DNA of 64,000 bases from Sporosarcina sp. Marseille-Q4063. GTDB lineage: Bacteria; Bacillota; Bacilli; Bacillales_A; Planococcaceae. Of the stretch, positions 1 through 64,000 are shown piece by piece. Position 1 is the stretch's first letter; each line of letters opens with the position of its first letter. The translations under genes were made by a program, and so were the position numbers. Location of the stretch: contig NZ_CP070502.1 of NCBI RefSeq assembly GCF_018309085.1, forward strand, positions 2,232,001-2,296,000. The letters are read 5' to 3'. The notes under the pieces are model-generated. The model worked only from the letters and a program-made list of their open reading frames with translations, was not told where the DNA came from and made no database searches.

Positions 1-1214
1 TCCTGATTTGCTTTCGAAAAGGTCAATTCACCGATTTTCGGTGCAGTGAATGCATTCGTTGGCGTTATATAAAAATCATAAGTTTGATGGAGTGCAGCCA
101 TTTGCGCGGCTGCCGTATCCCATGACGCAAGACTTGCTGAGAACTCCGCAGCGGATACGGACTTGCCAGCTTCATTCAGCATCCACGTTTCAATTTCGAC
201 GTCATCCGCTGTAATCGGCCGCCCAACTGCACGTTCCAGTTTTTGAATTAAAGCCGCGATCTCACCGCTATTCATGAGATAGTAATCCCTCATTAACTGG
301 ATGCCGTCCACGCCGTTGTCTCTTTCCTCTACAATATGGCCATCTTTTTCTAACCATTTCACCGTTTTTTCGACGGCTAACCGCGCTTCTTCAGATACCG
401 GCGTGCCGACTGGCGACTTCGTGGTAAAAGCAATTTTCAACGGCTTGTTAAATGGTTCCATCATCGCATTTTGATAGCTCCCCGAAAACAAAGGTGCTTG
501 GAATGCTGCTTCTGGTTGAATCACTTGAAGGACGTCAAGTAGCCCTGCACTATCTCGCACACTTCTGCTTAAAACGAAGTCAATGGCTGCCCCTTGCCAC
601 TGGCGCCCCACTCCTGGTCCAACAGGCGTACGCCCTCTTGTCGGCTTCAATCCGAATAAACCAGTAAACGACGCCGGAATCCGGATAGACCCGCCGCCAT
701 CGCTTGCCCCTGCGACAGGAACAACACCAGAAGCGACGGCCGCAGCTGAACCCCCACTTGATCCGCCCGGAGAGTATTCGCTATTCCAAGGATTTCCCGT
801 TGGACCATGGAGTTCTGGTTCCGTAATGTTTTTCAACCCGAATTCAGGCGCATTCGTTTGACCTGCGAATAAAAAACCCGCATTCCGAAGTTTGCCAACA
901 AAATTGGAATCGCGTTCTGCAATATTGTTTGCTAGAAGTCTGGAACCAGAAGTAATGCCTTCACCTTTCACTGATTGCGAACTGTTTTTCAGCAACATGG
1001 GCACGCCTGAAAACGGGCGATTTGTTTCCCCCAGCTGCTCCGCTTCATTCAATACTCTCTCACGCCACACATCGGTCATCATATTCAGCGACGGATTCAC
1101 TTTATCAAGTTGTTCAAAACTAAGTTCGATCAATTCTTTCGACGTTACTTCTTTATTACGAATTAACTGCGCCATCTCAGTCGCATCCAGCGTCAAATAT
1201 GTACGAAGATCCAT
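1..1214 (-). CDS. amidase family protein, partial (C-terminal end outside window)
   Basis: The minus strand reads open from an ATG at 1214 through base 1, so the 3' end is cut off by the window. The protein carries the amidase-signature features: a lysine in GVPMLLKNS near residue 75, and the Gly/Ser-rich stretch GGSSGGSAAAVASG followed by SDGGGSIRIPA, which supply the Ser-cisSer-Lys triad. It should hydrolyse a carboxylic amide in the cytoplasm; the substrate cannot be told. It lacks a GatB neighbour, so it is probably a stand-alone amidase rather than GatA. The start is set by GAGGTGAGGG five bases upstream. It is transcribed away from the hydratase gene, with a repeat array between the two. 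Confidence 0.9.
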   Translation of the reverse strand, partial: MDLRTYLTLDATEMAQLIRNKEVTSKELIELSFEQLDKVNPSLNMMTDVWRERVLNEAEQLGETNRPFSGVPMLLKNSSQSVKGEGITSGSRLLANNIAERDSNFVGKLRNAGFLFAGQTNAPEFGLKNITEPELHGPTGNPWNSEYSPGGSSGGSAAAVASGVVPVAGASDGGGSIRIPASFTGLFGLKPTRGRTPVGPGVGRQWQGAAIDFVLSRSVRDSAGLLDVLQVIQPEAAFQAPLFSGSYQNAMMEPFNKPLKIAFTTKSPVGTPVSEEARLAVEKTVKWLEKDGHIVEERDNGVDGIQLMRDYYLMNSGEIAALIQKLERAVGRPITADDVEIETWMLNEAGKSVSAAEFSASLASWDTAAAQMAALHQTYDFYITPTNAFTAPKIGELTFSKANQ

Positions 1215-1308
1215 TCCCTCACCTCATGATTACTATTTTCTATAACTTTATCATTCAAAACAAGACAAACCAACGAAATGTTTGGTTCGTTCATCGCGAT
1301 AAAACACG

Positions 1309-1421
1309 AAACGACTATAGTATGCCCTCAAACGACCATAACGGATTTTAAACGACTAAAGCGCCCACTCAAACGACCAATAAGAACTCCAAAGCGACTA
1401 ATACCTACTCTCAAACGACTA
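1309..1421. repeat. 21-bp-period array, family B, copy 1 (six AAACGACTA cores)
   Basis: Six cores of AAACGACTA or AAACGACCA (fifth AAGCGACTA) start at 1309, 1330, 1350, 1371, 1392 and 1413, so they are 20 or 21 bp apart. The spacers of 11-12 bases differ from one another. A small hairpin, AACGGAA-GTAT-TTCCGTT, follows at once. The array fills most of the 345-base gap between the divergent amidase and hydratase genes. A second six-core array of this family lies at 54990-55101. Function unknown. Confidence 0.85.
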
Positions 1422-1559
1422 AACGGAAGTATTTCCGTTGAATGTATTGCGAAAATGACGTTTATTTGAAATGATTAGTATTAAGCAAATGATAGTTTAA
1501 TCGGAATAAGGATTTCTCTAGATTAAGAGCTCTAAAAACTTCGAAGGGGATTGAATACT

Positions 1560-2339
1560 ATGACAACTGTGGCAGACCGAATCGTACATAATCTGTTAAC
1601 TGCTCGTAAAACGAAGCAACCAATCGAATTTATTCGCAATGAATATACGTTAGACGAGGAAACTTCCTATTCAATTCAAGATGAATTCATCAAAAGAAAA
1701 TGCGAACAGGAAAATGATGAGGTAGCTGGTTATAAAATCAGCATGACAAGTGCTGAAACCCAAGCAATCGCTGGGACTCATGAACCCGCTTATGGGACTT
1801 TACTGACCTCCAATTTAGTGAAAAGCGGAGACTCTGTTTCATTATTCTCTTTATTCGCCCCATTGATCGAACCAGAAATCATGTTTATTTTGAATGAAGA
1901 TTTGACTGCGGGTGCTGATGAAGAAGAAATTTCAAGCAAATGTAAAATTGCTGCGGGGATAGAAGTTCCCGATGCACGTTATATCGATTGGTTTCCTAAT
2001 TTCTCTTTAGCTGATTTGCTTTGCGACAATACCGCAACAGGTCTGGTTGTCGTATCTGATCCAGTCGAGCCCTTGTCTTTCAAGGAATTAGCCAATGTAA
2101 AAATGGAGCTTTTTCTTAATGGAGAGAAAATCAGTGAAGGTGTTTCTTCTGCTGTATTGGGCAATCCTGTCTCTTCAGTTGCATGGTTATCTCAAAAACT
2201 TGCTGAGAAAAATAAAACTTTGAAAAAAGGCATGGTTATTTCGTCCGGCACATTTATTTCGCCGCTCCCTGTGAACGAAGGAACATATACAGTCACCTAT
2301 TCGAATATAGGTGAAACAGAAATTACTTTTGGGTGGTGA
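1560..2339 (+). CDS. 2-oxo-4-pentenoate hydratase / fumarylacetoacetate hydrolase family protein
   Basis: This 259-residue protein resembles the MhpD/DmpE group of the FAH superfamily, which hydrates 2-oxopent-4-enoate or decarboxylates 4-oxalocrotonate in meta-cleavage pathways. Family marks are the GYKISMTSAE stretch near residue 60, the metal-binding acidic segment LIEPEIMF near 105 and the GIEVPDARY segment near 140. I chose ATG at 1560 rather than the in-frame TTG at 1551, because the ribosome site GAAGGGG at 1543-1549 abuts the TTG but lies about ten bases from the ATG. No other meta-cleavage gene is nearby, so the true substrate is open. The next small membrane protein follows after 4 bases. 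Confidence 0.8.
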   Translation: MTTVADRIVHNLLTARKTKQPIEFIRNEYTLDEETSYSIQDEFIKRKCEQENDEVAGYKISMTSAETQAIAGTHEPAYGTLLTSNLVKSGDSVSLFSLFAPLIEPEIMFILNEDLTAGADEEEISSKCKIAAGIEVPDARYIDWFPNFSLADLLCDNTATGLVVVSDPVEPLSFKELANVKMELFLNGEKISEGVSSAVLGNPVSSVAWLSQKLAEKNKTLKKGMVISSGTFISPLPVNEGTYTVTYSNIGETEITFGW

Positions 2340-2343
2340 TTGA

Positions 2344-2562
2344 ATGCATAAAATTTTAGCGTTCTCAATTTTAGGGATGGGGTTAACTGGTGCCGTCCTA
2401 GTCATTTCGGTTCCTCTATTATTCAACACGCCAATAGGAAATGTATTGAAGATAGTTATTGCTGGTTCTACAACAGTTTTCGTTATATTCGCTATTTCGG
2501 CTCTAGTATTTCGTCGGCGATTAGATGAGCAAGCAAAGAAAGAGGATAATTTAGTGAAATGA
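2344..2562 (+). CDS. small two-helix membrane protein
   Basis: A 72-residue protein with two predicted membrane helices (about residues 5-27 and 34-56) and a charged cytoplasmic tail (RRRLDEQAKKEDNLVK). The ATG lies 4 bases after the hydratase stop, with GGGTGGTGA as ribosome site inside the end of the hydratase gene, so the two are translationally linked. I do not recognise a family. It may be a lineage-specific membrane peptide cotranscribed with the hydratase. Confidence 0.7.
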   Translation: MHKILAFSILGMGLTGAVLVISVPLLFNTPIGNVLKIVIAGSTTVFVIFAISALVFRRRLDEQAKKEDNLVK

Positions 2563-2600
2563 ATAAAGCCAGCATTTTTGTTTCCCTCTTTTTTAGAAAG

Positions 2601-2625
2601 GGGTGGCTTCGGCTACTCTTTTTTT
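2601..2625 (+). terminator. rho-independent terminator after the hydratase operon
   Basis: GGGTGGC-TTCG-GCTACTC forms a seven-pair stem (two G-T pairs) with a UUCG tetraloop and is followed by seven T residues. Confidence 0.75.
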
Positions 2626-2718
2626 ATTTGGCCAGTGGGAAAAATAAACAGGAAGTGTCAACGGGAAATGTCTGACTGGAGCAAAGCGGAAGGAATTCAT
2701 TTTGATTAATAATCGTTA

Positions 2719-2925
2719 TTGTTTAAAGCTGTCCTCAGTGAGCGGCTCTCCGTTGCAGGCTATTTTTTCATAAAAGCTATTTCGTTTGATTACGAACATG
2801 TCATGGCATCTGAAGAAAACTCACTTCACATAGGGATTGCCGGAATCATTTGGGCTTTTAGCATGGTTTGTTTGATAGTGGGAATTTATAAGTTTTCTAA
2901 ATCTGGAAAAGTAATTTCTTCTTAA
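2719..2925 (+). CDS. possible small membrane protein or gene remnant
   Basis: An open frame of 68 codons with a TTG start and no convincing ribosome site. An internal ATG at 2803 would give 40 residues with one clear membrane helix (GIAGIIWAFSMVCLIVGIYKF). The downstream methyltransferase begins 40 bases later on the same strand. The weak start and lack of a known family leave open that this is the tail of a decayed gene; the preceding bases 2626-2718 hold nothing I recognise. Confidence 0.35.
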   Translation: MFKAVLSERLSVAGYFFIKAISFDYEHVMASEENSLHIGIAGIIWAFSMVCLIVGIYKFSKSGKVISS

Positions 2926-2965
2926 ATTAACGCTTTAATTCAAGAAGATATAGGGGGAATTGATC

Positions 2966-3769
2966 TTGGATAGTTTAGAAGTAGTGAGAAAATTTTATGA
3001 TGAAACAGTAAATTATGAGTGGGAACGGCTTGAACGTCACAAAGTAGAATTTGAACTTAGCAAGCGCTTTATGAATCGTTATATTAAGCCTAATGACAAA
3101 GTATTGGACCTCGGTGGTGGTCCGGGTAGGTATTCACTTTATCTTGCCCAACGTGGGTGCGATGTGACATTAGCCGACCTTTCACAAGAGAATGTAAACT
3201 TTGCAGTGAACAAGGCAAAAGAACTTGATCTCCCTCTTAAAGCCTTGCAAGTTGATAGTCGTGATCTATCAACCATTGAAGATGGCCAATATGATTATGT
3301 GCTATGCATGGGGCCTATGTATCATCTCAAAAGCGAGAGCGATAGAGTGAAAACTATTAAGGAATGTTTAAAAAAGCTGAAACCAGGAGGAACCATTTTT
3401 GTGGCATTTGTTTCTTCTTACTCTTTCGTTTGGGATTATCTCATACATAATCCTGAATTTATATTAGATAATGAGCGGAAATCCCAACTAAATATGATAG
3501 TGGCAGATGAAGACTTTGCGGGACAAGGGTTTTCAGATAATTTTTTCATCTCTCCTAAAAATGTACTTCCATTCTTCGATCAGTTTGAGCTCGAAAAACT
3601 TCATTTACTTAACTGTGAAAGTTTTTTATATCTTCGCGAGCCAGAACTTCTCAAACAGAATCCTGCAGTTCTAAACGCTTGGTTAGATTTTGCAGAACAG
3701 GTATGTGAACGAGAGGATTTATTGAGTTTAGCAGAACATATTATGTATATTGGTAAAAAAACTGAATAA
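2966..3769 (+). CDS. class I SAM-dependent methyltransferase
   Basis: A Rossmann-fold methyltransferase of 267 residues. The glycine-rich motif I, VLDLGGGPGRYSLYLAQRG, lies near residues 45-63. The acidic residue ending strand 2 is in VTLADLS, and DYVLCMGPMYHL forms motif IV. The substrate cannot be predicted from sequence; the family includes UbiE/BioC-like enzymes. TTG at 2966 is preferred over TTG at 2960 because AGGGGG at 2952-2957 gives a normal eight-base spacing. It converges on ykkD, with a bidirectional terminator between. Confidence 0.85.
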   Translation: MDSLEVVRKFYDETVNYEWERLERHKVEFELSKRFMNRYIKPNDKVLDLGGGPGRYSLYLAQRGCDVTLADLSQENVNFAVNKAKELDLPLKALQVDSRDLSTIEDGQYDYVLCMGPMYHLKSESDRVKTIKECLKKLKPGGTIFVAFVSSYSFVWDYLIHNPEFILDNERKSQLNMIVADEDFAGQGFSDNFFISPKNVLPFFDQFELEKLHLLNCESFLYLREPELLKQNPAVLNAWLDFAEQVCEREDLLSLAEHIMYIGKKTE

Positions 3770-3787
3770 ACCTGATTCAAGTTAAAA

Positions 3788-3816
3788 GAGCCCAATTCCT
3801 TTGCGAATCTGGGCTC
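3788..3816. terminator. bidirectional terminator between the methyltransferase and ykkD
   Basis: GAGCCCA(A/G)ATTC-type stem: GAGCCCAATTCC pairs with GAATCTGGGCTC around a short loop. TTAAAA precedes it, giving UUUUAA at the end of a minus-strand transcript. A 16-bp perfect palindrome TTTTATTCGAATAAAA follows at 3822-3837. A decayed copy of this block is found at 13546-13594. Confidence 0.8.
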
Positions 3817-3865
3817 CAAGGTTTTATTCGAATAAAAGTCGGAAGCCTGAACTGTTACTTTTCTT

Positions 3866-4180
3866 TTACGAGACGAGTTTTAGACCTACTGCGGCACCCA
3901 AAACCATTCCTATAAAAACAAGTCTTTTCCAGTCTGATGACTCTCCATATAAAACCATACCTAAAATTGCTCCACCAGACGCGCCAATACCTGTCCAAAT
4001 TGCATAAGCTGTACCCATCGGAAGTGTTTTCATGGAATATGCAAGAAATATAAAACTTGCGCCAAACGAGAGAGTCAAGAGTACTAATGATTGCCAATTC
4101 CGGTCTTTATGCAACTTATTAATCATTGCAACACCAAACATTTCAAACACGCCTGCTGCTACTAAAGAAATCCACGCCAT
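3866..4180 (-). CDS. ykkD: SMR-family guanidinium exporter subunit YkkD
   Basis: A 104-residue small multidrug resistance protein with four membrane helices. Family marks are the membrane glutamate of GVFEMFG near residue 13, and the MGTAYAIWTGIGA and YGE segments. In Bacillus, YkkC and YkkD form a heteromeric guanidinium/proton antiporter, and the guanidine-I riboswitch upstream supports that role here over general drug export. The start ATG at 4180 shares one base with the ykkC stop (TGATG), and AAAGGGGATG within the ykkC end serves as ribosome site, so the pair is translationally coupled. Confidence 0.9.
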   Translation of the reverse strand: MAWISLVAAGVFEMFGVAMINKLHKDRNWQSLVLLTLSFGASFIFLAYSMKTLPMGTAYAIWTGIGASGGAILGMVLYGESSDWKRLVFIGMVLGAAVGLKLVS

Positions 4181-4521
4181 CAAGATTCATCCCCTTTCTG
4201 AACATTGTCCGTTGTCACTAACTTCAAGCCAATTACGCCTGCCAATAAAACTAAAATCAAGAGTACTTTTTCTACTTTAAATGGTTCTTCAAAGAATAGA
4301 ATTTCAGAAAACACAGTTCCTGCAGTACCTAGGCCAACAAAAACTGCATATACAGTTCCTACTGGAAGTTTTCGTCCAGCCATAATCATTAAATAGAAAC
4401 TGATAAAGATCGCAATTGCAGTTCCAGCCCACGTCCAAAAGTCATTTGCATGTTTTAAACCAATCACCCAAAAAACCTCAAAGAAAGCAGCAATAAATAC
4501 TTTAATCCAATCATTATTCAT
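4180..4521 (-). CDS. ykkC: SMR-family guanidinium exporter subunit YkkC
   Basis: A 113-residue four-helix SMR protein. The conserved membrane glutamate is in FFEVFWVIG near residue 14, with [15 protein letters not shown] near residue 52. It is the first gene behind a guanidine-I riboswitch and partners YkkD to expel guanidinium from the cytoplasm. Lengths of 113 and 104 match the usual YkkC/YkkD pair. The ribosome site is TTGGAGGGATC. Expression is expected to turn on when guanidine binds the leader and prevents the terminator hairpin. Confidence 0.93.
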
Positions 4522-4561
4522 CTACAAGATCCCTCCAATTTTATTGTTACCAAAAAACAAA

Positions 4562-4605
4562 AAAAGCCTGAGAGAAAACTGTTAAACAGTTTCTCCCAGG
4601 CTTTT
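4562..4605 (-). terminator. riboswitch expression-platform terminator of ykkCD
   Basis: On the minus strand AAAAGCCTGGGAGAAACTG pairs with CAGTTTTCTCTCAGGCTTTT around a short TTTAA loop and is followed by a long U run (A run at 4555-4565 on the plus strand). It overlaps the 3' helix of the guanidine aptamer, the usual arrangement for an ON switch. Confidence 0.9.
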
Positions 4606-4690
4606 ATCCTTCCGTGACACAGCAAAGCTGCGAGTTTTCTCTCGGACCAGGCCAACATAAGATGTCGCGGAACCCTAGAAAACATTTACG
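4562..4690 (-). promoter_or_regulatory. guanidine-I riboswitch (ykkC class leader)
   Basis: Read on the minus strand, the leader carries the class landmarks in order: CTAGGGTTCCGCG, then GGCCTGGTCCGAGAG, then a variable stem, then TGTCACGGAAGGA followed by AAAAGCCTGGGAGA. These are the conserved aptamer blocks of the ykkC/guanidine-I class. Ligand binding sequesters the 3' block and stops the overlapping terminator from forming, so ykkCD is read. The gene pair downstream is the classical target. Confidence 0.95.
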
Positions 4691-4707
4691 ATATGCAGTT
4701 ACTTTAT

Positions 4708-4736
4708 ATGATAACACATTTTTATATCTTAGTTAA
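4708..4736 (-). promoter_or_regulatory. probable sigma-A promoter of the ykkCD leader
   Basis: Minus-strand -35 TTAACT (4736-4731) and -10 TATCAT (4713-4708) are 17 bases apart and lie just upstream of the riboswitch. The remaining gap 4737-4868 holds an imperfect inverted repeat, GGAGTTC at 4792-4798 with GAACTCC at 4831-4837, of unknown role. Confidence 0.7.
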
Positions 4737-4868
4737 GATTGGTATGGTGAAAAGCATAATCTATCTTGGAGAGGCATGATCTGGTTACAGAGGAGTTCAC
4801 GAATTGAGCGGACATTATATGAGATTGCGCGAACTCCCCTAATCCCCAGCGCCAAAAACATCAAAAAA

Positions 4869-4895
4869 CCCCAACTCCCACTATGGAAGTCGAGG
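4869..4895 (-). terminator. terminator after the aminotransferase gene
   Basis: Minus-strand CCTCGACTTCC-ATAGT-GGGAGTTGGGG stem followed by TTTTTT. Between stop codon and stem lies the 16-bp palindrome TTTTATTCGAATAAAA (4896-4911), also found after ykkD. Confidence 0.8.
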
Positions 4896-4920
4896 TTTTA
4901 TTCGAATAAAAGTCAGTCGT

Positions 4921-6087
4921 TCACACTGTGACTTCTAATCGCTCTCTAAATTTCTCAACAGCCTTCGTCGAGTCAACTTTATGACCCATTTCATTCAACG
5001 TATCCCCGATCAGCTCAACCGCTTTTTCCAGCATTTCCGCAGTCGTATTCCCCATATGCCCGATTCGGAATGCTTTTCCGCCTAGATGAGCTAAGGAACC
5101 TGCTAGGATAACGCCTTTTTTCGCCATTTCGGCACGGAATGTCGCGTCGTCCACGCCTTCAGGGTACAGAATACAGCTTAATGTTGATGCGGCGACTGCT
5201 TCGTCTGCCAACGCCTTCATTCCGAATTCAGCAAGCCCTGCGCGCACTGCTTTTCCGTAAGCTTCATGGCGAATATAACGTTTTTCAAGACCTTCATCCA
5301 GAACCATGCGCATGCCTTCGTGGTAAGCGTAAATTAGGTTCACAGGCGGGGTCGCGAAATATTTGCTCGGGTCGTTCATGATCGGAATCCAGTTGTAAAT
5401 ATCAGCATAGTAAGCCGGCACGCGTTCAATTTCCTCGCGCGCAGCCAATGCGGTTTTATTGAAAGCGACGATTGCAAGACCTGGTGGTACGCCAATCGCT
5501 TTTTGCGAGCCGGTTAGAATCACGTCAATTTTATAGTCAGGATTGCCGTATTCTTTACTCATATCTTCTTCAATCGCCGCGGTTGCAACAACCCCGTCCA
5601 ATATGATCAGTGCACCGTGCTTTTTGATGACTGGCACGAGCGCGTCTAAATCGGCGACGACTCCCGTAGAAGTATCCGCGTGCGTTATCGTTACAGCTTT
5701 AAATTTATCGGTAGCGAGCTTGGCTTCGACTTCGGCAGCCGTTACTTGCTTGCCCCACTCGGATTGAAGCACTTCAACCTTGATGCCGAACGCCTCGCCT
5801 AATTTAATGAAACGGTCGCCGAAATAGCCTTGGCTGACGACTAACAACTTTTCTCCAGCCGCAACCGTATTCACAAGTGCCATTTCCATCGCAAGCGTTC
5901 CGGAACCCGACACGACAAATACTTCTCCGTCTGTTTGGAACATTTCTCGGGTCATGTCGATTGCCTCTTTGTAAATCGCGGTGAATCTTCCGTCGGTGTG
6001 GCTTCTTGTTTCCTGTGCCATTGCATCATAAATTGAATCGACGACTGGTGTTGGTCCAGGAATGAGTAGCATGTCTTCGTTACGCAT
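4921..6087 (-). CDS. class V aminotransferase, alanine/serine-glyoxylate type (PucG-like)
   Basis: A PLP enzyme of 388 residues. It starts with the family-typical LLIPGPTPV, contains SGSGTLAMEMAL near residue 68, and has the PLP lysine in ILTGSQKAIGVPPGL near residue 195. Relatives transfer an amino group from alanine, serine or ureidoglycine to glyoxylate, giving glycine. The glycolate oxidase genes glcD/glcF nearby fit a glycolate-glyoxylate-glycine route. No allantoin genes are present, so alanine or serine is the likelier donor. ATG at 6087 is chosen because GGAGGCGG lies five bases upstream; the longer TTG frame starts inside that ribosome site. A remnant of glcF lies just upstream, so the gene was probably once next to glcF. 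Confidence 0.88.
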   Translation of the reverse strand: MRNEDMLLIPGPTPVVDSIYDAMAQETRSHTDGRFTAIYKEAIDMTREMFQTDGEVFVVSGSGTLAMEMALVNTVAAGEKLLVVSQGYFGDRFIKLGEAFGIKVEVLQSEWGKQVTAAEVEAKLATDKFKAVTITHADTSTGVVADLDALVPVIKKHGALIILDGVVATAAIEEDMSKEYGNPDYKIDVILTGSQKAIGVPPGLAIVAFNKTALAAREEIERVPAYYADIYNWIPIMNDPSKYFATPPVNLIYAYHEGMRMVLDEGLEKRYIRHEAYGKAVRAGLAEFGMKALADEAVAASTLSCILYPEGVDDATFRAEMAKKGVILAGSLAHLGGKAFRIGHMGNTTAEMLEKAVELIGDTLNEMGHKVDSTKAVEKFRERLEVTV

Positions 6088-6132
6088 ATTATCCGCCTCC
6101 AAAATGAATACTATTGTTCTATCACTAGTATA

Positions 6133-6195
6133 TCATTGTTCGGACTTTTCAGCGTTTTCATAGGCTTTTACTAGCAAATCAACAATTACGTCTAC
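6133..6195 (-). pseudogene. glcF 3'-end remnant
   Basis: The minus strand encodes VDVIVDLLVKAYENAEKSEQ followed by TGA. The intact glcF at 13726-15084 ends DAVHIVDLLITAYENAEST and a short tail. At DNA level the two share ATTGTTGATTTGCT and TATGAAAACGC exactly, in the same order and phase. The rest of the gene is missing: upstream lies gvpU, whose stop codon falls inside the remnant. The remnant therefore marks one border of the gas vesicle island and shows that glcF once lay directly before the aminotransferase. Confidence 0.8.
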
Positions 6196-6590
6196 TCGTC
6201 GCTGCCATCCAATATTCTCCCTAAAAAGAAACCATCAATCTCGCTTAATTTGCCGCGCCAAAGAATTTCTCCCTTCGAAGGAGTTGGCTTGCTGTCGCCG
6301 CAATATACTTTGGTGTCTTTCATATGAAGAAAATTAGCCTCGGTTTCATCATTATTCTGAGCAGTCTCCCCAGCCTGATCCAGCTGTTCACTTAGCTTCT
6401 GGGCAATGTCATTTCCGTCTTCAAGAGTCGCGCTTAAGGTGCTGAAGTATTCCTTTGCCGATACCAGTGTACCGGTAATGACAGCTCCTTTAACATTTAA
6501 AGTGATATCCAAGTTGAAGTCGTGTTTATTCGCTGCTTGCACCAAAAACTCAAGTATATTATCTTTATTATGTCCAGAACGATTACCCAT
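6192..6590 (-). CDS. gvpU: gas vesicle protein GvpU
   Basis: A 132-residue acidic protein at the 3' end of the gas vesicle operon. Position (directly after gvpT) and sequence, with the VKGAVITGTLVSAKEY strand region near residue 35 and the GKLSEIDGFFLGRI end, match GvpU of the P. megaterium-type cluster. In that system GvpU affects clustering of vesicles in the cell rather than their assembly. It begins 2 bases after the gvpT stop. Its last codons run into a remnant of glcF, so the end of the reading frame may have been shaped at the island junction. Confidence 0.85.
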   Translation of the reverse strand: MGNRSGHNKDNILEFLVQAANKHDFNLDITLNVKGAVITGTLVSAKEYFSTLSATLEDGNDIAQKLSEQLDQAGETAQNNDETEANFLHMKDTKVYCGDSKPTPSKGEILWRGKLSEIDGFFLGRILDGSDE

Positions 6591-6592
6591 TT

Positions 6593-7846
6593 TTACGCCT
6601 CCTTTTTTGATCCATCTAAAACCAGATAGGATTCCTCATCTTTGGCGCTTACTTCGTCTGTTTTTCCTTCACTTTTTCGGTTTTTTTTTTCTGTTTTCTG
6701 TTTGGCGTCTTTTTCAGATTTAGCATCCGAACTCTTACTCTTTGCTTTTTGATCCTTCTTTGGTGTTTTTTCTTCTAACTCTTCATCTTCATCTTCATCA
6801 TTGTCTTTGCTCGCGTCTTTATTCTTATTCTTATTCTTCTTGCCTTTTTCTTTTTCCTCATCGTCTTTCTGTTGATCTTCTTTTTTCGCTTTGGAATCTT
6901 TAGTCTTTTTTGGTTCTTCATCTTTCTTCTTTTTAGATGACTTTGATTTATCGTCGCTCTTGGTCTTTTTAGCTTTTTCATCTTCTTCAGGTTCTGATTC
7001 ATCTTCATCTTTTTCTTCATCGGAACTATCTTGCTCTTCATCACTTTCATCTTTGCTAGCCGCTACTTCGTCATTTCCTTTGCCGCTATCTTTATCCTCT
7101 TCATCATCAGAACTCTCTTCTTCGTTCTGATCTTCTTCCTCTGCCGCTTCCTGGCTTTGATCATTTTTGCTTTCAGCTAGTTTTTCTAAAAGCTCTTCTA
7201 TTTTGCCCAGGCGGTCCTGAAGTTGTTCATTTTCTTCTTTTAAAGTTTCATATTCTTCGTTATCTTGTTCTTTATCTTTATTTTGAGCCTCTTCTTCCTC
7301 TTCGTCATCATTTTCCTGCTGCTCTTTATCCGTTGAATCATCCTTTAAGGAATTTTTTAAAACAGAGTCAGACTCTTCGCTGTCATCTTTGCTTTTATCT
7401 TCCTCTTGATTGTCCTCGGCTGAATCTTGTGAAGAACTTCCTGATTCATTCGAAGTTTTATTTTCTTTTTCAGTTGAACCACCATCTGTTAGTTTCGAAA
7501 GCAGACCTTCCAGACGGTCTAAACGACCTGAAATGCCTTCATTTTTTTGAGAGGAATCCTCGGAAGCATCGTTGGATGGCTCTTGATCGTCGGAAGTATT
7601 CCCGTTTTCTTTTGAAAATAGCTTGGATGCATTATCCTTAATGGAATTAACGGCTTTCTTCGAGCCGTCTTTCACCGCATTCCCCAACTCCAAACCTTTG
7701 TCGCTTAGCTTTTGACCATTTTCAGGAGTAGCCAGGTATCCGACGGTTGCACCGATCAGGCCTCCTGCTAGCGACCGTGTAAGATTGCCTTTTTTATTAT
7801 TATTTCCTTCAGTTTGATTTTCTTTCAAGATTGTTTCTTCAGTCAT
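6593..7846 (-). CDS. gvpT: gas vesicle protein GvpT, long acidic low-complexity form
   Basis: The first 90 residues resemble YtxH-type gas vesicle proteins: a short hydrophobic, glycine-rich segment (SLAGGLIGATVGYLATPENG, residues 24-43) then an amphipathic helix. The remaining three quarters are almost only Asp, Glu, Lys, Ser, Asn and Gln, with two coiled-coil-like leucine stretches (RLDRLEGLLSKLTD and RLGKIEELLEKLAES) like those ending GvpP and GvpJ. The gene order identifies it as GvpT. The low-complexity tail is probably disordered and may bind the vesicle surface or recruit GvpU. The composition is prone to slippage, so length will vary among strains. RBS AGGAGG precedes the ATG. Confidence 0.82.
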   Translation of the reverse strand: MTEETILKENQTEGNNNKKGNLTRSLAGGLIGATVGYLATPENGQKLSDKGLELGNAVKDGSKKAVNSIKDNASKLFSKENGNTSDDQEPSNDASEDSSQKNEGISGRLDRLEGLLSKLTDGGSTEKENKTSNESGSSSQDSAEDNQEEDKSKDDSEESDSVLKNSLKDDSTDKEQQENDDEEEEEAQNKDKEQDNEEYETLKEENEQLQDRLGKIEELLEKLAESKNDQSQEAAEEEDQNEEESSDDEEDKDSGKGNDEVAASKDESDEEQDSSDEEKDEDESEPEEDEKAKKTKSDDKSKSSKKKKDEEPKKTKDSKAKKEDQQKDDEEKEKGKKNKNKNKDASKDNDEDEDEELEEKTPKKDQKAKSKSSDAKSEKDAKQKTEKKNRKSEGKTDEVSAKDEESYLVLDGSKKEA

Positions 7847-7911
7847 GTCGTTTCCTCCTAATATTCTTGATACTTTTTTGTCAGTAGATTAGTTATGGTT
7901 TAATAGTTGAA

Positions 7912-8226
7912 CTAATTGGTTTTGAGTCCGCTAGCTAACATGCTGTTTTCGAGCATTTCGAGCCTTTCGTGGAGCTGTCGATTCTCTTCCTCTAGCGCTT
8001 TTGTATTGCTGTCAACCGCTTTGGAAGATAGATAAGGATCGGTTTCCCACCAGTCCATGCCGATTTCTTTTGCCTTGTCGACCGAAGCAACAATCAGTCT
8101 GATTTTGATGGTGAGTAATTCTACATCCGCAACGCCGACTGTAATGTCTCCTGCAATCACCACTCCTTTATCGAGTATCTTCTCAAGTACGTCTACAATC
8201 GTGTTGGATTGCATGGAATGTTCCAT
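7912..8226 (-). CDS. gvpJ: gas vesicle protein GvpJ
   Basis: A 104-residue minor GvpA-family protein. Residues 8-70 carry the family fold (VDVLEKILDKGVVIAGDITV, then VELLTIKIRLIVASVDKA), followed by a leucine-rich coiled segment (EENRQLHERLEMLENS). GvpJ-type proteins are thought to help nucleate the vesicle or form its conical tips. RBS AAGGAGG lies seven bases before the ATG. Confidence 0.93.
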   Translation of the reverse strand: MEHSMQSNTIVDVLEKILDKGVVIAGDITVGVADVELLTIKIRLIVASVDKAKEIGMDWWETDPYLSSKAVDSNTKALEEENRQLHERLEMLENSMLASGLKTN

Positions 8227-8251
8227 TTAAAATCCTCCTTGGGTGTTCGTT

Positions 8252-8536
8252 TCAAAGCAAGCTTCCTAAAGGACCCAGGTCAATATTCAAGTCTTCGGCA
8301 TCCAGACCGAATATTTCTTTTAGCTCATCCATTTTCTCTTCCAAATTCATCAATGCTTCGCCTAAGTCCTCAATTTGCTGGTCCGTCAACGTTCCGCCTT
8401 CGACCCGCCGAATCGCGTGCCTTTCCACTATTTGTCGTAATAGCTCAATTACGGTCAGCACCAATTGCGCCAATCCATGCTCCGCATTATCAGGGTCTAA
8501 ATTAATCTTTCCACTTGCTTGGTTGGCCGGTTGCAT
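8252..8536 (-). CDS. gvpK: gas vesicle protein GvpK
   Basis: A 94-residue protein with the GvpK core: NLDPDNAEHGLAQLV-like start (here INLDPDNAEHGLAQLVLTV), then LRQIVERHAIRRVEGGTLTD and a helical end. GvpK is needed for vesicle assembly, and its exact job is unclear. It overlaps the end of gvpS by 35 bases, which suggests translational coupling. Confidence 0.94.
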   Translation of the reverse strand: MQPANQASGKINLDPDNAEHGLAQLVLTVIELLRQIVERHAIRRVEGGTLTDQQIEDLGEALMNLEEKMDELKEIFGLDAEDLNIDLGPLGSLL

Positions 8537-8777
8537 CAGTCAATGCCTCCCTTTGTCTTTCAAATTGTTCTGAAGATACGGTTTCATGGTTTCCCGCTTG
8601 GGCCTGAACGAGAGATTCCACTGAAGCGATCAATACTCTCAAATCTAAATACACAAGATCGACGCCAGCAATAGAAATCACTAAATCCGCCTTGATCGCG
8701 ACACCTTTATCTAGGATGACATCCAAAATATCAATGAGCGCTATATCCTTATTTTCCATCGATTCTTTTAATGCCAT
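8502..8777 (-). CDS. gvpS: gas vesicle protein GvpS (GvpA family)
   Basis: A 91-residue GvpA-family protein with the typical ALIDILDVILDKGVAIKADL and DLRVLIASVES blocks and a divergent hydrophilic C-terminal tail. In the P. megaterium cluster this gene lies between gvpL and gvpK, as here. It is a minor structural or tip protein. The start shown is the first ATG; MENKDIALIDIL (ATG at 8759) is an alternative. Confidence 0.9.
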   Translation of the reverse strand: MALKESMENKDIALIDILDVILDKGVAIKADLVISIAGVDLVYLDLRVLIASVESLVQAQAGNHETVSSEQFERQREALTDATGQPSKWKD

Positions 8778-8796
8778 AGTTTCATCTCATCCTCAT

Positions 8797-9603
8797 TTAT
8801 GAAAAGTTGGAGAAGTGGTAGGCCGGCCATGGCCCAGTTGCTTCAAACTGCCATCCCATTCCCTTCATGTCCTTTTCATATTGCTGAATCTGTCTTAAAA
8901 AGTTTTCTACATCTGCCGCGGGAATCAGATAGACGCTATTCCAGGTCATCTCATCTTTTCTTCCCGTTACGTCATTGCTCCAAGTTTTTTTGATATTTCC
9001 TTTTAGCGCAATTTCGCTTAGATGTCCATGGATGTTTTCACTAATTCTGTTTTTTTCTTCTTCCAACTCGGATTCAATCAGCTTATCTAGCTTTTTCTTC
9101 GCGAAAAATTGCTTTCCTTTAGAAAGTTGGTTTATTTCTTCTCGTTTTGCTTCAATGGCCGGATTGCTCTCACTCACTTGTTCTTTTAGCAATTGATCAT
9201 CGCAGTAGATTTTCAAATTCCACTCCTCGTTTCCGTGAATCGAGGCAAATGTATCAATCAAATCCGCTTCCTTCGTCTGTACTGCGTTTTCCAAACTTGC
9301 CTGGTTTTTAAACAGCGTACAAAACTTCAGGGGTACTATCGTGTACATCTTTGAGAGCATCATGACAGTCTCGTGATGGTGAAAAGCCTTTTCCTGGAGC
9401 CACTCCATGTTATTGTTAATTTGTTCCTGAATACTTTCTTCCGAGTACTCTTTTGCATCAAGGTCGCAGACAACAGCAGTTGCCTTGCCTAAAGCGAGGG
9501 TGTACATATGCCCTTTGCCATCGAAGCCTTTATTAGAAGGCAGCTGTTGTTTGATTGCTTCCTCTGTCGGTATCAATCCATATAAGTAAATGAGACTGTC
9601 CAT
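8797..9603 (-). CDS. gvpL: gas vesicle protein GvpL (GvpF/GvpL family)
   Basis: A 268-residue member of the GvpF/L family. The start LIYLYGLIPTEE and the ending GPWPAYHFSNF are family hallmarks; the same GPWPAY motif ends gvpF. GvpF/L proteins bind GvpA and are thought to act as chaperones or adaptors early in assembly. It lies directly after gvpG. Confidence 0.92.
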   Translation of the reverse strand: MDSLIYLYGLIPTEEAIKQQLPSNKGFDGKGHMYTLALGKATAVVCDLDAKEYSEESIQEQINNNMEWLQEKAFHHHETVMMLSKMYTIVPLKFCTLFKNQASLENAVQTKEADLIDTFASIHGNEEWNLKIYCDDQLLKEQVSESNPAIEAKREEINQLSKGKQFFAKKKLDKLIESELEEEKNRISENIHGHLSEIALKGNIKKTWSNDVTGRKDEMTWNSVYLIPAADVENFLRQIQQYEKDMKGMGWQFEATGPWPAYHFSNFS

Positions 9604-9615
9604 CTTTTTCTTTCC

Positions 9616-9870
9616 TCATTTCCTCTTTGTCATTTCTTCCCATTGCTGCATTTCCATTCTTTTTGCCATTTCATATCGAAGAAGCAATTCTTCTTCTTTC
9701 TCTTTATATAACTCATCTGGTATCTCCTCAAGTTCATACATCATTTGAAGCTGAATCAGCTTTTGCTGGATTGTCGGAAGGTCGAAAAGTTCTTTATCAG
9801 CTTCCTCTTTCACCTTTTCACCGATTTTTATGACCAGGTTGATTGGAGCGGTAACCAGTTTATGAATCAT
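9616..9870 (-). CDS. gvpG: gas vesicle protein GvpG
   Basis: An 84-residue, largely helical charged protein (KLVTAPINLVIKIGEKVKEEAD start, typical of GvpG). GvpG is a minor assembly protein encoded between gvpF and gvpL, as here. ATG at 9870 shares one base with the gvpF stop (TGATG), which argues for translational coupling; the GTG one codon earlier is the alternative. Confidence 0.9.
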   Translation of the reverse strand: MIHKLVTAPINLVIKIGEKVKEEADKELFDLPTIQQKLIQLQMMYELEEIPDELYKEKEEELLLRYEMAKRMEMQQWEEMTKRK

Positions 9871-10637
9871 CACGCATCCTCAACTTGTAATCGGATATTG
9901 ATGAAATTATACGCAGGCCAAGGTCCGCTGTAGCTGAACTCTACCTTGTCCTTCCATTTTTCGTATGTTTCATTAATTTTTTCATCGAAATCTGCTTCTT
10001 TGCCACGGTCTACTAAAAAGGCTGCATTAAGAAGCATTTTTTCACCAATCGGGTCGTTGGCTTTGGATGCCTCAGCGAGCTCCGTCAGCGGGCTGAAGAC
10101 TTCCTGCTTTATATTCTGTTGCAGTGAAGTGATTATTTTTTGGGCAGCTCCGCCAATCTGAATTCTTTCGTAATAGCTGGCTGCTTCTGATTTCCCTTGC
10201 ACAGCCTTCGCCATTTTATCGATTTTTGAATTCTCAGCGACAATTGATTCCAGCCATTCTTTTTTTCCGATCACTTTCAGACCTAACTCCACCTTCCCTT
10301 TTATCGCAGGGAACAGTTTTTCAAACTGCGGATATAGGTTTTCTAGCAACACACCAACGTCTTCCTTGGACTGGAATACATTTCCGAAGCTGACAGGGAT
10401 TACAGTGTCATTCCTTTTCATCACTTGCGAGACGACATTTTGGTGCATAAGTAAATTGTCTTTATTCGGATGATAGATTTTCATCGGAACCTCTACTGCT
10501 ACAATTGCCGCATCTTTATGGCGTATGGTAAACAGCTCCTTAGTTTCGCCTTCGATAGTAATCGTGCCGAAATCTTCGTCTGTTTCTGTCTGGATTCCGC
10601 AAAAAATATAGATGCCGGTTTGCTCTTCTTCGCTCAT
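9870..10637 (-). CDS. gvpF: gas vesicle protein GvpF (GvpF/GvpL family)
   Basis: A 255-residue GvpF/L-family protein: GIYIFCGIQTE start, VPMKIYHPNKDNLLMHQNVVSQ near residue 52, VIPVSFGNVF near 80 and GPWPAYNFI near the C-terminus. GvpF contacts GvpA and lies at the gas-facing surface in cyanobacterial vesicles. RBS GGAGGAATT precedes ATG by a normal spacing. It lies between gvpN and gvpG as in P. megaterium. Confidence 0.93.
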   Translation of the reverse strand: MSEEEQTGIYIFCGIQTETDEDFGTITIEGETKELFTIRHKDAAIVAVEVPMKIYHPNKDNLLMHQNVVSQVMKRNDTVIPVSFGNVFQSKEDVGVLLENLYPQFEKLFPAIKGKVELGLKVIGKKEWLESIVAENSKIDKMAKAVQGKSEAASYYERIQIGGAAQKIITSLQQNIKQEVFSPLTELAEASKANDPIGEKMLLNAAFLVDRGKEADFDEKINETYEKWKDKVEFSYSGPWPAYNFINIRLQVEDA

Positions 10638-10651
10638 TTATAATTCCTCCT

Positions 10652-11569
10652 CTATTGCTTGGGTTTCATATTGCTGCAGGCCTTTTTGATTAATTTCTCT
10701 GCTGTTTTGATTGGTTCATCGGATTCGATGCACCTGCCTACTTGGTGACCTAGAATGTCCAAGCACAGTCGTTCGAAATCAGGATTGGATCCATCAATTT
10801 TAATTTTTTGTTCTGCCGCCAACCTAGCAATCATGATGGATGCTCGGAGACTCGGACCGGTATTTTCTAAGCATTCTCCCCGCAGCATTGCGACCAACTT
10901 TGTAATGGCTGCAGCGTCCTTGTCATCGATGTTGGCTTTATCGGCTACGATTGCCGTCTCACGGTCATGATCTTTATGATCGATATAAATGGTGATGAGC
11001 CGGTCAAGAAGTGCATCCTGCGTTTGGTAAACCCCGGCATATTCATCCGGGTTGCTAGTGAAGATCACCGCAAAATCAGGATGGACTCGAACAAAAGGCT
11101 CGGTTAATTTGGTGCCGTACAACGGAAGGACGCCTTCCTCCAAAATGGATAGAAAAATGTTATTGGTGGTGGGCAATGAACGTGTAAACTCATCGTAAAC
11201 CAGCGTGTATCCATTCTTAACCGCCTCCAGCAATCGTCCATCTCTCCATGTCTCCGTCACGTTTTCATCCCGCTTATAAACCGACCGTATATAATTGTCG
11301 ACTACCTTCTTGCTCGTATAACCTGTGAAGTCGCCTATCAGGTCCTTGTTGTTCAACTCATGGTTTCCGTGTATGAGCATGACAGGTTTTTTTCTTCTTT
11401 TAGCAAGTGCAAGCGCAAGAGATGTCTTTCCGGCTCCAGATGGGCCTGTTAAATGGATGGGATACCCGGCTTTCATGTACTGCAACGAACGGGAAAGCAG
11501 TTCTTCCGTCTTTTCATCACGAATGATTGCCCGTGAATTCTTGTCGATTTTATCCTTTAAGACCGTCAC
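10652..11569 (-). CDS. gvpN: gas vesicle AAA+ ATPase GvpN
   Basis: An AAA+ ATPase of the MoxR/CbbQ-like GvpN family. Walker A is GPSGAGKTS near residue 43, Walker B is LVYDEFTRS near 120 and sensor 1 is IFTSNPDEYAG near 165. GvpN is needed for vesicles to widen to full diameter. The start GTG at 11569 (MTVLKDKIDKN) is preferred because AGGAGG lies six bases upstream, inside the longer TTG frame beginning at 11590. Confidence 0.95.
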   Translation of the reverse strand: MTVLKDKIDKNSRAIIRDEKTEELLSRSLQYMKAGYPIHLTGPSGAGKTSLALALAKRRKKPVMLIHGNHELNNKDLIGDFTGYTSKKVVDNYIRSVYKRDENVTETWRDGRLLEAVKNGYTLVYDEFTRSLPTTNNIFLSILEEGVLPLYGTKLTEPFVRVHPDFAVIFTSNPDEYAGVYQTQDALLDRLITIYIDHKDHDRETAIVADKANIDDKDAAAITKLVAMLRGECLENTGPSLRASIMIARLAAEQKIKIDGSNPDFERLCLDILGHQVGRCIESDEPIKTAEKLIKKACSNMKPKQ

Positions 11570-11593
11570 TCTGTTTCCTCCTACTCCCAAGAC

Positions 11594-11860
11594 TTACTCT
11601 CCCATTTTGATGGCGCTTCTAAAACGGATATCCCATCTTTTATAGGATGTGATTTCCTTCTCCTCATTGAGACGGACATCATAAACGCCAAGCATTTCAT
11701 CCTTTGCATATCTCTTCATATATTCCTTTTCCTCAATGACTTCCACCGTCAACTTCCAGCCATTATCATCACTTGCTTCTATGGCAGTAATTTTATGGAC
11801 CGGGGCAACAAATTCATTAAAAAATTCCGTCACATTTTCGATTATCTGTTTAATTTCCAT
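11594..11860 (-). CDS. gvpR: gas vesicle protein GvpR (GvpO family)
   Basis: An 88-residue protein of the GvpO family (IIENVTEFFNEF start, GWKLTVEVIEEKEY in the middle, then DVRLNEEKEITSYKRWDIRFR). In Bacillus the gene is called gvpR and lies between gvpB and gvpN, as here. GvpO-type proteins are essential in several species, but the mechanism is unknown. RBS AGGAGGCTGCC precedes the ATG. Confidence 0.9.
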   Translation of the reverse strand: MEIKQIIENVTEFFNEFVAPVHKITAIEASDDNGWKLTVEVIEEKEYMKRYAKDEMLGVYDVRLNEEKEITSYKRWDIRFRSAIKMGE

Positions 11861-11924
11861 GGCAGCCTCCTGCTAAAAGCTAGCATGCCAGGGTTGCCTT
11901 AACCCTAGCGACGCCAGCGGATTT

Positions 11925-12185
11925 CTAGATACTAAATCGAGCATTGCCTTCATTCGACTCGAGGGCAAAATCGTCTTCTTCAGCGCCGTCTTGTAGCAAC
12001 CCAACCGCTTCTGCATATCGCAGCCATGTATCAACACTGGCAATGACCACCCTTGCTTCAACTGTCAAAATTTCAATCCCGACAACTGATACTCTGACAA
12101 ATGCATCAATTACAATCCCTTTGTCCAGAATTCTGTCAATAACCTCCGCTAAACTTGAACTATCTGTACTTTTTTGAACTGACAT
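11925..12185 (-). CDS. gvpB: gas vesicle structural protein GvpB
   Basis: An 86-residue GvpA-type shell protein. The first 66 residues are almost identical to GvpA at 13181-13414 (differences LV/VV and IIT/ILT), while the tail differs completely ([16 protein letters not shown]). The conserved [16 protein letters not shown] and [21 protein letters not shown] blocks build the ribbed gas-permeable wall. Many third-codon positions differ from gvpA, so the pair is an old duplication kept by selection. It is probably the main or an alternate wall subunit. Confidence 0.95.
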
Positions 12186-12212
12186 TATTGCATTCTCCTT
12201 TCGCTAATCCTT

Positions 12213-12662
12213 TTAAGATCCAATGGTCCGAATGTCGTTTATAGTTTTAATCTCGGTGGCTCCCTTAATATCCTTGGACGTCTTGATCGAGCTAATTCCC
12301 TTAATGTCCGAAACACCCTTTACTTTCCGTTTATCATCACTTTTATTTGCCGAGGATATTTTATCCTGAAGTTCTTCCCCTGCATCGACCACTTTCCCAA
12401 GCTTATCTCGGGCGGAAAGCAGTACATTTCGGGTTTTTTCCTTCGCTTCTCCTGCATTGTCTTCAACTTTATCGACCAACTTTTCTTTGGCGTCTCCCAG
12501 TTTTTCGGTTAATTTATCTCCCTTGTCCTGGACATTCTCGACAACTTTTTCCTTGGCCTTATCGGCTGCAACTTCTTTCACTTTGTCTTTAATCGGTTCT
12601 GGCGTGTGTTCAATCACTTTTTCGGCTACTTTCCCTGCAGTTTTTGCCAGTGGCTTGTCCAT
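12213..12662 (-). CDS. gvpQ: gas vesicle protein GvpQ
   Basis: A 149-residue hydrophilic, Lys/Glu/Asp-rich helical protein with degenerate 11-residue-like repeats (KVKEVAADKAKEKVVENVQDK, resembling LEA-type helices). It ends in a repeated short motif: SDIKGI, SSIKT, KDIKGA, TEIKTI, NDIRTI. Its place between gvpP and gvpB marks it as GvpQ. The function is unknown; the amphipathic repeats suggest binding to the protein shell or a role as disordered stabiliser. RBS AGGGGG lies before ATG. Confidence 0.85.
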   Translation of the reverse strand: MDKPLAKTAGKVAEKVIEHTPEPIKDKVKEVAADKAKEKVVENVQDKGDKLTEKLGDAKEKLVDKVEDNAGEAKEKTRNVLLSARDKLGKVVDAGEELQDKISSANKSDDKRKVKGVSDIKGISSIKTSKDIKGATEIKTINDIRTIGS

Positions 12663-12689
12663 GCACTAACCCCCTTTAAAGACTTGTTA

Positions 12690-13163
12690 TCACTTGGTAG
12701 CCACAAGATCATTCAGCATCTCTTCAATCTTTTCAAGTCGATCGTTTAACTGTTTGTTTTCTTCTTTTATCTCGTTATAGCTTTGTTGCTTTTCCTGGTT
12801 TGGAACACTGTTATCATCATTCTTCGGGGACAGTAGCCCTTGTTCGATTTTACTCATATAGCCCGAAGCAAGATGTTTGATGCTGTTTTGCGCTTGCCCT
12901 GCTAGAAGCTCCTGAGCCGTTTTTCTGAATTCCTCGCTCGCCACTTTGACCAATTCAGATTCGCCTAATTTTTTCATGGCCTTCTGGCTCGTAGCCGGAT
13001 TGGCAAGCAACCCGATTCCTGCTCCAACCACCCCGCCAATCAGCGCAAAGTTCATGGAATAATTCGGACCTTTCTTTTCTTGTGTCGGCTGATTACTTTC
13101 CGTTTCCTTCTGTTCTTCCCTTTCCGCCTCTTCATAATTTTCATTGGATTCTTGATCGCTCAT
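12690..13163 (-). CDS. gvpP: gas vesicle protein GvpP (YtxH-like)
   Basis: A 157-residue protein with a charged N-terminus (residues 1-35, Glu/Gln-rich), one hydrophobic glycine-rich segment (SMNFALIGGVVGAGIGLLANP, about residues 36-57), an amphipathic helix and a C-terminal coiled coil (ENKQLNDRLEKIEEMLNDLV). Position directly after gvpA matches GvpP. The coiled-coil end resembles GvpJ and GvpT, so these proteins may interact through it. Exact role unknown. Confidence 0.85.
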   Translation of the reverse strand: MSDQESNENYEEAEREEQKETESNQPTQEKKGPNYSMNFALIGGVVGAGIGLLANPATSQKAMKKLGESELVKVASEEFRKTAQELLAGQAQNSIKHLASGYMSKIEQGLLSPKNDDNSVPNQEKQQSYNEIKEENKQLNDRLEKIEEMLNDLVATK

Positions 13164-13180
13164 TTCATGTTCATCCTTTC

Positions 13181-13414
13181 TTAATAACTTAATTGCTCTT
13201 TTTTATCCTGGACATCATCCTGCAAGAGGCCGACAGCTTCTGCGTACCTGAGCCAGGTATCCACACTAGCGATAACCACCCGGGCTTCCACCGTAATGAT
13301 TTCAATCCCGACTAGAGACACTCTTACAAAGGCATCAATCACAATTCCTTTATCCAGGATTCTATCAATCACCTCGGCAAGGCTTGAACTGTCTGTACTT
13401 TTTTGAACACTCAT
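13181..13414 (-). CDS. gvpA: gas vesicle structural protein GvpA
   Basis: A 77-residue GvpA, first gene of the 14-gene cluster. It shows the conserved [20 protein letters not shown] and [17 protein letters not shown] blocks that form the vesicle rib. RBS GAGAGGAGGAAG precedes the ATG. The C-terminal tail ([12 protein letters not shown]) is short compared with GvpB. The cluster would give buoyant protein-walled gas compartments in the cytoplasm. Confidence 0.96.
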
Positions 13415-13488
13415 TACCGCTTCCTCCTCTCCATTATTTCACTTGGCTGGAGTTGGTTTTCAATTCTATAAATGGCCTTGTAATCTAT

Positions 13489-13513
13489 ATACCTGAGTTA
13501 AAATCAAATAAAC
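13489..13513 (-). promoter_or_regulatory. candidate sigma-B-like promoter of the gvp operon
   Basis: About 75 bases before gvpA, GTTTAT (13513-13508) and AGGTAT (13494-13489) are separated by 13 bases on the minus strand. This resembles the general-stress consensus GTTTAA-N12-14-GGGTAT. I see no better sigma-A pair nearby. Evidence is by pattern only. Confidence 0.4.
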
Positions 13514-13545
13514 TAGGGAATATTAACCAGCACCCACTATTAAAA

Positions 13546-13574
13546 GAGCCCAATTCATTTATGAATTTGGGCGC
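13546..13574. terminator. terminator hairpin, decayed copy of the ykkD terminator block
   Basis: GAGCCCAATTCAT pairs with ATGAATTTGGGCGC. The surrounding bases (TAAAAGAGCCCAATTC ... GAATAAAAG) match the block after ykkD at 3784-3838 nearly base for base. On the minus strand it would end transcripts coming from glcF. Confidence 0.75.
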
Positions 13575-13596
13575 CAATGTTATATTTGAATAAAAG

Positions 13597-13690
13597 AAAA
13601 AGCCTGGGGGAAACTGTTAAACAGCTTCCTCCAGGCTTTTATCCAAATAGTATATCTGTGAATTTTCTCTCGCATCAGACCAAGATTAAT
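13597..13690 (-). pseudogene. decayed guanidine-I riboswitch leader
   Basis: The minus strand holds ATAAAAGCCTGGAGGAAG, a CTGTTTAACAG loop, and CCCCCAGGCTTTTTC. This is the 3' aptamer block plus terminator of the ykkC leader at 4562-4690. CTTGGTCTGATGCGAGAG resembles GGCCTGGTCCGAGAG. The CTAGGGTTCCGCG and TGTCACGGAAGG blocks are lost or unrecognisable, so guanidine binding is unlikely. No exporter genes follow: the leader runs straight into a ykkD-like terminator. It may still work as a terminator for the glc/lut operon. Confidence 0.75.
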
Positions 13691-13725
13691 CCACCCCATT
13701 GATGTGACTTTCAACTTATTCCCAT

Positions 13726-15084
13726 TTAAACTTTTCGACTAGTACCATTCTGAGTACTTTCGGCGTTTTCATACGCCGTTATGAGCAAATCAACAATATG
13801 CACCGCGTCCATTTGATCCGCCAATCCCTCGCGTTCAATTCCGAGCTTCATTTGCAATAAACAGCCGGGGTTCGTCGTTACAATGGTTTTCGCGTTGGTC
13901 TTTTTCGTTTGTTCCATTTTATAATCCAAAATTTGCATCGACATGTCAGACTCTACGATGTTATAAATGCCTGCAGATCCACAGCAACGGCCCGCATCAT
14001 GCATTTCAACAAATGTAACGCCTTCAATCGATTGCAATAATTTACGAGGTTCTAAAAATGTCTTCTGGCCATTTTTCAAATGACAAGAATCTTGGTACGT
14101 GACGATTTGGTCATCGAGTCGAAGCGGCAGTTTATCAAATTCAAGTTCGACCAATATGCTTGTGATGTCTTTGATTTTATCGGAAAAGGCTTGCGCCCGT
14201 TCGCTCCACTCGGGATCATCTTTTAGAAGATGCCCGTAGTCTACTAGAAATGCACCGCAACCGCCGGCATTCGTGATGATGTAGTCGACTTCGGCCTTTT
14301 CAAACGCTTCGATATTGCGCTTGGCCATTTCTTTCGCCCGGTCCTTCTCGCCGCTATGCCCATGCAATGCCCCGCAACAGCCCTGCGTTTCCGGTACGAC
14401 AATTTCGCATCCTGCATATTGCAATAGCTTTGTCGTTGAATCATTGGTAGACATGAAAATCGTATCCATTAAACAACCTGAGAAAAAGGCGACGTTTTTC
14501 TTTCGTTCTCGTAGCGGCGCAAAATGACGTTGTCTTCGTTTCATTTCCTTTTTCTTAGGAACTTCGGGCAACACTTTTTCCATCGTCCGCATCGTTTCCG
14601 GGAAAAGGTTCATGATTCCAACTGATCTTGTCACTTTTTGAAGACCAGATCGTTGGTAAAATCCTAGTAAACCGACTGCGCCGATCATTCTGTTGTGATA
14701 CGGAAATAGATTGTTAAAGAAAATACTTCGCATCGCTTTTTCGGGAAGAGATTGACTGTTCGTTTGATAGATTGCATCTCGTGCTTGTTCGAGTAAATGA
14801 CCAAAGTTTACGCCCGATGGACAAACGGGTTCGCACGCGCGGCATCCCAAACATAAGTCAATGGACCGTTTCACGTCTTCATCCGGTTCGATGAGCCCAT
14901 CGACGACACCTTTCATCAATGCGATTCTTCCGCGAGGCGAATTAATCTCTTCTTTTCCAGATTCAATATACGTCGGACAACTCGGTAAGCAAAACCCGCA
15001 TCGCGTGCAATTCATCAGTTCGTTGTAATCCATTTTCTCTTTGAAACCTTGTTGAATCCGCGCTTTTTCCTCTGTGCTCATCAT
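13726..15084 (-). CDS. glcF: (Fe-S)-binding subunit of glycolate/D-lactate oxidase, GlcF-like
   Basis: A 452-residue iron-sulfur protein. Two 4Fe-4S motifs, CTRCGFCLPSCPTY near residue 22 and CLGCRACEPVCPSG near 73, are followed by two CCG (heterodisulfide-reductase-like) domains with QGCCGALHGHSGE and DAGRCCGSAGIYN. It passes electrons from the FAD subunit GlcD to the quinone pool. It starts 1 base after the glcD stop. The last residues (STQNGTSRKV) look like a read-through tail: a remnant of a second copy at 6133-6195 ends KSEQ-stop at this point. Confidence 0.9.
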   Translation of the reverse strand: MMSTEEKARIQQGFKEKMDYNELMNCTRCGFCLPSCPTYIESGKEEINSPRGRIALMKGVVDGLIEPDEDVKRSIDLCLGCRACEPVCPSGVNFGHLLEQARDAIYQTNSQSLPEKAMRSIFFNNLFPYHNRMIGAVGLLGFYQRSGLQKVTRSVGIMNLFPETMRTMEKVLPEVPKKKEMKRRQRHFAPLRERKKNVAFFSGCLMDTIFMSTNDSTTKLLQYAGCEIVVPETQGCCGALHGHSGEKDRAKEMAKRNIEAFEKAEVDYIITNAGGCGAFLVDYGHLLKDDPEWSERAQAFSDKIKDITSILVELEFDKLPLRLDDQIVTYQDSCHLKNGQKTFLEPRKLLQSIEGVTFVEMHDAGRCCGSAGIYNIVESDMSMQILDYKMEQTKKTNAKTIVTTNPGCLLQMKLGIEREGLADQMDAVHIVDLLITAYENAESTQNGTSRKV

Positions 15085-15085
15085 C

Positions 15086-16492
15086 TCAAATCACCACCCG
15101 ATTGCGTTCGGACTTAGAGAAAATTTTACCCGGGTTCATAATATGGTTCGGGTCAATCGCGTTCTTTATCCCGCGCAGCACTTCAACCCCGGCTTCCCCA
15201 ATTTTCAAATGCAAATAAGGTAATTTCATCGCGCCGACACCATGTTCCCCGGTAATCGTTCCGCCTAGTTCGATCGCTTTATGAAAAATTTCTTCAAATG
15301 CTTTTTCAACGAGCGCCATTTCTTCTTCATTACGCGCATCCGTCAAACAAGTCGGGTGAAGATTCCCGTCCCCCGCATGCCCGAATGTACAAATGGTGAG
15401 CTGATACTTTTTGGCGATCGCTTCGATTTCACGCACCATTTCCGCGATTTTAGAACGAGGCACGGTCGCATCTTCAAGGATTGTTGTCGGTTTCACTCTT
15501 GACAGCGCAGATAATGCCGTTCGCCTTGCGCTTGTTAATGCTTCGGCTTCTGCATCTGTTTTCGCCACACGCACATCGACTGCATTGGTTAATCTGCATA
15601 TTTCTTCGATTCTTTCCATATCTCGCTCGACTACTTCCGGCGGTCCGTCTTGCTCGATCAACAAAACGGCACCTACATCTGTCGGAAGTCCGATTTGCGC
15701 AAAGTCTTCAACGACTCTCACCGTTTGTTGGTCTAAAAACTCAAGCGTTGCCGGGATAATACGGTTTGCAATAATTGCTGACACTGCTTCTGCCGACGTT
15801 TCCAAGTCATCGAACAGCGCAAGCATCGTTTTCTTCGTTTCCGGCTTGGGAATTAATTTCAACGTCGCAGCCGTCACGACACCAAGCGTCCCCTCCGACC
15901 CGACAAATAATCTCGTCAAGTCATAACCCGCCACGTCTTTGGCCAACTTGCCGCCTGTCTGAATGATTTCCCCGTTCGGCAACACAATTTCCAAGCCCAT
16001 GACGTAATCTCTCGTCACACCGTATTTCAACCCGCGCAATCCGCCGGCATTTTCGCTAATATTTCCGCCGATTGTTGAAATATGCATGGAGCCTGGATCT
16101 GGAGGATAAAACAATCCTTTTTCTTCAGCGGCAGCGATGATATGAGAAGTAATAACGCCCGGTTGGACAGTCATCGTTAAATTCTCTTCATCGATTTCTA
16201 GTATTCTATCCATATGTTTAAATAGAAGAACAACCCCACCTTGCAACGGGGTTGTGCCTGCGCTTAAATTCGTACCGGATCCTCTTGGAACAATCGGTAT
16301 TTTATGTTCGTTACATAGTTTGACGACCGCGGCGACTTCATGCGCATTTCTGGGCGCAACAATGCAATGAGGCATCGCTTGAAAACCGGGCGTTGCGTCG
16401 TACGAGTAAGCAAGTAATGACGCCTGATTGTCCTCGACATTTTCTTTTCCAACGAATTGTTCAAACTGTGATTTGATAGTTTCAGAGATCAT
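15086..16492 (-). CDS. glcD: FAD-linked glycolate/D-lactate oxidase subunit GlcD
   Basis: A 468-residue FAD-binding oxidoreductase of the PCMH/GlcD type. The FAD-binding region includes VPRGSGTNLSAGTTP near residue 72 and PPDPGSMHISTIGGNISENAGG near 130. The C-terminal oxidase domain holds FGHAGDGNLHP and GEHGVGAMK. It oxidises glycolate or D-lactate to glyoxylate or pyruvate. I choose ATG at 16492 (MISETIK) because AAGGAG lies seven bases upstream; the longer frame begins inside lutC. It belongs to the lut-glc operon and overlaps none of its neighbours. Confidence 0.9.
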   Translation of the reverse strand: MISETIKSQFEQFVGKENVEDNQASLLAYSYDATPGFQAMPHCIVAPRNAHEVAAVVKLCNEHKIPIVPRGSGTNLSAGTTPLQGGVVLLFKHMDRILEIDEENLTMTVQPGVITSHIIAAAEEKGLFYPPDPGSMHISTIGGNISENAGGLRGLKYGVTRDYVMGLEIVLPNGEIIQTGGKLAKDVAGYDLTRLFVGSEGTLGVVTAATLKLIPKPETKKTMLALFDDLETSAEAVSAIIANRIIPATLEFLDQQTVRVVEDFAQIGLPTDVGAVLLIEQDGPPEVVERDMERIEEICRLTNAVDVRVAKTDAEAEALTSARRTALSALSRVKPTTILEDATVPRSKIAEMVREIEAIAKKYQLTICTFGHAGDGNLHPTCLTDARNEEEMALVEKAFEEIFHKAIELGGTITGEHGVGAMKLPYLHLKIGEAGVEVLRGIKNAIDPNHIMNPGKIFSKSERNRVVI

Positions 16493-16505
16493 TGACATTC
16501 TCCTT

Positions 16506-17216
16506 CTATTTATCGTCAACAACAATATAAGTAGCTTCAACAGGCCCGTGCACACCGACAATGAGGTTCATTTCAATGTCCGCACTGTTACTAGGTCCTG
16601 ATATAAAGCTAACACATGACGAAACTTCACGCCCATTTTTATTCGCTTCGTGAATTTGTTTCACCGCTTGCGTCATACGCGGAACGAGTGTGCTTTTCGG
16701 AATGACAACCACATGAACTCTTGGAAGCAAACTGATCGAACGGCCATTATCTTTGTCGTTAAACAACGTAATCGTTCCGGATTCAGCAAGCGTGATTTCA
16801 CTAAACGTAATTCCGATGTCCGCTTGTTCAGCGAACACTTGGTTTTCCGTTCCGATTGCCGAATCCCAAAGACGCACGTCGACGCCTTCTTGTTTAAGGT
16901 CGTCAAATACAACGTCCAACCCGTATTCTTTATTCCGACGGTCATTCGCCGCGAGCACTTTGTTTCCGTCATGCGCTTTGATCGTCGATTTGAGTATATC
17001 GGATAATCCAGCAAAATCCGTCTTTTTGAAGTTCGTATGAATGACTTTGCATTGTTGCTCCAACACATCGACTAATTCATCTTGCGAAAGCCCTTCATAG
17101 ACTTCCCACTGAGGACTCAAACTCCATTTCGGTCGCTCTACGCCAGTTGTGCGACGGGGTCTCCCGAGGGTGTTTGCCAAGTTATCTAAAAAACTTTCAC
17201 GATTTTGTATCGTCAT
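16506..17216 (-). CDS. lutC: L-lactate utilisation protein LutC
   Basis: A 236-residue LUD-domain protein. Family marks are [15 protein letters not shown] near residue 135, [14 protein letters not shown] near 165 and [23 protein letters not shown] near the end. With LutA and LutB it forms the iron-sulfur L-lactate dehydrogenase system of Bacillus, oxidising L-lactate to pyruvate. Its ATG overlaps the lutB stop by four bases (ATGA) and its RBS GGAGG lies inside lutB. Confidence 0.94.
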
Positions 17217-18637
17217 TGCGACTTTCCTCCTTTTTCCCGTTCTTTAAACCACGAACGAAACGTTTGCTGACTAGGAGCAGGAAAATCGCGCTGCGCTGTC
17301 CAATTTTTCAACGGACCCGGACCTTTTGTAATATTTTCATCTTTCGTCCACGGTTTTAATGCCGTACGCGCCAACTTGGAACTTAATTTATAAGCGGCTG
17401 GGTGGGTCGACCACTTAACAAATCCATTCATCGCAATTTTTTCACCCATCGGCGCCATATTTTTCTCAACCATGATTTCCCGATGGCGAATTAACTGCTC
17501 GTGCAGCGGAATTTTCACGGGACATACATCTGTACAAGCACCGCACAACGTAGAAGCATGCGGAAGTTCTTTATGATTTTCATAGCCGTCCAGTAAAGGC
17601 GTCAAAACTGCGCCAATCGGTCCCGGATAAATCGATCCGTAAGCATGGCCACCAATATGTCGGTACACCGGGCAAACGTTAATGCATGCCGCACAACGGA
17701 TGCAGTGCAGCGCTGATTGGAATTCAGTGCCTAAAATTTTAGACCTTCCGTTATCGACGATGACTAAATGGAATTCCTCAGGACCGTCAATCTCCCCTGC
17801 TAAACGCGTTCCAGTAATCCCCGTAATATAACTTGTTAATTTTTGACCGACTGCAGATCTTGTCAGCAAACTGACTAAAACATCAAGTTCTTCCCATGTA
17901 GGCACGATTCGTTCCAAGCCCATAACCGAGATTTGCGTGTCAGGCAAGGTCGTTGCTAGTCGCGCGTTTCCTTCATTCGTCACGAAAGTTACCGCACCTG
18001 ATTCAGCAACAGCAAAGTTGCAGCCCGTTATGCCGATATCAGCCGACAAAAAGTCTTTTCTTAATTCTTCACGTGCAAATAAACCAAGTTCTTCAGGCGT
18101 GTTTGATTTATCATAGCCCCTTTTATTGGTGAAGGTATCTTTAATTTGGTCTCTATTTAAATGCAGCGCTGGTGTCACAATATGCGACGGTACATCGCCG
18201 TCTAATTGCAAAATCCATTCGCCCAAGTCCGTTTCAATGACTTCCGAGCCGGCTTCTTCCAACGCTTTGTTTAATCCGATCTCTTCTGTCACCATCGATT
18301 TTGACTTCACGACTTTTTTACCGTTTTTTCTTTTTATGACTTCTTTAATATATTCATTGGCCTCATCTGCAGTTGCAGCAAAAAATACTTGGCCACCGCG
18401 TTTTGCAACGTTATCACTCAATTGTTGAAGGTAGTAATCAATGTTTTCCAACGTATGCGAGCGTATTTCTTCACCCAAAGTACGCCAATCTTCCCAGTTT
18501 CCCAATTCCTCTGTCGCGACGCCTCGTCGACCTCTGAAACGGCCTTGAGCGGAAGCAACTGAATTCAACATAAAGTCATTTTCGATTCCTTCTTGAACGC
18601 GCGTTTCAAACGAAGGATTTCCGATACGAATACCCAT
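17213..18637 (-). CDS. lutB: L-lactate utilisation iron-sulfur protein LutB
   Basis: A 474-residue protein with an N-terminal LUD domain ([21 protein letters not shown] near residue 210), two 4Fe-4S motifs ([14 protein letters not shown] near 312 and [13 protein letters not shown] near 365) and a C-terminal LutB-specific domain. It transfers electrons in the LutABC lactate oxidase. The length matches the Bacillus LutB family. The gene lies between lutA and lutC in one operon. Confidence 0.95.
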
Positions 18638-18652
18638 CTAAATCACACTCCT

Positions 18653-19372
18653 TCACTTAACTGTGTTTAATATTTCAGCAAGATGAACGACTTTCACATT
18701 TCGTCCTTCTCTTGATAACCGACCTCCGATATTCATCAAACAAGCCATGTCTCCACCGACCAAATACTCCGCTTCTGTTTCAACGACATGATCCGCTTTT
18801 TCTTGAACCATTTGCCCCGAAATCACGGAGTTTTTAACAGCGAACGTTCCACCAAACCCGCAACAATCCTCACCATGCGGAAGTTCGACGAGATCCACGC
18901 CTTCAACATGTTGCAACAGTTGAACAGGCGCCGCTTTCACCCCTAAGATTCGAGTCATATGACAGGAAGGGTGATACGTCACTCTTCCTTTGAACGTTGA
19001 GCCGACATCGACAATTCCCAACACTTCGACGAGAAACTGCGTAAGCTCAAACGTTTTTGCAGCAAGCTTTCTTGCTTCTTCTTCCCATTCGGGATCTCCG
19101 CGAAAAATCGCTTCATAACCTCTTAACATCGCTACGCAAGAACCAGACGGACCAACAACATATTCTGAATCCCGGAAAACTTTCATCATATGCTTCATCG
19201 TTGCTTTCGTATTTTCCAAATACCCGCTGTTGTAAGCCGGTTGACCGCAACAAGTTTGCGTATCAGGGAAATCCACCTCGCACCCGAACCTTTCCAAAAT
19301 TTCCACCGTGTCTTTCCCGACATTCGACGTCATAATATCCGCCATGCATGTTATAAACAAAGAAACTTTCAT
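18653..19372 (-). CDS. lutA: L-lactate utilisation protein LutA
   Basis: A 239-residue protein with two CCG domains (PDTQTCCGQPAYNSGY near residue 40 and GEDCCGFGGTFAVKN near 170) and the HPSCHMTR motif. It is the LutA subunit of L-lactate oxidation. ATG at 19372 (MKVSLFITC) is preferred over the in-frame GTG at 19381 because AGAGGTG overlaps the GTG and lies five bases before the ATG. It is separated by 14 bases from the regulator. Confidence 0.94.
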   Translation of the reverse strand: MKVSLFITCMADIMTSNVGKDTVEILERFGCEVDFPDTQTCCGQPAYNSGYLENTKATMKHMMKVFRDSEYVVGPSGSCVAMLRGYEAIFRGDPEWEEEARKLAAKTFELTQFLVEVLGIVDVGSTFKGRVTYHPSCHMTRILGVKAAPVQLLQHVEGVDLVELPHGEDCCGFGGTFAVKNSVISGQMVQEKADHVVETEAEYLVGGDMACLMNIGGRLSREGRNVKVVHLAEILNTVK

Positions 19373-19386
19373 CTCGTTCACCTCTA

Positions 19387-20103
19387 CTATTCTCTAAACT
19401 TCATATACTTTTCCAATGACTTTTCGACATTCGTTAAATGTTCCAACATGAATTGATAAGCTTTTTTCGGTTCTCTCGCTTTGATCGCGTCATAGATCAT
19501 TTGGTGTTCATGAATAAGTGAAACCGTTTTTTGCTCCGAATAAATTAACACTTCTCGCGTCTCTCTTAAAACACTGACCATCACTTCAGAGACTGACCGC
19601 ATCAAATGAATGAGAATGTCATTATGCGTCGCATTCGCAATCGCCATGTGAAAACGCATATCAGCGTCTTCGCCAATTTCACCATTTGTTTGCGCCTGTT
19701 TCATCTCTTCAATGGCTTCTTGGAGTGGTATTAGATCTTCCTCTTTATGGTGGAGCGCAGCTGATCTCGCAGCCCCTACTTCAAGAACTTTACGCACTTC
19801 ATACAATTCTTTGATGTCTTCCATTTTCATTAATAACCCTGCATTAACCGGCAAGGCAAAATTCGACGCATCAAATTGCGTGATAAAAGTCCCTTCGCCT
19901 TGTCGCATCACAACTAATCCCATCGCCCGCAAACCGCTCAGCGCTTCTCTTACCGCAGAACGACTCACATCAAAACTTTTTGCTAATTGCTCTATAGAAT
20001 CTATTTTATCGCCAGGTTTTAACTCGCCATTTTTTATCATGTTGATCAGTGCATCCGCAACTTCTTCATAAATCTTCTTGATTTGAATTCGTTTATTTCC
20101 CAT
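19387..20103 (-). CDS. lutR: GntR/FadR-family regulator, LutR-like
   Basis: A 238-residue FadR-type repressor: an N-terminal winged helix (YEEVADALINMIKNGELKPGDKIDS, then LAKSFDVSRSAVREALSGLRAMG) and a C-terminal FCD ligand domain (LYEVRKVLEVGAARSAAL, MRFHMAIANATHNDI, HEHQMIYDAIKAREPKKA). It probably senses L-lactate and represses the operon; a LutR-type site lies upstream of the permease gene. ATG at 20103 with GGGAGAG before it is the right start; the longer frame adds 44 unlikely residues. It sits inside the operon between permease and lutA. Confidence 0.88.
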   Translation of the reverse strand: MGNKRIQIKKIYEEVADALINMIKNGELKPGDKIDSIEQLAKSFDVSRSAVREALSGLRAMGLVVMRQGEGTFITQFDASNFALPVNAGLLMKMEDIKELYEVRKVLEVGAARSAALHHKEEDLIPLQEAIEEMKQAQTNGEIGEDADMRFHMAIANATHNDILIHLMRSVSEVMVSVLRETREVLIYSEQKTVSLIHEHQMIYDAIKAREPKKAYQFMLEHLTNVEKSLEKYMKFRE

Positions 20104-20186
20104 TATTTTCTCTCCCAATCTAGCAATAATTCCTACTTCAAACTTTACTGGATAAAAAGACATATTGGAAGAGACGATTGGTTTCA

Positions 20187-21773
20187 TTACATGAGCGAAA
20201 GAATGACAAACCCGCCAATTCCCGCCAATAAACAATAAAGTAATGAAGGAATTATTGTTTTACGAATAATATCGCCTTCTTTGCCCGACAAACCAACGAC
20301 AGCCGAAGCAGCAACGACATTATGAACACAAATCATATTACCCGCTGCAGCCCCGATAATTTGACCCGCCAAGATAACATTCGTACTAAGTCCAGTTTGC
20401 TGAGCAATACTGAACTGAACCGGTGAAAAGGTCAAAGTGGAAACGGTTGCACTTCCTGTAATAAACGCCCCCAACGCACCAAGGAATGGCGCGACAAAAA
20501 CCCATACAGGACCGAAAGTACCTGCCAACGCTTCCGCAATATATTGAGGCATGCTGATTAGATCTTTCACGTTCATTCCCGAATTCGTAAAAACTTGCAC
20601 TAAAGCAAGCGTGAATAGCAACGCAAAACTTGCAGCCTTAATCGAAATCAATGAATCTTTACTCGCTTTGGTAAAATTGCTAAATGATTTTCTTTGGATC
20701 AGAACTGCTAAAATTGCAGCTAATATGAGAATCGTCCCCGGTGAATATAAAACTTCCCATCCCGAATTCACATCTTCAACGCCAATAACATCACGCCATG
20801 TTAAATCGACTGCAGATAAAGCAAAATCCTTAACCGCCGGAACGATACGTGTGAGCAACAATAACACGACCACAACCAAGTACGGAGCCCACGCAGTCAG
20901 TAAACCCATCTTCGACTTTTCCGTTTTTAATTCAAAACCGTCGCGAAGCGCATCTTTCCACTCCGTTTTCGGCATAAGAAAACCAGCTTTTGCCGTTCCC
21001 GCCGCAAGTACTAAACCTGTTAACGATGCTAGAATTGAAACAAATTCCGGACCGAAAAGCGTTGCATATAAAAATGCAGATGACGTGTATCCAATCCCGA
21101 CAAGTAACGTCCAAGGAAGTAATGCAAATGCATCTGACAAACCTTTCTTTTTACCGAAAAACACCGTTAAAATAACGATTAGAATGAACGGGATAAACGT
21201 TCCCGCGAAAAAGTCCAACATCGTTATTTTCTTTGCTACATCATGATAAAGCGCTAAGTCAGCCCCAGGAAGATTACTCAATCCCACAACGACCGGCGTC
21301 CCGACTGCTCCGAACGGAACTGACGCACTATCCGCGATCAAAGCTAAAACCGCTGCCGCCATCGGATGAAACCCTAACGCAAACATCAAAGGACCTACAA
21401 CCGCTGCCGGCGTTCCGAACCCAGCAGCTCCTTCAATTAAAGCGCCAAATAAAAATCCGACAATAACGACCTGCACGCGCATATCGCCTGAAATACTTTG
21501 GAACCCTTGGTTAATACGAGCAACCGCTCCTGTATTCGTAAGCGTATTTAATAATACAACCGCTCCAAATAGTATTAAAAGAATCGTTAACGCCTTATGT
21601 CCACCTTGCAAAATAGACGCTAAAACGATTTTACCTTCCATCCCCCACACCGTAAGCCCCAACAGGATCACGATAATTGAGCTGAAAAACATTCCTTTTA
21701 GCGCTGACATTCTCAAGATTACTAGAAAAAATAATGGCGCAATAATTGCCGTTAGTGCTACAAGTAATAACAA
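20187..21773 (-). CDS. lctP: L-lactate permease (LctP family)
   Basis: A 528-residue membrane protein of about 12-14 helices. Family marks are [22 protein letters not shown] near residue 113 and the C-terminal [15 protein letters not shown] and [21 protein letters not shown]. It imports L-lactate (and often glycolate) with protons. The start is TTG, preceded by AAAGGAGG with a six-base gap. It is the first gene of a seven-gene operon (permease, regulator, lutABC, glcD, glcF). Confidence 0.93.
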
Positions 21774-21827
21774 ATTAATTCCTCCTTTGTTGACGTTGCC
21801 TCGTTTTTGTAATGTCTTATCATAAGG

Positions 21828-21838
21828 TCATCTGATGA
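21828..21838. promoter_or_regulatory. LutR-type operator upstream of the lactate operon
   Basis: TCATCTGATGA, embedded in the 13-bp palindrome GTCATCTGATGAC, matches the TCATC-N1-GATGA motif described for B. subtilis LutR. It lies 55 bases before the permease start, next to a possible -10 TATGAT on the minus strand. Confidence 0.75.
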
Positions 21839-21891
21839 CTTAGATTAAAACTTAATGTCTGCCGCATGAATTTTAAAATGTATGTGTTCTA

Positions 21892-21905
21892 TGTAATCGT
21901 TTTCA
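21892..21905. promoter_or_regulatory. candidate CcpA cre box upstream of the lactate operon
   Basis: The minus strand reads TGAAAACGATTACA, a full match to the cre consensus TGWNANCGNTNWCA. CcpA repression of lut genes is known in Bacillus. The remaining bases of the 21774-22062 gap show no gene. Confidence 0.65.
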
Positions 21906-22062
21906 CAGCTGACCTATAGTATACCGCAGATTGGCTAACGTGACAAAACTATTTTTCTTTCCTCATTGAATTTTCTAAAATATATAGCCAGAAATCATAT
22001 TAACAATCAAGTTATTGAATTGCAAGACATTTTTCGATTTTACTTCATTTCAGGCATAAAAA

Positions 22063-22087
22063 AACCTCACTTTTTATTAGTGAGGTT
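22063..22087 (-). terminator. terminator after the amidinohydrolase gene
   Basis: AACCTCAC-loop-GTGAGGTT, with a run of U residues on the minus strand (A run 22058-22064). Confidence 0.8.
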
Positions 22088-22098
22088 CTACATCCGAT

Positions 22099-22959
22099 TT
22101 AGTCCCTTTCAACCGGCATCGAGCAACATCTAAATGATCCGCCAGACTTGATAATTTCGGAAAAATCGACTTCGATGACGTTGAAGCCGAAGTCTCGCAT
22201 TTTTTTATTCACATCGGTGTTTTGCGGTTGACTGAACACTTTTTTGTCTCCAATCGAAAGGACATTCGTGCCCAACGTAAATTGTTCTTCTTCGGATACT
22301 TCCATAAGCGTATATCTGTCAGCAAGCATCTTGACCGTTTCATCGTCCAAGGCTTTCGGGAATATAAGGGCGACTCTTGGCGATAGTATGTTAAATACAC
22401 AGTCCAAGTGCAAGTATTTTTCGTTAAACGGAATTGGAATGACTTCATGATCTGGAAGCTTTTCTGATAATTTGCGAACAGCATCCATACTCGTTCGGCT
22501 GCTAATTCCCACGAATACAGTGTGACGATCGATGATGACGTCGCCGCCTTCTATTTTATTCGTGCGAAGTTTATTATATAAAGTGTTCGTCGATTGCAAC
22601 CATCTTTCAAGCGTCTTTTCTTCACCTTCGCGAATCTCGCTCCCCATTTCAGCGATGAATATATCATCACCTAACGTAAAACCGATATCGCGCGTGAAAA
22701 CTTGTTCGGGAAATTGCTCAGACGCTGGCAATCGAATGACTTCGACATCATGCTCTTCCAGTTTTTCAATAAAAGCGTCATGTTGTTTTTTAGCAATATT
22801 TTTGTTTATGTTTTCATCTTTATATTGTTCTTGAACCTCATTGATCACTTCTTGAATTTTCATATACTTCGGCTCGCAAACAATCACACGTTGCAGCGTA
22901 TCGTATTCGCTTTGACAGCCTGTTGAAGTGTTCGGTTCAGCTTCCTTTGGGGGTTTCAT
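22099..22959 (-). CDS. dimethylarginine dimethylaminohydrolase / arginine deiminase-like protein (YkgA-type)
   Basis: A 286-residue penta-bladed amidinotransferase-fold protein. It has the substrate-carboxylate region FPEQVFTRDIGF near residue 83, IEGGDVIIDRHTVFVG near 135, the catalytic histidine in YLHLDCVFNIL near 184, and the nucleophile cysteine in GGSFRCCSMP at the C-terminus. The family splits methylarginine or related guanidino compounds into citrulline and an amine. B. subtilis YkgA is similar but not characterised. It is a single gene, read away from the YqcI gene. Confidence 0.82.
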   Translation of the reverse strand: MKPPKEAEPNTSTGCQSEYDTLQRVIVCEPKYMKIQEVINEVQEQYKDENINKNIAKKQHDAFIEKLEEHDVEVIRLPASEQFPEQVFTRDIGFTLGDDIFIAEMGSEIREGEEKTLERWLQSTNTLYNKLRTNKIEGGDVIIDRHTVFVGISSRTSMDAVRKLSEKLPDHEVIPIPFNEKYLHLDCVFNILSPRVALIFPKALDDETVKMLADRYTLMEVSEEEQFTLGTNVLSIGDKKVFSQPQNTDVNKKMRDFGFNVIEVDFSEIIKSGGSFRCCSMPVERD

Positions 22960-23126
22960 TTTGAATGTCCTCCGATTAATTTATATTTGTCCATTAATAG
23001 GAATTCCCTATTCTTCAATTTCCAAACGCAATATGCTGAAATCGTTTCATTTCCCTCTAGGCGGGTACCAATAAAAGAGCAATGAATATACTTATATAAC
23101 AGCTTCTATTGGAACGGAGGAACATT

Positions 23127-23861
23127 ATGATTAAGATTGGCAAGGATTTACTCGAAAAAAAGGACTTCGAAACAAGAGATGATTTACCCGAATGGCTTAT
23201 CAATGAATATCAAACATTTCATAATATCGTGACTGATAAAACGTTTCCTTGCTACTTTGGAATGGCGGGAGAATTAGGCGGCGAATTGCGATATGGCTAC
23301 ATAACGCAAGATGACTGGTCTAATTTACCGAGTATCTTGAAATCATTTTTATCACTTTTCGATAATCCCAAACATAAAAGGCATGGCTTATTCGTATTTG
23401 TCGAACCCTTCAAAGTTGAAGGATCTATTGAAGACTACCGAAAACAATTTTGGGACATCTTGCAGTATTTGCATGATGTTGATGAAGTCGAGTGGCCAGC
23501 GGATAGTCCGCGCGATCCGAATCATTATTTATGGGATTTCCGATTCCACGGCGAGCCGATATTCGCATTCGGCAATGCACCGGCCTATAAACAACGAAAG
23601 ACACGGCATTTGGGAAATTCCATGGTGATCGGTTTCCAACCGCGTAAGATTTTTGAAGGATTAAAAGGAACGGAAAAAGGCGGGATTATGTCACGCGAAA
23701 AAGTACGCAGGCGCGTCGAGGTGTGGGATCAATTGCCGAAGCATCCAGATATCAGCCATTTTGGTGATCCAACGCATAATGAATGGAAGCAATTTTTTAT
23801 CGGAGATGATAGTGAACCGATTGTTGGGAAATGTCCGTTTTTGCATAGGGAAATGAAGTAA
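23127..23861 (+). CDS. YqcI/YcgG family protein
   Basis: A 244-residue cytoplasmic protein of the YqcI/YcgG family: CYFGMAGELGGELRYGYI near residue 37, FVFVEPF near 88, FRFHGEPIFAFGNAPAYKQRKTRHLG near 142 and a C-terminal CPFLHRE. Relatives include a haem-type enzyme-like group, but the function of this member is not known. The conserved Cys-Pro-Phe end and the invariant His/Arg residues suggest a ligand site. ATG at 23127 follows CGGAGGAAC at the right distance, so the longer TTG frame from 23109 is rejected. Confidence 0.82.
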   Translation: MIKIGKDLLEKKDFETRDDLPEWLINEYQTFHNIVTDKTFPCYFGMAGELGGELRYGYITQDDWSNLPSILKSFLSLFDNPKHKRHGLFVFVEPFKVEGSIEDYRKQFWDILQYLHDVDEVEWPADSPRDPNHYLWDFRFHGEPIFAFGNAPAYKQRKTRHLGNSMVIGFQPRKIFEGLKGTEKGGIMSREKVRRRVEVWDQLPKHPDISHFGDPTHNEWKQFFIGDDSEPIVGKCPFLHREMK

Positions 23862-23887
23862 AAGCTGCCTGGGATGCCGGCTTTTTT
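23860..23887 (+). terminator. terminator after the YqcI-family gene
   Basis: AAAAGCTGC-CTGGGAT-GCCGGCTTTTTT: A-rich stem with one mismatch followed by Ts, overlapping the stop codon. Confidence 0.6.
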
Positions 23888-23898
23888 GATTGTGGTGA

Positions 23899-24022
23899 TT
23901 TGCTTGCACTTGGGGGCGGTTTGGTTGCACTCTGGTGGGTTTTGCTTGCACTTGAACGTGTTTTGGTTGCACTCATAGGGTGTTTGCTTGCACTCAAATG
24001 GATTTGCTTGCAAGTCGGGACT
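23899..24022. repeat. 21-bp-period array, family A, copy 1 (six TTTGCTTGCACT cores)
   Basis: Cores TTTGCTTGCACT or TTTGGTTGCACT start at 23899, 23920, 23941, 23962 and 23983, and a terminal TTTGCTTGCAAG at 24003. Steps are 21, 21, 21, 21 and 20 bases. The spacers (8-9 bases) are all different but G-rich. The array ends in AAGTCGGGACT. It occupies the gap between the convergent YqcI-family and doc genes. Its sister array is at 50905-51028. Confidence 0.9.
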
Positions 24023-24078
24023 GTGTGCCCACAATAAATTGATCTAGAAAATCAAAAAAACCACAACGATGCGAGGTT

Positions 24079-24477
24079 TTAATGCTTCATAATTCCAAAT
24101 GAATAAGTTTCAATAAAGTTAACCATATCTTCAAATTCATATATACCATTGACAGTATCAACTACAAAATCAGCAGTTTCCTTTTGTGGAGGCATGAATG
24201 AATAACCGTTGTAGTGTAGAAACTGCCTTAACGCAACTAAAGCCGTTCTTTTATTGGCATTATGAAAACAATGATTTTTAGCGATTGATTCAAAAAGGGC
24301 TGCAGCCTTCGAGAACACATCAGGGTAAGCTTCTTCGCCAAAAGCACTTTGCATTGGCCTATGAACGGCCGAGCCTAACAATAAAGGTTCCTTTACGCCT
24401 TTAATCTCCAGAGGCGAATACCGATCAATGAGAAAAAAATTGAGCGCAATTATTTCCTGTGACGTTAAGTATCGCAT
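24079..24477 (-). CDS. doc: type II toxin, Doc/Fic family (death-on-curing)
   Basis: A 132-residue Fic-fold toxin. The active loop is HCFHNANKRTALVAL near residue 71, matching the Doc motif HxFxxxNKR. Doc toxins phosphorylate elongation factor EF-Tu and stop translation; whether this one phosphorylates or AMPylates is not decided by sequence. It follows its antitoxin gene with a one-base overlap (TAATG). The pair forms a compact toxin-antitoxin operon. Confidence 0.9.
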   Translation of the reverse strand: MRYLTSQEIIALNFFLIDRYSPLEIKGVKEPLLLGSAVHRPMQSAFGEEAYPDVFSKAAALFESIAKNHCFHNANKRTALVALRQFLHYNGYSFMPPQKETADFVVDTVNGIYEFEDMVNFIETYSFGIMKH

Positions 24478-24755
24478 TATCGATCCTTCAATTCTTTTAG
24501 TGTGGCGTCGTACATTTCCACTGTCTCATTCAAAACATCAAAGAAATCTTCAGAAATTCCAACTGGATATTCTACTGCTTTTATTTTCTTTATTACTAAT
24601 TCATCTTTCCTCATTTCCACTTGGACATCGTCGCCCTTCGATACTTTTAAATAGTTCAGCATTTCAGAGGATAGCGTCAAACCTAATGAGTTTCCAATTT
24701 GTGTTATTCTTCTTGATTGAGTTCGGGTTTCAACTTGTTCTTCATTCATTTTCAT
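24477..24755 (-). CDS. AbrB/MazE-type antitoxin paired with Doc
   Basis: A 92-residue protein with an N-terminal AbrB/SpoVT swapped-hairpin DNA-binding domain (SRRITQIGNSLGLTLSSEML, then VSKGDDVQVEMRKDELVIKKI) and a C-terminal helix region likely to cover the toxin. It should repress its own promoter and neutralise Doc. This replaces the Phd antitoxin of the classical phd-doc pair. RBS GGAAGGAG precedes the ATG. Confidence 0.88.
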   Translation of the reverse strand: MKMNEEQVETRTQSRRITQIGNSLGLTLSSEMLNYLKVSKGDDVQVEMRKDELVIKKIKAVEYPVGISEDFFDVLNETVEMYDATLKELKDR

Positions 24756-24779
24756 TAAATTCTCCTTCCCATTAATAAC

Positions 24780-24796
24780 GTTATAACTATTATAAC
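24780..24796. promoter_or_regulatory. toxin-antitoxin promoter with inverted-repeat operator
   Basis: GTTATAA-CTA-TTATAAC is a perfect inverted repeat. It overlaps a minus-strand -10 TATAAT, with TTTACG 17 bases upstream as a possible -35. This placement fits autorepression by the AbrB-type antitoxin. Confidence 0.6.
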
Positions 24797-24908
24797 ATTA
24801 TAATTCATTGTCGTAAAGGTATCTATCACGAAATCTGCACTTTACGCGACTAAAAAACATAATTGAAAACACGATTACTTAGACACAATAAGTTATCTGA
24901 TTTCGAAT

Positions 24909-24947
24909 AAAAAGACTGAAAACCATTGATTGGTTTTCAGTCTTTTT
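24909..24947 (-). terminator. terminator after the GrpB gene
   Basis: AAAAAGACTGAAAACCA pairs perfectly with TGGTTTTCAGTCTTTTT around a five-base loop. It can act in both directions. Bases 24800-24900 hold nothing else recognised. Confidence 0.9.
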
Positions 24948-24951
24948 AATT

Positions 24952-25476
24952 TCAATCTTTTAATACACCTAAAATAAATCGCTCTTTATAATTCGTATAA
25001 TCATCCATATCCCCAGTTTCATTCTGAATATAATTCGCTTTTAATTCTTCATATTCTTTTCTTAATGCCTGTGACGAATTAAGTTTGTCGCGGAATAATA
25101 TCAAGTCATTCCACTTTTCACCTCTATAATCCACCATATGAATAATATGAGTTTTGACATCAAATGTTTCATTATTATCAAATTTAGCCAAAACAATTTC
25201 ATCCTCTAACACTACACGAAGACGATAAAAGCTGATCTCTTGTAGACTTCTAAAAATATGAGATGGAACATTATTTACATCATCTACGCCAACAGCAAAA
25301 TCAATCATCGGTTTTGCTTTAATCCCTTTGATGGATGTGCTGCCGATATGTTCAATGCGGTTGATGTCTATGCTAGTTGCTTCATGGATTTCTTTTTGCG
25401 TTTTTAAGAATTCCTCTTTCCAACCTTCTTGCGGTTCAACTAATTTAATTTCCCCTCTGTTCAATCCTAAGATCAC
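24952..25476 (-). CDS. GrpB family protein (UPF0157, nucleotidyltransferase-like)
   Basis: A 174-residue GrpB/UPF0157 protein: IEHIGSTSIKGIKAKPMIDFAVGV near residue 42 is the family's nucleotidyltransferase-like GS and acidic segment, followed by THIIHMV near 110 and LILFRDKL. The family has the fold of minimal nucleotidyltransferases, but the biological substrate is unknown. GTG start at 25476 with GGGGGAG eight bases upstream. Confidence 0.88.
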   Translation of the reverse strand: MILGLNRGEIKLVEPQEGWKEEFLKTQKEIHEATSIDINRIEHIGSTSIKGIKAKPMIDFAVGVDDVNNVPSHIFRSLQEISFYRLRVVLEDEIVLAKFDNNETFDVKTHIIHMVDYRGEKWNDLILFRDKLNSSQALRKEYEELKANYIQNETGDMDDYTNYKERFILGVLKD

Positions 25477-25535
25477 TTTACCGACTCCCCCTATTTCCTT
25501 GTCTTTTTTTGTCGATTTCCCGGGAAATGCGCTAG

Positions 25536-26846
25536 TTATTTTCCGCCCATCTCATAATACAGGTCCATTTCGGTCTGTGGAACCATGCCGCCGCCTGTTG
25601 CCCAAACGATATGTGTTGCATTCGGTGAATTTGCATCTTCACTATTTCCCCGAATCGTATTTATAGGTCCAATCATCCCTGCCAGTGCAGAAGGCTCGAG
25701 TCGAATGCCTTCCGTATCAACAAGTGTTTTCAAGAGTTTGAAAAGTTCTTCATCTTGAATGGTATAAATTGCCGATAATAATGGCTCCATAGTTTTCCCT
25801 GCATGGTGAGAAGGCCTGCCTACCGCAAGACCGTCCGCCGCCGTCAAATTACTGAGGCCGAAGTCTTGAACGGAAACTTTTTCGTGCAGCCTTGTCATCA
25901 TTCCAAGCAGGACAGACGGCGAGTGCGTTGGTTCCGCGAAGAAACAATGCACATTGTCGCCGAAGATGAGTTTCAACCCGAACGCCACACCACCCGGGCT
26001 TCCGCCCACTCCGCAAGGCAAGTAAACAAAAAGCGGGTTCTTCTCATCGACGATTGTTCCGCGTTCTTTCAATTGAGAAGCAATCCGCTCGCCCGCAACC
26101 GCATAGCCGAAAAATAAATCATAAGAGTTTTCATCATCGATAAAATAGCAAGTCGGATCCTCTTCTGCTAGTCGACGTCCTTCGTTTATCGCTACACTAA
26201 AATCATAAGGATATTCGACAACAATGACGCCTTTTTCCCGTAGAAGATTCTTCTTCCACTGTTTTGCATCTGCCGACATATGAACCGTCACGTGGAATCC
26301 AAGTTTCGCGCTCATAATTCCGATGCTGAGTCCAAGATTTCCCGTGGAACCGACGGCGATTTTATGTTTTGCAAATAAGTCTTTGAATTCCTGCCCCGCC
26401 ATTTTCGCGTAGTCATCTTCTTTTGTTAGCAACCCGTGTTCTAACGCAAGCGTTTCTGCATGCTTAAGCACTTCATATATTCCGCCGCGTGATTTAATGG
26501 AACCTGATATCGGCATTGCGTTATCTTGTTTTAACAGAAGTTCGCCAGGAATCTTAACCCCGTAGTTCTGTTCAAGTTCTTTTTTCATAGTTGGTATAGC
26601 AGTCAATGGAGATTCAAGAATTCCATTCGAATCCTGAGTTTCAGGAAAAACAAGTTCAATATATGGCGCGAAACGTTTCAAACGTTCGGAAGCTTCTTTC
26701 ACATCCGCCGCCGTCACTGTCACCTTTGTAAGTCCTGTTTTAGTTGACTCCAGTAAGGGATTTTCCCAAAAGACTACTTCCTCGTTCATTATGTTTCCGA
26801 TTAGCGGCAACTTTTTTTGCCACATATTCGTATCTACTTCACTCAT
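25536..26846 (-). CDS. dsdA: D-serine ammonia-lyase DsdA
   Basis: A 436-residue PLP-dependent enzyme of the DsdA family. The PLP lysine is in [17 protein letters not shown] near residue 115. [11 protein letters not shown] near 168 and [13 protein letters not shown] near 280 bind the cofactor phosphate. It converts D-serine to pyruvate and ammonia, detoxifying or using D-serine. No dedicated regulator (dsdC) or transporter is adjacent. RBS AAAAGGGAGCG precedes the ATG. Confidence 0.95.
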
Positions 26847-26920
26847 GGTCTCGCTCCCTTTTCAGAATGATCTATGATTAGTATACCATTCTGGGCGATT
26901 TGCAATCCTGTCCCAACCTT

Positions 26921-27811
26921 TTATTGATTCACAACAAATTGAGCAATCAGTTCTTCGGTCAGTTGAAATTTAGGATTTGTCTTATCATTTCCGTCTGCTT
27001 CAACGTCCATCACAACAGATATAATGCGCCGCCCGTCGAAAACTCCCGTGCTCGTGAAGCAAGGTCCCGCCATTTCTGTATAACCCGTCTTCATGCCGTC
27101 TATTTCTCCCACAGCCATCGGCATGCCCGGCAACATTGAATTCGTGCTCCAAAGCTGATGACCATCGGTTGTTGTGAAGTTCGTTATTTTCGTGAAATCA
27201 AGCACTTCAGGATATTTGGCAATTAATTGCTGTGCGATTATCGAAACGTCTTTCGCAGAAGAAAGATTCGTTTCATCCTTACTTTTTCCAACATAGTCTC
27301 CGTCCAGCCCGCTCGCGTTATAGAAAATTGTTTTCTTTAGCTTAAAAGCCTTAGCTTGCTTATTCATAAGGTCAACAAAAGCCTCTTCAGATCCACTCAC
27401 CATTTCCGCAAGCGCAATTGCCGCGTCATTCGCAGAAGTTACGGTCATCGCCGTGAAAAGCTCTTTCACAGTATATGTACGATTATTCGACATGCCCAAT
27501 CTAACAACAGCCGATTCACTAGTCATTTCGCGAACATACTCACTCGGACTATATTCACTATTCCAAGACAATGAACCATTCTGAATAGAATTCAACACCA
27601 AGTATTGCGTCATCATTTTAGACATGCTCGCAATAGGCAATGATTCAGTACTATTTTCCTCGTACAAAACCTTCCCCGTCTCCGCGTCGATTAAAATAAT
27701 CGCCTTAGCCTTCACACCAAAATCATGGGGATCAGTTGTAGGAATATCATTTTTAAAAGCCAGCGTAAAGCCAATAATTAGTATGAGTACAATAAATAGA
27801 AACTTCTTCAT
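26921..27811 (-). CDS. D-alanyl-D-alanine carboxypeptidase (PBP5-like, DacF type)
   Basis: A 296-residue secreted or membrane-anchored serine peptidase. An N-terminal hydrophobic segment (FLFIVLILIIGFTLAF) is followed by the penicillin-binding triad SMSK near residue 63, SAN near 126 and KTG near 243 (GMKTGYTEMAG). It trims the terminal D-Ala from peptidoglycan stems. It is shorter than vegetative PBP5 and lacks the usual C-terminal beta domain and amphipathic anchor, so it probably stays attached by the uncleaved N-terminal helix. Confidence 0.9.
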   Translation of the reverse strand: MKKFLFIVLILIIGFTLAFKNDIPTTDPHDFGVKAKAIILIDAETGKVLYEENSTESLPIASMSKMMTQYLVLNSIQNGSLSWNSEYSPSEYVREMTSESAVVRLGMSNNRTYTVKELFTAMTVTSANDAAIALAEMVSGSEEAFVDLMNKQAKAFKLKKTIFYNASGLDGDYVGKSKDETNLSSAKDVSIIAQQLIAKYPEVLDFTKITNFTTTDGHQLWSTNSMLPGMPMAVGEIDGMKTGYTEMAGPCFTSTGVFDGRRIISVVMDVEADGNDKTNPKFQLTEELIAQFVVNQ

Positions 27812-27946
27812 GTAAACACGCCTTTTCGATTATTCGTTATCTTTATCTTAGCCACTGAAACTGAAGAATCTCACAGTTAATTCATGAAGAATTCCTTAAG
27901 ATTTGCAAATTTATTTATATAAACCCGCATATAGTGAACATAGTTG

Positions 27947-28200
27947 ATTGGAGTGGAGGGCGGCGACTCCAGCGGAATCAGCGAGAAAGTCGAGACCCTG
28001 GACTGAGCGTAGCGAGGGAAGCGGCTCGGCGCTCGCCCGCAGGAAAATGATAAAAGTTGAAGGAGGCGGTTAGATGCGACAAGCATAAGACGAATTAACG
28101 GAGTGGCGTTTTTTTGCCACGCAGTTAATTTGGCTTATCACTCGAGCATCTGCCTCCAGAGACTAGATAAGCGCCGCCCGCAACGGAAATCAACGGCTTC
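27947..28200. repeat. composite interspersed repeat with long imperfect hairpin
   Basis: A GC-rich block with phrases such as GGAGGGCGGCGACTCCAGCGG and GCTCGCCCGCAGGAAA (27954-28046) resembles the non-coding interspersed repeats seen in many Bacillaceae genomes. It is followed by a 96-base hairpin: GGAGGC (28062) with GCCTCC (28152), AGATGC with GCATCT, ATAAG with CTTAT, GAATTAAC with GTTAATTT, and GTGGC with GCCAC around a T-rich loop. A second GCGCCGCCCGCAACGG phrase follows. No protein is coded. It may be a structured RNA or a MITE-like element. Confidence 0.6.
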
Positions 28201-28209
28201 AGCCATAAG

Positions 28210-28371
28210 CTATCTCAAAAATAACCAAATCAAAATCAATATAACCCCAAAACCCAACCATAAAGAAGACAACATTCGCTCGCGTTTCTTCTTATCCTCC
28301 ATACCACGTGTCAAATACCGGATAATTAATTCAGCCACAACCGCAATCATAATAATTATTATCCAATTCAT
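28210..28371 (-). CDS. 53-residue small membrane protein
   Basis: A short open frame with two hydrophobic segments (NWIIIIMIAVVAELIIRYL and LWLGFGVILILIWLFL) around a basic loop (TRGMEDKKKRERM). ATG at 28371 lies eight bases after AGGGGG; an ATG at 28377 is too close to it. No family is recognised. It is read away from the PhoD-like gene. Confidence 0.65.
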   Translation of the reverse strand: MNWIIIIMIAVVAELIIRYLTRGMEDKKKRERMLSSLWLGFGVILILIWLFLR

Positions 28372-28478
28372 ATTCATTCCCCCTATTAATAACCAATTTT
28401 AACATATCCCTTTGCACACACCACCGTCATCCAATCCGAATACACTACTGTAATAAGTTAATAATGGTGGTGAATTCG

Positions 28479-30500
28479 ATGGAATTAGCAACAATTCTAG
28501 CTGGGCCAATATTACGAAGAGTTGACACGAACTCGGTCACGATTTGGATCGCGACCAGTCGACCCTTCGATATTGATGCAGCAATTTATATGATAAACGA
28601 GCGGCTTTCATTGCCCGTACAAACAAATACGACTTCAATTCGCGCAGGGAAAAACTTATTCCTTCACCTTGTTGAAATTAACGGTTTTTTCCCCATGGAC
28701 ACTTTACTCGGCTACAATCTGTATTTCCATGACGGGGAAGACGCCTACGACTTAACGAGCCTCGGTTTAATTTCCGACAACGAGGAACTGTCCATCGCCT
28801 ATGACGATATCCCTTACCCATCCTTTCACATTCCCGCGAACACCACCTCGAACTTCCTTTATGCATCTTGTCGAAAATTTCACGGAAAGGGTGGTGATTC
28901 ACTTGTAGCTGGGGATAAAACGATTTGCAACGCACCCAGAAATTTGAAAAGTCGTCCGAGCTCGCTATTCTTACTCGGCGATCAAATCTATGCGGATGAC
29001 GTAGCGGATCCACTTTTCCCGGTTATTCAATCAGTTGTGGAATGCCTCGCATTTAAAGATGAAAATTTAGCGCAAGTAGAACCTCGTCTCGCTGGATATC
29101 CTTTTAATAAATTAATCCAGAAAATTAACGGCCGCCAATTCAGCATGGAACAATTTTGTCAATTCACATCAGCTAGTATGAGTAATCACTTAATGACGTT
29201 TGGTGAATATGCTGCGATGTATCTATTGTCATGGGGACCGGCGTTATGGGAAACAGCATATATTCCAACATTCGAGGAAGTCGTGGAAAAGGGACATTAC
29301 CATTTTATCTTCCCGAATGATAAAACCGAAATTGTAAAATGCGAGAAAAGCTATAATCGGCAAACGGAAGACCTTCTTCAAACCATCGGAAATCTGCACC
29401 AGGTTCGCAGACTACTAGCAAACGTGCCGACGTACATGATTTTCGATGACCATGATGTAACGGACGATTGGAATGTGTCTCAAAAATGGCAGGAAAATGT
29501 TTCGCGGTCACCTTTAGGCAAACACGTTATTGCAAACGGATTATGTGCATATTGGGCTTTTCAAGGCTGGGGCAATGAGCCACAACGGTTCGAGGAGGCG
29601 TTCCTACAGTCGATGGAAGATCATTTAGACAGGTTCGTTGCCGGCACACCCGCCTATGAAGAATGGACCCGACGGCTTTGGACATTCACGCATTGGCATT
29701 TTGTCGCGCCGACTAAACCCGCTGCGCTATTTCTAGATACGCGGACAAAGCGTTCCTTTGACGACGCGCCGCAATCCGTGAAAGTCGGTTGGATGTTCAA
29801 AGAAAATGTTCAGGCGCCTAGATTGATTGGTCCTAAAGGATGGCAAAGGATAGCCAGGACACTTTCGTTTTCCGGTTGGAAAAAGAGAGACCCTTTAATC
29901 ATTATTTCCCCAACGCCGTTGTACGGCATGGGTTTGATAGAATCAGTGCTTCATTCTTATGTCTATCCGCTCCGAGCCATTGGAATACCCGTTCACGAAA
30001 TGCTCGATTTTGAAGCTTGGAAATATAACGGAAATGGGTTCAGCGATTTTATTCGCTTTATTTTTAAATGGCAGCCTTCCAAGTGCATCATTTTGTCTGG
30101 GGAAGTCCATTATGCTTCCGCTGTAAAGTCTCGCGTCGAATCCAAAAGAGGGCGGACGACGGAAATTATCCAGTTCACAAGCAGTCCATCAAATAATATG
30201 AGTTTTACCGGCGTATGGGGTTTTCTGATGAAGTCTGCGCTTTGGTGGAATACGCAAAAACGTAAAAGGAAATACATTTCACGACACTGTGATGACTCGT
30301 TCACCATTTTAAACGAACGCTATAATGGAGGTAGTCGTCCGGAATGGCAAGAGGAACTCCATTATTTAAAAACAAATAAAGGATCCATTGTCGAGACGAA
30401 AAACAATATCGGGCTTTTATCAATCGGTAAGGGAACGATTGAAAATTCACTGCTTCAGATAAAAGGCGAACAAGTAAAGGCTTCAAAATATAAAAGTTAA
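28479..30500 (+). CDS. PhoD-like phosphatase / metallophosphoesterase
   Basis: A 673-residue alkaline-phosphatase-D-like protein. The metal sites appear in order: ASCRKFHGKG near residue 126, FLLGDQIYADD near 165, MIFDDHDVTDDWN near 322 and LSGEVHYAS near 540. These coordinate the Fe/Ca-type centre of PhoD relatives. There is no obvious Tat signal, unlike secreted PhoD, so it is probably cytoplasmic with an unknown phosphoester substrate. The first 15 bases of the longest frame are the ribosome site GGTGGTG, so ATG at 28479 is used. Confidence 0.85.
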   Translation: MELATILAGPILRRVDTNSVTIWIATSRPFDIDAAIYMINERLSLPVQTNTTSIRAGKNLFLHLVEINGFFPMDTLLGYNLYFHDGEDAYDLTSLGLISDNEELSIAYDDIPYPSFHIPANTTSNFLYASCRKFHGKGGDSLVAGDKTICNAPRNLKSRPSSLFLLGDQIYADDVADPLFPVIQSVVECLAFKDENLAQVEPRLAGYPFNKLIQKINGRQFSMEQFCQFTSASMSNHLMTFGEYAAMYLLSWGPALWETAYIPTFEEVVEKGHYHFIFPNDKTEIVKCEKSYNRQTEDLLQTIGNLHQVRRLLANVPTYMIFDDHDVTDDWNVSQKWQENVSRSPLGKHVIANGLCAYWAFQGWGNEPQRFEEAFLQSMEDHLDRFVAGTPAYEEWTRRLWTFTHWHFVAPTKPAALFLDTRTKRSFDDAPQSVKVGWMFKENVQAPRLIGPKGWQRIARTLSFSGWKKRDPLIIISPTPLYGMGLIESVLHSYVYPLRAIGIPVHEMLDFEAWKYNGNGFSDFIRFIFKWQPSKCIILSGEVHYASAVKSRVESKRGRTTEIIQFTSSPSNNMSFTGVWGFLMKSALWWNTQKRKRKYISRHCDDSFTILNERYNGGSRPEWQEELHYLKTNKGSIVETKNNIGLLSIGKGTIENSLLQIKGEQVKASKYKS

Positions 30501-30502
30501 TT

Positions 30503-30533
30503 AAAACTCCGCCAGATAATCGGCGGAGTTTTT
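30503..30533. terminator. bidirectional terminator between phosphatase gene and kynA
   Basis: AAAACTCCGCC pairs with GGCGGAGTTTTT around AGATAATC. It serves the convergent genes on both sides. Confidence 0.9.
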
Positions 30534-30536
30534 CAC

Positions 30537-31355
30537 TTATAGATTTGTCCTTACACCCCAAAGTTCCGGGAAAAACTGATGATCAAGGACAGACTTCAAG
30601 TAGCTTACGCCCGCTGAACCGCCAGTCCCTTTTTTAAAGCCAATAATCCTTTCGACCGTTTTCATATGACGGAAACGCCATTGTTGATGGCTATCTTCAA
30701 TATCGACCAACTTTTCAGCGAGTTGATATAAATCCCAGTGACTCTCTACATTTCGGTACACTTCCAACCAAGCTTCCGCGACAGATTGGTCCCCCTTGTA
30801 CGTGATGGAGAAATCTCGGTTCAATAATTCCGGGTTAATGGAAAATCCAGCTTTTGCAAGCGCACGAATCGATACATCATAAATACTCGGCGCTTTAAAG
30901 GCTGCTTCCAGTTCTCCAGCAAGTTCAGGGTCTTTCTCATAGATTTTCAAAATATGCGGTTGTTTATAACCGAGCGCAAACTCGATAAGCCTGTTTTGGT
31001 ATGATTGAAAACCTGATGCGCGGCCTAAACTATCTCGAAACTCCATGTATTCTGCCGGCGTCAACGTTGCCAGCACATCCCAAGCTTGAATGATTTGCGT
31101 TTGAATGCGTGAGACCCGTGCAAGCATTTTAAACGCTTCTGGCAACTCATCCTTTTCGATTAATTCGACGGCAGAATTTAGTTCGTGCAAAATTAGTTTC
31201 ATCCAAAGCTCGCTCACTTGGTGAATGACGATAAATAACATTTCATCGTGATGTCCTGAAAGTCGCGTCTGGCTAGACAACACTTTGTCGAGATTTAAAT
31301 ATTCGCCGTATGTCATCTGTTCTTTAAAATCTGTGTAAATCCCTTTGTCATCCAT
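30537..31355 (-). CDS. kynA: tryptophan 2,3-dioxygenase KynA
   Basis: A 272-residue haem dioxygenase that opens the indole ring of L-tryptophan to N-formylkynurenine. Marks are the [23 protein letters not shown] region near residue 34 with the active-site histidine, [15 protein letters not shown] near 112 and the haem-ligand region [21 protein letters not shown] near 228. The ATG overlaps the end of kynB by eight bases; AAGGAG is the ribosome site. It is the last gene of kynUBA. Confidence 0.96.
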
Positions 31356-31995
31356 TTTTCCGCACTCCTTCGATGGGTCTTATCACTGCACGAACTGGGC
31401 TACCGTCAGCATCCGCTAAAGGAAGAGGCAGCGCAATTAATTCGTAATCGCCAGGTTCGACAGATTCAAGAAAGATATTTTCCAAAATCATCACGCCATT
31501 ATTGTTCAGCGAATGATGCGCATCCAGTGATTTACTCGTTTCCGGGTCAACCGACGGCGTATCAACACCGATGAGACGGACTCTGCGCTCTTTTAATAAT
31601 GGGCCAATATCCGCACGCAAATAGGTGAAGACTTCCGGAAAAACAGTAAAACTTGAGCGACTGCCCGTTTTCAATAAAATCCGCTCTGCGCCGCCGAAAT
31701 CGATACTTTCCAATTCCGCGCGACCGATGCTTTCATGTCCTGAAACGTCAATGACTCTTGCCCGGCCGATGTACAAATCAATTGGCAAATCAAGCACTTT
31801 CAAACCATCGTCATCGAAATGAAATGGTGCGTCGATATGCGTTCCCATATGCATGCTTGTCGTCATTTTTCCGATATTCACGGAACCCGTATCTGACTTC
31901 TTGAACGCAACTTCATAGGAAAATGGCGTATCCCCCGGCCATTCTGCAATCCCGTTTCGAAGCGGTTGTGATATATCAATCCATTTCTTCGTCAC
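31348..31995 (-). CDS. kynB: kynurenine formamidase KynB
   Basis: A 215-residue cyclase-family hydrolase that splits N-formylkynurenine into kynurenine and formate. The metal-binding motif [12 protein letters not shown] lies near residues 47-58, with [19 protein letters not shown] near 145 and VIRPI near the end. It overlaps kynU and kynA, giving a tightly coupled operon. Confidence 0.96.
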
Positions 31996-33266
31996 GCCAC
32001 AACGCCCCTTTTGTTCTCGAATTTCTCGTAGCGTTTTTCATCCATAATACTTTTCAGTTTCTGTACAGTATGCCAAACATCTTCGAATGAGTTATAAAGC
32101 GCAACCGGTGCCAGCCTCACACCATTTGGTGCACGGAAATCTGGAATAACTCCGTCCTCTTTTAAGGCACTGCAAATTCGGGCAGCTTCTTTATGTTCGA
32201 GCAAAATATGACCGCCGCGTGTTTCATCAACAGGACTTCCTATTGTAAACCCGTGCCCGTTAAGTTCTATGCGAATTAATTCCAACATATAGCTTGTCAA
32301 TTGAAGCGATTTTTCACGCACGCGCTTGATCCCGACTTCATCAAACAAATCGAGCGCGCCAATAACAGGCGCTAAACTTAGGACATGTGGTGTGCCGATT
32401 TGATAAGCACCCGCATCCAGCGCCGGATCCATTTCGTGGTCCATGTCAAATTGCGATTCTTTTTTCGAACCGAACCAACCGGCAAGTCCTGGCGCATTTT
32501 TGAAGTTTTTCTCGTGAACGAACAATCCGCCAACAGAACCCGGCCCGCCGTTCAAATGTTTATACGTGCACCAGAATGCGAAGTCCGCGCCCCAATCATG
32601 AAGCGAATGTTCAATCGCGCCGACTGAATGGCATAAATCGAAACCGATTGGAATGCCTCTTTCGTTTGCGGCAGCTGTTAACCGTTTCATATCGAGGATT
32701 TGCCCGCTTCGGTACAACACTGACGGCAGGACGATTAATGCGATGTCGTCTGTCATCGCTTCAATAATATCGTCTTCCGATAAAAATCGACCATCTCGAC
32801 TTTTCACGCGCACAAGATGTTCTTCAGGATCATACCCTTTTAACGTCAATTGACTTTTCAAAGCGTAGATATCTGAAGGGAAATTCAGTTCATCTGCGAG
32901 GATTTTGGTTTTATTGCCAGTTGGATTATAAAAAGTCGCGGCGAGTTGATGCAAATTCGTCGTTGTCGATCCCGTTGCAATCACTTCATTTTTCATGCCC
33001 CCGACGAGCGGCGTCATTTTTTCGCCGACCGATTCCGATAAGTAAAACCACGGATTATCTCCTTCCGTCCAACCATCGATGCCGAGCGTCTTCCAAGAAT
33101 TAAGCAAATCCAGCAAAGTTTTTTCGGCTCGTTTCGATAAAAGACCCAATGAGTTTCCGTCCATATAAATTGTGTTTTCTTGTAAATAAAACTCTTCTCT
33201 TAGACGGGCCAAGCCGTCTTTCTTATCGAGACCCCGTGCGTAGTCGAGCGATGGTGTCAGTTTCAA
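31992..33266 (-). CDS. kynU: kynureninase KynU
   Basis: A 424-residue PLP enzyme that cleaves kynurenine to anthranilate and alanine. Marks are [15 protein letters not shown] near residue 34, [39 protein letters not shown] region near 215-245 (PLP lysine in TYKHL) and GTPHVL near 300. The start is TTG at 33266 with GGGGG eight bases before it. The operon would degrade tryptophan to anthranilate; no nad or anthranilate genes are nearby. Confidence 0.95.
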
Positions 33267-33333
33267 TTTACATACCCCCGTGAAATTTTCTATCTTGTTA
33301 AAATCATATCATTAATCGGAATGACTTGGCACA

Positions 33334-33372
33334 AAAAAATACAGACAGAAGTGTATGTTACACTTCCACCTG
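33334..33372 (-). terminator. terminator after the des-locus membrane gene
   Basis: Minus-strand GAAGTGTA-ACA-TACACTTC stem, extended by partial pairing of flanking bases, followed by TTTTTTT. It separates the desKR operon from kynU. Confidence 0.8.
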
Positions 33373-33378
33373 CATTGA

Positions 33379-33633
33379 CTAACTAGTATACCCACTTCTC
33401 CGCTTTTTAAACATTCTCAAAATTGTGCCCCCGAGTCCAATTAGCGCGCCCAAGATAACGACGATTTTTAAAACGGGATGCCAATCACGGATAATCGCGT
33501 GCAACAGGACTCCGATTAATATAGCTAACTGTGCTGGCGTATTGTATTCTTTCTTTTTCTTGAATTCAGCTAAGTAAAAGAAGACTAAAAATACACCCAA
33601 AACAACCCAACGAATAATTCCCAGAATCACCAT
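33379..33633 (-). CDS. small membrane protein downstream of desR
   Basis: An 84-residue protein with three predicted helices (VILGIIRWVVLGVFLVFFYL, TPAQLAILIGVLLHAII and LKIVVILGALIGLGGTIL) and a basic C-terminus (KKRRSGYTS). It starts 14 bases after desR with GGGGGATATGGG upstream, so it is likely in the desKR transcript. No known function; its position suggests a membrane-state link, which is inference only. Confidence 0.7.
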   Translation of the reverse strand: MVILGIIRWVVLGVFLVFFYLAEFKKKKEYNTPAQLAILIGVLLHAIIRDWHPVLKIVVILGALIGLGGTILRMFKKRRSGYTS

Positions 33634-33647
33634 CAGCCCATATCCCC

Positions 33648-34253
33648 CTATTTAAACCAACCTTTTTCTTTAAATCGAGAAATCGCTTCAATTCGATTGC
33701 CGACGCCTAATTTATCCAAAATCGTAGAGATATAATTTCGAACCGTCCCCGGTGTTAAATACAGCTCTCCTGCAATTTCTTTTGTCGTCTTTCCTTTTGA
33801 CACGAGTTGAAGCACTTGGCTTTCACGATCCGTCAAAGGGTTTTCGTTTTCATCGTCAAAAGCGATATCGACTAATTCAGGCGCATAAATCCGACGCCCA
33901 TCCATAATCGTTCGAATCGAGCTAACGAGTTCTTCAATCGGACTATCTTTCAATAAATAGCCGCGCACGCCTGCTTTTCGAGCACGTTCAAAATAACCGG
34001 ACCTTGCAAATGTAGTCAATATAACGATTTTACACGACGAACCTTGCAGAGATTCTGCCGCATCCAATCCAGTCATTACGGGCATTTCAATATCCATAAT
34101 ACAGATATCCGGCTCATGTTCGTTTACTAACTGGACAGCCTCTTCACCGTTTTTCGCCATGCCGACGACTTCCATATCATCTTCCATACTCAGTAAAGAA
34201 CCTAGTGCGCCCAACAGCATCCCCTGGTCTTCCGCTAAAACAATTCGTATCAC
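33648..34253 (-). CDS. desR: response regulator DesR
   Basis: A 201-residue NarL/LuxR-type regulator. The receiver domain carries the acidic pocket (AEDQ), the phospho-acceptor Asp54 in CIMDIEMPVMTG, and Lys in YLLKDSPIEE. The C-terminal LuxR helix-turn-helix contains LTDRESQVLQLVSKGKTTKEIAGELYL. Asp54 is the residue used by B. subtilis DesR. Phosphorylated DesR turns on the desaturase gene in the cold. It overlaps desK by four bases. Confidence 0.93.
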   Translation of the reverse strand: MIRIVLAEDQGMLLGALGSLLSMEDDMEVVGMAKNGEEAVQLVNEHEPDICIMDIEMPVMTGLDAAESLQGSSCKIVILTTFARSGYFERARKAGVRGYLLKDSPIEELVSSIRTIMDGRRIYAPELVDIAFDDENENPLTDRESQVLQLVSKGKTTKEIAGELYLTPGTVRNYISTILDKLGVGNRIEAISRFKEKGWFK

Positions 34254-35386
34254 GCCAATCCCCCCTCTGCACTTTTCTTAATAATGTCCGGAACGCGAAT
34301 CGTTAGCTTTGTTCCTGCAGTTGCTTCAATTTCCAAACTCCCGTTTACAAAATCAAGTCGTTCCCGAATGCCTTTTAAGCCGTTTCCAGGGAGATTGATC
34401 CCTTTGCCCGGAATACCGATTCCATCGTCTTCCACGCGTATCAAAAATTCATTTACTGAATGCTCGAATTCAATATGGCATTCGGCCCCGTAACTGTGTT
34501 TCACGACATTTGTCACGGCTTCTTTCAAGCACATGCTCAACACATTCTCGACTAACGGCGGGATGTCCATCTGCTCAGGATCTCCTTTTACCGTTAACGC
34601 CATTTCTGCAGCTTTGACGATTTGCCTAATGCGAATTAATTCGTCTTTTAGCTTCGTCATTCGTATATCATCCACTAGATCCCGCACTTCTTTTAACGCG
34701 GTACTTGCGGTTTGTCGAATATCCAATAGTTCTTTTTCCGCAGCCGCCGGGTTTCGTGAAATTAGTCTTCCAGCGAGATCGCTTTTTAAGCCGATCAGCG
34801 ATAATTTCTGTCCAAGCGTGTCATGTAAATCTCGCGCAATGCGTTCGCGTTCCTCAAGAATGATTAATTCTGAAATACGCTCATTCGCATGTTCCAATTG
34901 TCCTTCTAACTTTTCACGTTTGTTTCGATTGTATAAATTGAACGGCAAAAGCACCGTACCAAGAACAGAGATGAGGATGAAATGAATTTGCGGTAAAAAT
35001 AGTTCAATTTCAATAAAAAACCCAAACACAATCGCCACAATTGTAAAGGCTATATGAAGACCATACATGATAAAAAAGCCGACTGGACTTCGTATATTCC
35101 CAATGAAAAATGCCGTGAATATAGATAAGTACAAATAACCGAACAACAAAGTCATGACGACATTAATAATAATTTCAAAACTAATCCACATATAAACAAG
35201 TCCGCTTTTCGACTTGTATGAAAAACGATAAGATAGGAAGAATAATAGCAATAATGATATGCCGATTGCAATTTCATAGCCGGATGATGACCTGAATATG
35301 AAAAAGAACGGTAAAAAACAAAATACAGCCCATGCATAAATACTAAGCCATGGACTTTTCGGAAAAATACTGTACCAACTTTTCAT
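34250..35386 (-). CDS. desK: membrane thermosensor histidine kinase DesK
   Basis: A sensor kinase with four to five membrane helices in the first 150 residues, a linker coiled coil, the HisKA_3 motif ERIARDLHDTLGQKLSLIG and an HATPase domain (VEDDGIGIPGKG, GNGLKGIRERL). If translation starts at ATG 35386, the phospho-accepting histidine is residue 188, exactly as in B. subtilis DesK. For this reason I prefer it over the GTG three codons earlier. It senses membrane thickness and order on cooling and phosphorylates DesR. Confidence 0.92.
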   Translation of the reverse strand: MKSWYSIFPKSPWLSIYAWAVFCFLPFFFIFRSSSGYEIAIGISLLLLFFLSYRFSYKSKSGLVYMWISFEIIINVVMTLLFGYLYLSIFTAFFIGNIRSPVGFFIMYGLHIAFTIVAIVFGFFIEIELFLPQIHFILISVLGTVLLPFNLYNRNKREKLEGQLEHANERISELIILEERERIARDLHDTLGQKLSLIGLKSDLAGRLISRNPAAAEKELLDIRQTASTALKEVRDLVDDIRMTKLKDELIRIRQIVKAAEMALTVKGDPEQMDIPPLVENVLSMCLKEAVTNVVKHSYGAECHIEFEHSVNEFLIRVEDDGIGIPGKGINLPGNGLKGIRERLDFVNGSLEIEATAGTKLTIRVPDIIKKSAEGGLA

Positions 35387-35454
35387 GTCGCCCACTCACC
35401 GTCCTTATCGTTACTCCAATTGTACCAAATTTTTCTACTAATTAGGTATATGAA

Positions 35455-35488
35455 TAAAAAACAGCCACCCTGAGTTAAAAGGTGGCTG
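35455..35488 (-). terminator. terminator between des and desK
   Basis: CAGCCACC pairs with GGTGGCTG around an 11-base loop, followed on the minus strand by TTTTTT. It separates des from the desKR operon. Confidence 0.85.
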
Positions 35489-35499
35489 CTAAGAAGGTT

Positions 35500-36552
35500 T
35501 TATTCGCCTTCAAAACTTGTGCGTTTCGGTTTTAAATCCATTGAACGACTTGCTTTTCGTACCATGCTTTTAACTTCGCCAAATGTAACGAATCCTTTTT
35601 TCTTTGGATCATAAAGTTTGTACTTTAGCGATTCTAAGCTTGTTTTGATGGTGATTGTCGTTGCGTTATGAAGAGGCGGCACGGATTCATGCGCGACTTC
35701 CAAGTTGTAATTCGGTACGCGTGGCGACAAGTGATGGACGTGGTGGAAACCGATGTTTCCAGTTGCCCACTGCAATACTTTCGGCAGTTTATAGTAAGAA
35801 CTTCCTTCGACTGCAGCTTTCACATAATCCCATTCAGACTCTTCTTCAAAATAAGAGTCCTCAAACGTATGTTGAATATAAAACAACCAAATGCCAAGAG
35901 CGCCTGCGACAAACATGGTTGTTCCTTGAACGATGACAAATGCTTGCCATCCGATAAGTAAAATCAACAGCGTATATAACACAACGAGAACCGCGTTTGT
36001 AAGATACGTATTGTTTCGTTCTTTTTGTCTCGCGTCTTTTCGGTTAAAACGGCTTGAGATCAGGACTAAAAATAAAGGTCCAACGCCAAACATGACGAGT
36101 GGATTACGATACAAACGATACATAAAACGTGTCCACTTCGATGCTTCGACGTATTCTTCAACAGTCATGACCCAGATGTCACCGACACCGCGCTTATCAA
36201 GATTTGAACTTGAAGCGTGATGAATCGCATGCTCGCGTTTCCATTTAGAATAAGCGAATAAAGTTAAAACACCTGTAATGGTTCCGACGACATCATTTGC
36301 TTTTCGACTTCTGAAAAATGATCCGTGCGTGCAGTCATGGAATATGATGAATGTTCGAATGACAAATCCTGCCGCGATAATCGCGAACGGAAGCATCAAC
36401 CAGAAAGACACCGACAAACTTTGATACGCTAAAAACCAAAAGATAAATAATGGTGGAATCGTGTTTACTATTTGCATGATGCTTTTCTTTTTATCCGACT
36501 TTGCAAAAGGGGCAACATTTTTGTGTAATTTCATTGTTTTTTCTTTACTCAT
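35500..36552 (-). CDS. des: acyl-lipid desaturase Des
   Basis: A 350-residue membrane desaturase. The three histidine boxes are visible: HDCTHGSFF near residue 88, REHAIHHASSSN near 121 and GFHHVHHLSPRVPNY near 282. Four or so membrane helices surround them. It introduces a cis double bond into membrane phospholipid acyl chains after cold shock. ATG at 36552 follows AAGGAGG at a normal distance. Upstream inverted repeats look like DesR sites. Confidence 0.94.
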   Translation of the reverse strand: MSKEKTMKLHKNVAPFAKSDKKKSIMQIVNTIPPLFIFWFLAYQSLSVSFWLMLPFAIIAAGFVIRTFIIFHDCTHGSFFRSRKANDVVGTITGVLTLFAYSKWKREHAIHHASSSNLDKRGVGDIWVMTVEEYVEASKWTRFMYRLYRNPLVMFGVGPLFLVLISSRFNRKDARQKERNNTYLTNAVLVVLYTLLILLIGWQAFVIVQGTTMFVAGALGIWLFYIQHTFEDSYFEEESEWDYVKAAVEGSSYYKLPKVLQWATGNIGFHHVHHLSPRVPNYNLEVAHESVPPLHNATTITIKTSLESLKYKLYDPKKKGFVTFGEVKSMVRKASRSMDLKPKRTSFEGE

Positions 36553-36641
36553 TTTTTGTTCCTCCTTGGGAATCATGATTATTCGCACTTTCATATCTTA
36601 CTTATCATTCTAAAGTGTTTCACAACCACATATCAGACCTA

Positions 36642-36672
36642 AATGTCATCATTTCAATATGACATCTGTCAT
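36642..36672. promoter_or_regulatory. probable DesR-binding sites upstream of des
   Basis: ATGACATCTGTCAT (36659-36672) is a palindrome, and AATGTCATCA (36642-36651) repeats its TGTCAT/ATGACA half. The pair lies 90-120 bases before des, similar to the two adjacent DesR sites described for the B. subtilis des promoter. Confidence 0.65.
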
Positions 36673-36755
36673 GTCCGGTGGAATTTACTGGGTGAAATTA
36701 AATTCTTTCATCAATTGACGTGTTTTAGGCTCTACTAGCATAGGGAGGAATGAAG

Positions 36756-36845
36756 ATGTTATACATACAAAATGCACAGATTTTCGCGGGAACAGGTAAA
36801 ATGATTGAGGGAATAACTTTCGTTAAAAGATGGAAAGTTTCTTAA
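36756..36845 (+). pseudogene. amidohydrolase N-terminal stub
   Basis: After a perfect-looking ribosome site (AGGGAGGAATGAAG), a 29-codon frame encodes MLYIQNAQIFAGTGKMIEG and a short unrelated tail, then TAA. This is how imidazolonepropionase/dihydroorotase-like amidohydrolases begin. The rest of such an enzyme is absent. The start signals are intact, so a short peptide may still be made. Most of the gene has been lost, probably by deletion. The remaining bases of the 36553-36988 gap hold only the des control sites and a terminator. Confidence 0.55.
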
Positions 36846-36889
36846 GCCGGGGCAAGTTTCGGCGTGTACCATAAATAAATGTCCAAAAT

Positions 36890-36925
36890 GAAAAGAGCTA
36901 CCCGGTAAATCGGATAGCTCTTTTC
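36890..36925 (-). terminator. terminator after brxC
   Basis: GAAAAGAGCTA pairs with TAGCTCTTTTC around a 14-base loop with CC/GG support; U run on the minus strand. Can act in both directions. Confidence 0.85.
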
Positions 36926-36988
36926 ACAGTGTGAATAGAATAGATTAGATTAGATTACATATTAAGTTGCCCACATGTGGACAACTTT

Positions 36989-37321
36989 TTAGTCGATGCT
37001 ATTCTCTTTCAAACCTCTGTTAATTTCATTATCTGTAATGACAGTATGAGATGCATTCCAAACCGCTTCGCCTTTATTCAAAATGAATAGTTGCGGCGAT
37101 TGATGTTCAACGCCCAAAGTGCTTTCGATTTCATTGGAAACCGGGCGTGTTTCACGCACTTTCAACCAATACTTCGGAAGATTCGTTTCAAAATTCTCGA
37201 CTCTATTATATGCAGTCGTGCTGATAGGACATGTTGTACTATGTTTCAGAAGAAGTATAGGCTCGTCCTTCGATTTCGCCAAAACGTCTTGCCATTCCTC
37301 AATTGTATGTAACTCTTTCAT
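36989..37321 (-). CDS. brxC: bacillithiol-system redox protein BrxC (YtxJ family)
   Basis: A 110-residue thioredoxin-like monothiol protein. The active site is LLKHSTTCPIST near residues 25-36 (TCPIS, one cysteine). Further marks are VSNEIESTLGVEHQSPQLFIL and NASHTVIT. YtxJ/BrxC removes or carries bacillithiol on oxidised protein cysteines. ATG at 37321 (MKELHTIEEW) is preferred: GGGAG abuts the earlier ATG at 37330 and lies nine bases before this one. Confidence 0.88.
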   Translation of the reverse strand: MKELHTIEEWQDVLAKSKDEPILLLKHSTTCPISTTAYNRVENFETNLPKYWLKVRETRPVSNEIESTLGVEHQSPQLFILNKGEAVWNASHTVITDNEINRGLKENSID

Positions 37322-37386
37322 CACAATCATCTCCCTATCTTAATTTTTACTTGTAATTAATATATATAATACTTTGAGCGCGTTGT

Positions 37387-37956
37387 CTAGTTCCCTGTTC
37401 GGCGCTTCAATGTTAAATCTTCACGATGAGCGACAAGAATGATTCCGCTAAGTAAACATGCCAAGAGGAGAAATTGGGTATGATAAGAAAATACGAGCAA
37501 AATAATTGGCAATGAAACGATAGCGCTTATTCCGGCTGCAGTGAAATTTTTTATAACAATATACAAGGCAGCGAAAACACCAAAAAATGTTGCAAAAACT
37601 AGAGGACTGAAGACAAGCAGTCCGCCAATGAACGTGGATACACCTTTGCCACCGCGGAATTTAAAAAGAATTGGATATATATGCCCTGCTACGACGGAAA
37701 GTAGTAATAGAAGTTCAATTAGCTGGTTGAAACCAAGATATCGAGCAGCGAGGACTGCAATTGCACCTTTCAGTGCATCTCCTAGAAAGGTTACAACAAA
37801 CGCTTTCCTTCCATAAAGCCGACCTACATTACGGGCTCCGGGATTGCCGCTGCCTTTTGTACGGATTTCTTGGTTGTAATAAAACGTACTAATAACGGAA
37901 CCTGTTAATAGGTTCCCCAGTAAATACGAGCCGATTATTAAGCTAATCAATGCCAT
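37387..37956 (-). CDS. plsY: acyl-phosphate:glycerol-3-phosphate acyltransferase PlsY
   Basis: A 189-residue membrane acyltransferase of about five helices. The three conserved motifs are TKGSGNPGARNVGRLYG near residue 33, KFRGGKGVSTFIGG near 98 and the C-terminal LLACLLSGIILVAHREDL. It makes lysophosphatidic acid from acyl phosphate and glycerol 3-phosphate. It is read away from a PAP2 phosphatase gene with only 37 bases between. Confidence 0.93.
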   Translation of the reverse strand: MALISLIIGSYLLGNLLTGSVISTFYYNQEIRTKGSGNPGARNVGRLYGRKAFVVTFLGDALKGAIAVLAARYLGFNQLIELLLLLSVVAGHIYPILFKFRGGKGVSTFIGGLLVFSPLVFATFFGVFAALYIVIKNFTAAGISAIVSLPIILLVFSYHTQFLLLACLLSGIILVAHREDLTLKRRTGN

Positions 37957-37993
37957 CCAGATCGCCCCTTATCTTTTCTAAAAGGAGACAACT

Positions 37994-38644
37994 ATGAAAC
38001 AAATTTCGCAAACACTTACCATTGCTTTTATTTTATGTGCCGGGTTTGGTCTATTATTTGGTTATTTTTCAACTACCATTGGAGATGATTCTCTATCAAG
38101 CTTCGATACCATTATGATCAATGCAATTCAAGGACTTGAAACACCTTGGCTTACTGCCATTATGAAATTTTTCACGTGGATCGGTTCTGGATATGTTGTA
38201 GCACCTCTTACAGTAATTGCCGCTGTATTATTAGTTTTTGTATTTAAGTATCGCCATCAAGCATTGCTTCTAGTTGTTGTTATCGGAGGAACTGTTGCTT
38301 TTAATCATCTTTTAAAACTGTATTTCAAACGCGAACGTCCGGTATTTCATCGAATATTGGATGCCAATGGTTATAGCTTTCCAAGCGGACATACGATGAT
38401 GGCATTTAGTCTTTACGTGATTATCGCTTATATCGCATGGCGAAATGTAGAGACTAGATTGGGAAAAGTTCTATTAATTGTATTCGCTACATTTATGACA
38501 GTCATGATCGGGACAAGCCGAATCTATCTTGGCGTTCATTACCCAAGTGACGTTGCTGGCGGGCTGATGGCGAGTGGATTTTTGGTTACGATTGCTGTTA
38601 CGATTTATTCGCTTTATCTAAGGCGATTTAATAAGGAATTGTAA
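37994..38644 (+). CDS. PAP2-family membrane phosphatase
   Basis: A 216-residue integral membrane phosphatase with six helices. The three active-site motifs are KLYFKRERP near residue 109, SFPSGHTM near 129 and SRIYLGVHYPSDV near 175. Substrates of this family are undecaprenyl pyrophosphate, phosphatidylglycerophosphate or phosphatidic acid; which one applies here is not decided. RBS AAAGGAGAC precedes ATG. Confidence 0.9.
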   Translation: MKQISQTLTIAFILCAGFGLLFGYFSTTIGDDSLSSFDTIMINAIQGLETPWLTAIMKFFTWIGSGYVVAPLTVIAAVLLVFVFKYRHQALLLVVVIGGTVAFNHLLKLYFKRERPVFHRILDANGYSFPSGHTMMAFSLYVIIAYIAWRNVETRLGKVLLIVFATFMTVMIGTSRIYLGVHYPSDVAGGLMASGFLVTIAVTIYSLYLRRFNKEL

Positions 38645-38671
38645 GAAAAATAGCCGAAAACTGAGCGCCGT

Positions 38672-38860
38672 CTATTTCACATTACTATTCTGTTTGGATT
38701 TTTTAAAATCATACAAGCCGCGAACTAAGTAGAATAGAAAAGAAGCACCGAATATGATTATGGGTAATGGAGAGTCTGAAAAAATCAAAGAAAGTACGAT
38801 AGCTAAAATAAGAAAAATTAGCGCAACAATAAAATCGTAAATATATCTAGGTAGATTCAA
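38672..38860 (-). CDS. small two-helix membrane protein
   Basis: A 62-residue protein with two membrane helices (FIVALIFLILAIVLSLIF and PIIIFGASFLFYLVRGLY) and a lysine-rich end. TTG start at 38860 with AAAGGTGG eight bases upstream. No family recognised. It lies alone between the convergent PAP2 gene and the VOC gene on the same strand. Confidence 0.6.
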   Translation of the reverse strand: MNLPRYIYDFIVALIFLILAIVLSLIFSDSPLPIIIFGASFLFYLVRGLYDFKKSKQNSNVK

Positions 38861-38910
38861 AATATAACCACCTTTATCATAGGCATTCTAACATGATTGG
38901 CATCTCTAAT

Positions 38911-39309
38911 TTAATGTGTTTCTGTTTCAAGGTTTAATTGCCATGAAACGCCGTACTGATCTTCTACCCAGGCGAATTTCACGCTGAATGGCGTCGGCGC
39001 CAAATCCATTAGAATCTTCCCGTCTTCGGCTAATTTCTTGAACACGGTATCGATTTCCTGTTCAGTCTCGCACGTCACAAATAAAGAAAACGCGGATGTG
39101 AATGGAATATCGTTTCCGTTACTATTGTCAATTGCCATAAATGTTTGCCCGTTCAATGTAAAAGTTGCGTGCATGACCATGCCGTTTTCTTGACGAAAAA
39201 CACTTTCAATTTCTGCATTGTCAAAGATGGATGTGTAAAACTTCATCGCTTCTTCGGCATTGCCATCGAACATTAAATATGGGGTGATTTTTTGATTTTG
39301 ATTCGTCAT
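38911..39309 (-). CDS. VOC/PhnB-like (glyoxalase superfamily) protein
   Basis: A 132-residue PhnB-type vicinal-oxygen-chelate protein: ITPYLMFDGNAEEAMKFYTSIF at the start, MVMHATFTLNGQTFMAID near residue 45, and SVKFAWVEDQYGVSWQLNLE at the end. The family is often annotated as 3-demethylubiquinone methyltransferase-like, but no methyltransferase domain is present. Function unknown. Confidence 0.85.
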   Translation of the reverse strand: MTNQNQKITPYLMFDGNAEEAMKFYTSIFDNAEIESVFRQENGMVMHATFTLNGQTFMAIDNSNGNDIPFTSAFSLFVTCETEQEIDTVFKKLAEDGKILMDLAPTPFSVKFAWVEDQYGVSWQLNLETETH

Positions 39310-39322
39310 TGAAGAGCCCCTT

Positions 39323-39820
39323 TTAGTTAAGTTTTTCTACTTCTGCATCTGTTAACACTCTTGGTTTGAACCCGCTGAGTTCAATGTATTCGGTTTTTCC
39401 GTCAACTTCAACTGAAAAGATGTCGCTTTTATTTGTCCCGTGAATTGCTCCGACTTCCATATTCTTATTTTTATAATAATTTTTGATTTCCATCTCGGCG
39501 TAAACTTTTTGTACGTTTTGAATTCCTTGAACTCCCGGAGCTTCAGAAGTGTTGGCATTTTCTACATCTTTCGGCTTTCCTTTGTCAGCTAACTCTTGCA
39601 ACAGATCGATTACCTCGCCAAATCCGATAATTAGAAGACCGATTAGGGTTGGTTTGAAAAGTGTTGTTAACGCATCAATTACAGAGATGTCACCGAATTC
39701 CGCCGCATATTCTACAAGAATAGCAACTCCATAAATAAACCCCCATACAATCACAACAACTCCCGCAACCTTTAAAATAAATCCCATTAGATTCGTTCTA
39801 CCAAAAAACTTTCGCTCCAT
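39323..39820 (-). CDS. hypothetical membrane protein with cytoplasmic tail
   Basis: A 165-residue protein with two hydrophobic helices (FILKVAGVVVIVWGFIYGVAIL and PTLIGLLIIGFGEVIDLL), a charged linker and a C-terminal hydrophilic domain ending in EYIELSGFKPRVLTDAEVEKL. I do not recognise a family. AAGGGGA lies six bases before ATG at 39820, so the extra leading codon is dropped. It is 13 bases upstream of the VOC gene and may be cotranscribed with it. Confidence 0.65.
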   Translation of the reverse strand: MERKFFGRTNLMGFILKVAGVVVIVWGFIYGVAILVEYAAEFGDISVIDALTTLFKPTLIGLLIIGFGEVIDLLQELADKGKPKDVENANTSEAPGVQGIQNVQKVYAEMEIKNYYKNKNMEVGAIHGTNKSDIFSVEVDGKTEYIELSGFKPRVLTDAEVEKLN

Positions 39821-39913
39821 CACAAATCCCCTTCCCCTATTTCGTAATTTTCAGTATACTATACGTATCTAGATTGCTAATAGTTTCATTTCAAATAAAG
39901 GGAGTTTTATTTC

Positions 39914-40225
39914 ATGAATTTATTCACAAAACGCGTCGTTAATATTATTCAAGCAATTCCTTCGGGATATGTTATGTCGTATGGACAAGTCGCGGCAGCT
40001 GCGGGAAATCCCAGAGGTGCGCGACAAGTTGTTCGTGTCCTTCATTCGATGAGTGAAAAATATGATCTTCCATGGCATCGAATTATTAATGCGAAAGGGG
40101 AAATTTCTTTTTCCGGCAAAGACCAACGCGGAATGCTTGAGGCAGAGGGCGTAGCGTTTGGTTTAAATGGAAAAATCGATTTAGTAGCATATCGCTGGCA
40201 TCCAATTGATGCGGAAGAAGGTTGA
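39914..40225 (+). CDS. alkyltransferase-like protein (ATL, MGMT fold without the reactive cysteine)
   Basis: A 103-residue protein of the MGMT DNA-binding domain: GYVMSYGQVAAAAGNPRGARQVVRVL (helix-turn-helix and arginine finger) and LPWHRIINAKGEIS. In true O6-alkylguanine transferases the motif is PCHR; here the cysteine is tryptophan, the signature of ATL proteins (E. coli YbaZ, yeast Atl1). ATL proteins bind O6-alkylguanine, flip it out and hand it to nucleotide excision repair. Confidence 0.92.
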   Translation: MNLFTKRVVNIIQAIPSGYVMSYGQVAAAAGNPRGARQVVRVLHSMSEKYDLPWHRIINAKGEISFSGKDQRGMLEAEGVAFGLNGKIDLVAYRWHPIDAEEG

Positions 40226-40232
40226 TCTACTG

Positions 40233-40751
40233 ATGAAAATTCGTAAAGCCATTTTATTATCAACGGTTACCATTATATTATTCGGTTGTGGGAAAACGAC
40301 GGAAAATATGACAGCCGAAAAACTTATTCAAGAGGCTTCAGTTGTTTTGATGTCAGAAAATCAAAGCTTGTTGGCGGACGCCACGATGTGGAAACTCACC
40401 GATGAAACAAAAATCCAATCGCATACTGGCACGAAGACGACAATTAGTGATTTAAAAGTTGGCGATTTAATCAGCTATGAAAATGAGGGGCCTATTGCAG
40501 AATCGTATCCTCAACAAGGAACGTTGAAAGAAATTACCTTGTTCAACGATGACCAAGCAATAAAATTTAGTTCCGCAATCGCATCGTTTCTTGAAAATCA
40601 ACCACATGGCGACTTGGTCGAGTTTGAAATTTTATCAATTGATGGGAATGAACTATCGGCACGCATGAAAGTCTGGGATTTTGAAATCGACGGGCATTAC
40701 CTTGCACAGATCAATCTCGAAACAAATGAATTCAAGATTACTAAAGAATAA
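40233..40751 (+). CDS. lipoprotein of unknown function
   Basis: A 172-residue exported lipoprotein: a basic start (MKIRKA), a hydrophobic core and the lipobox ILFGCGK with cysteine near residue 19. The mature part is acidic, with beta-rich segments (LKVGDLISYENEGP, LKEITLFND). It resembles short YobA-like/DUF3221-type lipoproteins, but I am not certain. ATG at 40233 begins the signal peptide; the longer frame overlaps the ATL gene. Confidence 0.72.
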   Translation: MKIRKAILLSTVTIILFGCGKTTENMTAEKLIQEASVVLMSENQSLLADATMWKLTDETKIQSHTGTKTTISDLKVGDLISYENEGPIAESYPQQGTLKEITLFNDDQAIKFSSAIASFLENQPHGDLVEFEILSIDGNELSARMKVWDFEIDGHYLAQINLETNEFKITKE

Positions 40752-40829
40752 TATTTTAACAGTTGATTTTTGGATTGCATATTCTCATAATAAGAGAGTG
40801 CAATAATTTATTATTAAAGGATGGATTTT

Positions 40830-41210
40830 ATGTGGAAAGACTTTAAAGAGTTTGCGTTTCAAGGAAATGTGTTTGACCTTGCTGTTGCGGTTGTGATTGG
40901 GGCAGCATTCGGAAAGATTGTGTCTTCATTAGTTGAAAATATTATTACACCTTTTATCGGCATGGTATCGGGTGGCATCAATTTTTCGGGCATGCATAAA
41001 AATTTTCGCAATGCAGATTTTACATACGGCGTATTCTTACAATCTGTCATTGATTTCTTTATTGTTGCCCTTGTCATTTTCTTTGTGATTCGCTTGCTTT
41101 CTAAATTCAAAAAGAAAGAAGAAATTGTGGAAGAAGTCGAAGAAATCGATGCACAAGAAGCGCTTCTAATAGAAATTCGCGACTTGTTGAAAGAGCAAAA
41201 AAATCAATAA
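40830..41210 (+). CDS. mscL: large-conductance mechanosensitive channel MscL
   Basis: A 126-residue MscL. The N-terminal WKDFKEFAFQGNVFDLAVAVVIGAAFGKIVSSLV contains the pore helix, then a short periplasmic loop, TM2 (SVIDFFIVALVIFFVIRLL) and the cytoplasmic helix bundle (EALLIEIRDLLKEQ). The homopentamer opens under membrane tension and releases solutes on osmotic downshift. ATG at 40830 is eight bases after AAAGGA; the ATG at 40821 overlaps that site. Confidence 0.96.
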   Translation: MWKDFKEFAFQGNVFDLAVAVVIGAAFGKIVSSLVENIITPFIGMVSGGINFSGMHKNFRNADFTYGVFLQSVIDFFIVALVIFFVIRLLSKFKKKEEIVEEVEEIDAQEALLIEIRDLLKEQKNQ

Positions 41211-41217
41211 AGTAGAG

Positions 41218-41245
41218 AAGGACAACCTAATTCTAGGCTGTCCTT
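41218..41245. terminator. bidirectional terminator after mscL
   Basis: AAGGACAACCT pairs with AGGCTGTCCTT around AATTCT and is followed by T residues. Confidence 0.85.
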
Positions 41246-41251
41246 TTTATT

Positions 41252-41797
41252 TCATTCAATCGTGATACCTTCAGCATTCAATCGATTCACGATGCTATCT
41301 CTCAGTCCCCTCACAGTCCCATTTTCGACGAGCGTTAATTGGTTCCCGTCGTTAAAGTGAATCTCATACTGTGAAAACTCCTCATCTTCCTTCGCCTGAT
41401 GGAAAACGGCCCGGTCGATTTCACTCCAGGAATAGGTATGATTTTCTGTCGTCAACATCTCCCGGTAAGAAATCGAATTCGTTGATAGTGATGTGTAATT
41501 CAATGAAGCAACATAAAATGTCAGACCGCTTAACACTAGACAAACAAGGCTAATCAGTACTGAAAACTTTCTGCCCGCCAATAAAAACAACACGAAAGGC
41601 GATAAGGTTAAAAAAAGAAAACCGATGCTATAAACCCCGTAAGTTTTTCCGGCTACAAATATATACCAATTATCTGGTGTGCGATATAAAGTATTTGCGA
41701 TAAAAGTCGGTAACACTAAAATAAATACGGGAGATACAACTGCGATACAAATCGCAATTGCCATAAAGATATGCCGCGGTTCGTAGTCTTTGATCAT
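41252..41797 (-). CDS. hypothetical membrane protein with cytoplasmic PH-like tail
   Basis: A 181-residue protein with three to four membrane helices in the first 105 residues and a soluble C-terminal part. The tail (ENHTYSWSEIDRAVFHQ..., QYEIHFNDGNQLTLVENG) reads like the PH-type domain of small bacterial membrane proteins. No firm family. RBS AGGGGTG precedes the ATG. Confidence 0.65.
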   Translation of the reverse strand: MIKDYEPRHIFMAIAICIAVVSPVFILVLPTFIANTLYRTPDNWYIFVAGKTYGVYSIGFLFLTLSPFVLFLLAGRKFSVLISLVCLVLSGLTFYVASLNYTSLSTNSISYREMLTTENHTYSWSEIDRAVFHQAKEDEEFSQYEIHFNDGNQLTLVENGTVRGLRDSIVNRLNAEGITIE

Positions 41798-41830
41798 GCC
41801 ACACCCCTATTCTAATGATCATTGAAAATA

Positions 41831-41853
41831 GCACCCCTCCAATCGAAGGGTGC
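41831..41853 (-). terminator. hairpin after tldE, possible terminator
   Basis: GCACCC pairs with GGGTGC across the loop CTCCAATCGAA. On the minus strand only a weak TATTTT tail follows. Confidence 0.5.
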
Positions 41854-41862
41854 CACTTTTTA

Positions 41863-43206
41863 TTAATCAACAGTTACAGAAAGTTCTTTGACAAGTAGTG
41901 ACGGTGATCCATAACCGCCTGGTGCAAATTCTAAGTCCGAAGCGGTTTCTACAATGTTTTTCATATAATCATAGTAGTTTCCTGCAATCGTCATTTGTTT
42001 CACTGGTGACGCTACTTTTCCGTCTTTAATATAGAAACCCGTCGCTGCAACCGAGAAATCCCCAGAAATTGTGCTGGCACCCGAATGGAGGCCGGCTAAA
42101 TCCGTAATAAGAACGCCTTCTTCGACTGATTCGATGAGTTCCTGCTTACTTTTAGCGCCCGGTGAAATGTACAGATTGATCGGTGCGACAGAAAGTGTTC
42201 CTTTATAGGATTCTTTATGTGCATGCCCCGTCGTTTCTACACCATCTTTTTTAGCCGTTTTCCGGTTATGAAGAAGCGTTTCAAGCTTACCTTTCGAAAC
42301 GATTGTCTGTTTCTTTGTAGCCACGCCTTCCCCGTCAAAGTTCGCGCCCATAATTGATTCCGCCTGGAACGGGTCGTCGATCAATGTGAAAACTGAAGAT
42401 GCAATGTCCGTTCCGACTTTTCCTTTTAATAAAGACTGATCCTTTTGCGTGTTTTCAGCTGAAAAAATGGCTGTAAACGTAGCAAGTAAAGACGCAGCAG
42501 CATCATGTCTCATAATGACCGGGTATTTTTTTGTCGGAATCGATTTTTCACCTAAATGGGATAAAGCTTCTTCCGCGACTTCTTTTGCTATTTTATCGGC
42601 ATCAAGCGATTTATAGTCACGCGTCATTTCACGAACCATACCTGTTTTCATTTCATCGCCTTCTTTAACAACGGCCGAAATGAAAACGATGATGCCATTC
42701 TTCTTTTCATTCAATGAAAGGCCTTTGTTGTTCGCCAGAATCCGGTCTTCATTAAACTCTTGCAGCGCGCAATAATTAAGCGTAACGATGCGCGGATCAT
42801 AAGCCAAAACTTTCTTTTCAATGGACTTGATCAGCTCGATTTTATCAGCAGTCGGGACATCCGCAAGCTCTTCGCTATAAAACCCATGGTCATTATAACT
42901 GTCGCTGCCTTCAAAAATGTCAGTGCCATCATCTTCATCAAGGACATCGGCATTGGCAATCGCGCTTTCAATTAAGAATGGAATCGATGCTTCCTCGATT
43001 TTTTCCGTGTACGCATAACCCATTTTCCCGTTATGAAGACCCCGAAAGCCGAGTCCGCCTTCTTCAGATGTTTCGTAAGTGTCAATTTCCCCTTCAAAGA
43101 TCATGCACCTGAATGATTCTGTTTTTTTATAAAAAATTTCGGCTTCTTTAAAATTAGCATTCACCGCTTCGGACAACAACTTCTCTTGAAATTCATGGAT
43201 ATTCAT
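41863..43206 (-). CDS. TldE/PmbA-like subunit of the TldD/TldE metalloprotease
   Basis: A 447-residue member of the PmbA/TldD family lacking the HExxxH motif: EEGGLGFRGLHNGKMGYAYT near residue 48, GEKSIPTKKYPVIMRHDAA near 220 and a C-terminal GASTISGDFSVAATGFYIKDGK. In TldD/TldE complexes the PmbA-like partner threads the substrate peptide while TldD cuts. It begins six bases after tldD. Targets in known systems are unstructured peptides such as modified antimicrobial peptides or antitoxins; none is evident here. Confidence 0.88.
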   Translation of the reverse strand: MNIHEFQEKLLSEAVNANFKEAEIFYKKTESFRCMIFEGEIDTYETSEEGGLGFRGLHNGKMGYAYTEKIEEASIPFLIESAIANADVLDEDDGTDIFEGSDSYNDHGFYSEELADVPTADKIELIKSIEKKVLAYDPRIVTLNYCALQEFNEDRILANNKGLSLNEKKNGIIVFISAVVKEGDEMKTGMVREMTRDYKSLDADKIAKEVAEEALSHLGEKSIPTKKYPVIMRHDAAASLLATFTAIFSAENTQKDQSLLKGKVGTDIASSVFTLIDDPFQAESIMGANFDGEGVATKKQTIVSKGKLETLLHNRKTAKKDGVETTGHAHKESYKGTLSVAPINLYISPGAKSKQELIESVEEGVLITDLAGLHSGASTISGDFSVAATGFYIKDGKVASPVKQMTIAGNYYDYMKNIVETASDLEFAPGGYGSPSLLVKELSVTVD

Positions 43207-43212
43207 TATTCG

Positions 43213-44601
43213 TTATTCCCCCTTTGTCCCGCCAACAGTTATTTCACTGACTCGAATCATCGGCTGGCCGACGTTTACAGGCAAACTTCCACTAATCGAT
43301 CCGCACATTCCCGCGCCGTGCGCAAGATTGTTCCCCACCATATCGACTTTTTGCAGTGTTTTTGCACCATTCCCGATCAATGTCGCACCGCGAACAGGTC
43401 GGTCAATTTTCCCGTTTTTCACAAGATAGGCTTCAGAAACAGCAAAGTTATAGTCGCCTGTTGCTGGATTCACCGAGCCGCCGCCCATATATTTCGCGTA
43501 AATTCCATTTTCCGTCGAAGCAATGATATCTTCGGGTTTTGATTTCCCAGGCGCGATATAAGTGTTCGTCATTCGCGATGTCGGATTAAATCTGTACGAT
43601 TCGCGGCGCGAAGAACCCGTCGCTTCCGCATTCATCCGGCGTGCGTTGAATTTATCTATCAAATAGCCTTTCAAAATACCATCTTCAATCAGGATGTTTT
43701 TCCGCGTCTTTTCCCCTTCATCGTCAATATTGAGCGAACCCCATTCATTCGGAAGTGTACCGTCATCGATATACGTCACGATCTCCGGCGCTACTTTTTC
43801 ACCGATGCGATTCGCGAAGACAGAGTTGTTTTTAGCAACGGACGTCGCTTCAAGTCCATGACCACAAGCTTCATGGAAAATAACTCCGCCGAATTCATTA
43901 TCAATAATGACAGGAAATTTCCCGCTCGGGCATTCATCGGCTTCTAGCATCGTCACAGCAATACGCGCCGCCTCGCCCGCATAATGATCAAGGTCCAGAT
44001 TTTCAATAAACTCAAAACCCGCATGCGCACCCGGCCCGTAAAAACCAGTTTGCAATGCTGCACCGTCAGACGCAGTCGCTTGAATCGCCAGTCGACTATA
44101 AACGCGCGTGTCTTCCACGAATTTCCCTTCTGAATTCGCGATGAGTATATTTTGTTCTTCATCAATATAGCGCAGGCCGACTTGTTGAATGCGCTCATCA
44201 TAATTTCGTGCAATGTCATTCGCTTTTTTCATAACTGCCGCCCTCTGCGCATGCTTCACCGTTTGCGGCATCTGGGAAATTATGTGGATCGGCTTGATGA
44301 TTTCTTTTTGCAACGGATGAATGGTGCCATTCCCCCCGCCCTTTATCGCCAGCGCCGCCTTTTTAGCAGCCTTCACTAATCCTTCTTCCGAAAAATCGGT
44401 CGTGTACGTATACACGTTTTGAAGTCCCGAAAAAATACGGATCCCGATACCGAAGTCGCGACCCGATATACTTCTTTCAATTTTATTATCTTGTAATGCC
44501 AATGTGTTCGCATATCGGTCCTCGACAAACACTTCAGCAAAATCGCCGCCCGTCGATAAGGCAGCCTCGATTACATTTTCGATGATTGATTGTTTAATCA
44601 T
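43213..44601 (-). CDS. tldD: TldD metalloprotease
   Basis: A 462-residue protein carrying the zinc motif HEACGHGLEA (HExxxH) near residue 240. It also has NIDDEGEKTRKNILIEDGILKGYL near 283 and the C-terminal GGSVNPATGDYNFAVSEAYLVKNGK. It forms the catalytic half of TldD/TldE. RBS AAGGGGGGAA precedes ATG. Family C array 1 lies just upstream at 44688-44810. Confidence 0.92.
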   Translation of the reverse strand: MIKQSIIENVIEAALSTGGDFAEVFVEDRYANTLALQDNKIERSISGRDFGIGIRIFSGLQNVYTYTTDFSEEGLVKAAKKAALAIKGGGNGTIHPLQKEIIKPIHIISQMPQTVKHAQRAAVMKKANDIARNYDERIQQVGLRYIDEEQNILIANSEGKFVEDTRVYSRLAIQATASDGAALQTGFYGPGAHAGFEFIENLDLDHYAGEAARIAVTMLEADECPSGKFPVIIDNEFGGVIFHEACGHGLEATSVAKNNSVFANRIGEKVAPEIVTYIDDGTLPNEWGSLNIDDEGEKTRKNILIEDGILKGYLIDKFNARRMNAEATGSSRRESYRFNPTSRMTNTYIAPGKSKPEDIIASTENGIYAKYMGGGSVNPATGDYNFAVSEAYLVKNGKIDRPVRGATLIGNGAKTLQKVDMVGNNLAHGAGMCGSISGSLPVNVGQPMIRVSEITVGGTKGE

Positions 44602-44687
44602 GTGTTTATTCCCCCCCTTAGTCCTAATTATAACGGAAGTTAGACTGTTTTGTATTATTAGTTTTTTACTTTCGGTTTGGGCGGCGG

Positions 44688-44810
44688 ATATCCGTAGTTT
44701 TAAGGACGATATCCGACGGTTTAAACGTGATATCCGACAAAATGGAGCGGTTATCAGTCCCTTCTAAACTTATATCAGCACCTTTTAGCCATATATCCGC
44801 AAAACAGGAC
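44688..44810. repeat. 21-bp-period array, family C, copy 1 (six ATATCCGAC cores)
   Basis: Cores begin at 44688, 44709, 44730, 44751, 44772 and 44793, every step exactly 21 bases. They read ATATCCGTA, ATATCCGAC, ATATCCGAC, TTATCAGTC, ATATCAGCA and ATATCCGCA; the 12-base spacers differ. The end ATATCCGCAAAACAGGAC is shared with copy 2 at 45939-46061. The tail stops a few bases from the NERD gene stop codon. Confidence 0.9.
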
Positions 44811-44817
44811 CTATGAC

Positions 44818-45807
44818 TCACTCCTTTTTCAAAAAAAGCAGTTGTTTTTCTAACTCATTTAACGATAAGGAGTATTTCCGACCTTTGTTTTCCCCTTGGA
44901 ACGACAAATTCATTTGTTTCAACAAACGAGTTGTTTTATCCCCCGATGAAAGATGAAGAAACTCTCTGCATTGCCTATTGGTCATCGAGTTTCCAAACAA
45001 CATAAAGTAATCAAGAACTGCATGTTTATACGCATCCCTACTAAAATACTTGCAAGATTTACAACCCCAGCCTCTAGCTGTAGAAGTCATTTCGTGTAAT
45101 CCGCATTGATGACAACGAACACCGATCATAATTTCATGAATATCAATTTTGTATTTTTCACAAATGGGGAATGGATCATATTCACGATGGGCTACTAAAA
45201 GACTTTTGGCAACTAAATCAAGTACTTGTATGTCTAAAATAGGGGGAGATTTCATTAATTTCCTCAAATATACTGGGACTTCAAGCGGAAAAAGTAGCGT
45301 TAAATCTTCTGGAATGTTCTCAAAATGTTGACGAGGATTTGGGAAGACAGCAGCACCGCGTATTGGAACATCCTTCAAACCATTAGAATAAAACCAATCC
45401 TCCAGCAAGAATTTGTTTCGTTCAAGTTGCACAGACGGACATTCATAAACATCAATTTGCCCATTGTCCAAAGTACGCATTAGTTGCTTACTTTCATGCA
45501 GGAAACGAATTTTTCCTGCTATGTTTTTCATTTCAAAAATGACTGCCCCATGGCGTGATAAAAACAATGTATCCAACTGAAAAAGCCCTGTAGACTTCAA
45601 ATTTAAATCATGAAATATGTAATGGGGATCGAGAAACGAATACTTTTGAAAAACATTAGTCAGGATTTTTTCACCATTTACTCCAGCTCTAACTATTCGA
45701 AGCTCTTCAGCAATACTGCTTTTCTTCTTATAAGAAAGAGATAATCGCGAGTCCAATGCTTCAAGTCCTCTCAATTTAAATGGAACTGCATTCTTTTTTA
45801 TAATCAA
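44818..45807 (-). CDS. NERD-domain protein with zinc ribbon and winged-helix-like end
   Basis: A 329-residue protein. Residues 40-150 form a NERD nuclease-related domain: GVNGEKILTNVF, LDTLFLSRHGAVIFEMKN (the D...E.K catalytic-like set) and WFYSNGLKDVPIRGAAVFPNP. A zinc ribbon CHQCGLHEM...GWGCKSCKYF follows near residues 235-260, then a helical DNA-binding-like end. It probably acts on DNA. The start is TTG at 45807 with GGGGGTGG upstream. The gene is flanked on both sides by family C repeat arrays, which is unusual. Confidence 0.82.
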   Translation of the reverse strand: MIIKKNAVPFKLRGLEALDSRLSLSYKKKSSIAEELRIVRAGVNGEKILTNVFQKYSFLDPHYIFHDLNLKSTGLFQLDTLFLSRHGAVIFEMKNIAGKIRFLHESKQLMRTLDNGQIDVYECPSVQLERNKFLLEDWFYSNGLKDVPIRGAAVFPNPRQHFENIPEDLTLLFPLEVPVYLRKLMKSPPILDIQVLDLVAKSLLVAHREYDPFPICEKYKIDIHEIMIGVRCHQCGLHEMTSTARGWGCKSCKYFSRDAYKHAVLDYFMLFGNSMTNRQCREFLHLSSGDKTTRLLKQMNLSFQGENKGRKYSLSLNELEKQLLFLKKE

Positions 45808-45938
45808 TCCATACCACCCCCATCAAAAGCGTATCACGGGCGACGTCCTTTGACTACGTATTGTCTGAACATTTAATTTTAACCCGTTTTTTCTCATCAA
45901 AATCAATTTTTCAGAGTGAACTTGCTTTGAAAATGAAT

Positions 45939-46061
45939 TTATCAGCAGTTTCAGCACGTATATCCGACACATCACCACATATATACCTCACATAAAACCA
46001 TATATCCGACACTTCCAACCTGATATCCGCACATTCCACACACATATCCGCAAAACAGGAC
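45939..46061. repeat. 21-bp-period array, family C, copy 2 (six ATATCCGAC cores)
   Basis: Cores begin at 45939, 45960, 45981, 46002, 46023 and 46044, each exactly 21 bases apart: TTATCAGCA, ATATCCGAC, ATATACCTC, ATATCCGAC, ATATCCGCA and ATATCCGCA. The terminal ATATCCGCAAAACAGGAC matches copy 1 exactly. It fills the gap between the NERD gene start and a small membrane peptide gene; the rest of 45808-46174 shows nothing else except a weak promoter region before the peptide. Confidence 0.9.
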
Positions 46062-46174
46062 TATCCGACTACCCCATCCCGTCAACATTTCCGCCACATC
46101 CCCCGATTGCCCAGGGTAGCAAGTAATGATATACTATATGAAACAGATTTATCGAAAAAGGAGTGAAATGCTTC

Positions 46175-46267
46175 ATGTGGTTCCTATACATTATGTTTAC
46201 ACTATTCGCATTCGTCAGCATCGGTACAATCGCAGGTCTTGTACGTACGTTCAGCAGCGATAACTAA
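46175..46267 (+). CDS. 30-residue single-helix membrane peptide
   Basis: ATG at 46175 follows AAAAGGAG at 11 bases and opens a frame for one membrane helix (WFLYIMFTLFAFVSIGTIAGL) with the short tail VRTFSSDN. It ends directly before a strong terminator, so it forms its own small transcription unit. No family assigned. The clean promoter-to-terminator packaging supports a real gene. Confidence 0.65.
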   Translation: MWFLYIMFTLFAFVSIGTIAGLVRTFSSDN

Positions 46268-46281
46268 TTAGTTCCAAATAT

Positions 46282-46318
46282 AAAAAGCCCTCTGCATTTT
46301 TCAGCAGAAGGGCTTTTT
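46282..46318. terminator. bidirectional terminator
   Basis: AAAAAGCCCTCTGC pairs with GCAGAAGGGCTTTTT around a short loop. It serves the small peptide gene and the ABC operon on the other strand. Confidence 0.92.
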
Positions 46319-46323
46319 GCATT

Positions 46324-47253
46324 TTAAGCAGTAACATCTCGTTTACTAAAGGTAAAATAACTAACTGCTAAGAACACAACAGCGTAAACAAGCACAACTG
46401 CCACCGAGAATGCCATCGTGTTGCTATCGAGCATTTTAAAACCAAGCTCATATTGCGTTAAATCATGTGCAAAGAAGATGTACTTCGCAATTTCAAATTT
46501 CTCAAGGAACATAACGATAATCGTACCCGAGAAAAATAAGAAAATCGATAAACCAACTGCCAATGATGTAGAACGGAAAACTGACCCGACCATGAACGCA
46601 AACGTTGAAATCACAATCACATTCACGAGCGATAAGAACATCATATAAGCCGACTTGCCCCATATCGCTGTAAGCGCTAAATCCGTGCCGCTCCAAATAA
46701 TTGAATTACCTTCCGCTGACGGGAAAAAGATAAATGCGCTTATGATGGTAAATACATACACGAGTACGGTTAACGACAACCCGAACAATATAATCGTTAC
46801 ATATTTCGACGTTAATATTTTCCATCGTTTGACCGGCCTGGATAGCAACATTTTGATCGTCCCTTGCGAGAACTCGGATGCCACGATACCAGCTGAAGCA
46901 ATAATCGTGAACAAGGTGACAAGCGACATCGTGCCGTATGCATCGACTATCGTTCTTTCACGACTTCCAGGCTGATTCCATTCCGCATTCATCATGATGT
47001 TTTCTTCTAAACCTTGCTTCTGTGCCTCTAAATCAGCTCTTTCATCATCCGTTAAATCCGGTGATGCAAGTTGTTCTTCCATTTGAACAACTTCCGCTTC
47101 CATTTCCTCAATCCACGTCGTGTCTGTAAATCGTTCGGACAGTTTTGTAAGTCCCGCAAGTCCAATAATGGCGACAACAAGAAGTATGGCCATGATCCAA
47201 GTCGCTTTTTTATGCCATAACTTCATCCATTCATTTTGTATGAGCTTCAGCAA
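46324..47253 (-). CDS. ABC transporter permease (ABC-2 type)
   Basis: A roughly 309-residue ABC-2 permease with six helices: a cytoplasmic start (NEWMKLWHKKATWIMAIL), a large extracellular loop rich in Glu/Gln (about residues 35-90) and FTIIASAGIVASEFSQGTIKMLLSRPVKRW near residue 115. It pairs with the ATPase encoded just upstream. I favour TTG at 47253, eight bases after AGGAGG, over the GTG at 47262 that overlaps the ribosome site. The substrate is unknown; relatives export lipids or peptides. Confidence 0.85.
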   Translation of the reverse strand: MLKLIQNEWMKLWHKKATWIMAILLVVAIIGLAGLTKLSERFTDTTWIEEMEAEVVQMEEQLASPDLTDDERADLEAQKQGLEENIMMNAEWNQPGSRERTIVDAYGTMSLVTLFTIIASAGIVASEFSQGTIKMLLSRPVKRWKILTSKYVTIILFGLSLTVLVYVFTIISAFIFFPSAEGNSIIWSGTDLALTAIWGKSAYMMFLSLVNVIVISTFAFMVGSVFRSTSLAVGLSIFLFFSGTIIVMFLEKFEIAKYIFFAHDLTQYELGFKMLDSNTMAFSVAVVLVYAVVFLAVSYFTFSKRDVTA

Positions 47254-48154
47254 TTTGGCCACCTCCTGTCATTTCTAAGAATTGATCTTCAAGCGTTTTA
47301 CGATGCGGATTAACCGCGAACAACAGAATCCCTTCCGTCGCCAGTTTTTTCATTAGCCCAGGAATTTGTTCTTTTTCCGCTTCGATAATAAACCCTTCAT
47401 TAAATAACTCAACCTCAAACCCTTCAGCAACTAAGATACTTTCGACCGCGGACAGAGGTAAAGCTTCGATATAATAATGCGATTTCTTCGTATCTGTCAT
47501 TTCATCGATATCGATTAACTTTCCATTTTGAATAACCGCAATCCGGTCACACATCAGTTCAATTTCCGATAACATATGACTTGAAACAAAAACCGAAACA
47601 CCTTCCTCTGATGCAATCTTACGCAAATACATCCGGAACTCACGAATTCCCGCTGGATCCAATCCGTTTGTCGGCTCATCGAGAATCAAAAACTTCGGAC
47701 GATGCAATAATGCTTGCGCAAGCCCGAGACGCTGCCGCATTCCAAGAGAATACGTTGACACTTTCTCATGAATTCTATTTTGCATGCCAACTTGCGCAAT
47801 AACCTCGTCAATTCTTGCCTTCGTCACGTTATCATGCATTCGCGCGAAATGTAATAAATTTTTATAACCCGACATGAATTTATACATCTCTGGGTTCTCA
47901 ACAATAACGCCGACCTTTGAAATACTGCCTTCAAAGTCATCTCTCAACGACTTTCCCTCTATTAATACATCACCTTCTGATGGTTTCATCAACCCGACCA
48001 TCATCCGGATTGTTGTCGTTTTCCCAGCTCCGTTCGGCCCGAGAAATCCTGTAATTTGACCCGGATACAACGACAAATTCAAATTGTCGATGATTTTTTT
48101 CTTCCCAATCGTTTTCGATAAATTCTTCAATTCTACTACCGGTTTTATCCCCAC
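47231..48154 (-). CDS. ABC transporter ATP-binding protein (BcrA-like)
   Basis: A 307-residue ATPase. Walker A is GPNGAGKTT near residue 37, the signature is YSLGMRQRLG near 133, Walker B is FLILDEPTNGLDP, and the switch histidine is in VSSHMLSE. The C-terminal extension is typical of bacitracin/lantibiotic-type exporters. GTG at 48154 (MGIKPVVELKN) is preferred: AAAGGGG precedes it, and the longer frame starts inside the upstream gene. It overlaps the permease gene by 23 bases. Confidence 0.88.
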   Translation of the reverse strand: MGIKPVVELKNLSKTIGKKKIIDNLNLSLYPGQITGFLGPNGAGKTTTIRMMVGLMKPSEGDVLIEGKSLRDDFEGSISKVGVIVENPEMYKFMSGYKNLLHFARMHDNVTKARIDEVIAQVGMQNRIHEKVSTYSLGMRQRLGLAQALLHRPKFLILDEPTNGLDPAGIREFRMYLRKIASEEGVSVFVSSHMLSEIELMCDRIAVIQNGKLIDIDEMTDTKKSHYYIEALPLSAVESILVAEGFEVELFNEGFIIEAEKEQIPGLMKKLATEGILLFAVNPHRKTLEDQFLEMTGGGQIAEAHTK

Positions 48155-48155
48155 A

Positions 48156-48854
48156 TTATGACCCCTTTCTAAACAAAGATACCATCCAACTCGTGGCATC
48201 TTTCCCGTGTATATCACGGATTTCATCGACCGCCTCGTGCGCGATCACTTGCCCTTCTCTAAGTACTACGATTTCATCGAGCAAAGGTTCCACTTCTTTT
48301 AATTCATGCGTCGACATAATGATTGTTTGTCGTTCTGTATCAGTAAAACGAATGAGTCCTTTCGCAATATCATCGCGCACCATCGGATCCAGTCCAGAGA
48401 AAGGTTCATCCAATAAATAATAGCTCGCTTCACGGCCAAGTGTGACCGCGATTTTAACCCGTCCGCGATTCCCTTTCGACAAGTTTTTTATTCTCGCATC
48501 AAGCGCCACGCTCAAAAACTGTGCAATTTCCTTTGCTTTAATCAAATCAAAATCCTCAAACTGCGAATCATAGAAATCGAAAAGCTGCTCGACTGTGAAA
48601 TAAGGATAGAATAGATCTGTATCCGGCATATACGCGATTTCGGAGGCAATTTTCCGTGTAATCGATGTGCCTCCGTACAACGCTTTTCCACTATCCGGCG
48701 TTAATAAACCCGCCGTCAATTTAAGAAGCGTTGTTTTCCCACTACCGTTTTCACCAACCAATCCGATAATCTTCCCTTGTGGAATAATCAATTCAATTTC
48801 ATGAAGCGCTTTTCGACTTCCATACTTTTTCGATACCTTTTTCAGCTCAATCAT
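48156..48854 (-). CDS. ABC transporter ATP-binding protein (YtrB-like)
   Basis: A 232-residue ATPase: Walker A GENGSGKTT near residue 35, signature LSKGNRGRVKIA near 130, Walker B YYLLDEPFSGLDP near 150. The signature has GNRGR instead of the usual GQ.QR, a mark of YtrB-type subunits. It should power the two permeases encoded upstream. ATG at 48854 overlaps the ytrA end by eight bases, a coupled pair. Confidence 0.88.
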   Translation of the reverse strand: MIELKKVSKKYGSRKALHEIELIIPQGKIIGLVGENGSGKTTLLKLTAGLLTPDSGKALYGGTSITRKIASEIAYMPDTDLFYPYFTVEQLFDFYDSQFEDFDLIKAKEIAQFLSVALDARIKNLSKGNRGRVKIAVTLGREASYYLLDEPFSGLDPMVRDDIAKGLIRFTDTERQTIIMSTHELKEVEPLLDEIVVLREGQVIAHEAVDEIRDIHGKDATSWMVSLFRKGS

Positions 48855-49215
48855 TCCCCGCACCCCGTTTCGTTAAATAATCCACCATTTCTACCGTCGT
48901 AAAGCCAAGCGCTTCACTATTTTGAATGAATGACGCGATAAGTTGTTCTTTCATTTCGTCGCGGAGCCCGGAAATTTTTCGAATATCCTCCGTCACGAAA
49001 GATCCTTGCCCCCTCTTCGTCTCGGTAATCTCCATTTGCTCCAGCTCCTTATAGACGCGCTGCATCGTATTTGCATTCACACCGGCTTGAACCGCATAAT
49101 CTCGAACAGACGGCAATTTCTCACCAGGCATCAATGATCCCCGAATAATATCGCCAATAATCCGGTCCATCAGTTGCTGATAAATTGGCTTATCTGGAAG
49201 AAAATCCATCATCAT
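48847..49215 (-). CDS. ytrA: GntR-family repressor, YtrA subfamily
   Basis: A 122-residue short GntR regulator: PIYQQLMDRIIGDIIRGSLMPGEKLPSVRDYAVQAGVNANTMQRVYKELE is the winged helix-turn-helix, followed by the short dimer helix (FIQNSEALGFTTVEMVDYL) that defines the YtrA subgroup. In Bacillus YtrA represses its ABC operon until cell-wall antibiotics that block lipid II appear. A palindromic operator candidate lies before the first gene. Three ATG codons stand in a row at the start. Confidence 0.88.
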   Translation of the reverse strand: MMMDFLPDKPIYQQLMDRIIGDIIRGSLMPGEKLPSVRDYAVQAGVNANTMQRVYKELEQMEITETKRGQGSFVTEDIRKISGLRDEMKEQLIASFIQNSEALGFTTVEMVDYLTKRGAGND

Positions 49216-50021
49216 AACCTCACTTTCTTCTCAAACACCTTGGCACCGACCGCGAAGAATATCAGGGTTACAGCGCCATATAGGATGAGCCCGCCAACCG
49301 AGAAGACGATGCCATCAGGTACGATTCCCGTGAAAAAATAACTGTTTTGTTCATTGTAAAAAGCTAATTCCGTTAATTTAACTGATCCAAATCCTTTGAT
49401 GTTCATTAGAAATTCTATTGATCTAAACAACCCAGCGATCACAGATCCCGTAAAGATTCCCGCGAAGAAAAGTAATGTCGTAAAAATGACTGACAGACCC
49501 TTTGATCTGGAACGTCCGATTTGATAAAAGGACCAAAACATAAAACCGAAGCCCATGATATAAATTGATTTCAAAAAAATTGAAATCATGACACTGACCA
49601 TCGAAAGCACCCCGTCAAACCTTGGTATCGTTCCATACGCGTCAGATATCATGAACGAAATACTTAGGAGAACCCCATTCAATATGAGTATCAGCCCCGT
49701 CACCGCTACTGCAAAGACCGCTTTAATGCCGACAAGTTGCCACATTGGCGCAGGCGAATGCATCCAAATCTCCGGTTGCTTCATTTCTTTCTCAAGACTC
49801 GTAAATAAAATAACAACACCTGCAGATATCGTAAACGCGAACCAAGTACCGGAAATGATGAGCGAGTTTTCAAACGTATTCATCGGCAAATCAAATGCAC
49901 GGTTAATCAGCGGCGGCACGACCAACACAACCGCGATATTCACAAAAACCAAGGCAAGAATTCCCCACTTTAAAAGAATCCACTCTTTCCGCATTAATCC
50001 CTTCATACTTTTTACGTCCAT
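49212..50021 (-). CDS. ABC transporter permease, second of a tandem pair
   Basis: A 269-residue, six-helix membrane protein. It starts MDVKSMKGLMRKEWILLKW and ends FEKKVRL; the preceding gene starts and ends in the same way (GLMRKEW..., FEKKVRL), so the two are tandem paralogues. Both share the ISAG/LHSTAPxxxL-type loop (here MHSPAPMWQLVGIKAVFA). They probably form a heterodimeric channel for the YtrB-like ATPase. Confidence 0.82.
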   Translation of the reverse strand: MDVKSMKGLMRKEWILLKWGILALVFVNIAVVLVVPPLINRAFDLPMNTFENSLIISGTWFAFTISAGVVILFTSLEKEMKQPEIWMHSPAPMWQLVGIKAVFAVAVTGLILILNGVLLSISFMISDAYGTIPRFDGVLSMVSVMISIFLKSIYIMGFGFMFWSFYQIGRSRSKGLSVIFTTLLFFAGIFTGSVIAGLFRSIEFLMNIKGFGSVKLTELAFYNEQNSYFFTGIVPDGIVFSVGGLILYGAVTLIFFAVGAKVFEKKVRL

Positions 50022-50022
50022 A

Positions 50023-50796
50023 TTAAAGCCTCACTTTCTTTTCGAATAAAGTGATTGCGACGATGAAAAACAAAAATGCTATTGCAAAATCAATCAGTAA
50101 TTCACCAGTATAGATTTTCATATCTGCAAATGCAGAAAGGAAATTCTCTTTTTCTAGGTCGAAGCCAACACCCTGATTCAACTGACCGAAACGAGTGATT
50201 TTGGTATAAACCACCAATTCTGCTAATCTCGCCTGCAACCAAGATAAAAACAAAAAGATCACAACAACGATTGGTCCTGAAAACCCTTTTACAACCGGTT
50301 TTAATAATTGATAAAGCACCCCTAGGAATAAACCGATGCACATGATGAAAAGTGATAACAAAAAGAACATTAGCGCTATCGTCGTTCCAAATTGAAACAC
50401 TGCAACAAATGATGTCGTTGACCCTGAAAGTCTTGATTCGATAAGAACAATCGCAAGCGGAAACAATATATTCACAAACCCAATCATCGAAGCAAACAGT
50501 GCTTTCACACCAAATAGTTTACCTGTCGGTGCCGTTGAATGAAGCCATACATCCGGCCGGTGCATCTCCTTATTCAATGAGACCAGTAAAACCATTGTCG
50601 GTAAGATCACACTTAGTAACAATCCCCATATCCCGCTGTATATCGGCAATATCTCGATTACACGTACCTCTTCCATTATGAAAGTACTGGCAAACGACAG
50701 GAAAAGGACACCGCATATTTGCGTGATCAGCGATCCGTAAAACCATCCATTCATCACAGACCATTCTTTCCTCATCAACCCATTCCATTGCTTCAT
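50023..50796 (-). CDS. ABC transporter permease, first of a tandem pair
   Basis: A 257-residue, six-helix permease and first gene of the six-gene operon. ATG at 50796 (MKQWNGLMRKEW) follows GAGAGGAGATG; the longer frame includes the promoter region and is rejected. LHSTAPTGKLFGVKALFA near residue 95 matches the neighbouring paralogue. The substrate is unknown. Confidence 0.82.
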   Translation of the reverse strand: MKQWNGLMRKEWSVMNGWFYGSLITQICGVLFLSFASTFIMEEVRVIEILPIYSGIWGLLLSVILPTMVLLVSLNKEMHRPDVWLHSTAPTGKLFGVKALFASMIGFVNILFPLAIVLIESRLSGSTTSFVAVFQFGTTIALMFFLLSLFIMCIGLFLGVLYQLLKPVVKGFSGPIVVVIFLFLSWLQARLAELVVYTKITRFGQLNQGVGFDLEKENFLSAFADMKIYTGELLIDFAIAFLFFIVAITLFEKKVRL

Positions 50797-50830
50797 ACGT
50801 TCATCTCCTCTCCGTATTGGTGTATTAGTT

Positions 50831-50846
50831 ATATAGTACACTATAT
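50831..50846. promoter_or_regulatory. YtrA-type palindromic operator
   Basis: ATATAGTACACTATAT is a 16-bp palindrome (seven-base arms around AC) 35 bases before the operon's first ATG. GntR repressors of the YtrA group bind palindromes with GT...AC cores at this position. Confidence 0.65.
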
Positions 50847-50904
50847 GTAAGTCGGAAGTAAAGTGTTTATTCAAAAGAATTATCATCTTTTTAACTTATT
50901 TGAT

Positions 50905-51028
50905 TTTGCTTGCAGTTGGAATGGGTTTGCTTGCACTATGGATTGGTCTCCTTGCACTCTGTCTTACTTTGCTTACATTAAACTAAATTTGCTTGCACAT
51001 CCCACGGATTTGCTTGCAAGTCAGGACT
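50905..51028. repeat. 21-bp-period array, family A, copy 2 (six TTTGCTTGCACT cores)
   Basis: Cores begin at 50905, 50926, 50947, 50968, 50988 and 51009 (steps 21, 21, 21, 20, 21): TTTGCTTGCAGT, TTTGCTTGCACT, TCTCCTTGCACT, TTTGCTTACATT, TTTGCTTGCACA, TTTGCTTGCAAG. Spacers differ from each other and from copy 1. The last unit, GGATTTGCTTGCAAGTC then AGGACT, matches copy 1 except one base. It lies between the ABC operon start and the TSUP gene end. Confidence 0.9.
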
Positions 51029-51055
51029 TTATACCCTCCCATTTTCCATAAAAAA

Positions 51056-51086
51056 AACACCTCTTCCAACTTGCAAAAGAGGTGTT
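51056..51086 (-). terminator. terminator after the TSUP gene
   Basis: AACACCTCTT pairs with AAGAGGTGTT around a short loop; A run at 51050-51057 gives the U tail on the minus strand. Confidence 0.88.
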
Positions 51087-51090
51087 TCAG

Positions 51091-51825
51091 TTAAATAAAC
51101 CGATTAATAATAAGTTGGATGATCAGTGCTACAGTAACGCAGCGTAGGAGGATTTTTACGTGGTGTGGATTTAACTTTTCCGCAAGGCGGACGCCGATTT
51201 GTGCGCCGGACAATGATCCAGCCATGAGCGCGAAGGCAATTGGCCAAATGATTTTTCCCATGGCGATATAGCTGATTGCCGCACCGAAACCGCTGGAAAA
51301 CGTGGCGAGGCGAACGAAACCGATTGCCCGGAGGTATGCAATTCGAAGATGACCGAACAAATAAAGCAGAAGCGTTCCTTGCCCCGGTCCAAACATTCCG
51401 TCGTACAGGCCGATACTAAACAGTCCTGGAACACCCATTTTTGTCGGTCGAAGATCTTCTTCTCCCGTGAAGTCCGCTTTAGAAAAGAATGAAGTTAAAA
51501 ATGCGAAGATCAAAAGCACAACGGCAACCGTATACATCGTACTTTCCGTCAACCGCGTTGCGATAAAGCCGCCCGTGAATCCGCCGGTAAGCGACACAGG
51601 AATAATCCAATATGATTCTTTCAAGGTAATTTGCTTTTTTAACAATACCGTTATAAATGTCGAAAACGAGCTAACGGTTGTCGATATTTTCCCCGCCCCG
51701 ATGACGGAGTGAATTGGGATGCCCATCAACAGCATCGCCGGAACTGTAATAAGTCCGCCGCCGCCCGCAAGCGTTCCAAGCGTCATAGCTACCATGCCGA
51801 TAAAATATAATAATACATAATCCAA
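51091..51825 (-). CDS. TSUP-family (TauE/SafE) membrane exporter
   Basis: A roughly 244-residue membrane protein with seven to eight helices. Family marks are GTLAGGGGLITVPAMLLMGIPIHSVIGAGKIS at the start, LTGGFTGGFIATRL near residue 80 and LYDGMFGPGQGTLLLYLF near 145. TSUP proteins move sulfite, sulfoacetate or other small anions; the substrate is unknown. TTG at 51825 is spaced correctly from AAGGTGG; the GTG at 51837 overlaps that site. Confidence 0.85.
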   Translation of the reverse strand: MDYVLLYFIGMVAMTLGTLAGGGGLITVPAMLLMGIPIHSVIGAGKISTTVSSFSTFITVLLKKQITLKESYWIIPVSLTGGFTGGFIATRLTESTMYTVAVVLLIFAFLTSFFSKADFTGEEDLRPTKMGVPGLFSIGLYDGMFGPGQGTLLLYLFGHLRIAYLRAIGFVRLATFSSGFGAAISYIAMGKIIWPIAFALMAGSLSGAQIGVRLAEKLNPHHVKILLRCVTVALIIQLIINRFI

Positions 51826-51989
51826 ACCAGTCACCACCTTACTTTAAGTATACGTCTAGTTGACTGATTAGGAAATTCAATTGTTTCGAATTAAGTCCAT
51901 AAGGTTTCCTTATGAGATTGCTTCCAAAAACGGTCATATGGGTTTCGAAACTCTAGCGGTATACTAAAGATATAAGGGGGAGAAATCAT

Positions 51990-52358
51990 ATGAGTACATT
52001 CTTAACAGGCATTGACCATATCCAAATCGCGGCACCCAAGGGTTCTGAAGATGAAGCGCGCGCGTTTTATGGCGAAATTCTTGGCATGGAAGAAATTCTG
52101 AAACCGGAAAACTTGCAAGGACGCGGTGGTTGTTGGTTCAAAGTCGGTGCCGTGGAAGTGCATATCGGCATCCAACCAGATTTCATGCCTGCGAAAAAAG
52201 CCCATCCCGGTTTTACCGTGAATGCGCTTGAACAACTAAGGGAAAGGCTGCAAGAAGCAGGCTACCCAATCAGTGAAGAACCGCCCATCGAAGGCCGGTC
52301 TCGTTTCTTCACGCACGACCCATTCGGTAATCGCATCGAGTTTCTAGAATTAGAATGA
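51990..52358 (+). CDS. VOC-family (glyoxalase/dioxygenase fold) protein
   Basis: A 122-residue VOC protein: TGIDHIQIAAPKGSEDEARAFYGEILGM at the start (metal histidine), VEVHIGIQPDFMPAKKAHPGF near residue 55, and FFTHDPFGNRIEFLELE at the end (metal glutamate). It binds a divalent metal; the substrate is unknown. RBS AAGGGGGAG. Its stop directly abuts the next gene on the other strand. Confidence 0.88.
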   Translation: MSTFLTGIDHIQIAAPKGSEDEARAFYGEILGMEEILKPENLQGRGGCWFKVGAVEVHIGIQPDFMPAKKAHPGFTVNALEQLRERLQEAGYPISEEPPIEGRSRFFTHDPFGNRIEFLELE

Positions 52359-53309
52359 TTATGCTTCAATAATTTCCCGTTCTTGCCTATCAAGTTTTTC
52401 CAACCCATGAAGGATTTCATCACGTTTTCTCGCTAAATCATCCTGAACACGACGCACATCTCTTAACACATCATTCAACTTAGCTTTCGCATCCGTGATT
52501 CGTGAATGCACTGCCCAATCTGAAAAGATATTATCGAAAAAGATGTCCGTGAATGTAAAAACATCATTTTGGTTCACTGTAAAGGATTCCGTGGCGACGT
52601 TTTGGACATCCATTAACTCCGTTTCAAAATGTCGCAATGCACGCTGCGCGCGGTGAACATAATCATCTGAACTGTTGATTTCCGAGTATTTTAACGCCGA
52701 GACAATGAGTCCGCCGCCCAGAAACGTATCCCAAACCGACATTCCTTCTGCAGAACCTAACTTATCGATTGCCGCCCCGAGTGCACGGCTCGCTTTACTG
52801 CCCGCATCACGCGCTTCATCGACCTCGCGCAATATGGAACGCAACGTCACGCGCTCATCGGCAATTTTTTGCAATGTGCTATTCGCCACGGAATCATAAC
52901 GGCGTATCCACGTCTCCTTCTCTTTTAAAAAGTCCGCCCAGTCTTCATCGATGTAAGCAAAGTCAGGGTTTTTCATATCCGCTCGTAATCTTGTTACCTC
53001 TGCTTCAAGATCAACAAGATTTTTCTCAGCTTCGTTATATTTCAGTTCCGCCTCCGCGGCTTCTGCAATTTCTTTTTCCATCTTTTCATCCCATTTGCCG
53101 GTCCACTCATTTATTTTATTCATAAATGAAAATCGCCCGAGTTTCGCGACGTCCTGTTGTTCTTTCGTTAGTTTTTTATGAAAACGATCGCGCAGTATTC
53201 GCGCATCTTTCAACCCGGCCTCTGCCCCATCAAGCCGACGCTTCACACGATTCCGCTCTGTCCGTTTCATCGTCAACGCCAACTGCCGCTCGTGAATATC
53301 TCCTCTCAT
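52359..53309 (-). CDS. long coiled-coil protein of unknown function
   Basis: A 316-residue protein with little but charged helices: residues 1-110 and 130-200 and the last 50 form strong coiled coils (for example DAKAKLNDVLRDVRRVQDDLARKRDEI). A short central glycine segment (WDTFLGGGLIVSALKYSEIN) is the only hydrophobic part, followed by FTFTDIFFDNIFSDWAV. No signal peptide. No family recognised. ATG at 53309 follows GGGGGCGG. Confidence 0.7.
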   Translation of the reverse strand: MRGDIHERQLALTMKRTERNRVKRRLDGAEAGLKDARILRDRFHKKLTKEQQDVAKLGRFSFMNKINEWTGKWDEKMEKEIAEAAEAELKYNEAEKNLVDLEAEVTRLRADMKNPDFAYIDEDWADFLKEKETWIRRYDSVANSTLQKIADERVTLRSILREVDEARDAGSKASRALGAAIDKLGSAEGMSVWDTFLGGGLIVSALKYSEINSSDDYVHRAQRALRHFETELMDVQNVATESFTVNQNDVFTFTDIFFDNIFSDWAVHSRITDAKAKLNDVLRDVRRVQDDLARKRDEILHGLEKLDRQEREIIEA

Positions 53310-53425
53310 CGACACCGCCCCCTTTTTAATCTATACGGATTTGTTTGAATAAAGTTTCAATTAACTTGATGCAAATCAAGGCGATCTCACTAAATAGCTT
53401 CTATTCTTAAGATAGGGGTGATGGT

Positions 53426-53899
53426 ATGAAATTCATTCAATTAATCTCTATTTTGCTTTTTTTATCGACTTGTGGGAATGAAGCTATCGTTAGTACATTG
53501 CCAGACCCCGTTCCAGATCAAGAAATTCTTTCATCCGAAGAAGGATTATCCTTAACGCTTCTCGAAGATACATTTACCGGTTCACCAATAATCATTTACA
53601 CGCATGTTCAAAATGACAGCAATGATGATTACGGCTATGGGGACTTCTACCACATTGAAGTAGAGAAAGACGGACAGTGGTACATTATTACGTACTCAGA
53701 TGCCGTGTTTTTTAAAAATCCACGCTTCAAAGATTTCGGAAGCACCTTATTAGCAGGGAATGAGGCCTACCAAACTTTTTCCGTTGAAGAACTTGGCGTT
53801 GACCTCTTTCCGGGAAATTATCGTCTTGTCAAAACATTTTTATCACAAGGTGAAGCATTCTATGAAATAACTGTAGCTGTACCATTTTTCGTTAAATAA
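53426..53899 (+). CDS. lipoprotein with Ig-like fold (immunoglobulin-like surface domain)
   Basis: A 157-residue exported lipoprotein: MKFIQLISILLFLSTCGNE has a basic start, hydrophobic core and lipobox LSTC with cysteine 16. The mature part (LSLTLLEDTFTG, YHIEVEKDGQWYIITYSDAVF, SVEELGVDLFPGNYRLVKTF) resembles the small bacterial Ig-like domain found in Bacillus lipoproteins. Function unknown. An SMI1/KNR4 gene follows after 15 bases and is probably cotranscribed. Confidence 0.78.
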   Translation: MKFIQLISILLFLSTCGNEAIVSTLPDPVPDQEILSSEEGLSLTLLEDTFTGSPIIIYTHVQNDSNDDYGYGDFYHIEVEKDGQWYIITYSDAVFFKNPRFKDFGSTLLAGNEAYQTFSVEELGVDLFPGNYRLVKTFLSQGEAFYEITVAVPFFVK

Positions 53900-53914
53900 A
53901 GGGGAGAAATTTAG

Positions 53915-54373
53915 TTGGATTGGATATTTGAATCTATCAATAACGGCGTAACGAACGAAGAAATAGTAGCCGCACAAGCAAAATTAGGTGTTTTATTGCC
54001 CAATGACTTTCTTGAATTAATGAAGAAGTCAAATGGCGGTTATATAAATTACGATAAACGAGCATTTCCCATCGATTTCAACATTGAAAGCGGCGATGCA
54101 TTTATCGAAGTGGAAGAAATTATGGGCGTTCATGAAGAAGGAATTTTACTGAGTGAATACTTGATCCAGGAATGGGATTTACCGAGGAACCTTGTTTTAT
54201 TCGCGGGAAGTGGCCATGCATGGCTTGGGTTCAACTATGAGGGACGTGACATTCCAAATGTGGTATATGTCGAACCGGATGATGGTGGCGACGGGAATAA
54301 CTTTCATGTTATCGCTGAAACTTTTACGGAGTTTATAAGTAAGTTGGATGACCCCGATAAATATTTTGATTAA
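53915..54373 (+). CDS. SMI1/KNR4 family protein
   Basis: A 152-residue protein with the SUKH-type fold: VTNEEIVAAQAKLGVLLPNDFLELMKKSNGGYI at the start and WDLPRNLVLFAGSGHAWLGFNYEG in the second half. SUKH proteins are often immunity proteins of contact toxins, but isolated genes like this are common in Bacillales and no toxin gene is next to it. TTG start at 53915 with GGGGAG nine bases upstream. Confidence 0.85.
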   Translation: MDWIFESINNGVTNEEIVAAQAKLGVLLPNDFLELMKKSNGGYINYDKRAFPIDFNIESGDAFIEVEEIMGVHEEGILLSEYLIQEWDLPRNLVLFAGSGHAWLGFNYEGRDIPNVVYVEPDDGGDGNNFHVIAETFTEFISKLDDPDKYFD

Positions 54374-54376
54374 AAT

Positions 54377-54407
54377 AAAAAAGTCCACGACAATTCGCGG
54401 ACTTTTT
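54377..54407. terminator. bidirectional terminator
   Basis: AAAAAAGTCCACG pairs with CGCGGACTTTTT around a short loop (one mismatch). Confidence 0.88.
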
Positions 54408-54412
54408 GCATG

Positions 54413-54892
54413 TTAATAATGGTTCGTCTTAATTCGCTCTTTACGATGTTCTCTTCTCGCAGGCCCCATGTCATATAACGCTTTTTCATCTTCCGTTTCT
54501 GGTTTGACCCCCGGAACGGGCGTGGGCTTTTTGTTTTCGTCCATCGCAACCATCGTCAAAAAGGACTCCGTCGTTAATTTCTTCACGCCTGTCAATAAAT
54601 TCGTTGAGTGTACCAGTACATGCACTTCCATGGAGGTGCGTCCCGTTGAACTGACAACCGCTTCCAACTCCAAAACGTCACCGACATAAGCGGATGATAC
54701 AAAGTCGACTCGGTCGATGGATGCCGTGACGACAGCCGTATTGGAATGCTTCATTGCGGTGATCGCCGCGATTTCATCGATGTAGGCGAGCACGATTCCG
54801 CCGAATATTGTTTGCAGATGATTCGTATCAGGTGGTAACACCAGTTTGGTTTGTACAGTGCGTGATTGACTCATTAATCGTGTGTCGGACAT
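54413..54892 (-). CDS. acyl-CoA thioesterase (hotdog fold)
   Basis: A 159-residue hotdog thioesterase of the YkhA/BFIT type: DTNHLQTIFGGIVLAYIDEIAAITAMKHS carries the active-site region (N.L.T.FGG..L...D), followed by VTASIDRVDFVSSAYVGDVLELEA and SFLTMVAMDENKKPTPVPG. It hydrolyses acyl-CoA to free acid and CoA. Alone in its operon. Confidence 0.9.
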   Translation of the reverse strand: MSDTRLMSQSRTVQTKLVLPPDTNHLQTIFGGIVLAYIDEIAAITAMKHSNTAVVTASIDRVDFVSSAYVGDVLELEAVVSSTGRTSMEVHVLVHSTNLLTGVKKLTTESFLTMVAMDENKKPTPVPGVKPETEDEKALYDMGPARREHRKERIKTNHY

Positions 54893-54989
54893 TTTATCAT
54901 TTCCTTTTCTTTACTATCTTCATTTCCAATATACCCGTTCCACATAATGTTGAACAACTTTTCCGTCGCAGAAACGCCAAACTTCGTCA

Positions 54990-55101
54990 AAACGACCAAT
55001 AATCGCATCGAAACGACTAAAGCGCACAGCCAAACGACTATACCCACCCCGAAACGACCAATGAGACACGCAAACGACCAATAACCGCTCCCAAGCGACC
55101 A
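54990..55101. repeat. 21-bp-period array, family B, copy 2 (six AAACGACCA cores)
   Basis: Cores begin at 54990, 55011, 55032, 55052, 55072 and 55093 (steps 21, 21, 20, 20, 21): AAACGACCA, AAACGACTA, AAACGACTA, AAACGACCA, AAACGACCA, AAGCGACCA. A weaker AAACGCCAA lies at 54972, before the first core. The 11-12-base spacers differ, though short words such as AAGCGC recur in copy 1. It lies between the thioesterase start and the end of the urease operon. Confidence 0.85.
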
Positions 55102-55141
55102 ATACCCACCCGCCATCATCCAATCCCCACAAAAAACAAAA

Positions 55142-55174
55142 AAAGGCGAACCCCACAACTCGAGGTCCACCTTT
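55142..55174 (-). terminator. terminator of the urease operon
   Basis: On the minus strand AAAGGTGGACCTCG pairs imperfectly with GGGGTTCGCCTTT, followed by TTTT and further T runs. It overlaps the ureD stop. Confidence 0.7.
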
Positions 55175-55988
55175 AAACCATTTCCGACAACAACGCATAA
55201 ACTCGTTTCATCTCTTCCTGCAACGCCCATTGACTGCGACCCAGCCATCTACAATGAATGGCATTGCCTTCCAGTCGCGTCATGCTCGCTTGCAGTCCAT
55301 CTTCCACACGTAGCGTCTCTTGGACTGCGCGAATGTCAACAGCATCAATATTTGGCGACACTAACCAAACAGAGCCGATATACATCGCACCTTCAAGAAC
55401 ACCGACACCACCCAGCTCCAATTCACGAGGTGAAAAGTGGAGTGAGTCAAATGCGATTAATTCACCTTCGACAAATATCTTGAAGTTTGACCGAAACAAT
55501 TCGTAGTCGAAAATCTCGCCGCGTTTCTCTCGTCCAGGCGCGATAATTTCGCCCCATAACACCGTAGAATCAGCCGCTACGCGAAGTGTCGTATCCACCT
55601 GAAACTTCGCATCGACAAACGGAATAATGACTTCTGGCATCCATTCGAGACGTGCTCGTTCAGCAACGTCAACGTCTAATTTTAAAAAACATGTTTCCCC
55701 TGTATGCGAAGGGTAAATTTTCATCGCCGACTGCTGAATTAATCGGACCCGGCTATCGGGTGCAAGCTTTATCGTTATATCGTTACGGTCGCCCGCAACC
55801 ATGCCGCCCGAGGATTCCATAATGTAAACAGTCGCCGTCGGGTCCTTCCCTTCGTACAACTCGCGGCTGGCTTTTAACGGAGGTTGTTGGAAAACGTGAG
55901 GCATCCGCGTCAAGCCCCTTCGCAGTTCGAATTCCAAATCCAGTTTTCCGTTATGATGCCTGCGTGTTGGATTACCCATTTTCACCAA
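55173..55988 (-). CDS. ureD: urease accessory protein UreD
   Basis: A 271-residue UreD (UreH in some species): [29 protein letters not shown] at the start, [21 protein letters not shown] near residue 55 and [10 protein letters not shown] near 95. It forms the scaffold with UreF and UreG that delivers nickel and carbon dioxide to the apo-enzyme. TTG at 55988 fits the AGAAGGAG site; ATG at 55979 is the alternative. It is last in the operon, overlapping ureG by 17 bases. Confidence 0.93.
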
Positions 55989-56601
55989 CAGGCTTAGCTC
56001 CTTCTAAAAGCATGTGATGCTTGATCCATTCAACAATTTTATCAACATTTTTTTGAGTTCTCACGTCTGCGAAAATATACGGACGGCCACCGCGCATTTT
56101 TTTCGTATCGCTGTCCATTAAGTCTAGATCAACGCCTACATGCGGCGCAAGATTGGTTTTATTGATCAATAAAAGATCAGAACGCGTCAATGCTGGACCG
56201 CCTTTTCGCGGGATATCTTGCCCTTCTGCAACGTCAATGACATAAATATACCCATCGACAAGCTCCGGACTAAATGTAGCGGATAAATTATCCCCGCCGC
56301 TTTCAACAAAAATAATGTCGAGATCTTCAAAACGATTTTTCATTTCATCGATTGCTGCGAAGTTCATCGAAGCATCTTCACGGATTGCCGTATGCGGACA
56401 TCCGCCAGTTTCAACGCCAATAATGCGGTCTTCTCCAAGTACACCATTCGTCATTAAAAACTGTGCGTCTTCCCTTGTATAAATATCGTTCGTAATAACG
56501 CCTATATTATAATCTTTATGCATCGCGCGTGTCAGTTGGTCTACGAGCGATGTTTTACCCGACCCAACCGGTCCGCCGATTCCTATACGTACTGGTTTCA
56601 T
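55972..56601 (-). CDS. ureG: urease accessory GTPase UreG
   Basis: A 209-residue SIMIBI-class GTPase. The P-loop is [17 protein letters not shown] near residue 7, the nickel-binding CPH motif is in [16 protein letters not shown] near 65, and [17 protein letters not shown] and [13 protein letters not shown] follow. It drives nickel transfer to UreC in the complex with UreD and UreF. Confidence 0.97.
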
Positions 56602-56618
56602 AAGAAAAACTCCTTTAG

Positions 56619-57359
56619 TTAAGAAATAAATAATCTCGAGAATAAATACTCATGCCTCATCGAAGCGAGTTCGATTCCGAGCGCATTGTTACTAATATCT
56701 TCTATCGTCAATGTCGAAACTAAGTCTGCGGCTTCTGTCACGGGTTGAATCAATTCATTAATCGCTTGAACGCCCGTATTTTGACCGAATGGAACAGCAC
56801 GAACCGCATTTTGAACGAGTCCGCTCACCGAAGCATACAAGTACATCATAACCGCGTGGTGCATGCTGACACCTGTCGTCGCGCTATAAATGCCGTACAA
56901 GACAGCGTAATGTCCTTTTATGGATTTCGCGTCAATGCGTTCTTTCCACTCGGCAAGAAATTCGTCGGTCCCCAATGGAGAAACCGTTCGAATAAACTGC
57001 CTCCCAAGATTCACGCTCGCTTCACGCGATTCCTTTGCTAGCTTCATCGCACCGCATAACTGTTCAAGTTCCAACAGCCTGTCCACGTCCTGTTTCAATG
57101 CGGCGGCATATGCTTCTTGAATGAGAATCGCATCGCTTCGCACTAAATTATTGAACAAGTAGGATGTACAAAACTCGATTAAATCTTCTTTTGTACGAAT
57201 GAGATCATCTTGTATATACGTTTCCATTCCATACGACTGCGTGTAAGAGCCAATTGGAAAAGCTGAATCATGAATTTGAAACAGCTGTAAAAGTGCTAAG
57301 TCAGTGGGAGTGGCCGCGGTATTTGAATGGCTGTTTAAACCGTCTTTCAGTCGTTTCAT
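56619..57359 (-). CDS. ureF: urease accessory protein UreF
   Basis: A roughly 246-residue helical protein: [29 protein letters not shown] near residue 20 is the family hallmark, followed by [45 protein letters not shown] near 150. It activates UreG in the maturation complex. The exact start is uncertain because the frame overlaps the ureE end by 59 bases; MKRLKDGLN at 57359 is used. Confidence 0.93.
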
Positions 57360-57747
57360 AAGAAACACCCACTTCATCTAATAATGTATTTAGCGTATGG
57401 TCCGCGCGCACGATAATTTCGTTGTCATCAATTAGGGAAGGCGTATGCCGGTTTCCCAGTTCAAATGCCGCTTTACCCATTTCCGTCATGTTTTTCGGAC
57501 TGATAACAATGACAGGTTCCATCTTCGTTCGAACTGCAATCCGTCGTTCAGCATCTTCAAACAAGATATCCCCATATTGAAGAGGCTCTTCTGTACTAAG
57601 CCTTAAAGCAACATCAGTCCCATTGTCGGTTTCCGTACGGAGAATGCGCTTGCTCAGTTCTTCCCAGTCAAGCTCAATCCATTCGGTTTTCTTGCCGGCA
57701 ATTTCTTCTTCACTGCCTACGTTGCCAATCACTTTCTCAATCAACAT
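57301..57747 (-). CDS. ureE: urease nickel metallochaperone UreE
   Basis: A 148-residue UreE: an N-terminal peptide-binding domain (MLIEKVIGN, LALRLSTEEPLQYGDILFED-like) and a C-terminal ferredoxin-like metal domain with FELGNRHTPSLIDDNEIIVRAD and a final GHSH. The C-terminal histidine tail is short compared with His-rich UreE proteins. It brings nickel to the UreDFG complex. Confidence 0.95.
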   Translation of the reverse strand: MLIEKVIGNVGSEEEIAGKKTEWIELDWEELSKRILRTETDNGTDVALRLSTEEPLQYGDILFEDAERRIAVRTKMEPVIVISPKNMTEMGKAAFELGNRHTPSLIDDNEIIVRADHTLNTLLDEVGVSYETTERRFKQPFKYRGHSH

Positions 57748-57765
57748 CGGGCATCCTCCTTAAAA

Positions 57766-57784
57766 GACCTGCAGGGTGCAGGTC
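57766..57784 (-). other. perfect hairpin between ureC and ureE
   Basis: GACCTGCA-GGG-TGCAGGTC: eight perfect pairs and a three-base loop in the 51-base ureC-ureE gap, without a U run. It is more likely a transcript stability or processing hairpin than a terminator. Confidence 0.65.
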
Positions 57785-57798
57785 ATGAATTTTGTTAA

Positions 57799-59514
57799 TT
57801 AAAATAGGAAATAGCGCTGTGCCATCGGTAGAACATCTACAGGTTCACACGTAGCCAGTTCACCATCTAATTTAACTTCATAAGTTTCTGGATTCACATC
57901 GATATCCGGCGTTTCACTATTATGTTTCATATCCGCTTTTGAAATATTACGGCAGTTTTTCACCGTACCAATCATTCGTTTCAAACCAAGCTTTTCAGGC
58001 AGTCCTTCTTCCACAGCGATTTTCGGCAGGAAAGTCATCGCAGCATTTTGCGGTCCTTTACCGTGGAAACCATACATGCGACGACCCATCATCGGTTGTG
58101 GCGTTGGTATCGAAGCGTTCGGATCGCCTGTCATTGCATAAACAGCAATTCCGCCTTTTATGACAACGTCAGCTTTCACACCGAAAAACGCGGGATCCCA
58201 AAGAATAATATCCGCAAGTTTTCCTTCTTCGAGCGAACCAACTTCATGGCCGATTCCAGATGCGATCGCTGGGTTAATATTTAATTTTGCAATATAACGT
58301 TTCACGCGGAAGTTATCGTGATCTTTTCCTTCATCTTGTGGAAGAGGCCCGCGTTGCATTTTCATTTTATTCGCAGTTTGCCATGTTCGAATTGCTACTT
58401 CACCAACACGCCCCATGGCTTGTGAATCGGATGACATAATACTGAGGACACCCATGTCTTGCATAATGTCTTCAGCCGCAATCGTTTCTGGACGAATACG
58501 CGAGTCCGCAAACGCTACGTCTTCTGGTACGTCATGTTTCAAATGGTGACACACCATAAGCATATCTAAATGCTCGTCAATCGTATTTGTTGTAAATGGT
58601 TTGGTCGGGTTAGTCGATGCCGGTAGCACATTCGGATACGATGCCATTTTCAGCTGATCCGGCGCATGTCCGCCGCCTGCTCCTTCTGTATGGAAAACAT
58701 GAATGACGCGTCCGTCAATCGCTTTGATTGTTTCTTCTACAAATCCAGCCTCGTTAAGTGTGTCCGAGTGAAGCGCCACTTGAATGTCATACTCATCTGC
58801 CACGCTCAAACTTTGATCGAGTGCCGCAGGAGTCGCGCCCCAATCTTCATGAATTTTCATGCCAATTGCACCCGCACGAACTTGTTCCACCAAAGGTTCT
58901 GGAGATGACGCACTACCTTTCCCGAGAAGTCCCACGTTAACTGGTAAATCTTCGACAGCTTGCAACATACGATGCAGATGCCACTCACCAGGCGTTACAC
59001 TCGTCGCTTTTGAACCTGCTGCCGGACCAGTTCCTCCGCCGATAAATGTCGTTGTACCAGCATTGAGTGCCGTCTCGACTTGCTGCGGGCTGATATAGTG
59101 AATATGCGTATCAATCGCTCCAGCTGTCGCAATTAAACCTTCACCGGCATACACTTCAGTCCCAACCCCAATAATCATTCCTTGGTCGACACCATCCATT
59201 GTGTTCGGGTTTCCTGCTTTACCAATTCCGGCAATGCGACCGTCTTTAATCCCGATATCCGCTTTCACAATTCCTGTGTAATCGATAATCATGACGTTTG
59301 TAATGACAGTATCCAAAACGCCTTCATCGCGTAATGATTTACCATCTTGTCCCATTGAAACGCGGAGCGACTTTCCGCCTCCGAATACACCTTCGTCTCC
59401 GTATTTCGTGTAATCTTTTTCAATTTCTATCCATAAATCCGTATCCGCAAGCCTTACTTTATCGCCGACTGTCGGACCAAACATTTTTGCATATTGATCA
59501 TGTGTTACTTTCAT
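57799..59514 (-). CDS. ureC: urease alpha subunit UreC
   Basis: A 571-residue catalytic subunit. Nickel ligands and active-site blocks are visible: [19 protein letters not shown] near residue 134, the carbamylated lysine in [18 protein letters not shown] near 219, [17 protein letters not shown] and [15 protein letters not shown] near 275, and [31 protein letters not shown] (mobile flap) near 320. It hydrolyses urea to ammonia and carbamate in the cytoplasm. It overlaps ureB by four bases. Confidence 0.98.
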
Positions 59515-59879
59515 TTATGCTCCGCTCCTTTATAGCCACCTTCAGATGCTTTTTCTACAATTTCATCTTTATTATGCGTGGAGCCTTCCGTTAACTTGTT
59601 CAATCCGAAAACATGACGTTTTCCGCCAAATTCAGTTAACTCAACTTCTTTTTCTTCACCCGGTTCGAACCGTACCGCAGTCCCTGATGGAATATTTAAA
59701 TGCATACCAACTGCTTGTTCACGGTCAAACTCTAGATTTTTATTCACTTCAATAAAGTGAAAGTGGGAGCCTACTTGAATCGGTCTGTCGCCTGTATTTG
59801 CGACACGAACTGTTTTCGTAGGGCGTCCAGCGTTTATTTCAATTTTGCCTTCCGCAGGTCTAATTTCTCCTGGAATCAT
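59511..59879 (-). CDS. ureB: urease beta subunit UreB
   Basis: A 122-residue structural subunit: [20 protein letters not shown] start, [46 protein letters not shown] middle. It packs with UreA and UreC into the (UreABC)3 trimer. The overlap with ureC is ATGA. Confidence 0.97.
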
Positions 59880-59894
59880 GCGTGTTTCCTCCTC

Positions 59895-60197
59895 TTATTG
59901 AATTGGGTTATGGACAGTGACAAGCTTTGTCCCGTCTGGGAACGTACATTCAATTTGTACATCGCTAATCATATCCGCTACACCGACCATAACATCATCG
60001 ACTGTCAATACTTGTTTTCCTTCGCTCATTAGTTGTGCAACCGACTTTCCGTCTCGTGCACCTTCCATAATGTAGTGGCTAAGAAATGCCATTGCTTCTG
60101 GATAATTTAATTTAACCCCACGTTCTTTTCGTTTAATTGCAAGTTCACCTGCTACGTGAAGTAGTAATTTTTCCTGTTCGACTGGTGATAACTTCAT
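59895..60197 (-). CDS. ureA: urease gamma subunit UreA
   Basis: A 100-residue subunit: [20 protein letters not shown] start, [23 protein letters not shown] and [24 protein letters not shown]. It is the first gene of ureABCEFGD. ATG at 60197 follows GAGGTGTTTTTA at a good spacing; an earlier TTG frame adds three residues only. No nickel transporter gene is in the window. Confidence 0.97.
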
Positions 60198-60423
60198 TAA
60201 AAACACCTCTTTTCTTGAAATTTAAATAAAACTACCCCTAGATAGGTTTAGATTTACCATGTTATTTAATTTTGTCTCTATTTTGTATGGGTGCATGAAC
60301 ATGCATAGGAACAAAGATTTTGTCGTTCGAATTTAAGCAAAGCGAATGATTGCATATATCTTACAACGAGAGGAGGGATAATTTTTTATTCACTAATTAA
60401 TTGTAATGGATAGAAATCACATA

Positions 60424-60452
60424 TTCAACAATGACACATTACAATTGTTGAA
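60424..60452. other. inverted repeat in the ureA-ldcA gap
   Basis: TTCAACAAT (60424) and ATTGTTGAA (60444) are a perfect nine-base inverted repeat with an 11-base loop. No U run follows closely. It may be an operator or a weak terminator for the LD-carboxypeptidase gene. No clear TnrA or other promoter motif was found in the rest of 60198-60501. Confidence 0.4.
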
Positions 60453-60501
60453 GAGTTTGAATTTTTTATGATTATCCAAGACCTCCGTGTTTACTATAGG
60501 T

Positions 60502-61422
60502 TCATTTCACGCCTGGTAAAATTGTAAGCGTAAGATTATCCGCATCAAGCCTAGCATCTACGCCGAGTGGAACTGCAAAATGCGGTTCACAGTGGCCGAT
60601 TTTAAATCCTTTGACAACCGGCTTGTTAAAATCGCTAAAATAATGATCGAAAACTTCATCTAATGTCAGTGACCATTGTTTTTTCGTTTCTGTTTTAGCA
60701 AAGTCGCCAAGGACAATGCCCGCAGCATCCGCTAATTTTCCACTCATCCGAAGCTGATTAAGCAAACTGTCAACGCGTGCAGGTTCTTCGCCGATGTCCT
60801 CCAACAGTAACAACTTCCTTTTCGTGTCAATTTCAAACTTCGTCCCGATTCCACGTGCAAGCAATGACAAATTGCCGCCGACCAGTTGGCCTTCTACAGC
60901 ACCGGAAGTTATCGCGGTCAATTCAGAGATTGCATTCGTATAATGAAGCTCCATTGGCTCAAATAATTGCTGAAACATTTTCCCCGACATTTCCTGAAAA
61001 GTATCGGTGCCTATATTTGGTCCAAGCATCGGTCCATGGAAAGTGACAAGGTTCGAATAAAGCCCCATTGCCGTATGAAGAAATGTGATGTCACTGAATC
61101 CCCAAAAAACTTTCGGGTTTTCTTTCATTAATTGCAAATCAATTTGATCGGTAAAACGAGCAGCCCCGTATCCGCCGCTTGAACAGATTATTCCTTTAAT
61201 AGTAGGGTCTTTAAACATGTCATGTAAATCTTCCAATCGCTCCGCATCGGTTCCCGCAAGATAGCCATTAATTTTTCGTGCATGTTTGCCAAATTTCCAC
61301 TTCAATCCTAACCCCTCAAGGAATTTCAACGAACGCTCCAGATTTTCTGGATTTGGCGGACTTGACGGTGAAACAATACCAATTGTATCGCCCTTCTGTA
61401 ATCGCGCTGGACGTATTCTCAT
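60502..61422 (-). CDS. LD-carboxypeptidase (peptidase family S66, LdcA/MccF-like)
   Basis: A 306-residue serine peptidase. The nucleophile region is KVFWGFSDITFLHTAM near residue 104 (serine in GFSD). GNLSLLARGIGT near 180, LLLEDIGEEPARVDSLLNQL near 205 and KPVVKGFKIGHCEPHFAVPLG near 270 supply the Glu and His. LdcA enzymes cut the L-Lys/Dap-D-Ala bond in recycled murein tetrapeptides, while MccF members hydrolyse microcin C. Context does not decide. Confidence 0.9.
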   Translation of the reverse strand: MRIRPARLQKGDTIGIVSPSSPPNPENLERSLKFLEGLGLKWKFGKHARKINGYLAGTDAERLEDLHDMFKDPTIKGIICSSGGYGAARFTDQIDLQLMKENPKVFWGFSDITFLHTAMGLYSNLVTFHGPMLGPNIGTDTFQEMSGKMFQQLFEPMELHYTNAISELTAITSGAVEGQLVGGNLSLLARGIGTKFEIDTKRKLLLLEDIGEEPARVDSLLNQLRMSGKLADAAGIVLGDFAKTETKKQWSLTLDEVFDHYFSDFNKPVVKGFKIGHCEPHFAVPLGVDARLDADNLTLTILPGVK

Positions 61423-61490
61423 AAAAAATCTCTTCCCCTCTACCTAGTATGGTTAAGCTTATCTATCATAACCTTTCTCAAAAGAAAAAA

Positions 61491-61550
61491 CCGCTACCCA
61501 GTTGCTGAACTGACCCCAAAAAGTGGGTCAGTTCATTTCCTGGATAGCGG
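61491..61550 (-). terminator. long terminator hairpin after the peptide-binding protein gene
   Basis: On the minus strand CCGCTATCCAG...TGAACTGACCC pairs with GGGTCAGTTCA...CTGGGTAGCGG (one internal loop) and is followed by TTTTTT. Confidence 0.88.
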
Positions 61551-61567
61551 TCATAATTCGTTGTTAA

Positions 61568-63415
61568 TTAATCAACAACTGGATCTTCTGATGTTACGCC
61601 CCAAACCCATGGATCGAAATTATCCGAAGATTGGTCGATTGAGTAGTTCGCAACACGTTTGTTAACTAAAGTTGTAGCGTAACGGTATACAGTTGGTGCA
61701 ACCGGAACTTCTTCAACCATTAGTTCTTGCCACTCATTATAGATTCCTTTACGGTATTCAGGATCAAATGCTTTCTCTGATGTACCCTCTTTAAGAAGTC
61801 TATCGTTTTCTTCACTTGTGTAACGTGAGTAGTTAAATGAAGCTGTTCTACCGTATAGACCTGATGGATCTGGGTCAGAACCAGTTCCCCAAGCGCCTTG
61901 GTAAATATCAACTTTCGGATCATCTGCTTCTACCATATCGTAGAAGGAGTTAAATTCATGTAAACGGCCATCTGTAAGTTGAACTTTAATACCTACAGCT
62001 TCCCAGTTTTGCATGTAATGTGTTGCAATCGGTTCTGCAACTTCTCCACCTTCCATGGAAGCGAAGTTAAGAACGAATGGTTCTCCGTCAGCGTCTTCAC
62101 GGATTCCGTCGCCATCAACATCTTTAAATCCTGCTTCGTCAAGCAACTCATTTGCTTTGTCAGGATCGTAAGGACGTCCTGGGTTCTCTGCATCATGGAA
62201 GCTGTCGAATACTGGGATAATTAATGTTGTTGCTGGGAAACGAAGACCATGGTACATTTTCTCACCAATTACTTCGTTATTCATTGCGTGCCACATTGCT
62301 TGACGTACGCGCTTGTCAGCAAGTTTAGATTCTGGATCTGTAATGTTTTCTTTCGCTTTTTCATCCCATTTACCGAGTTTGAACCCGATATACGTGTATG
62401 CAAGGTCAACTTTTGCAAGTAATTCAGTGTTTGTAAGTTCTTTAGCATTCAAATATTGGTCCGCTGGAACAGTTGCGATATCAATTTTTCCTGCTTCAAG
62501 TTCTTTAAGAACAGATGCACTAGTTACAACTTTTAATACGATAGACTCAAGAGCTGGTTTGCCTCTCCAGTAATCTTCGTTTCTTACATACTGTACAGAC
62601 TCGCCTGGAACTACCTTTTCAACTTTATAAGGTCCGAATCCAATTGGAGTTGTACGGATTTTTTCAGATTCAACAATATCTTCATGTGTTACTTCGCCCT
62701 TAGTAACATCTCCAAGGTAGTGACGTGGAACCGGACTAGTCCAGATACCTGAAAGTAGTGATGGTGATGCTTCTAGGTAGTTAATCGTAATTGTTTTCTC
62801 ATCATCAGAAATCTCGATACCTGAAATTGTGTCAGCTTCGCCTTTATGGTATGCTTCCATACCTTCAACGTTATAAATTGTATACGTGTAACGATCACCA
62901 GTGTAATCTGGGTGACCTAGAAGTTCGTAAGCGTATAGAAGGTCAGACGCTTTAACCGGCTCCCCATCGTGCCAATTTACATTATCGCCAATTGTAATTG
63001 CAATCGTTTTGTTTTCATTTGATACTTCGAACTGTGCAGCACCCTCGTTTGTGATGAGGTAATCGCCATCAGTTGCTAGAAGTGCTTCGTCAAAGAACTG
63101 CATTACATCAGCATCAGGCTTACCTGAGTAGAATACTGGGTTAAGCGTTCCTTCGAATGGCGTATCCGAAACTAGTGCATAGTTAAGGCTACCATTTTCG
63201 ATTGTTGCTTCAGAGTTAGAAACGTCCAATGGAAAAGTAAGTTCTTCTTCCTCTTCCGCTGGGTCATCCCCTTCTGTTTCTTCTGTTTTATCGTCTTTCT
63301 TTTCCGTGTCTTTCGTGCCCGCATCCTCTTTATCATCTTTACCTGAACATGCAGCTAAAAACACGCTGAGTGCAAGCATAAGACTGATAAGAAGCATTAG
63401 TTGCCTTTTTCCCAA
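61568..63415 (-). CDS. oligopeptide ABC transporter substrate-binding protein (OppA/SBP family 5)
   Basis: A 615-residue exported lipoprotein. The signal peptide ends in the lipobox LSVFLAACSGKDD (cysteine 23), followed by an Asp/Glu/Lys-rich linker (residues 26-60). The SBP_bac_5 domain includes NVNWHDGEPVKASDLLYAYELL near residue 150, and LADKRVRQAMWHAMNNEVI near 375. It captures oligopeptides outside the membrane for the permease encoded upstream. The gene pair continues past the window's right edge. Confidence 0.9.
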   Translation of the reverse strand: MGKRQLMLLISLMLALSVFLAACSGKDDKEDAGTKDTEKKDDKTEETEGDDPAEEEEELTFPLDVSNSEATIENGSLNYALVSDTPFEGTLNPVFYSGKPDADVMQFFDEALLATDGDYLITNEGAAQFEVSNENKTIAITIGDNVNWHDGEPVKASDLLYAYELLGHPDYTGDRYTYTIYNVEGMEAYHKGEADTISGIEISDDEKTITINYLEASPSLLSGIWTSPVPRHYLGDVTKGEVTHEDIVESEKIRTTPIGFGPYKVEKVVPGESVQYVRNEDYWRGKPALESIVLKVVTSASVLKELEAGKIDIATVPADQYLNAKELTNTELLAKVDLAYTYIGFKLGKWDEKAKENITDPESKLADKRVRQAMWHAMNNEVIGEKMYHGLRFPATTLIIPVFDSFHDAENPGRPYDPDKANELLDEAGFKDVDGDGIREDADGEPFVLNFASMEGGEVAEPIATHYMQNWEAVGIKVQLTDGRLHEFNSFYDMVEADDPKVDIYQGAWGTGSDPDPSGLYGRTASFNYSRYTSEENDRLLKEGTSEKAFDPEYRKGIYNEWQELMVEEVPVAPTVYRYATTLVNKRVANYSIDQSSDNFDPWVWGVTSEDPVVD

Positions 63416-63448
63416 TTGTATTACCTCCCCTATTTGATTGGTTAACGA

Positions 63449-64000
63449 TTAAGTCAACCTTTGTCTTGCATCGGACGCGCGTTTTATCGCTTGACCGATA
63501 TAATTTATACACAACATCACTACCAAAATCAGCAATGACGCAGGTAACCATACCCACCACTTATTTTCCATTACATCTGGGTGTTTTGCATACGTGATCA
63601 ATGTTCCGAGTGACGGCGTGCTTTCTGGTAAACCAAACCCAAGGAACGTCAGACCCGTTTCAATCCCGATGTTACCGGCCAAAGTAAGTGTCATATTAAC
63701 TATGACGAGAGAGCTCAAGTTTGGAAAAACTTCAAATATCATGATTTTCCAGTTTGGAGTCCCTAACGTCTTTGAAGCATTGACATAGTCAAGCTCCCTT
63801 TCAGCAAGCGCTCTTGATCGAATGAGCCTTGCTTTCCCAAACCAAAGTAAAATACTCATAATCCCGATAAAGGACCAAACGTTGAATGTCGGAACGATTA
63901 CGACAAAAACGATAATAAGCATTAGCGTTGGCAGGACCATCAAAAAGTCGAGAGCACGCATAATTACAAAGTCTACCTTACCGCCAAAATAACCGGAGAT
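63449..64000 (-). CDS. oligopeptide ABC transporter permease, OppC/DppC type, partial
   Basis: The frame is open to the window's right edge, where the minus strand reads ISGYFGGKVDFVIMRALDFLM, an OppC-type segment. The start of the gene lies outside. The EAA-type loop is NASKTLGTPNWKIMIFEVFPNL, and ETGLTFLGFGLPESTPSLGTLI follows, typical of OppC/DppC. It ends 33 bases before the binding-protein gene. Confidence 0.9.
   Translation of the reverse strand: MSGYFGGKVDFVIMRALDFLMVLPTLMLIIVFVVIVPTFNVWSFIGIMSILLWFGKARLIRSRALAERELDYVNASKTLGTPNWKIMIFEVFPNLSSLVIVNMTLTLAGNIGIETGLTFLGFGLPESTPSLGTLITYAKHPDVMENKWWVWLPASLLILVVMLCINYIGQAIKRASDARQRLT

Follow-up and report, generated by a model that had tools for sequence, protein, structure and literature searches.

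Introduction

What are the short phased repeats that lie between genes of a Sporosarcina chromosome, and which protein do they serve? The window analysed here, a stretch of 64,000 nucleotides of Sporosarcina sp. Marseille-Q4063 (NZ_CP070502.1, positions 2,232,001 to 2,296,000), had been described in a sequence-only reading as carrying six arrays of three core families, each family thought to be the platform of its own DNA-binding protein. Here, the arrays are followed through the genome, to their neighboring genes and across genera.

Results

Six phased arrays in the window

All six arrays were found at the positions named earlier, and the 20-21 bp step was confirmed in each of them. The four arrays of families F1 (core AAACGACYA; 1309..1421 and 54990..55101, plus strand) and F2 (core TTTGCTTGCACT; 23899..24022 and, including its tail, 50905..51053, plus strand) are solo arrays with six cores each and at most two mismatches per core, the cores of the last one spanning 50905-51028. 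The two F3 arrays (core ATATCCG; 44688..44810 and 45939..46061, plus strand, in the same orientation) have six phased positions, two of which are degenerate in each array (44751 TTATCAG and 44772 ATATCAG; 45939 TTATCAG and 45981 ATATACC). A strict de novo scan recovered five of the six arrays and missed that at 44688. The F2 array at 23899 shows steps of 21, 21, 21, 21 and 20 bp and the tail AAGTCGGGACT, and the F3 array at 44688 carries the tail GCAAAACAGGAC. A further remnant with two cores and three mismatches, belonging to the TGTCSKCYCAAT family (4803..4835, minus strand), had been overlooked.

In a CRISPR array, the repeats are identical, measure about 21 nt or more and are separated by unique spacers; the conserved core of the present arrays is 7-12 nt and varies between the units of an array, which does not fit this assignment. 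When the six window arrays were folded as single-strand DNA, they scored no better than shuffles (z-scores, −1.36 to 1.78) and no hairpins were seen. Together with the lack of any Rfam match at the arrays at gathering thresholds, these scores led us to reject an RNA element. Elsewhere, Rfam matched only a guanidine-I riboswitch and 5_ureB_sRNA.

A NERD gene between the ATATCCG arrays

The sequence-only reading had missed a gene for a protein of 329 aa (44818..45807, minus strand) that lies between both F3 arrays, with the array at 44688 on its 3′ side and that at 45939 on its 5′ side. The product belongs to the NERD domain proteins (PF08378; 44.8 bits, cut-off 22.1), and PF08378 is matched by 14/14 members of protein set A1 at E ≤ 1. 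The window protein contains the candidate PD-(D/E)XK residues E46, D79, E92 and K94 and a zinc ribbon (C232/C235/C249/C252), and its AlphaFold2 model (mean pLDDT 93) ends in a C-terminal winged helix. Among 82 proteins, G45, E46, D79, K94 and the four cysteines are invariant, and E92 is kept in at least 90%. The motif assignment made in this analysis suggests that the NERD domain is a nuclease of the PD-(D/E)XK type.

In the structure search, the predicted winged helix was similar to that of AspA, a centromere-binding protein, and to those of the regulators MarR and ArsR; TubR was matched by Foldseek and is absent from the VIA rows. Structure searches miss weak relatives, so no new fold is claimed. 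No HUH/Y1 transposase was among the Pfam families listed for the 14/14 NERD members. Weak matches of the zinc ribbon were to Cas12f-like domains and to IS1595, and a single member matched NCBIfam IS200_TnpB (E value, 0.0003).

Array families in the genome

The sequence-only reading had proposed a genome scan for phased cores, and the counts were far above the control, the same pattern read backwards, in all three families: 98 versus 0 phased pairs for F1, 139 versus 7 for F2 (up to two mismatches; 100 of the 139 places listed individually) and 22 versus 0 for F3. Chance as the origin of the arrays is ruled out by these reversed-pattern controls, and slippage by the same controls together with the non-identical spacers within most arrays. 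The claim of exactly six cores held in the window, with degenerate cores in F3, but not genome-wide, where the 38 F1 arrays (one of which, chain 2892232, looks spurious) and the 30 F2 arrays each range from three to eight units. Six units, found in 13/38 F1 and 20/30 F2 arrays, is the modal number and not a rule; 18/20 of the six-unit F2 arrays have the steps 21, 21, 21, 21 and 20. Repeated unit pairs were observed in a few arrays, e.g., F1 2978533 and F2 2958616.

The genome holds more than the three families first described. It has at least five, because arrays of ACGGGARYAA (156 pairs versus 1 in the control) and TGTCSKCYCAAT (16 versus 0) are also present, and three further NERD genes of this genome adjoin arrays of these two families. 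A fuller TGTCSKCYCAAT array lies immediately left of the window, and more are found beside two other NERD genes. The F1 arrays cluster around the F1 NERD locus, with 13/38 within 80 kb, a count slightly favored by the fact that these 80 kb were fetched whole and other regions around matches.

Comparison with the relative G012 tied the other two families to NERD genes as well. The array-NERD-array cassette of the window (44617..46082) is a slot that does not align with G012, which has at the same place a divergent NERD gene (49% identical) between two F2 arrays (TTTGCTTGCACT), the slot being about 1.45 kb long in both genomes. Arrays of F1 flank another NERD gene that is broken here and open in G012. 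A gene thus lies between two copies of its dispersed repeat for F3 in the window and for F2 and F1 in G012, so that all three families have a NERD gene as partner, here or in a close relative. Across four genomes, phased arrays were present at 11/20 NERD places at the first threshold and, by eye in the flanks, at four more of these places, with differing cores.

Several NERD genes with different cores share one region, and NERD domains occur in defence proteins. Both would fit a role in defence, in which the arrays mark self DNA for the nuclease or keep it inactive until foreign DNA arrives. We regard such a role as highly unlikely: no dedicated PADLOC or NCBIfam model was matched by the NERD family, and this purpose would hardly seem to call for arrays scattered by the dozen in every family. 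Membership in a known defence family was rejected, with only weak matches to PglW, MADS6 and similar proteins.

Arrays beside zinc-ribbon NERD genes across genera

A NERD match was found in 148/200 sampled genomes of the class, the loci taken from this sample being the top-scoring matches. In 80 NERD loci from many genera, an array was present within 700 bp in 67/80 and on both sides in 27/80 under the strict threshold, with 76/80 loci tested downstream and four having too little downstream sequence. Chains of at least four units occurred in 94/156 flanking 700-bp segments versus 14/511 segments further off at the same loci. The cores are lineage-specific, and the arrays, which are directly oriented, can be as long as 33-34 units. 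The upstream core was found again downstream at 36/45 loci (45/47 upstream-array loci tested, two being without downstream sequence) and the downstream core upstream at 27/47, with 0 inverted in both directions; for comparison, cores were recovered in other loci in 164/3375 and 161/3619 cases.

The core word and the NERD protein co-vary: protein identity correlated with core similarity (Mantel r 0.40, 0/1000 permutations, n = 62 loci). Protein set A5 comprises 68/80 loci, with six left out because their frames contained stops or were not a multiple of three in length, and six as duplicates of G003/G005 genes. Cognate-core pairs were also counted genome-wide, giving 138 versus 0 in a Bacillus genome and 63 versus 0 in a Lederbergia genome, the latter spread over eight places. 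The proposal that each family has its own DNA-binding protein is supported by the NERD/zinc-ribbon/winged-helix gene between same-core arrays and by the covariation, with binding itself at the level of a prediction.

Arrays were found beside 13/26 NERD genes with a zinc ribbon and beside 0/6 and 1/30 without one (13/26 versus 1/36, Fisher P value, 1e-5). The sample of 32 NERD genes was drawn from the listed matches blind to arrays, with a single gene per genome and a frame of 307-357 aa as the criterion; its member L289 is also in the 80-locus set, and another set of 26 loci overlaps partly with the 80. No array was present at the NERD gene at 3333119, which is without a zinc ribbon. L236 is the only zinc-ribbon-less NERD gene found with an array.

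Arrays as diverged copies

The earlier statement that the spacers are not copies holds within an array but fails between arrays of the same family, whose spacers are diverged copies when matching positions are compared. F2 spacers of different arrays had a similarity of 0.463 at the same position versus 0.284 at different positions (0/500 permutations), and F1 spacers only 0.391 versus 0.359 (0/500 permutations); the arrays are dispersed as diverged copies, clearly for F2 and slightly for F1. A tail is common to the F2 arrays, and their copies are position-specific. F2 and F3 arrays have spacer and tail sequence in common, with the core word changed, a relation missed before. The array copies keep a fixed 3′ tail and show loss on the 5′ side.

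At individual sites, arrays proved to be present or absent between relatives. At the site of the array 50905..51053, 147 bp of this genome correspond to 4 bp in G012, and the array is present in G003; the F2 array at 23899 is found in both G003 and G012, as are orthologs of the F1 array at 54990. Six F2 sites compared with interpolated G012 and G003 stretches showed array absences and decayed arrays. No target-site duplication was recognized by eye at the eight junctions compared, several of which are decayed, so a clean transposition footprint cannot be claimed.

The fixed 3′ tail and 5′-side loss resemble non-autonomous elements, as would be expected if the arrays were MITE-like or tandem repeats moved by an unrelated transposase with the NERD genes as mere neighbors. 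This is hardly credible to us: the identity of the core tracks the NERD protein, arrays accompany NERD genes of the zinc-ribbon class but scarcely any others, and the arrays do not fold into hairpins. The likeness to MITEs is in the short, dispersed, non-coding copies with one conserved end; the arrays differ in lacking hairpins, and no target-site duplication was recognized at the junctions compared.

Gene context and conservation of the arrays

Arrays occupied 6/32 divergent gaps versus 21/35 convergent gaps in the fetched stretches, which were chosen around arrays and in which length was the simple criterion for calling an ORF. This scarcity in divergent gaps speaks against promoter elements and bears out the earlier view that promoter function is unlikely. 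The array was faced by the right-hand gene in 25/30 cases for F2, 8/10 for F3 and 23/37 for F1. In 27 orthologous pairs, taken from G003/G012 stretches that were picked for core pairs, which somewhat favors kept cores, the mismatch was 6.7% (F1), 7.8% (F2) and 4.5% (F3) in cores versus 32.5%, 31.4% and 17.7% in spacers.

Such kept cores between drifting spacers, the placement relative to genes, the orphan array families that persist without their NERD gene and a predicted winged helix like those of MarR, ArsR, AspA and, by Foldseek, TubR would all suit binding platforms owned by the host. A NERD or other protein would then occupy six sites per array at gene 3′ ends, serving transcription ends or chromosome organization, and the dispersal would be old and inactive. 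We consider such host platforms rather unlikely, given that the 82 proteins show no or almost no variation at the nuclease residues and that the NERD-side arrays are in direct orientation with as many as 33-34 units. Moreover, F1 and F2 occur beyond stray matches in only 3/37 genomes of the genus, which is unlike a conserved host site.

Discussion

The explanation that we favor, and think probably correct, is that these dispersed repeats belong to NERD-array elements, whose protein is predicted to bind the cores and has likely spread the arrays. As modeled, the NERD protein would bind 7-10 bp cores, one per two DNA turns, via its winged helix, and would spread arrays through the genome via its nuclease domain, cleaving and copying them in cis and in trans. 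If the NERD protein also spreads arrays, this would be an undescribed mobile or domesticated genetic element. More tentatively, with the balance tilting slightly against it, we propose a new class of elements in Bacillus relatives, in which a nuclease unrelated to known transposases copies whole arrays to gene 3′ ends. The nuclease would read a word of 7-10 bp that is specific to its lineage and recurs every two turns of the helix; after a change of word, arrays would be rewritten or replaced, and orphan families would be left and kept by the host.

Winged helices such as those of TubR and AspA bind iteron and centromere arrays, which lie at a plasmid origin or centromere. They differ from the present case, in which the chromosome carries tens of scattered arrays and a nuclease domain is predicted in the protein.

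The binding, cleavage and copying that we infer for the NERD protein are comparable to the action of RAYT enzymes on REP sequences. According to two papers on RAYT (TnpA-REP)/REP systems, or REPtrons, the enzyme gene has on either side a copy of a short repeat that is dispersed intergenically, and the repeats co-evolve with the enzyme and can pile up near its gene (PMC2817692, PMC8266576). The NERD arrays share the gene between two repeat copies, the dispersed repeat, the covariation of core and protein and the pile-up near the gene. They differ in three respects: the RAYT enzyme is an HUH tyrosine transposase, whereas here it is a NERD/zinc-ribbon/winged-helix protein; the repeats flanking RAYT genes are inverted, whereas those flanking NERD genes are direct (36/45 in the same orientation, 0 inverted); and REP sequences are palindromes with a hairpin, whereas NERD arrays are phased and lack hairpins.

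In the SmdA paper, the role of NERD in bacteria is said not to have been studied before, to its authors' knowledge (PMC9040797). A literature search with little coverage of subscription journals returned no description of NERD genes with dispersed repeat arrays.

For the widespread and hardly studied NERD domain, a DNA target and a part in shaping genomes thereby become likely. If true, the proposed elements would solve in a second, unrelated way the problem solved by RAYT/REP, that of a chromosomal enzyme populating a genome with dispersed repeats and keeping them. From the many pairs in which core and protein co-vary, a DNA-recognition code could be derived directly, and the puzzling repeat families of Sporosarcina and related genomes would find their explanation.

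Genome-wide distribution and variation of the arrays

The six window arrays proposed in the sequence-only reading were confirmed: F1 at 1309-1421 and 54990-55101, F2 at 23899-24022 and 50905-51028, and F3 at 44688-44810 and 45939-46061. Genome-wide pattern searches showed that phased cores are far commoner than chance in all three families, with 98 phased pairs vs 0 in the reversed-pattern control for F1 (AAACGACYA), 139 vs 7 for F2 (TTTGCTTGCACT, up to two mismatches) and 22 vs 0 for F3 (ATATCCG). The fetched stretches, 626 kb with the window counted in, contained 38 (F1), 30 (F2) and 10 (F3) chains of at least three cores. The 20/21-bp step held with rare exceptions (one of 22 bp; 42 or 43 bp where a core is degenerate). 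The count of exactly six cores did not, as F1 and F2 arrays carry 3-8 units with six as the mode. Steps of 21, 21, 21, 21 and 20 were found in 18 of 20 six-unit F2 arrays, and the last F2 core is followed by a common tail.

Two further cores were phased in this genome, ACGGGARYAA (156 pairs vs 1) and TGTCSKCYCAAT (16 vs 0); their arrays adjoin three further genes of the nuclease-like NERD domain, two of which share 50% identity. A TGTCSKCYCAAT-family array lies immediately left of the window (L280, G000:C1:2231475-2231651), and a remnant at 4803-4835. Rfam matches in the window were a guanidine-I riboswitch (4591-4689, minus strand) and 5_ureB_sRNA (59070-59365, plus strand).

Arrays as diverged copies of a polar element

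The claim that spacers are not copies stood within single arrays, where they mostly differ. It did not stand between F2 arrays, whose same-position spacers are alike (similarity 0.463 vs 0.284 for different positions; 0.361 vs 0.303 for units 1-4 alone; 0/500 permutations each), and F1 showed the same weakly (0.391 vs 0.359; 0/500). Nine F2 arrays of fewer than six units, read by eye, keep the tail and lack 5′ units. With same-position spacers alike and 5′ units missing where the tail is kept, the arrays of each family are, judged from sequence, diverged copies of a single polar element. F2 and F3 arrays look like a single element whose core has changed, since F3 arrays end in a tail resembling that of F2 and the F3 array at 2822238 carries the F2-array spacer CACTCAAATGATT with a different core word.

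About 880 bp directly 3′ of an F2 array (24030-24908), including a Fic-domain gene (24079-24477), are missing at the same place in the related genomes G003 and G012, and the segment is a possible recent gain. In G012, F1 arrays also mark the left edge and the junction of a tandem duplication of more than 6 kb (L102, G012:C1:2216000-2235500), whose right edge lies outside the fetched DNA, as if these arrays had served as recombination sites.

NERD genes between arrays

Both window F3 arrays flank one NERD gene (44818-45807, minus strand; PF08378, 44.8 bits). Aligned stretches of G012 are mostly 84-92% identical to this genome, and between the same neighbours it encodes a NERD protein 49% identical to the window's, between two F2 arrays; the corresponding slot of G003 holds one 80% identical, between degenerate F3 arrays. 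This pattern suggests that the core belongs to the NERD protein.

With the window protein as query, 20 places were found in four genomes. Eleven had a phased array at the first threshold, under which the window's own locus fell; four more (L134, L141, L142, L145) showed phased repeats in their flanks by inspection, and the remaining four were fragments with no array detected. F1 arrays flank a NERD gene with an open frame in G012 and one with two stop codons in this genome (2996994-2997950; arrays at 2996693 and 2997955); the 80 kb around the latter hold 13 of 38 F1 arrays. The region G000:C1:2940000-3062000 holds this gene, two further NERD genes and about one-third of F1 arrays.

The best 80 of 214 NERD relatives from a named-genome scan came from Sporosarcina, Filibacter, Psychrobacillus, Siminovitchia, Lederbergia, Bacillus, Cytobacillus, Rossellomorea, Thalassobacillus, Halobacillus, Halalkalibacter, Alkalihalobacillus and Geomicrobium. 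Chains of at least four units occurred in 700-bp windows upstream of 47/80 and downstream of 47/76 loci, compared with 14/511 windows more than 1 kb from the gene; 67/80 loci had such an array on at least one side and 27/80 on both. The upstream core was found again downstream at 36/45 loci (foreign comparisons, 164/3375) and the downstream core upstream at 27/47 (161/3619), always in the same orientation. Core similarity correlated with NERD protein identity (r 0.40, n = 62, 0/1000 permutations). The closest NERD gene per genus genome had an array of at least four units in 18/26 cases. In a sample chosen by frame length only, arrays lay beside 13/26 zinc-ribbon NERD genes vs 0/6 without the ribbon, and beside 1/30 of the highest-scoring NERD genes from the other class. 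In other genera too, the cognate core GAACGGGAA occurs in genome-wide pairs, 138 and 63 against 0. Arrays of 33-34 units with a 20-bp step adjoin NERD genes in other genomes (L208, L261, L285), unlike the solo arrays with their six units. At L311 (G034), a NERD protein 48% identical to the window's accompanies the core GAGTGCAAG, which in reverse complement overlaps with that of F2.

Proposed mechanism and host-platform alternative

In the favoured reading, that of NERD-array elements, the winged helix predicted by AlphaFold2 would likely read one core per two helix turns, which would align up to six NERD proteins on one DNA face. The nuclease domain likely drives array copying to new sites and likely also acts on those adjoining the gene that encodes it. 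According to the SmdA paper's authors, NERD function in bacteria was unstudied before it (PMC9040797), and our literature searches turned up no paper linking NERD genes to repeat arrays. The system would work like RAYT/REP, in which TnpA-REP proteins are described as HUH enzymes processing single-stranded REPs (PMC8266576), but differs from it in three defining features: enzyme type, repeat orientation and hairpin.

Across 27 orthologous array pairs, mismatches in cores were 37/549 (F1), 52/663 (F2) and 7/154 (F3), in spacers 170/523, 174/555 and 40/226, and in flanks 14.5%, 22.2% and 20.8%, respectively. F1 and F2 spacers diverge more between species (~32%) than array-flanking DNA (15-22%, partly coding). 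Within the fetched stretches, arrays occupied 21/35 convergent, 41/114 tandem and 6/32 divergent gaps; the right-hand gene points at the array in 25/30 (F2), 8/10 (F3) and 23/37 (F1) cases. The strongest rival to NERD-array elements is a binding platform that serves the host at the ends of genes. Counted against the NERD mechanism, families persist where the cognate NERD gene is broken or none was found, F2 cores are no worse kept between two genomes without a cognate NERD gene (23/288 vs 29/375 mismatches), and no insertion footprint was recognised at the compared F2 junctions. NERD-array element and host platform may both be true, the element being now domesticated.
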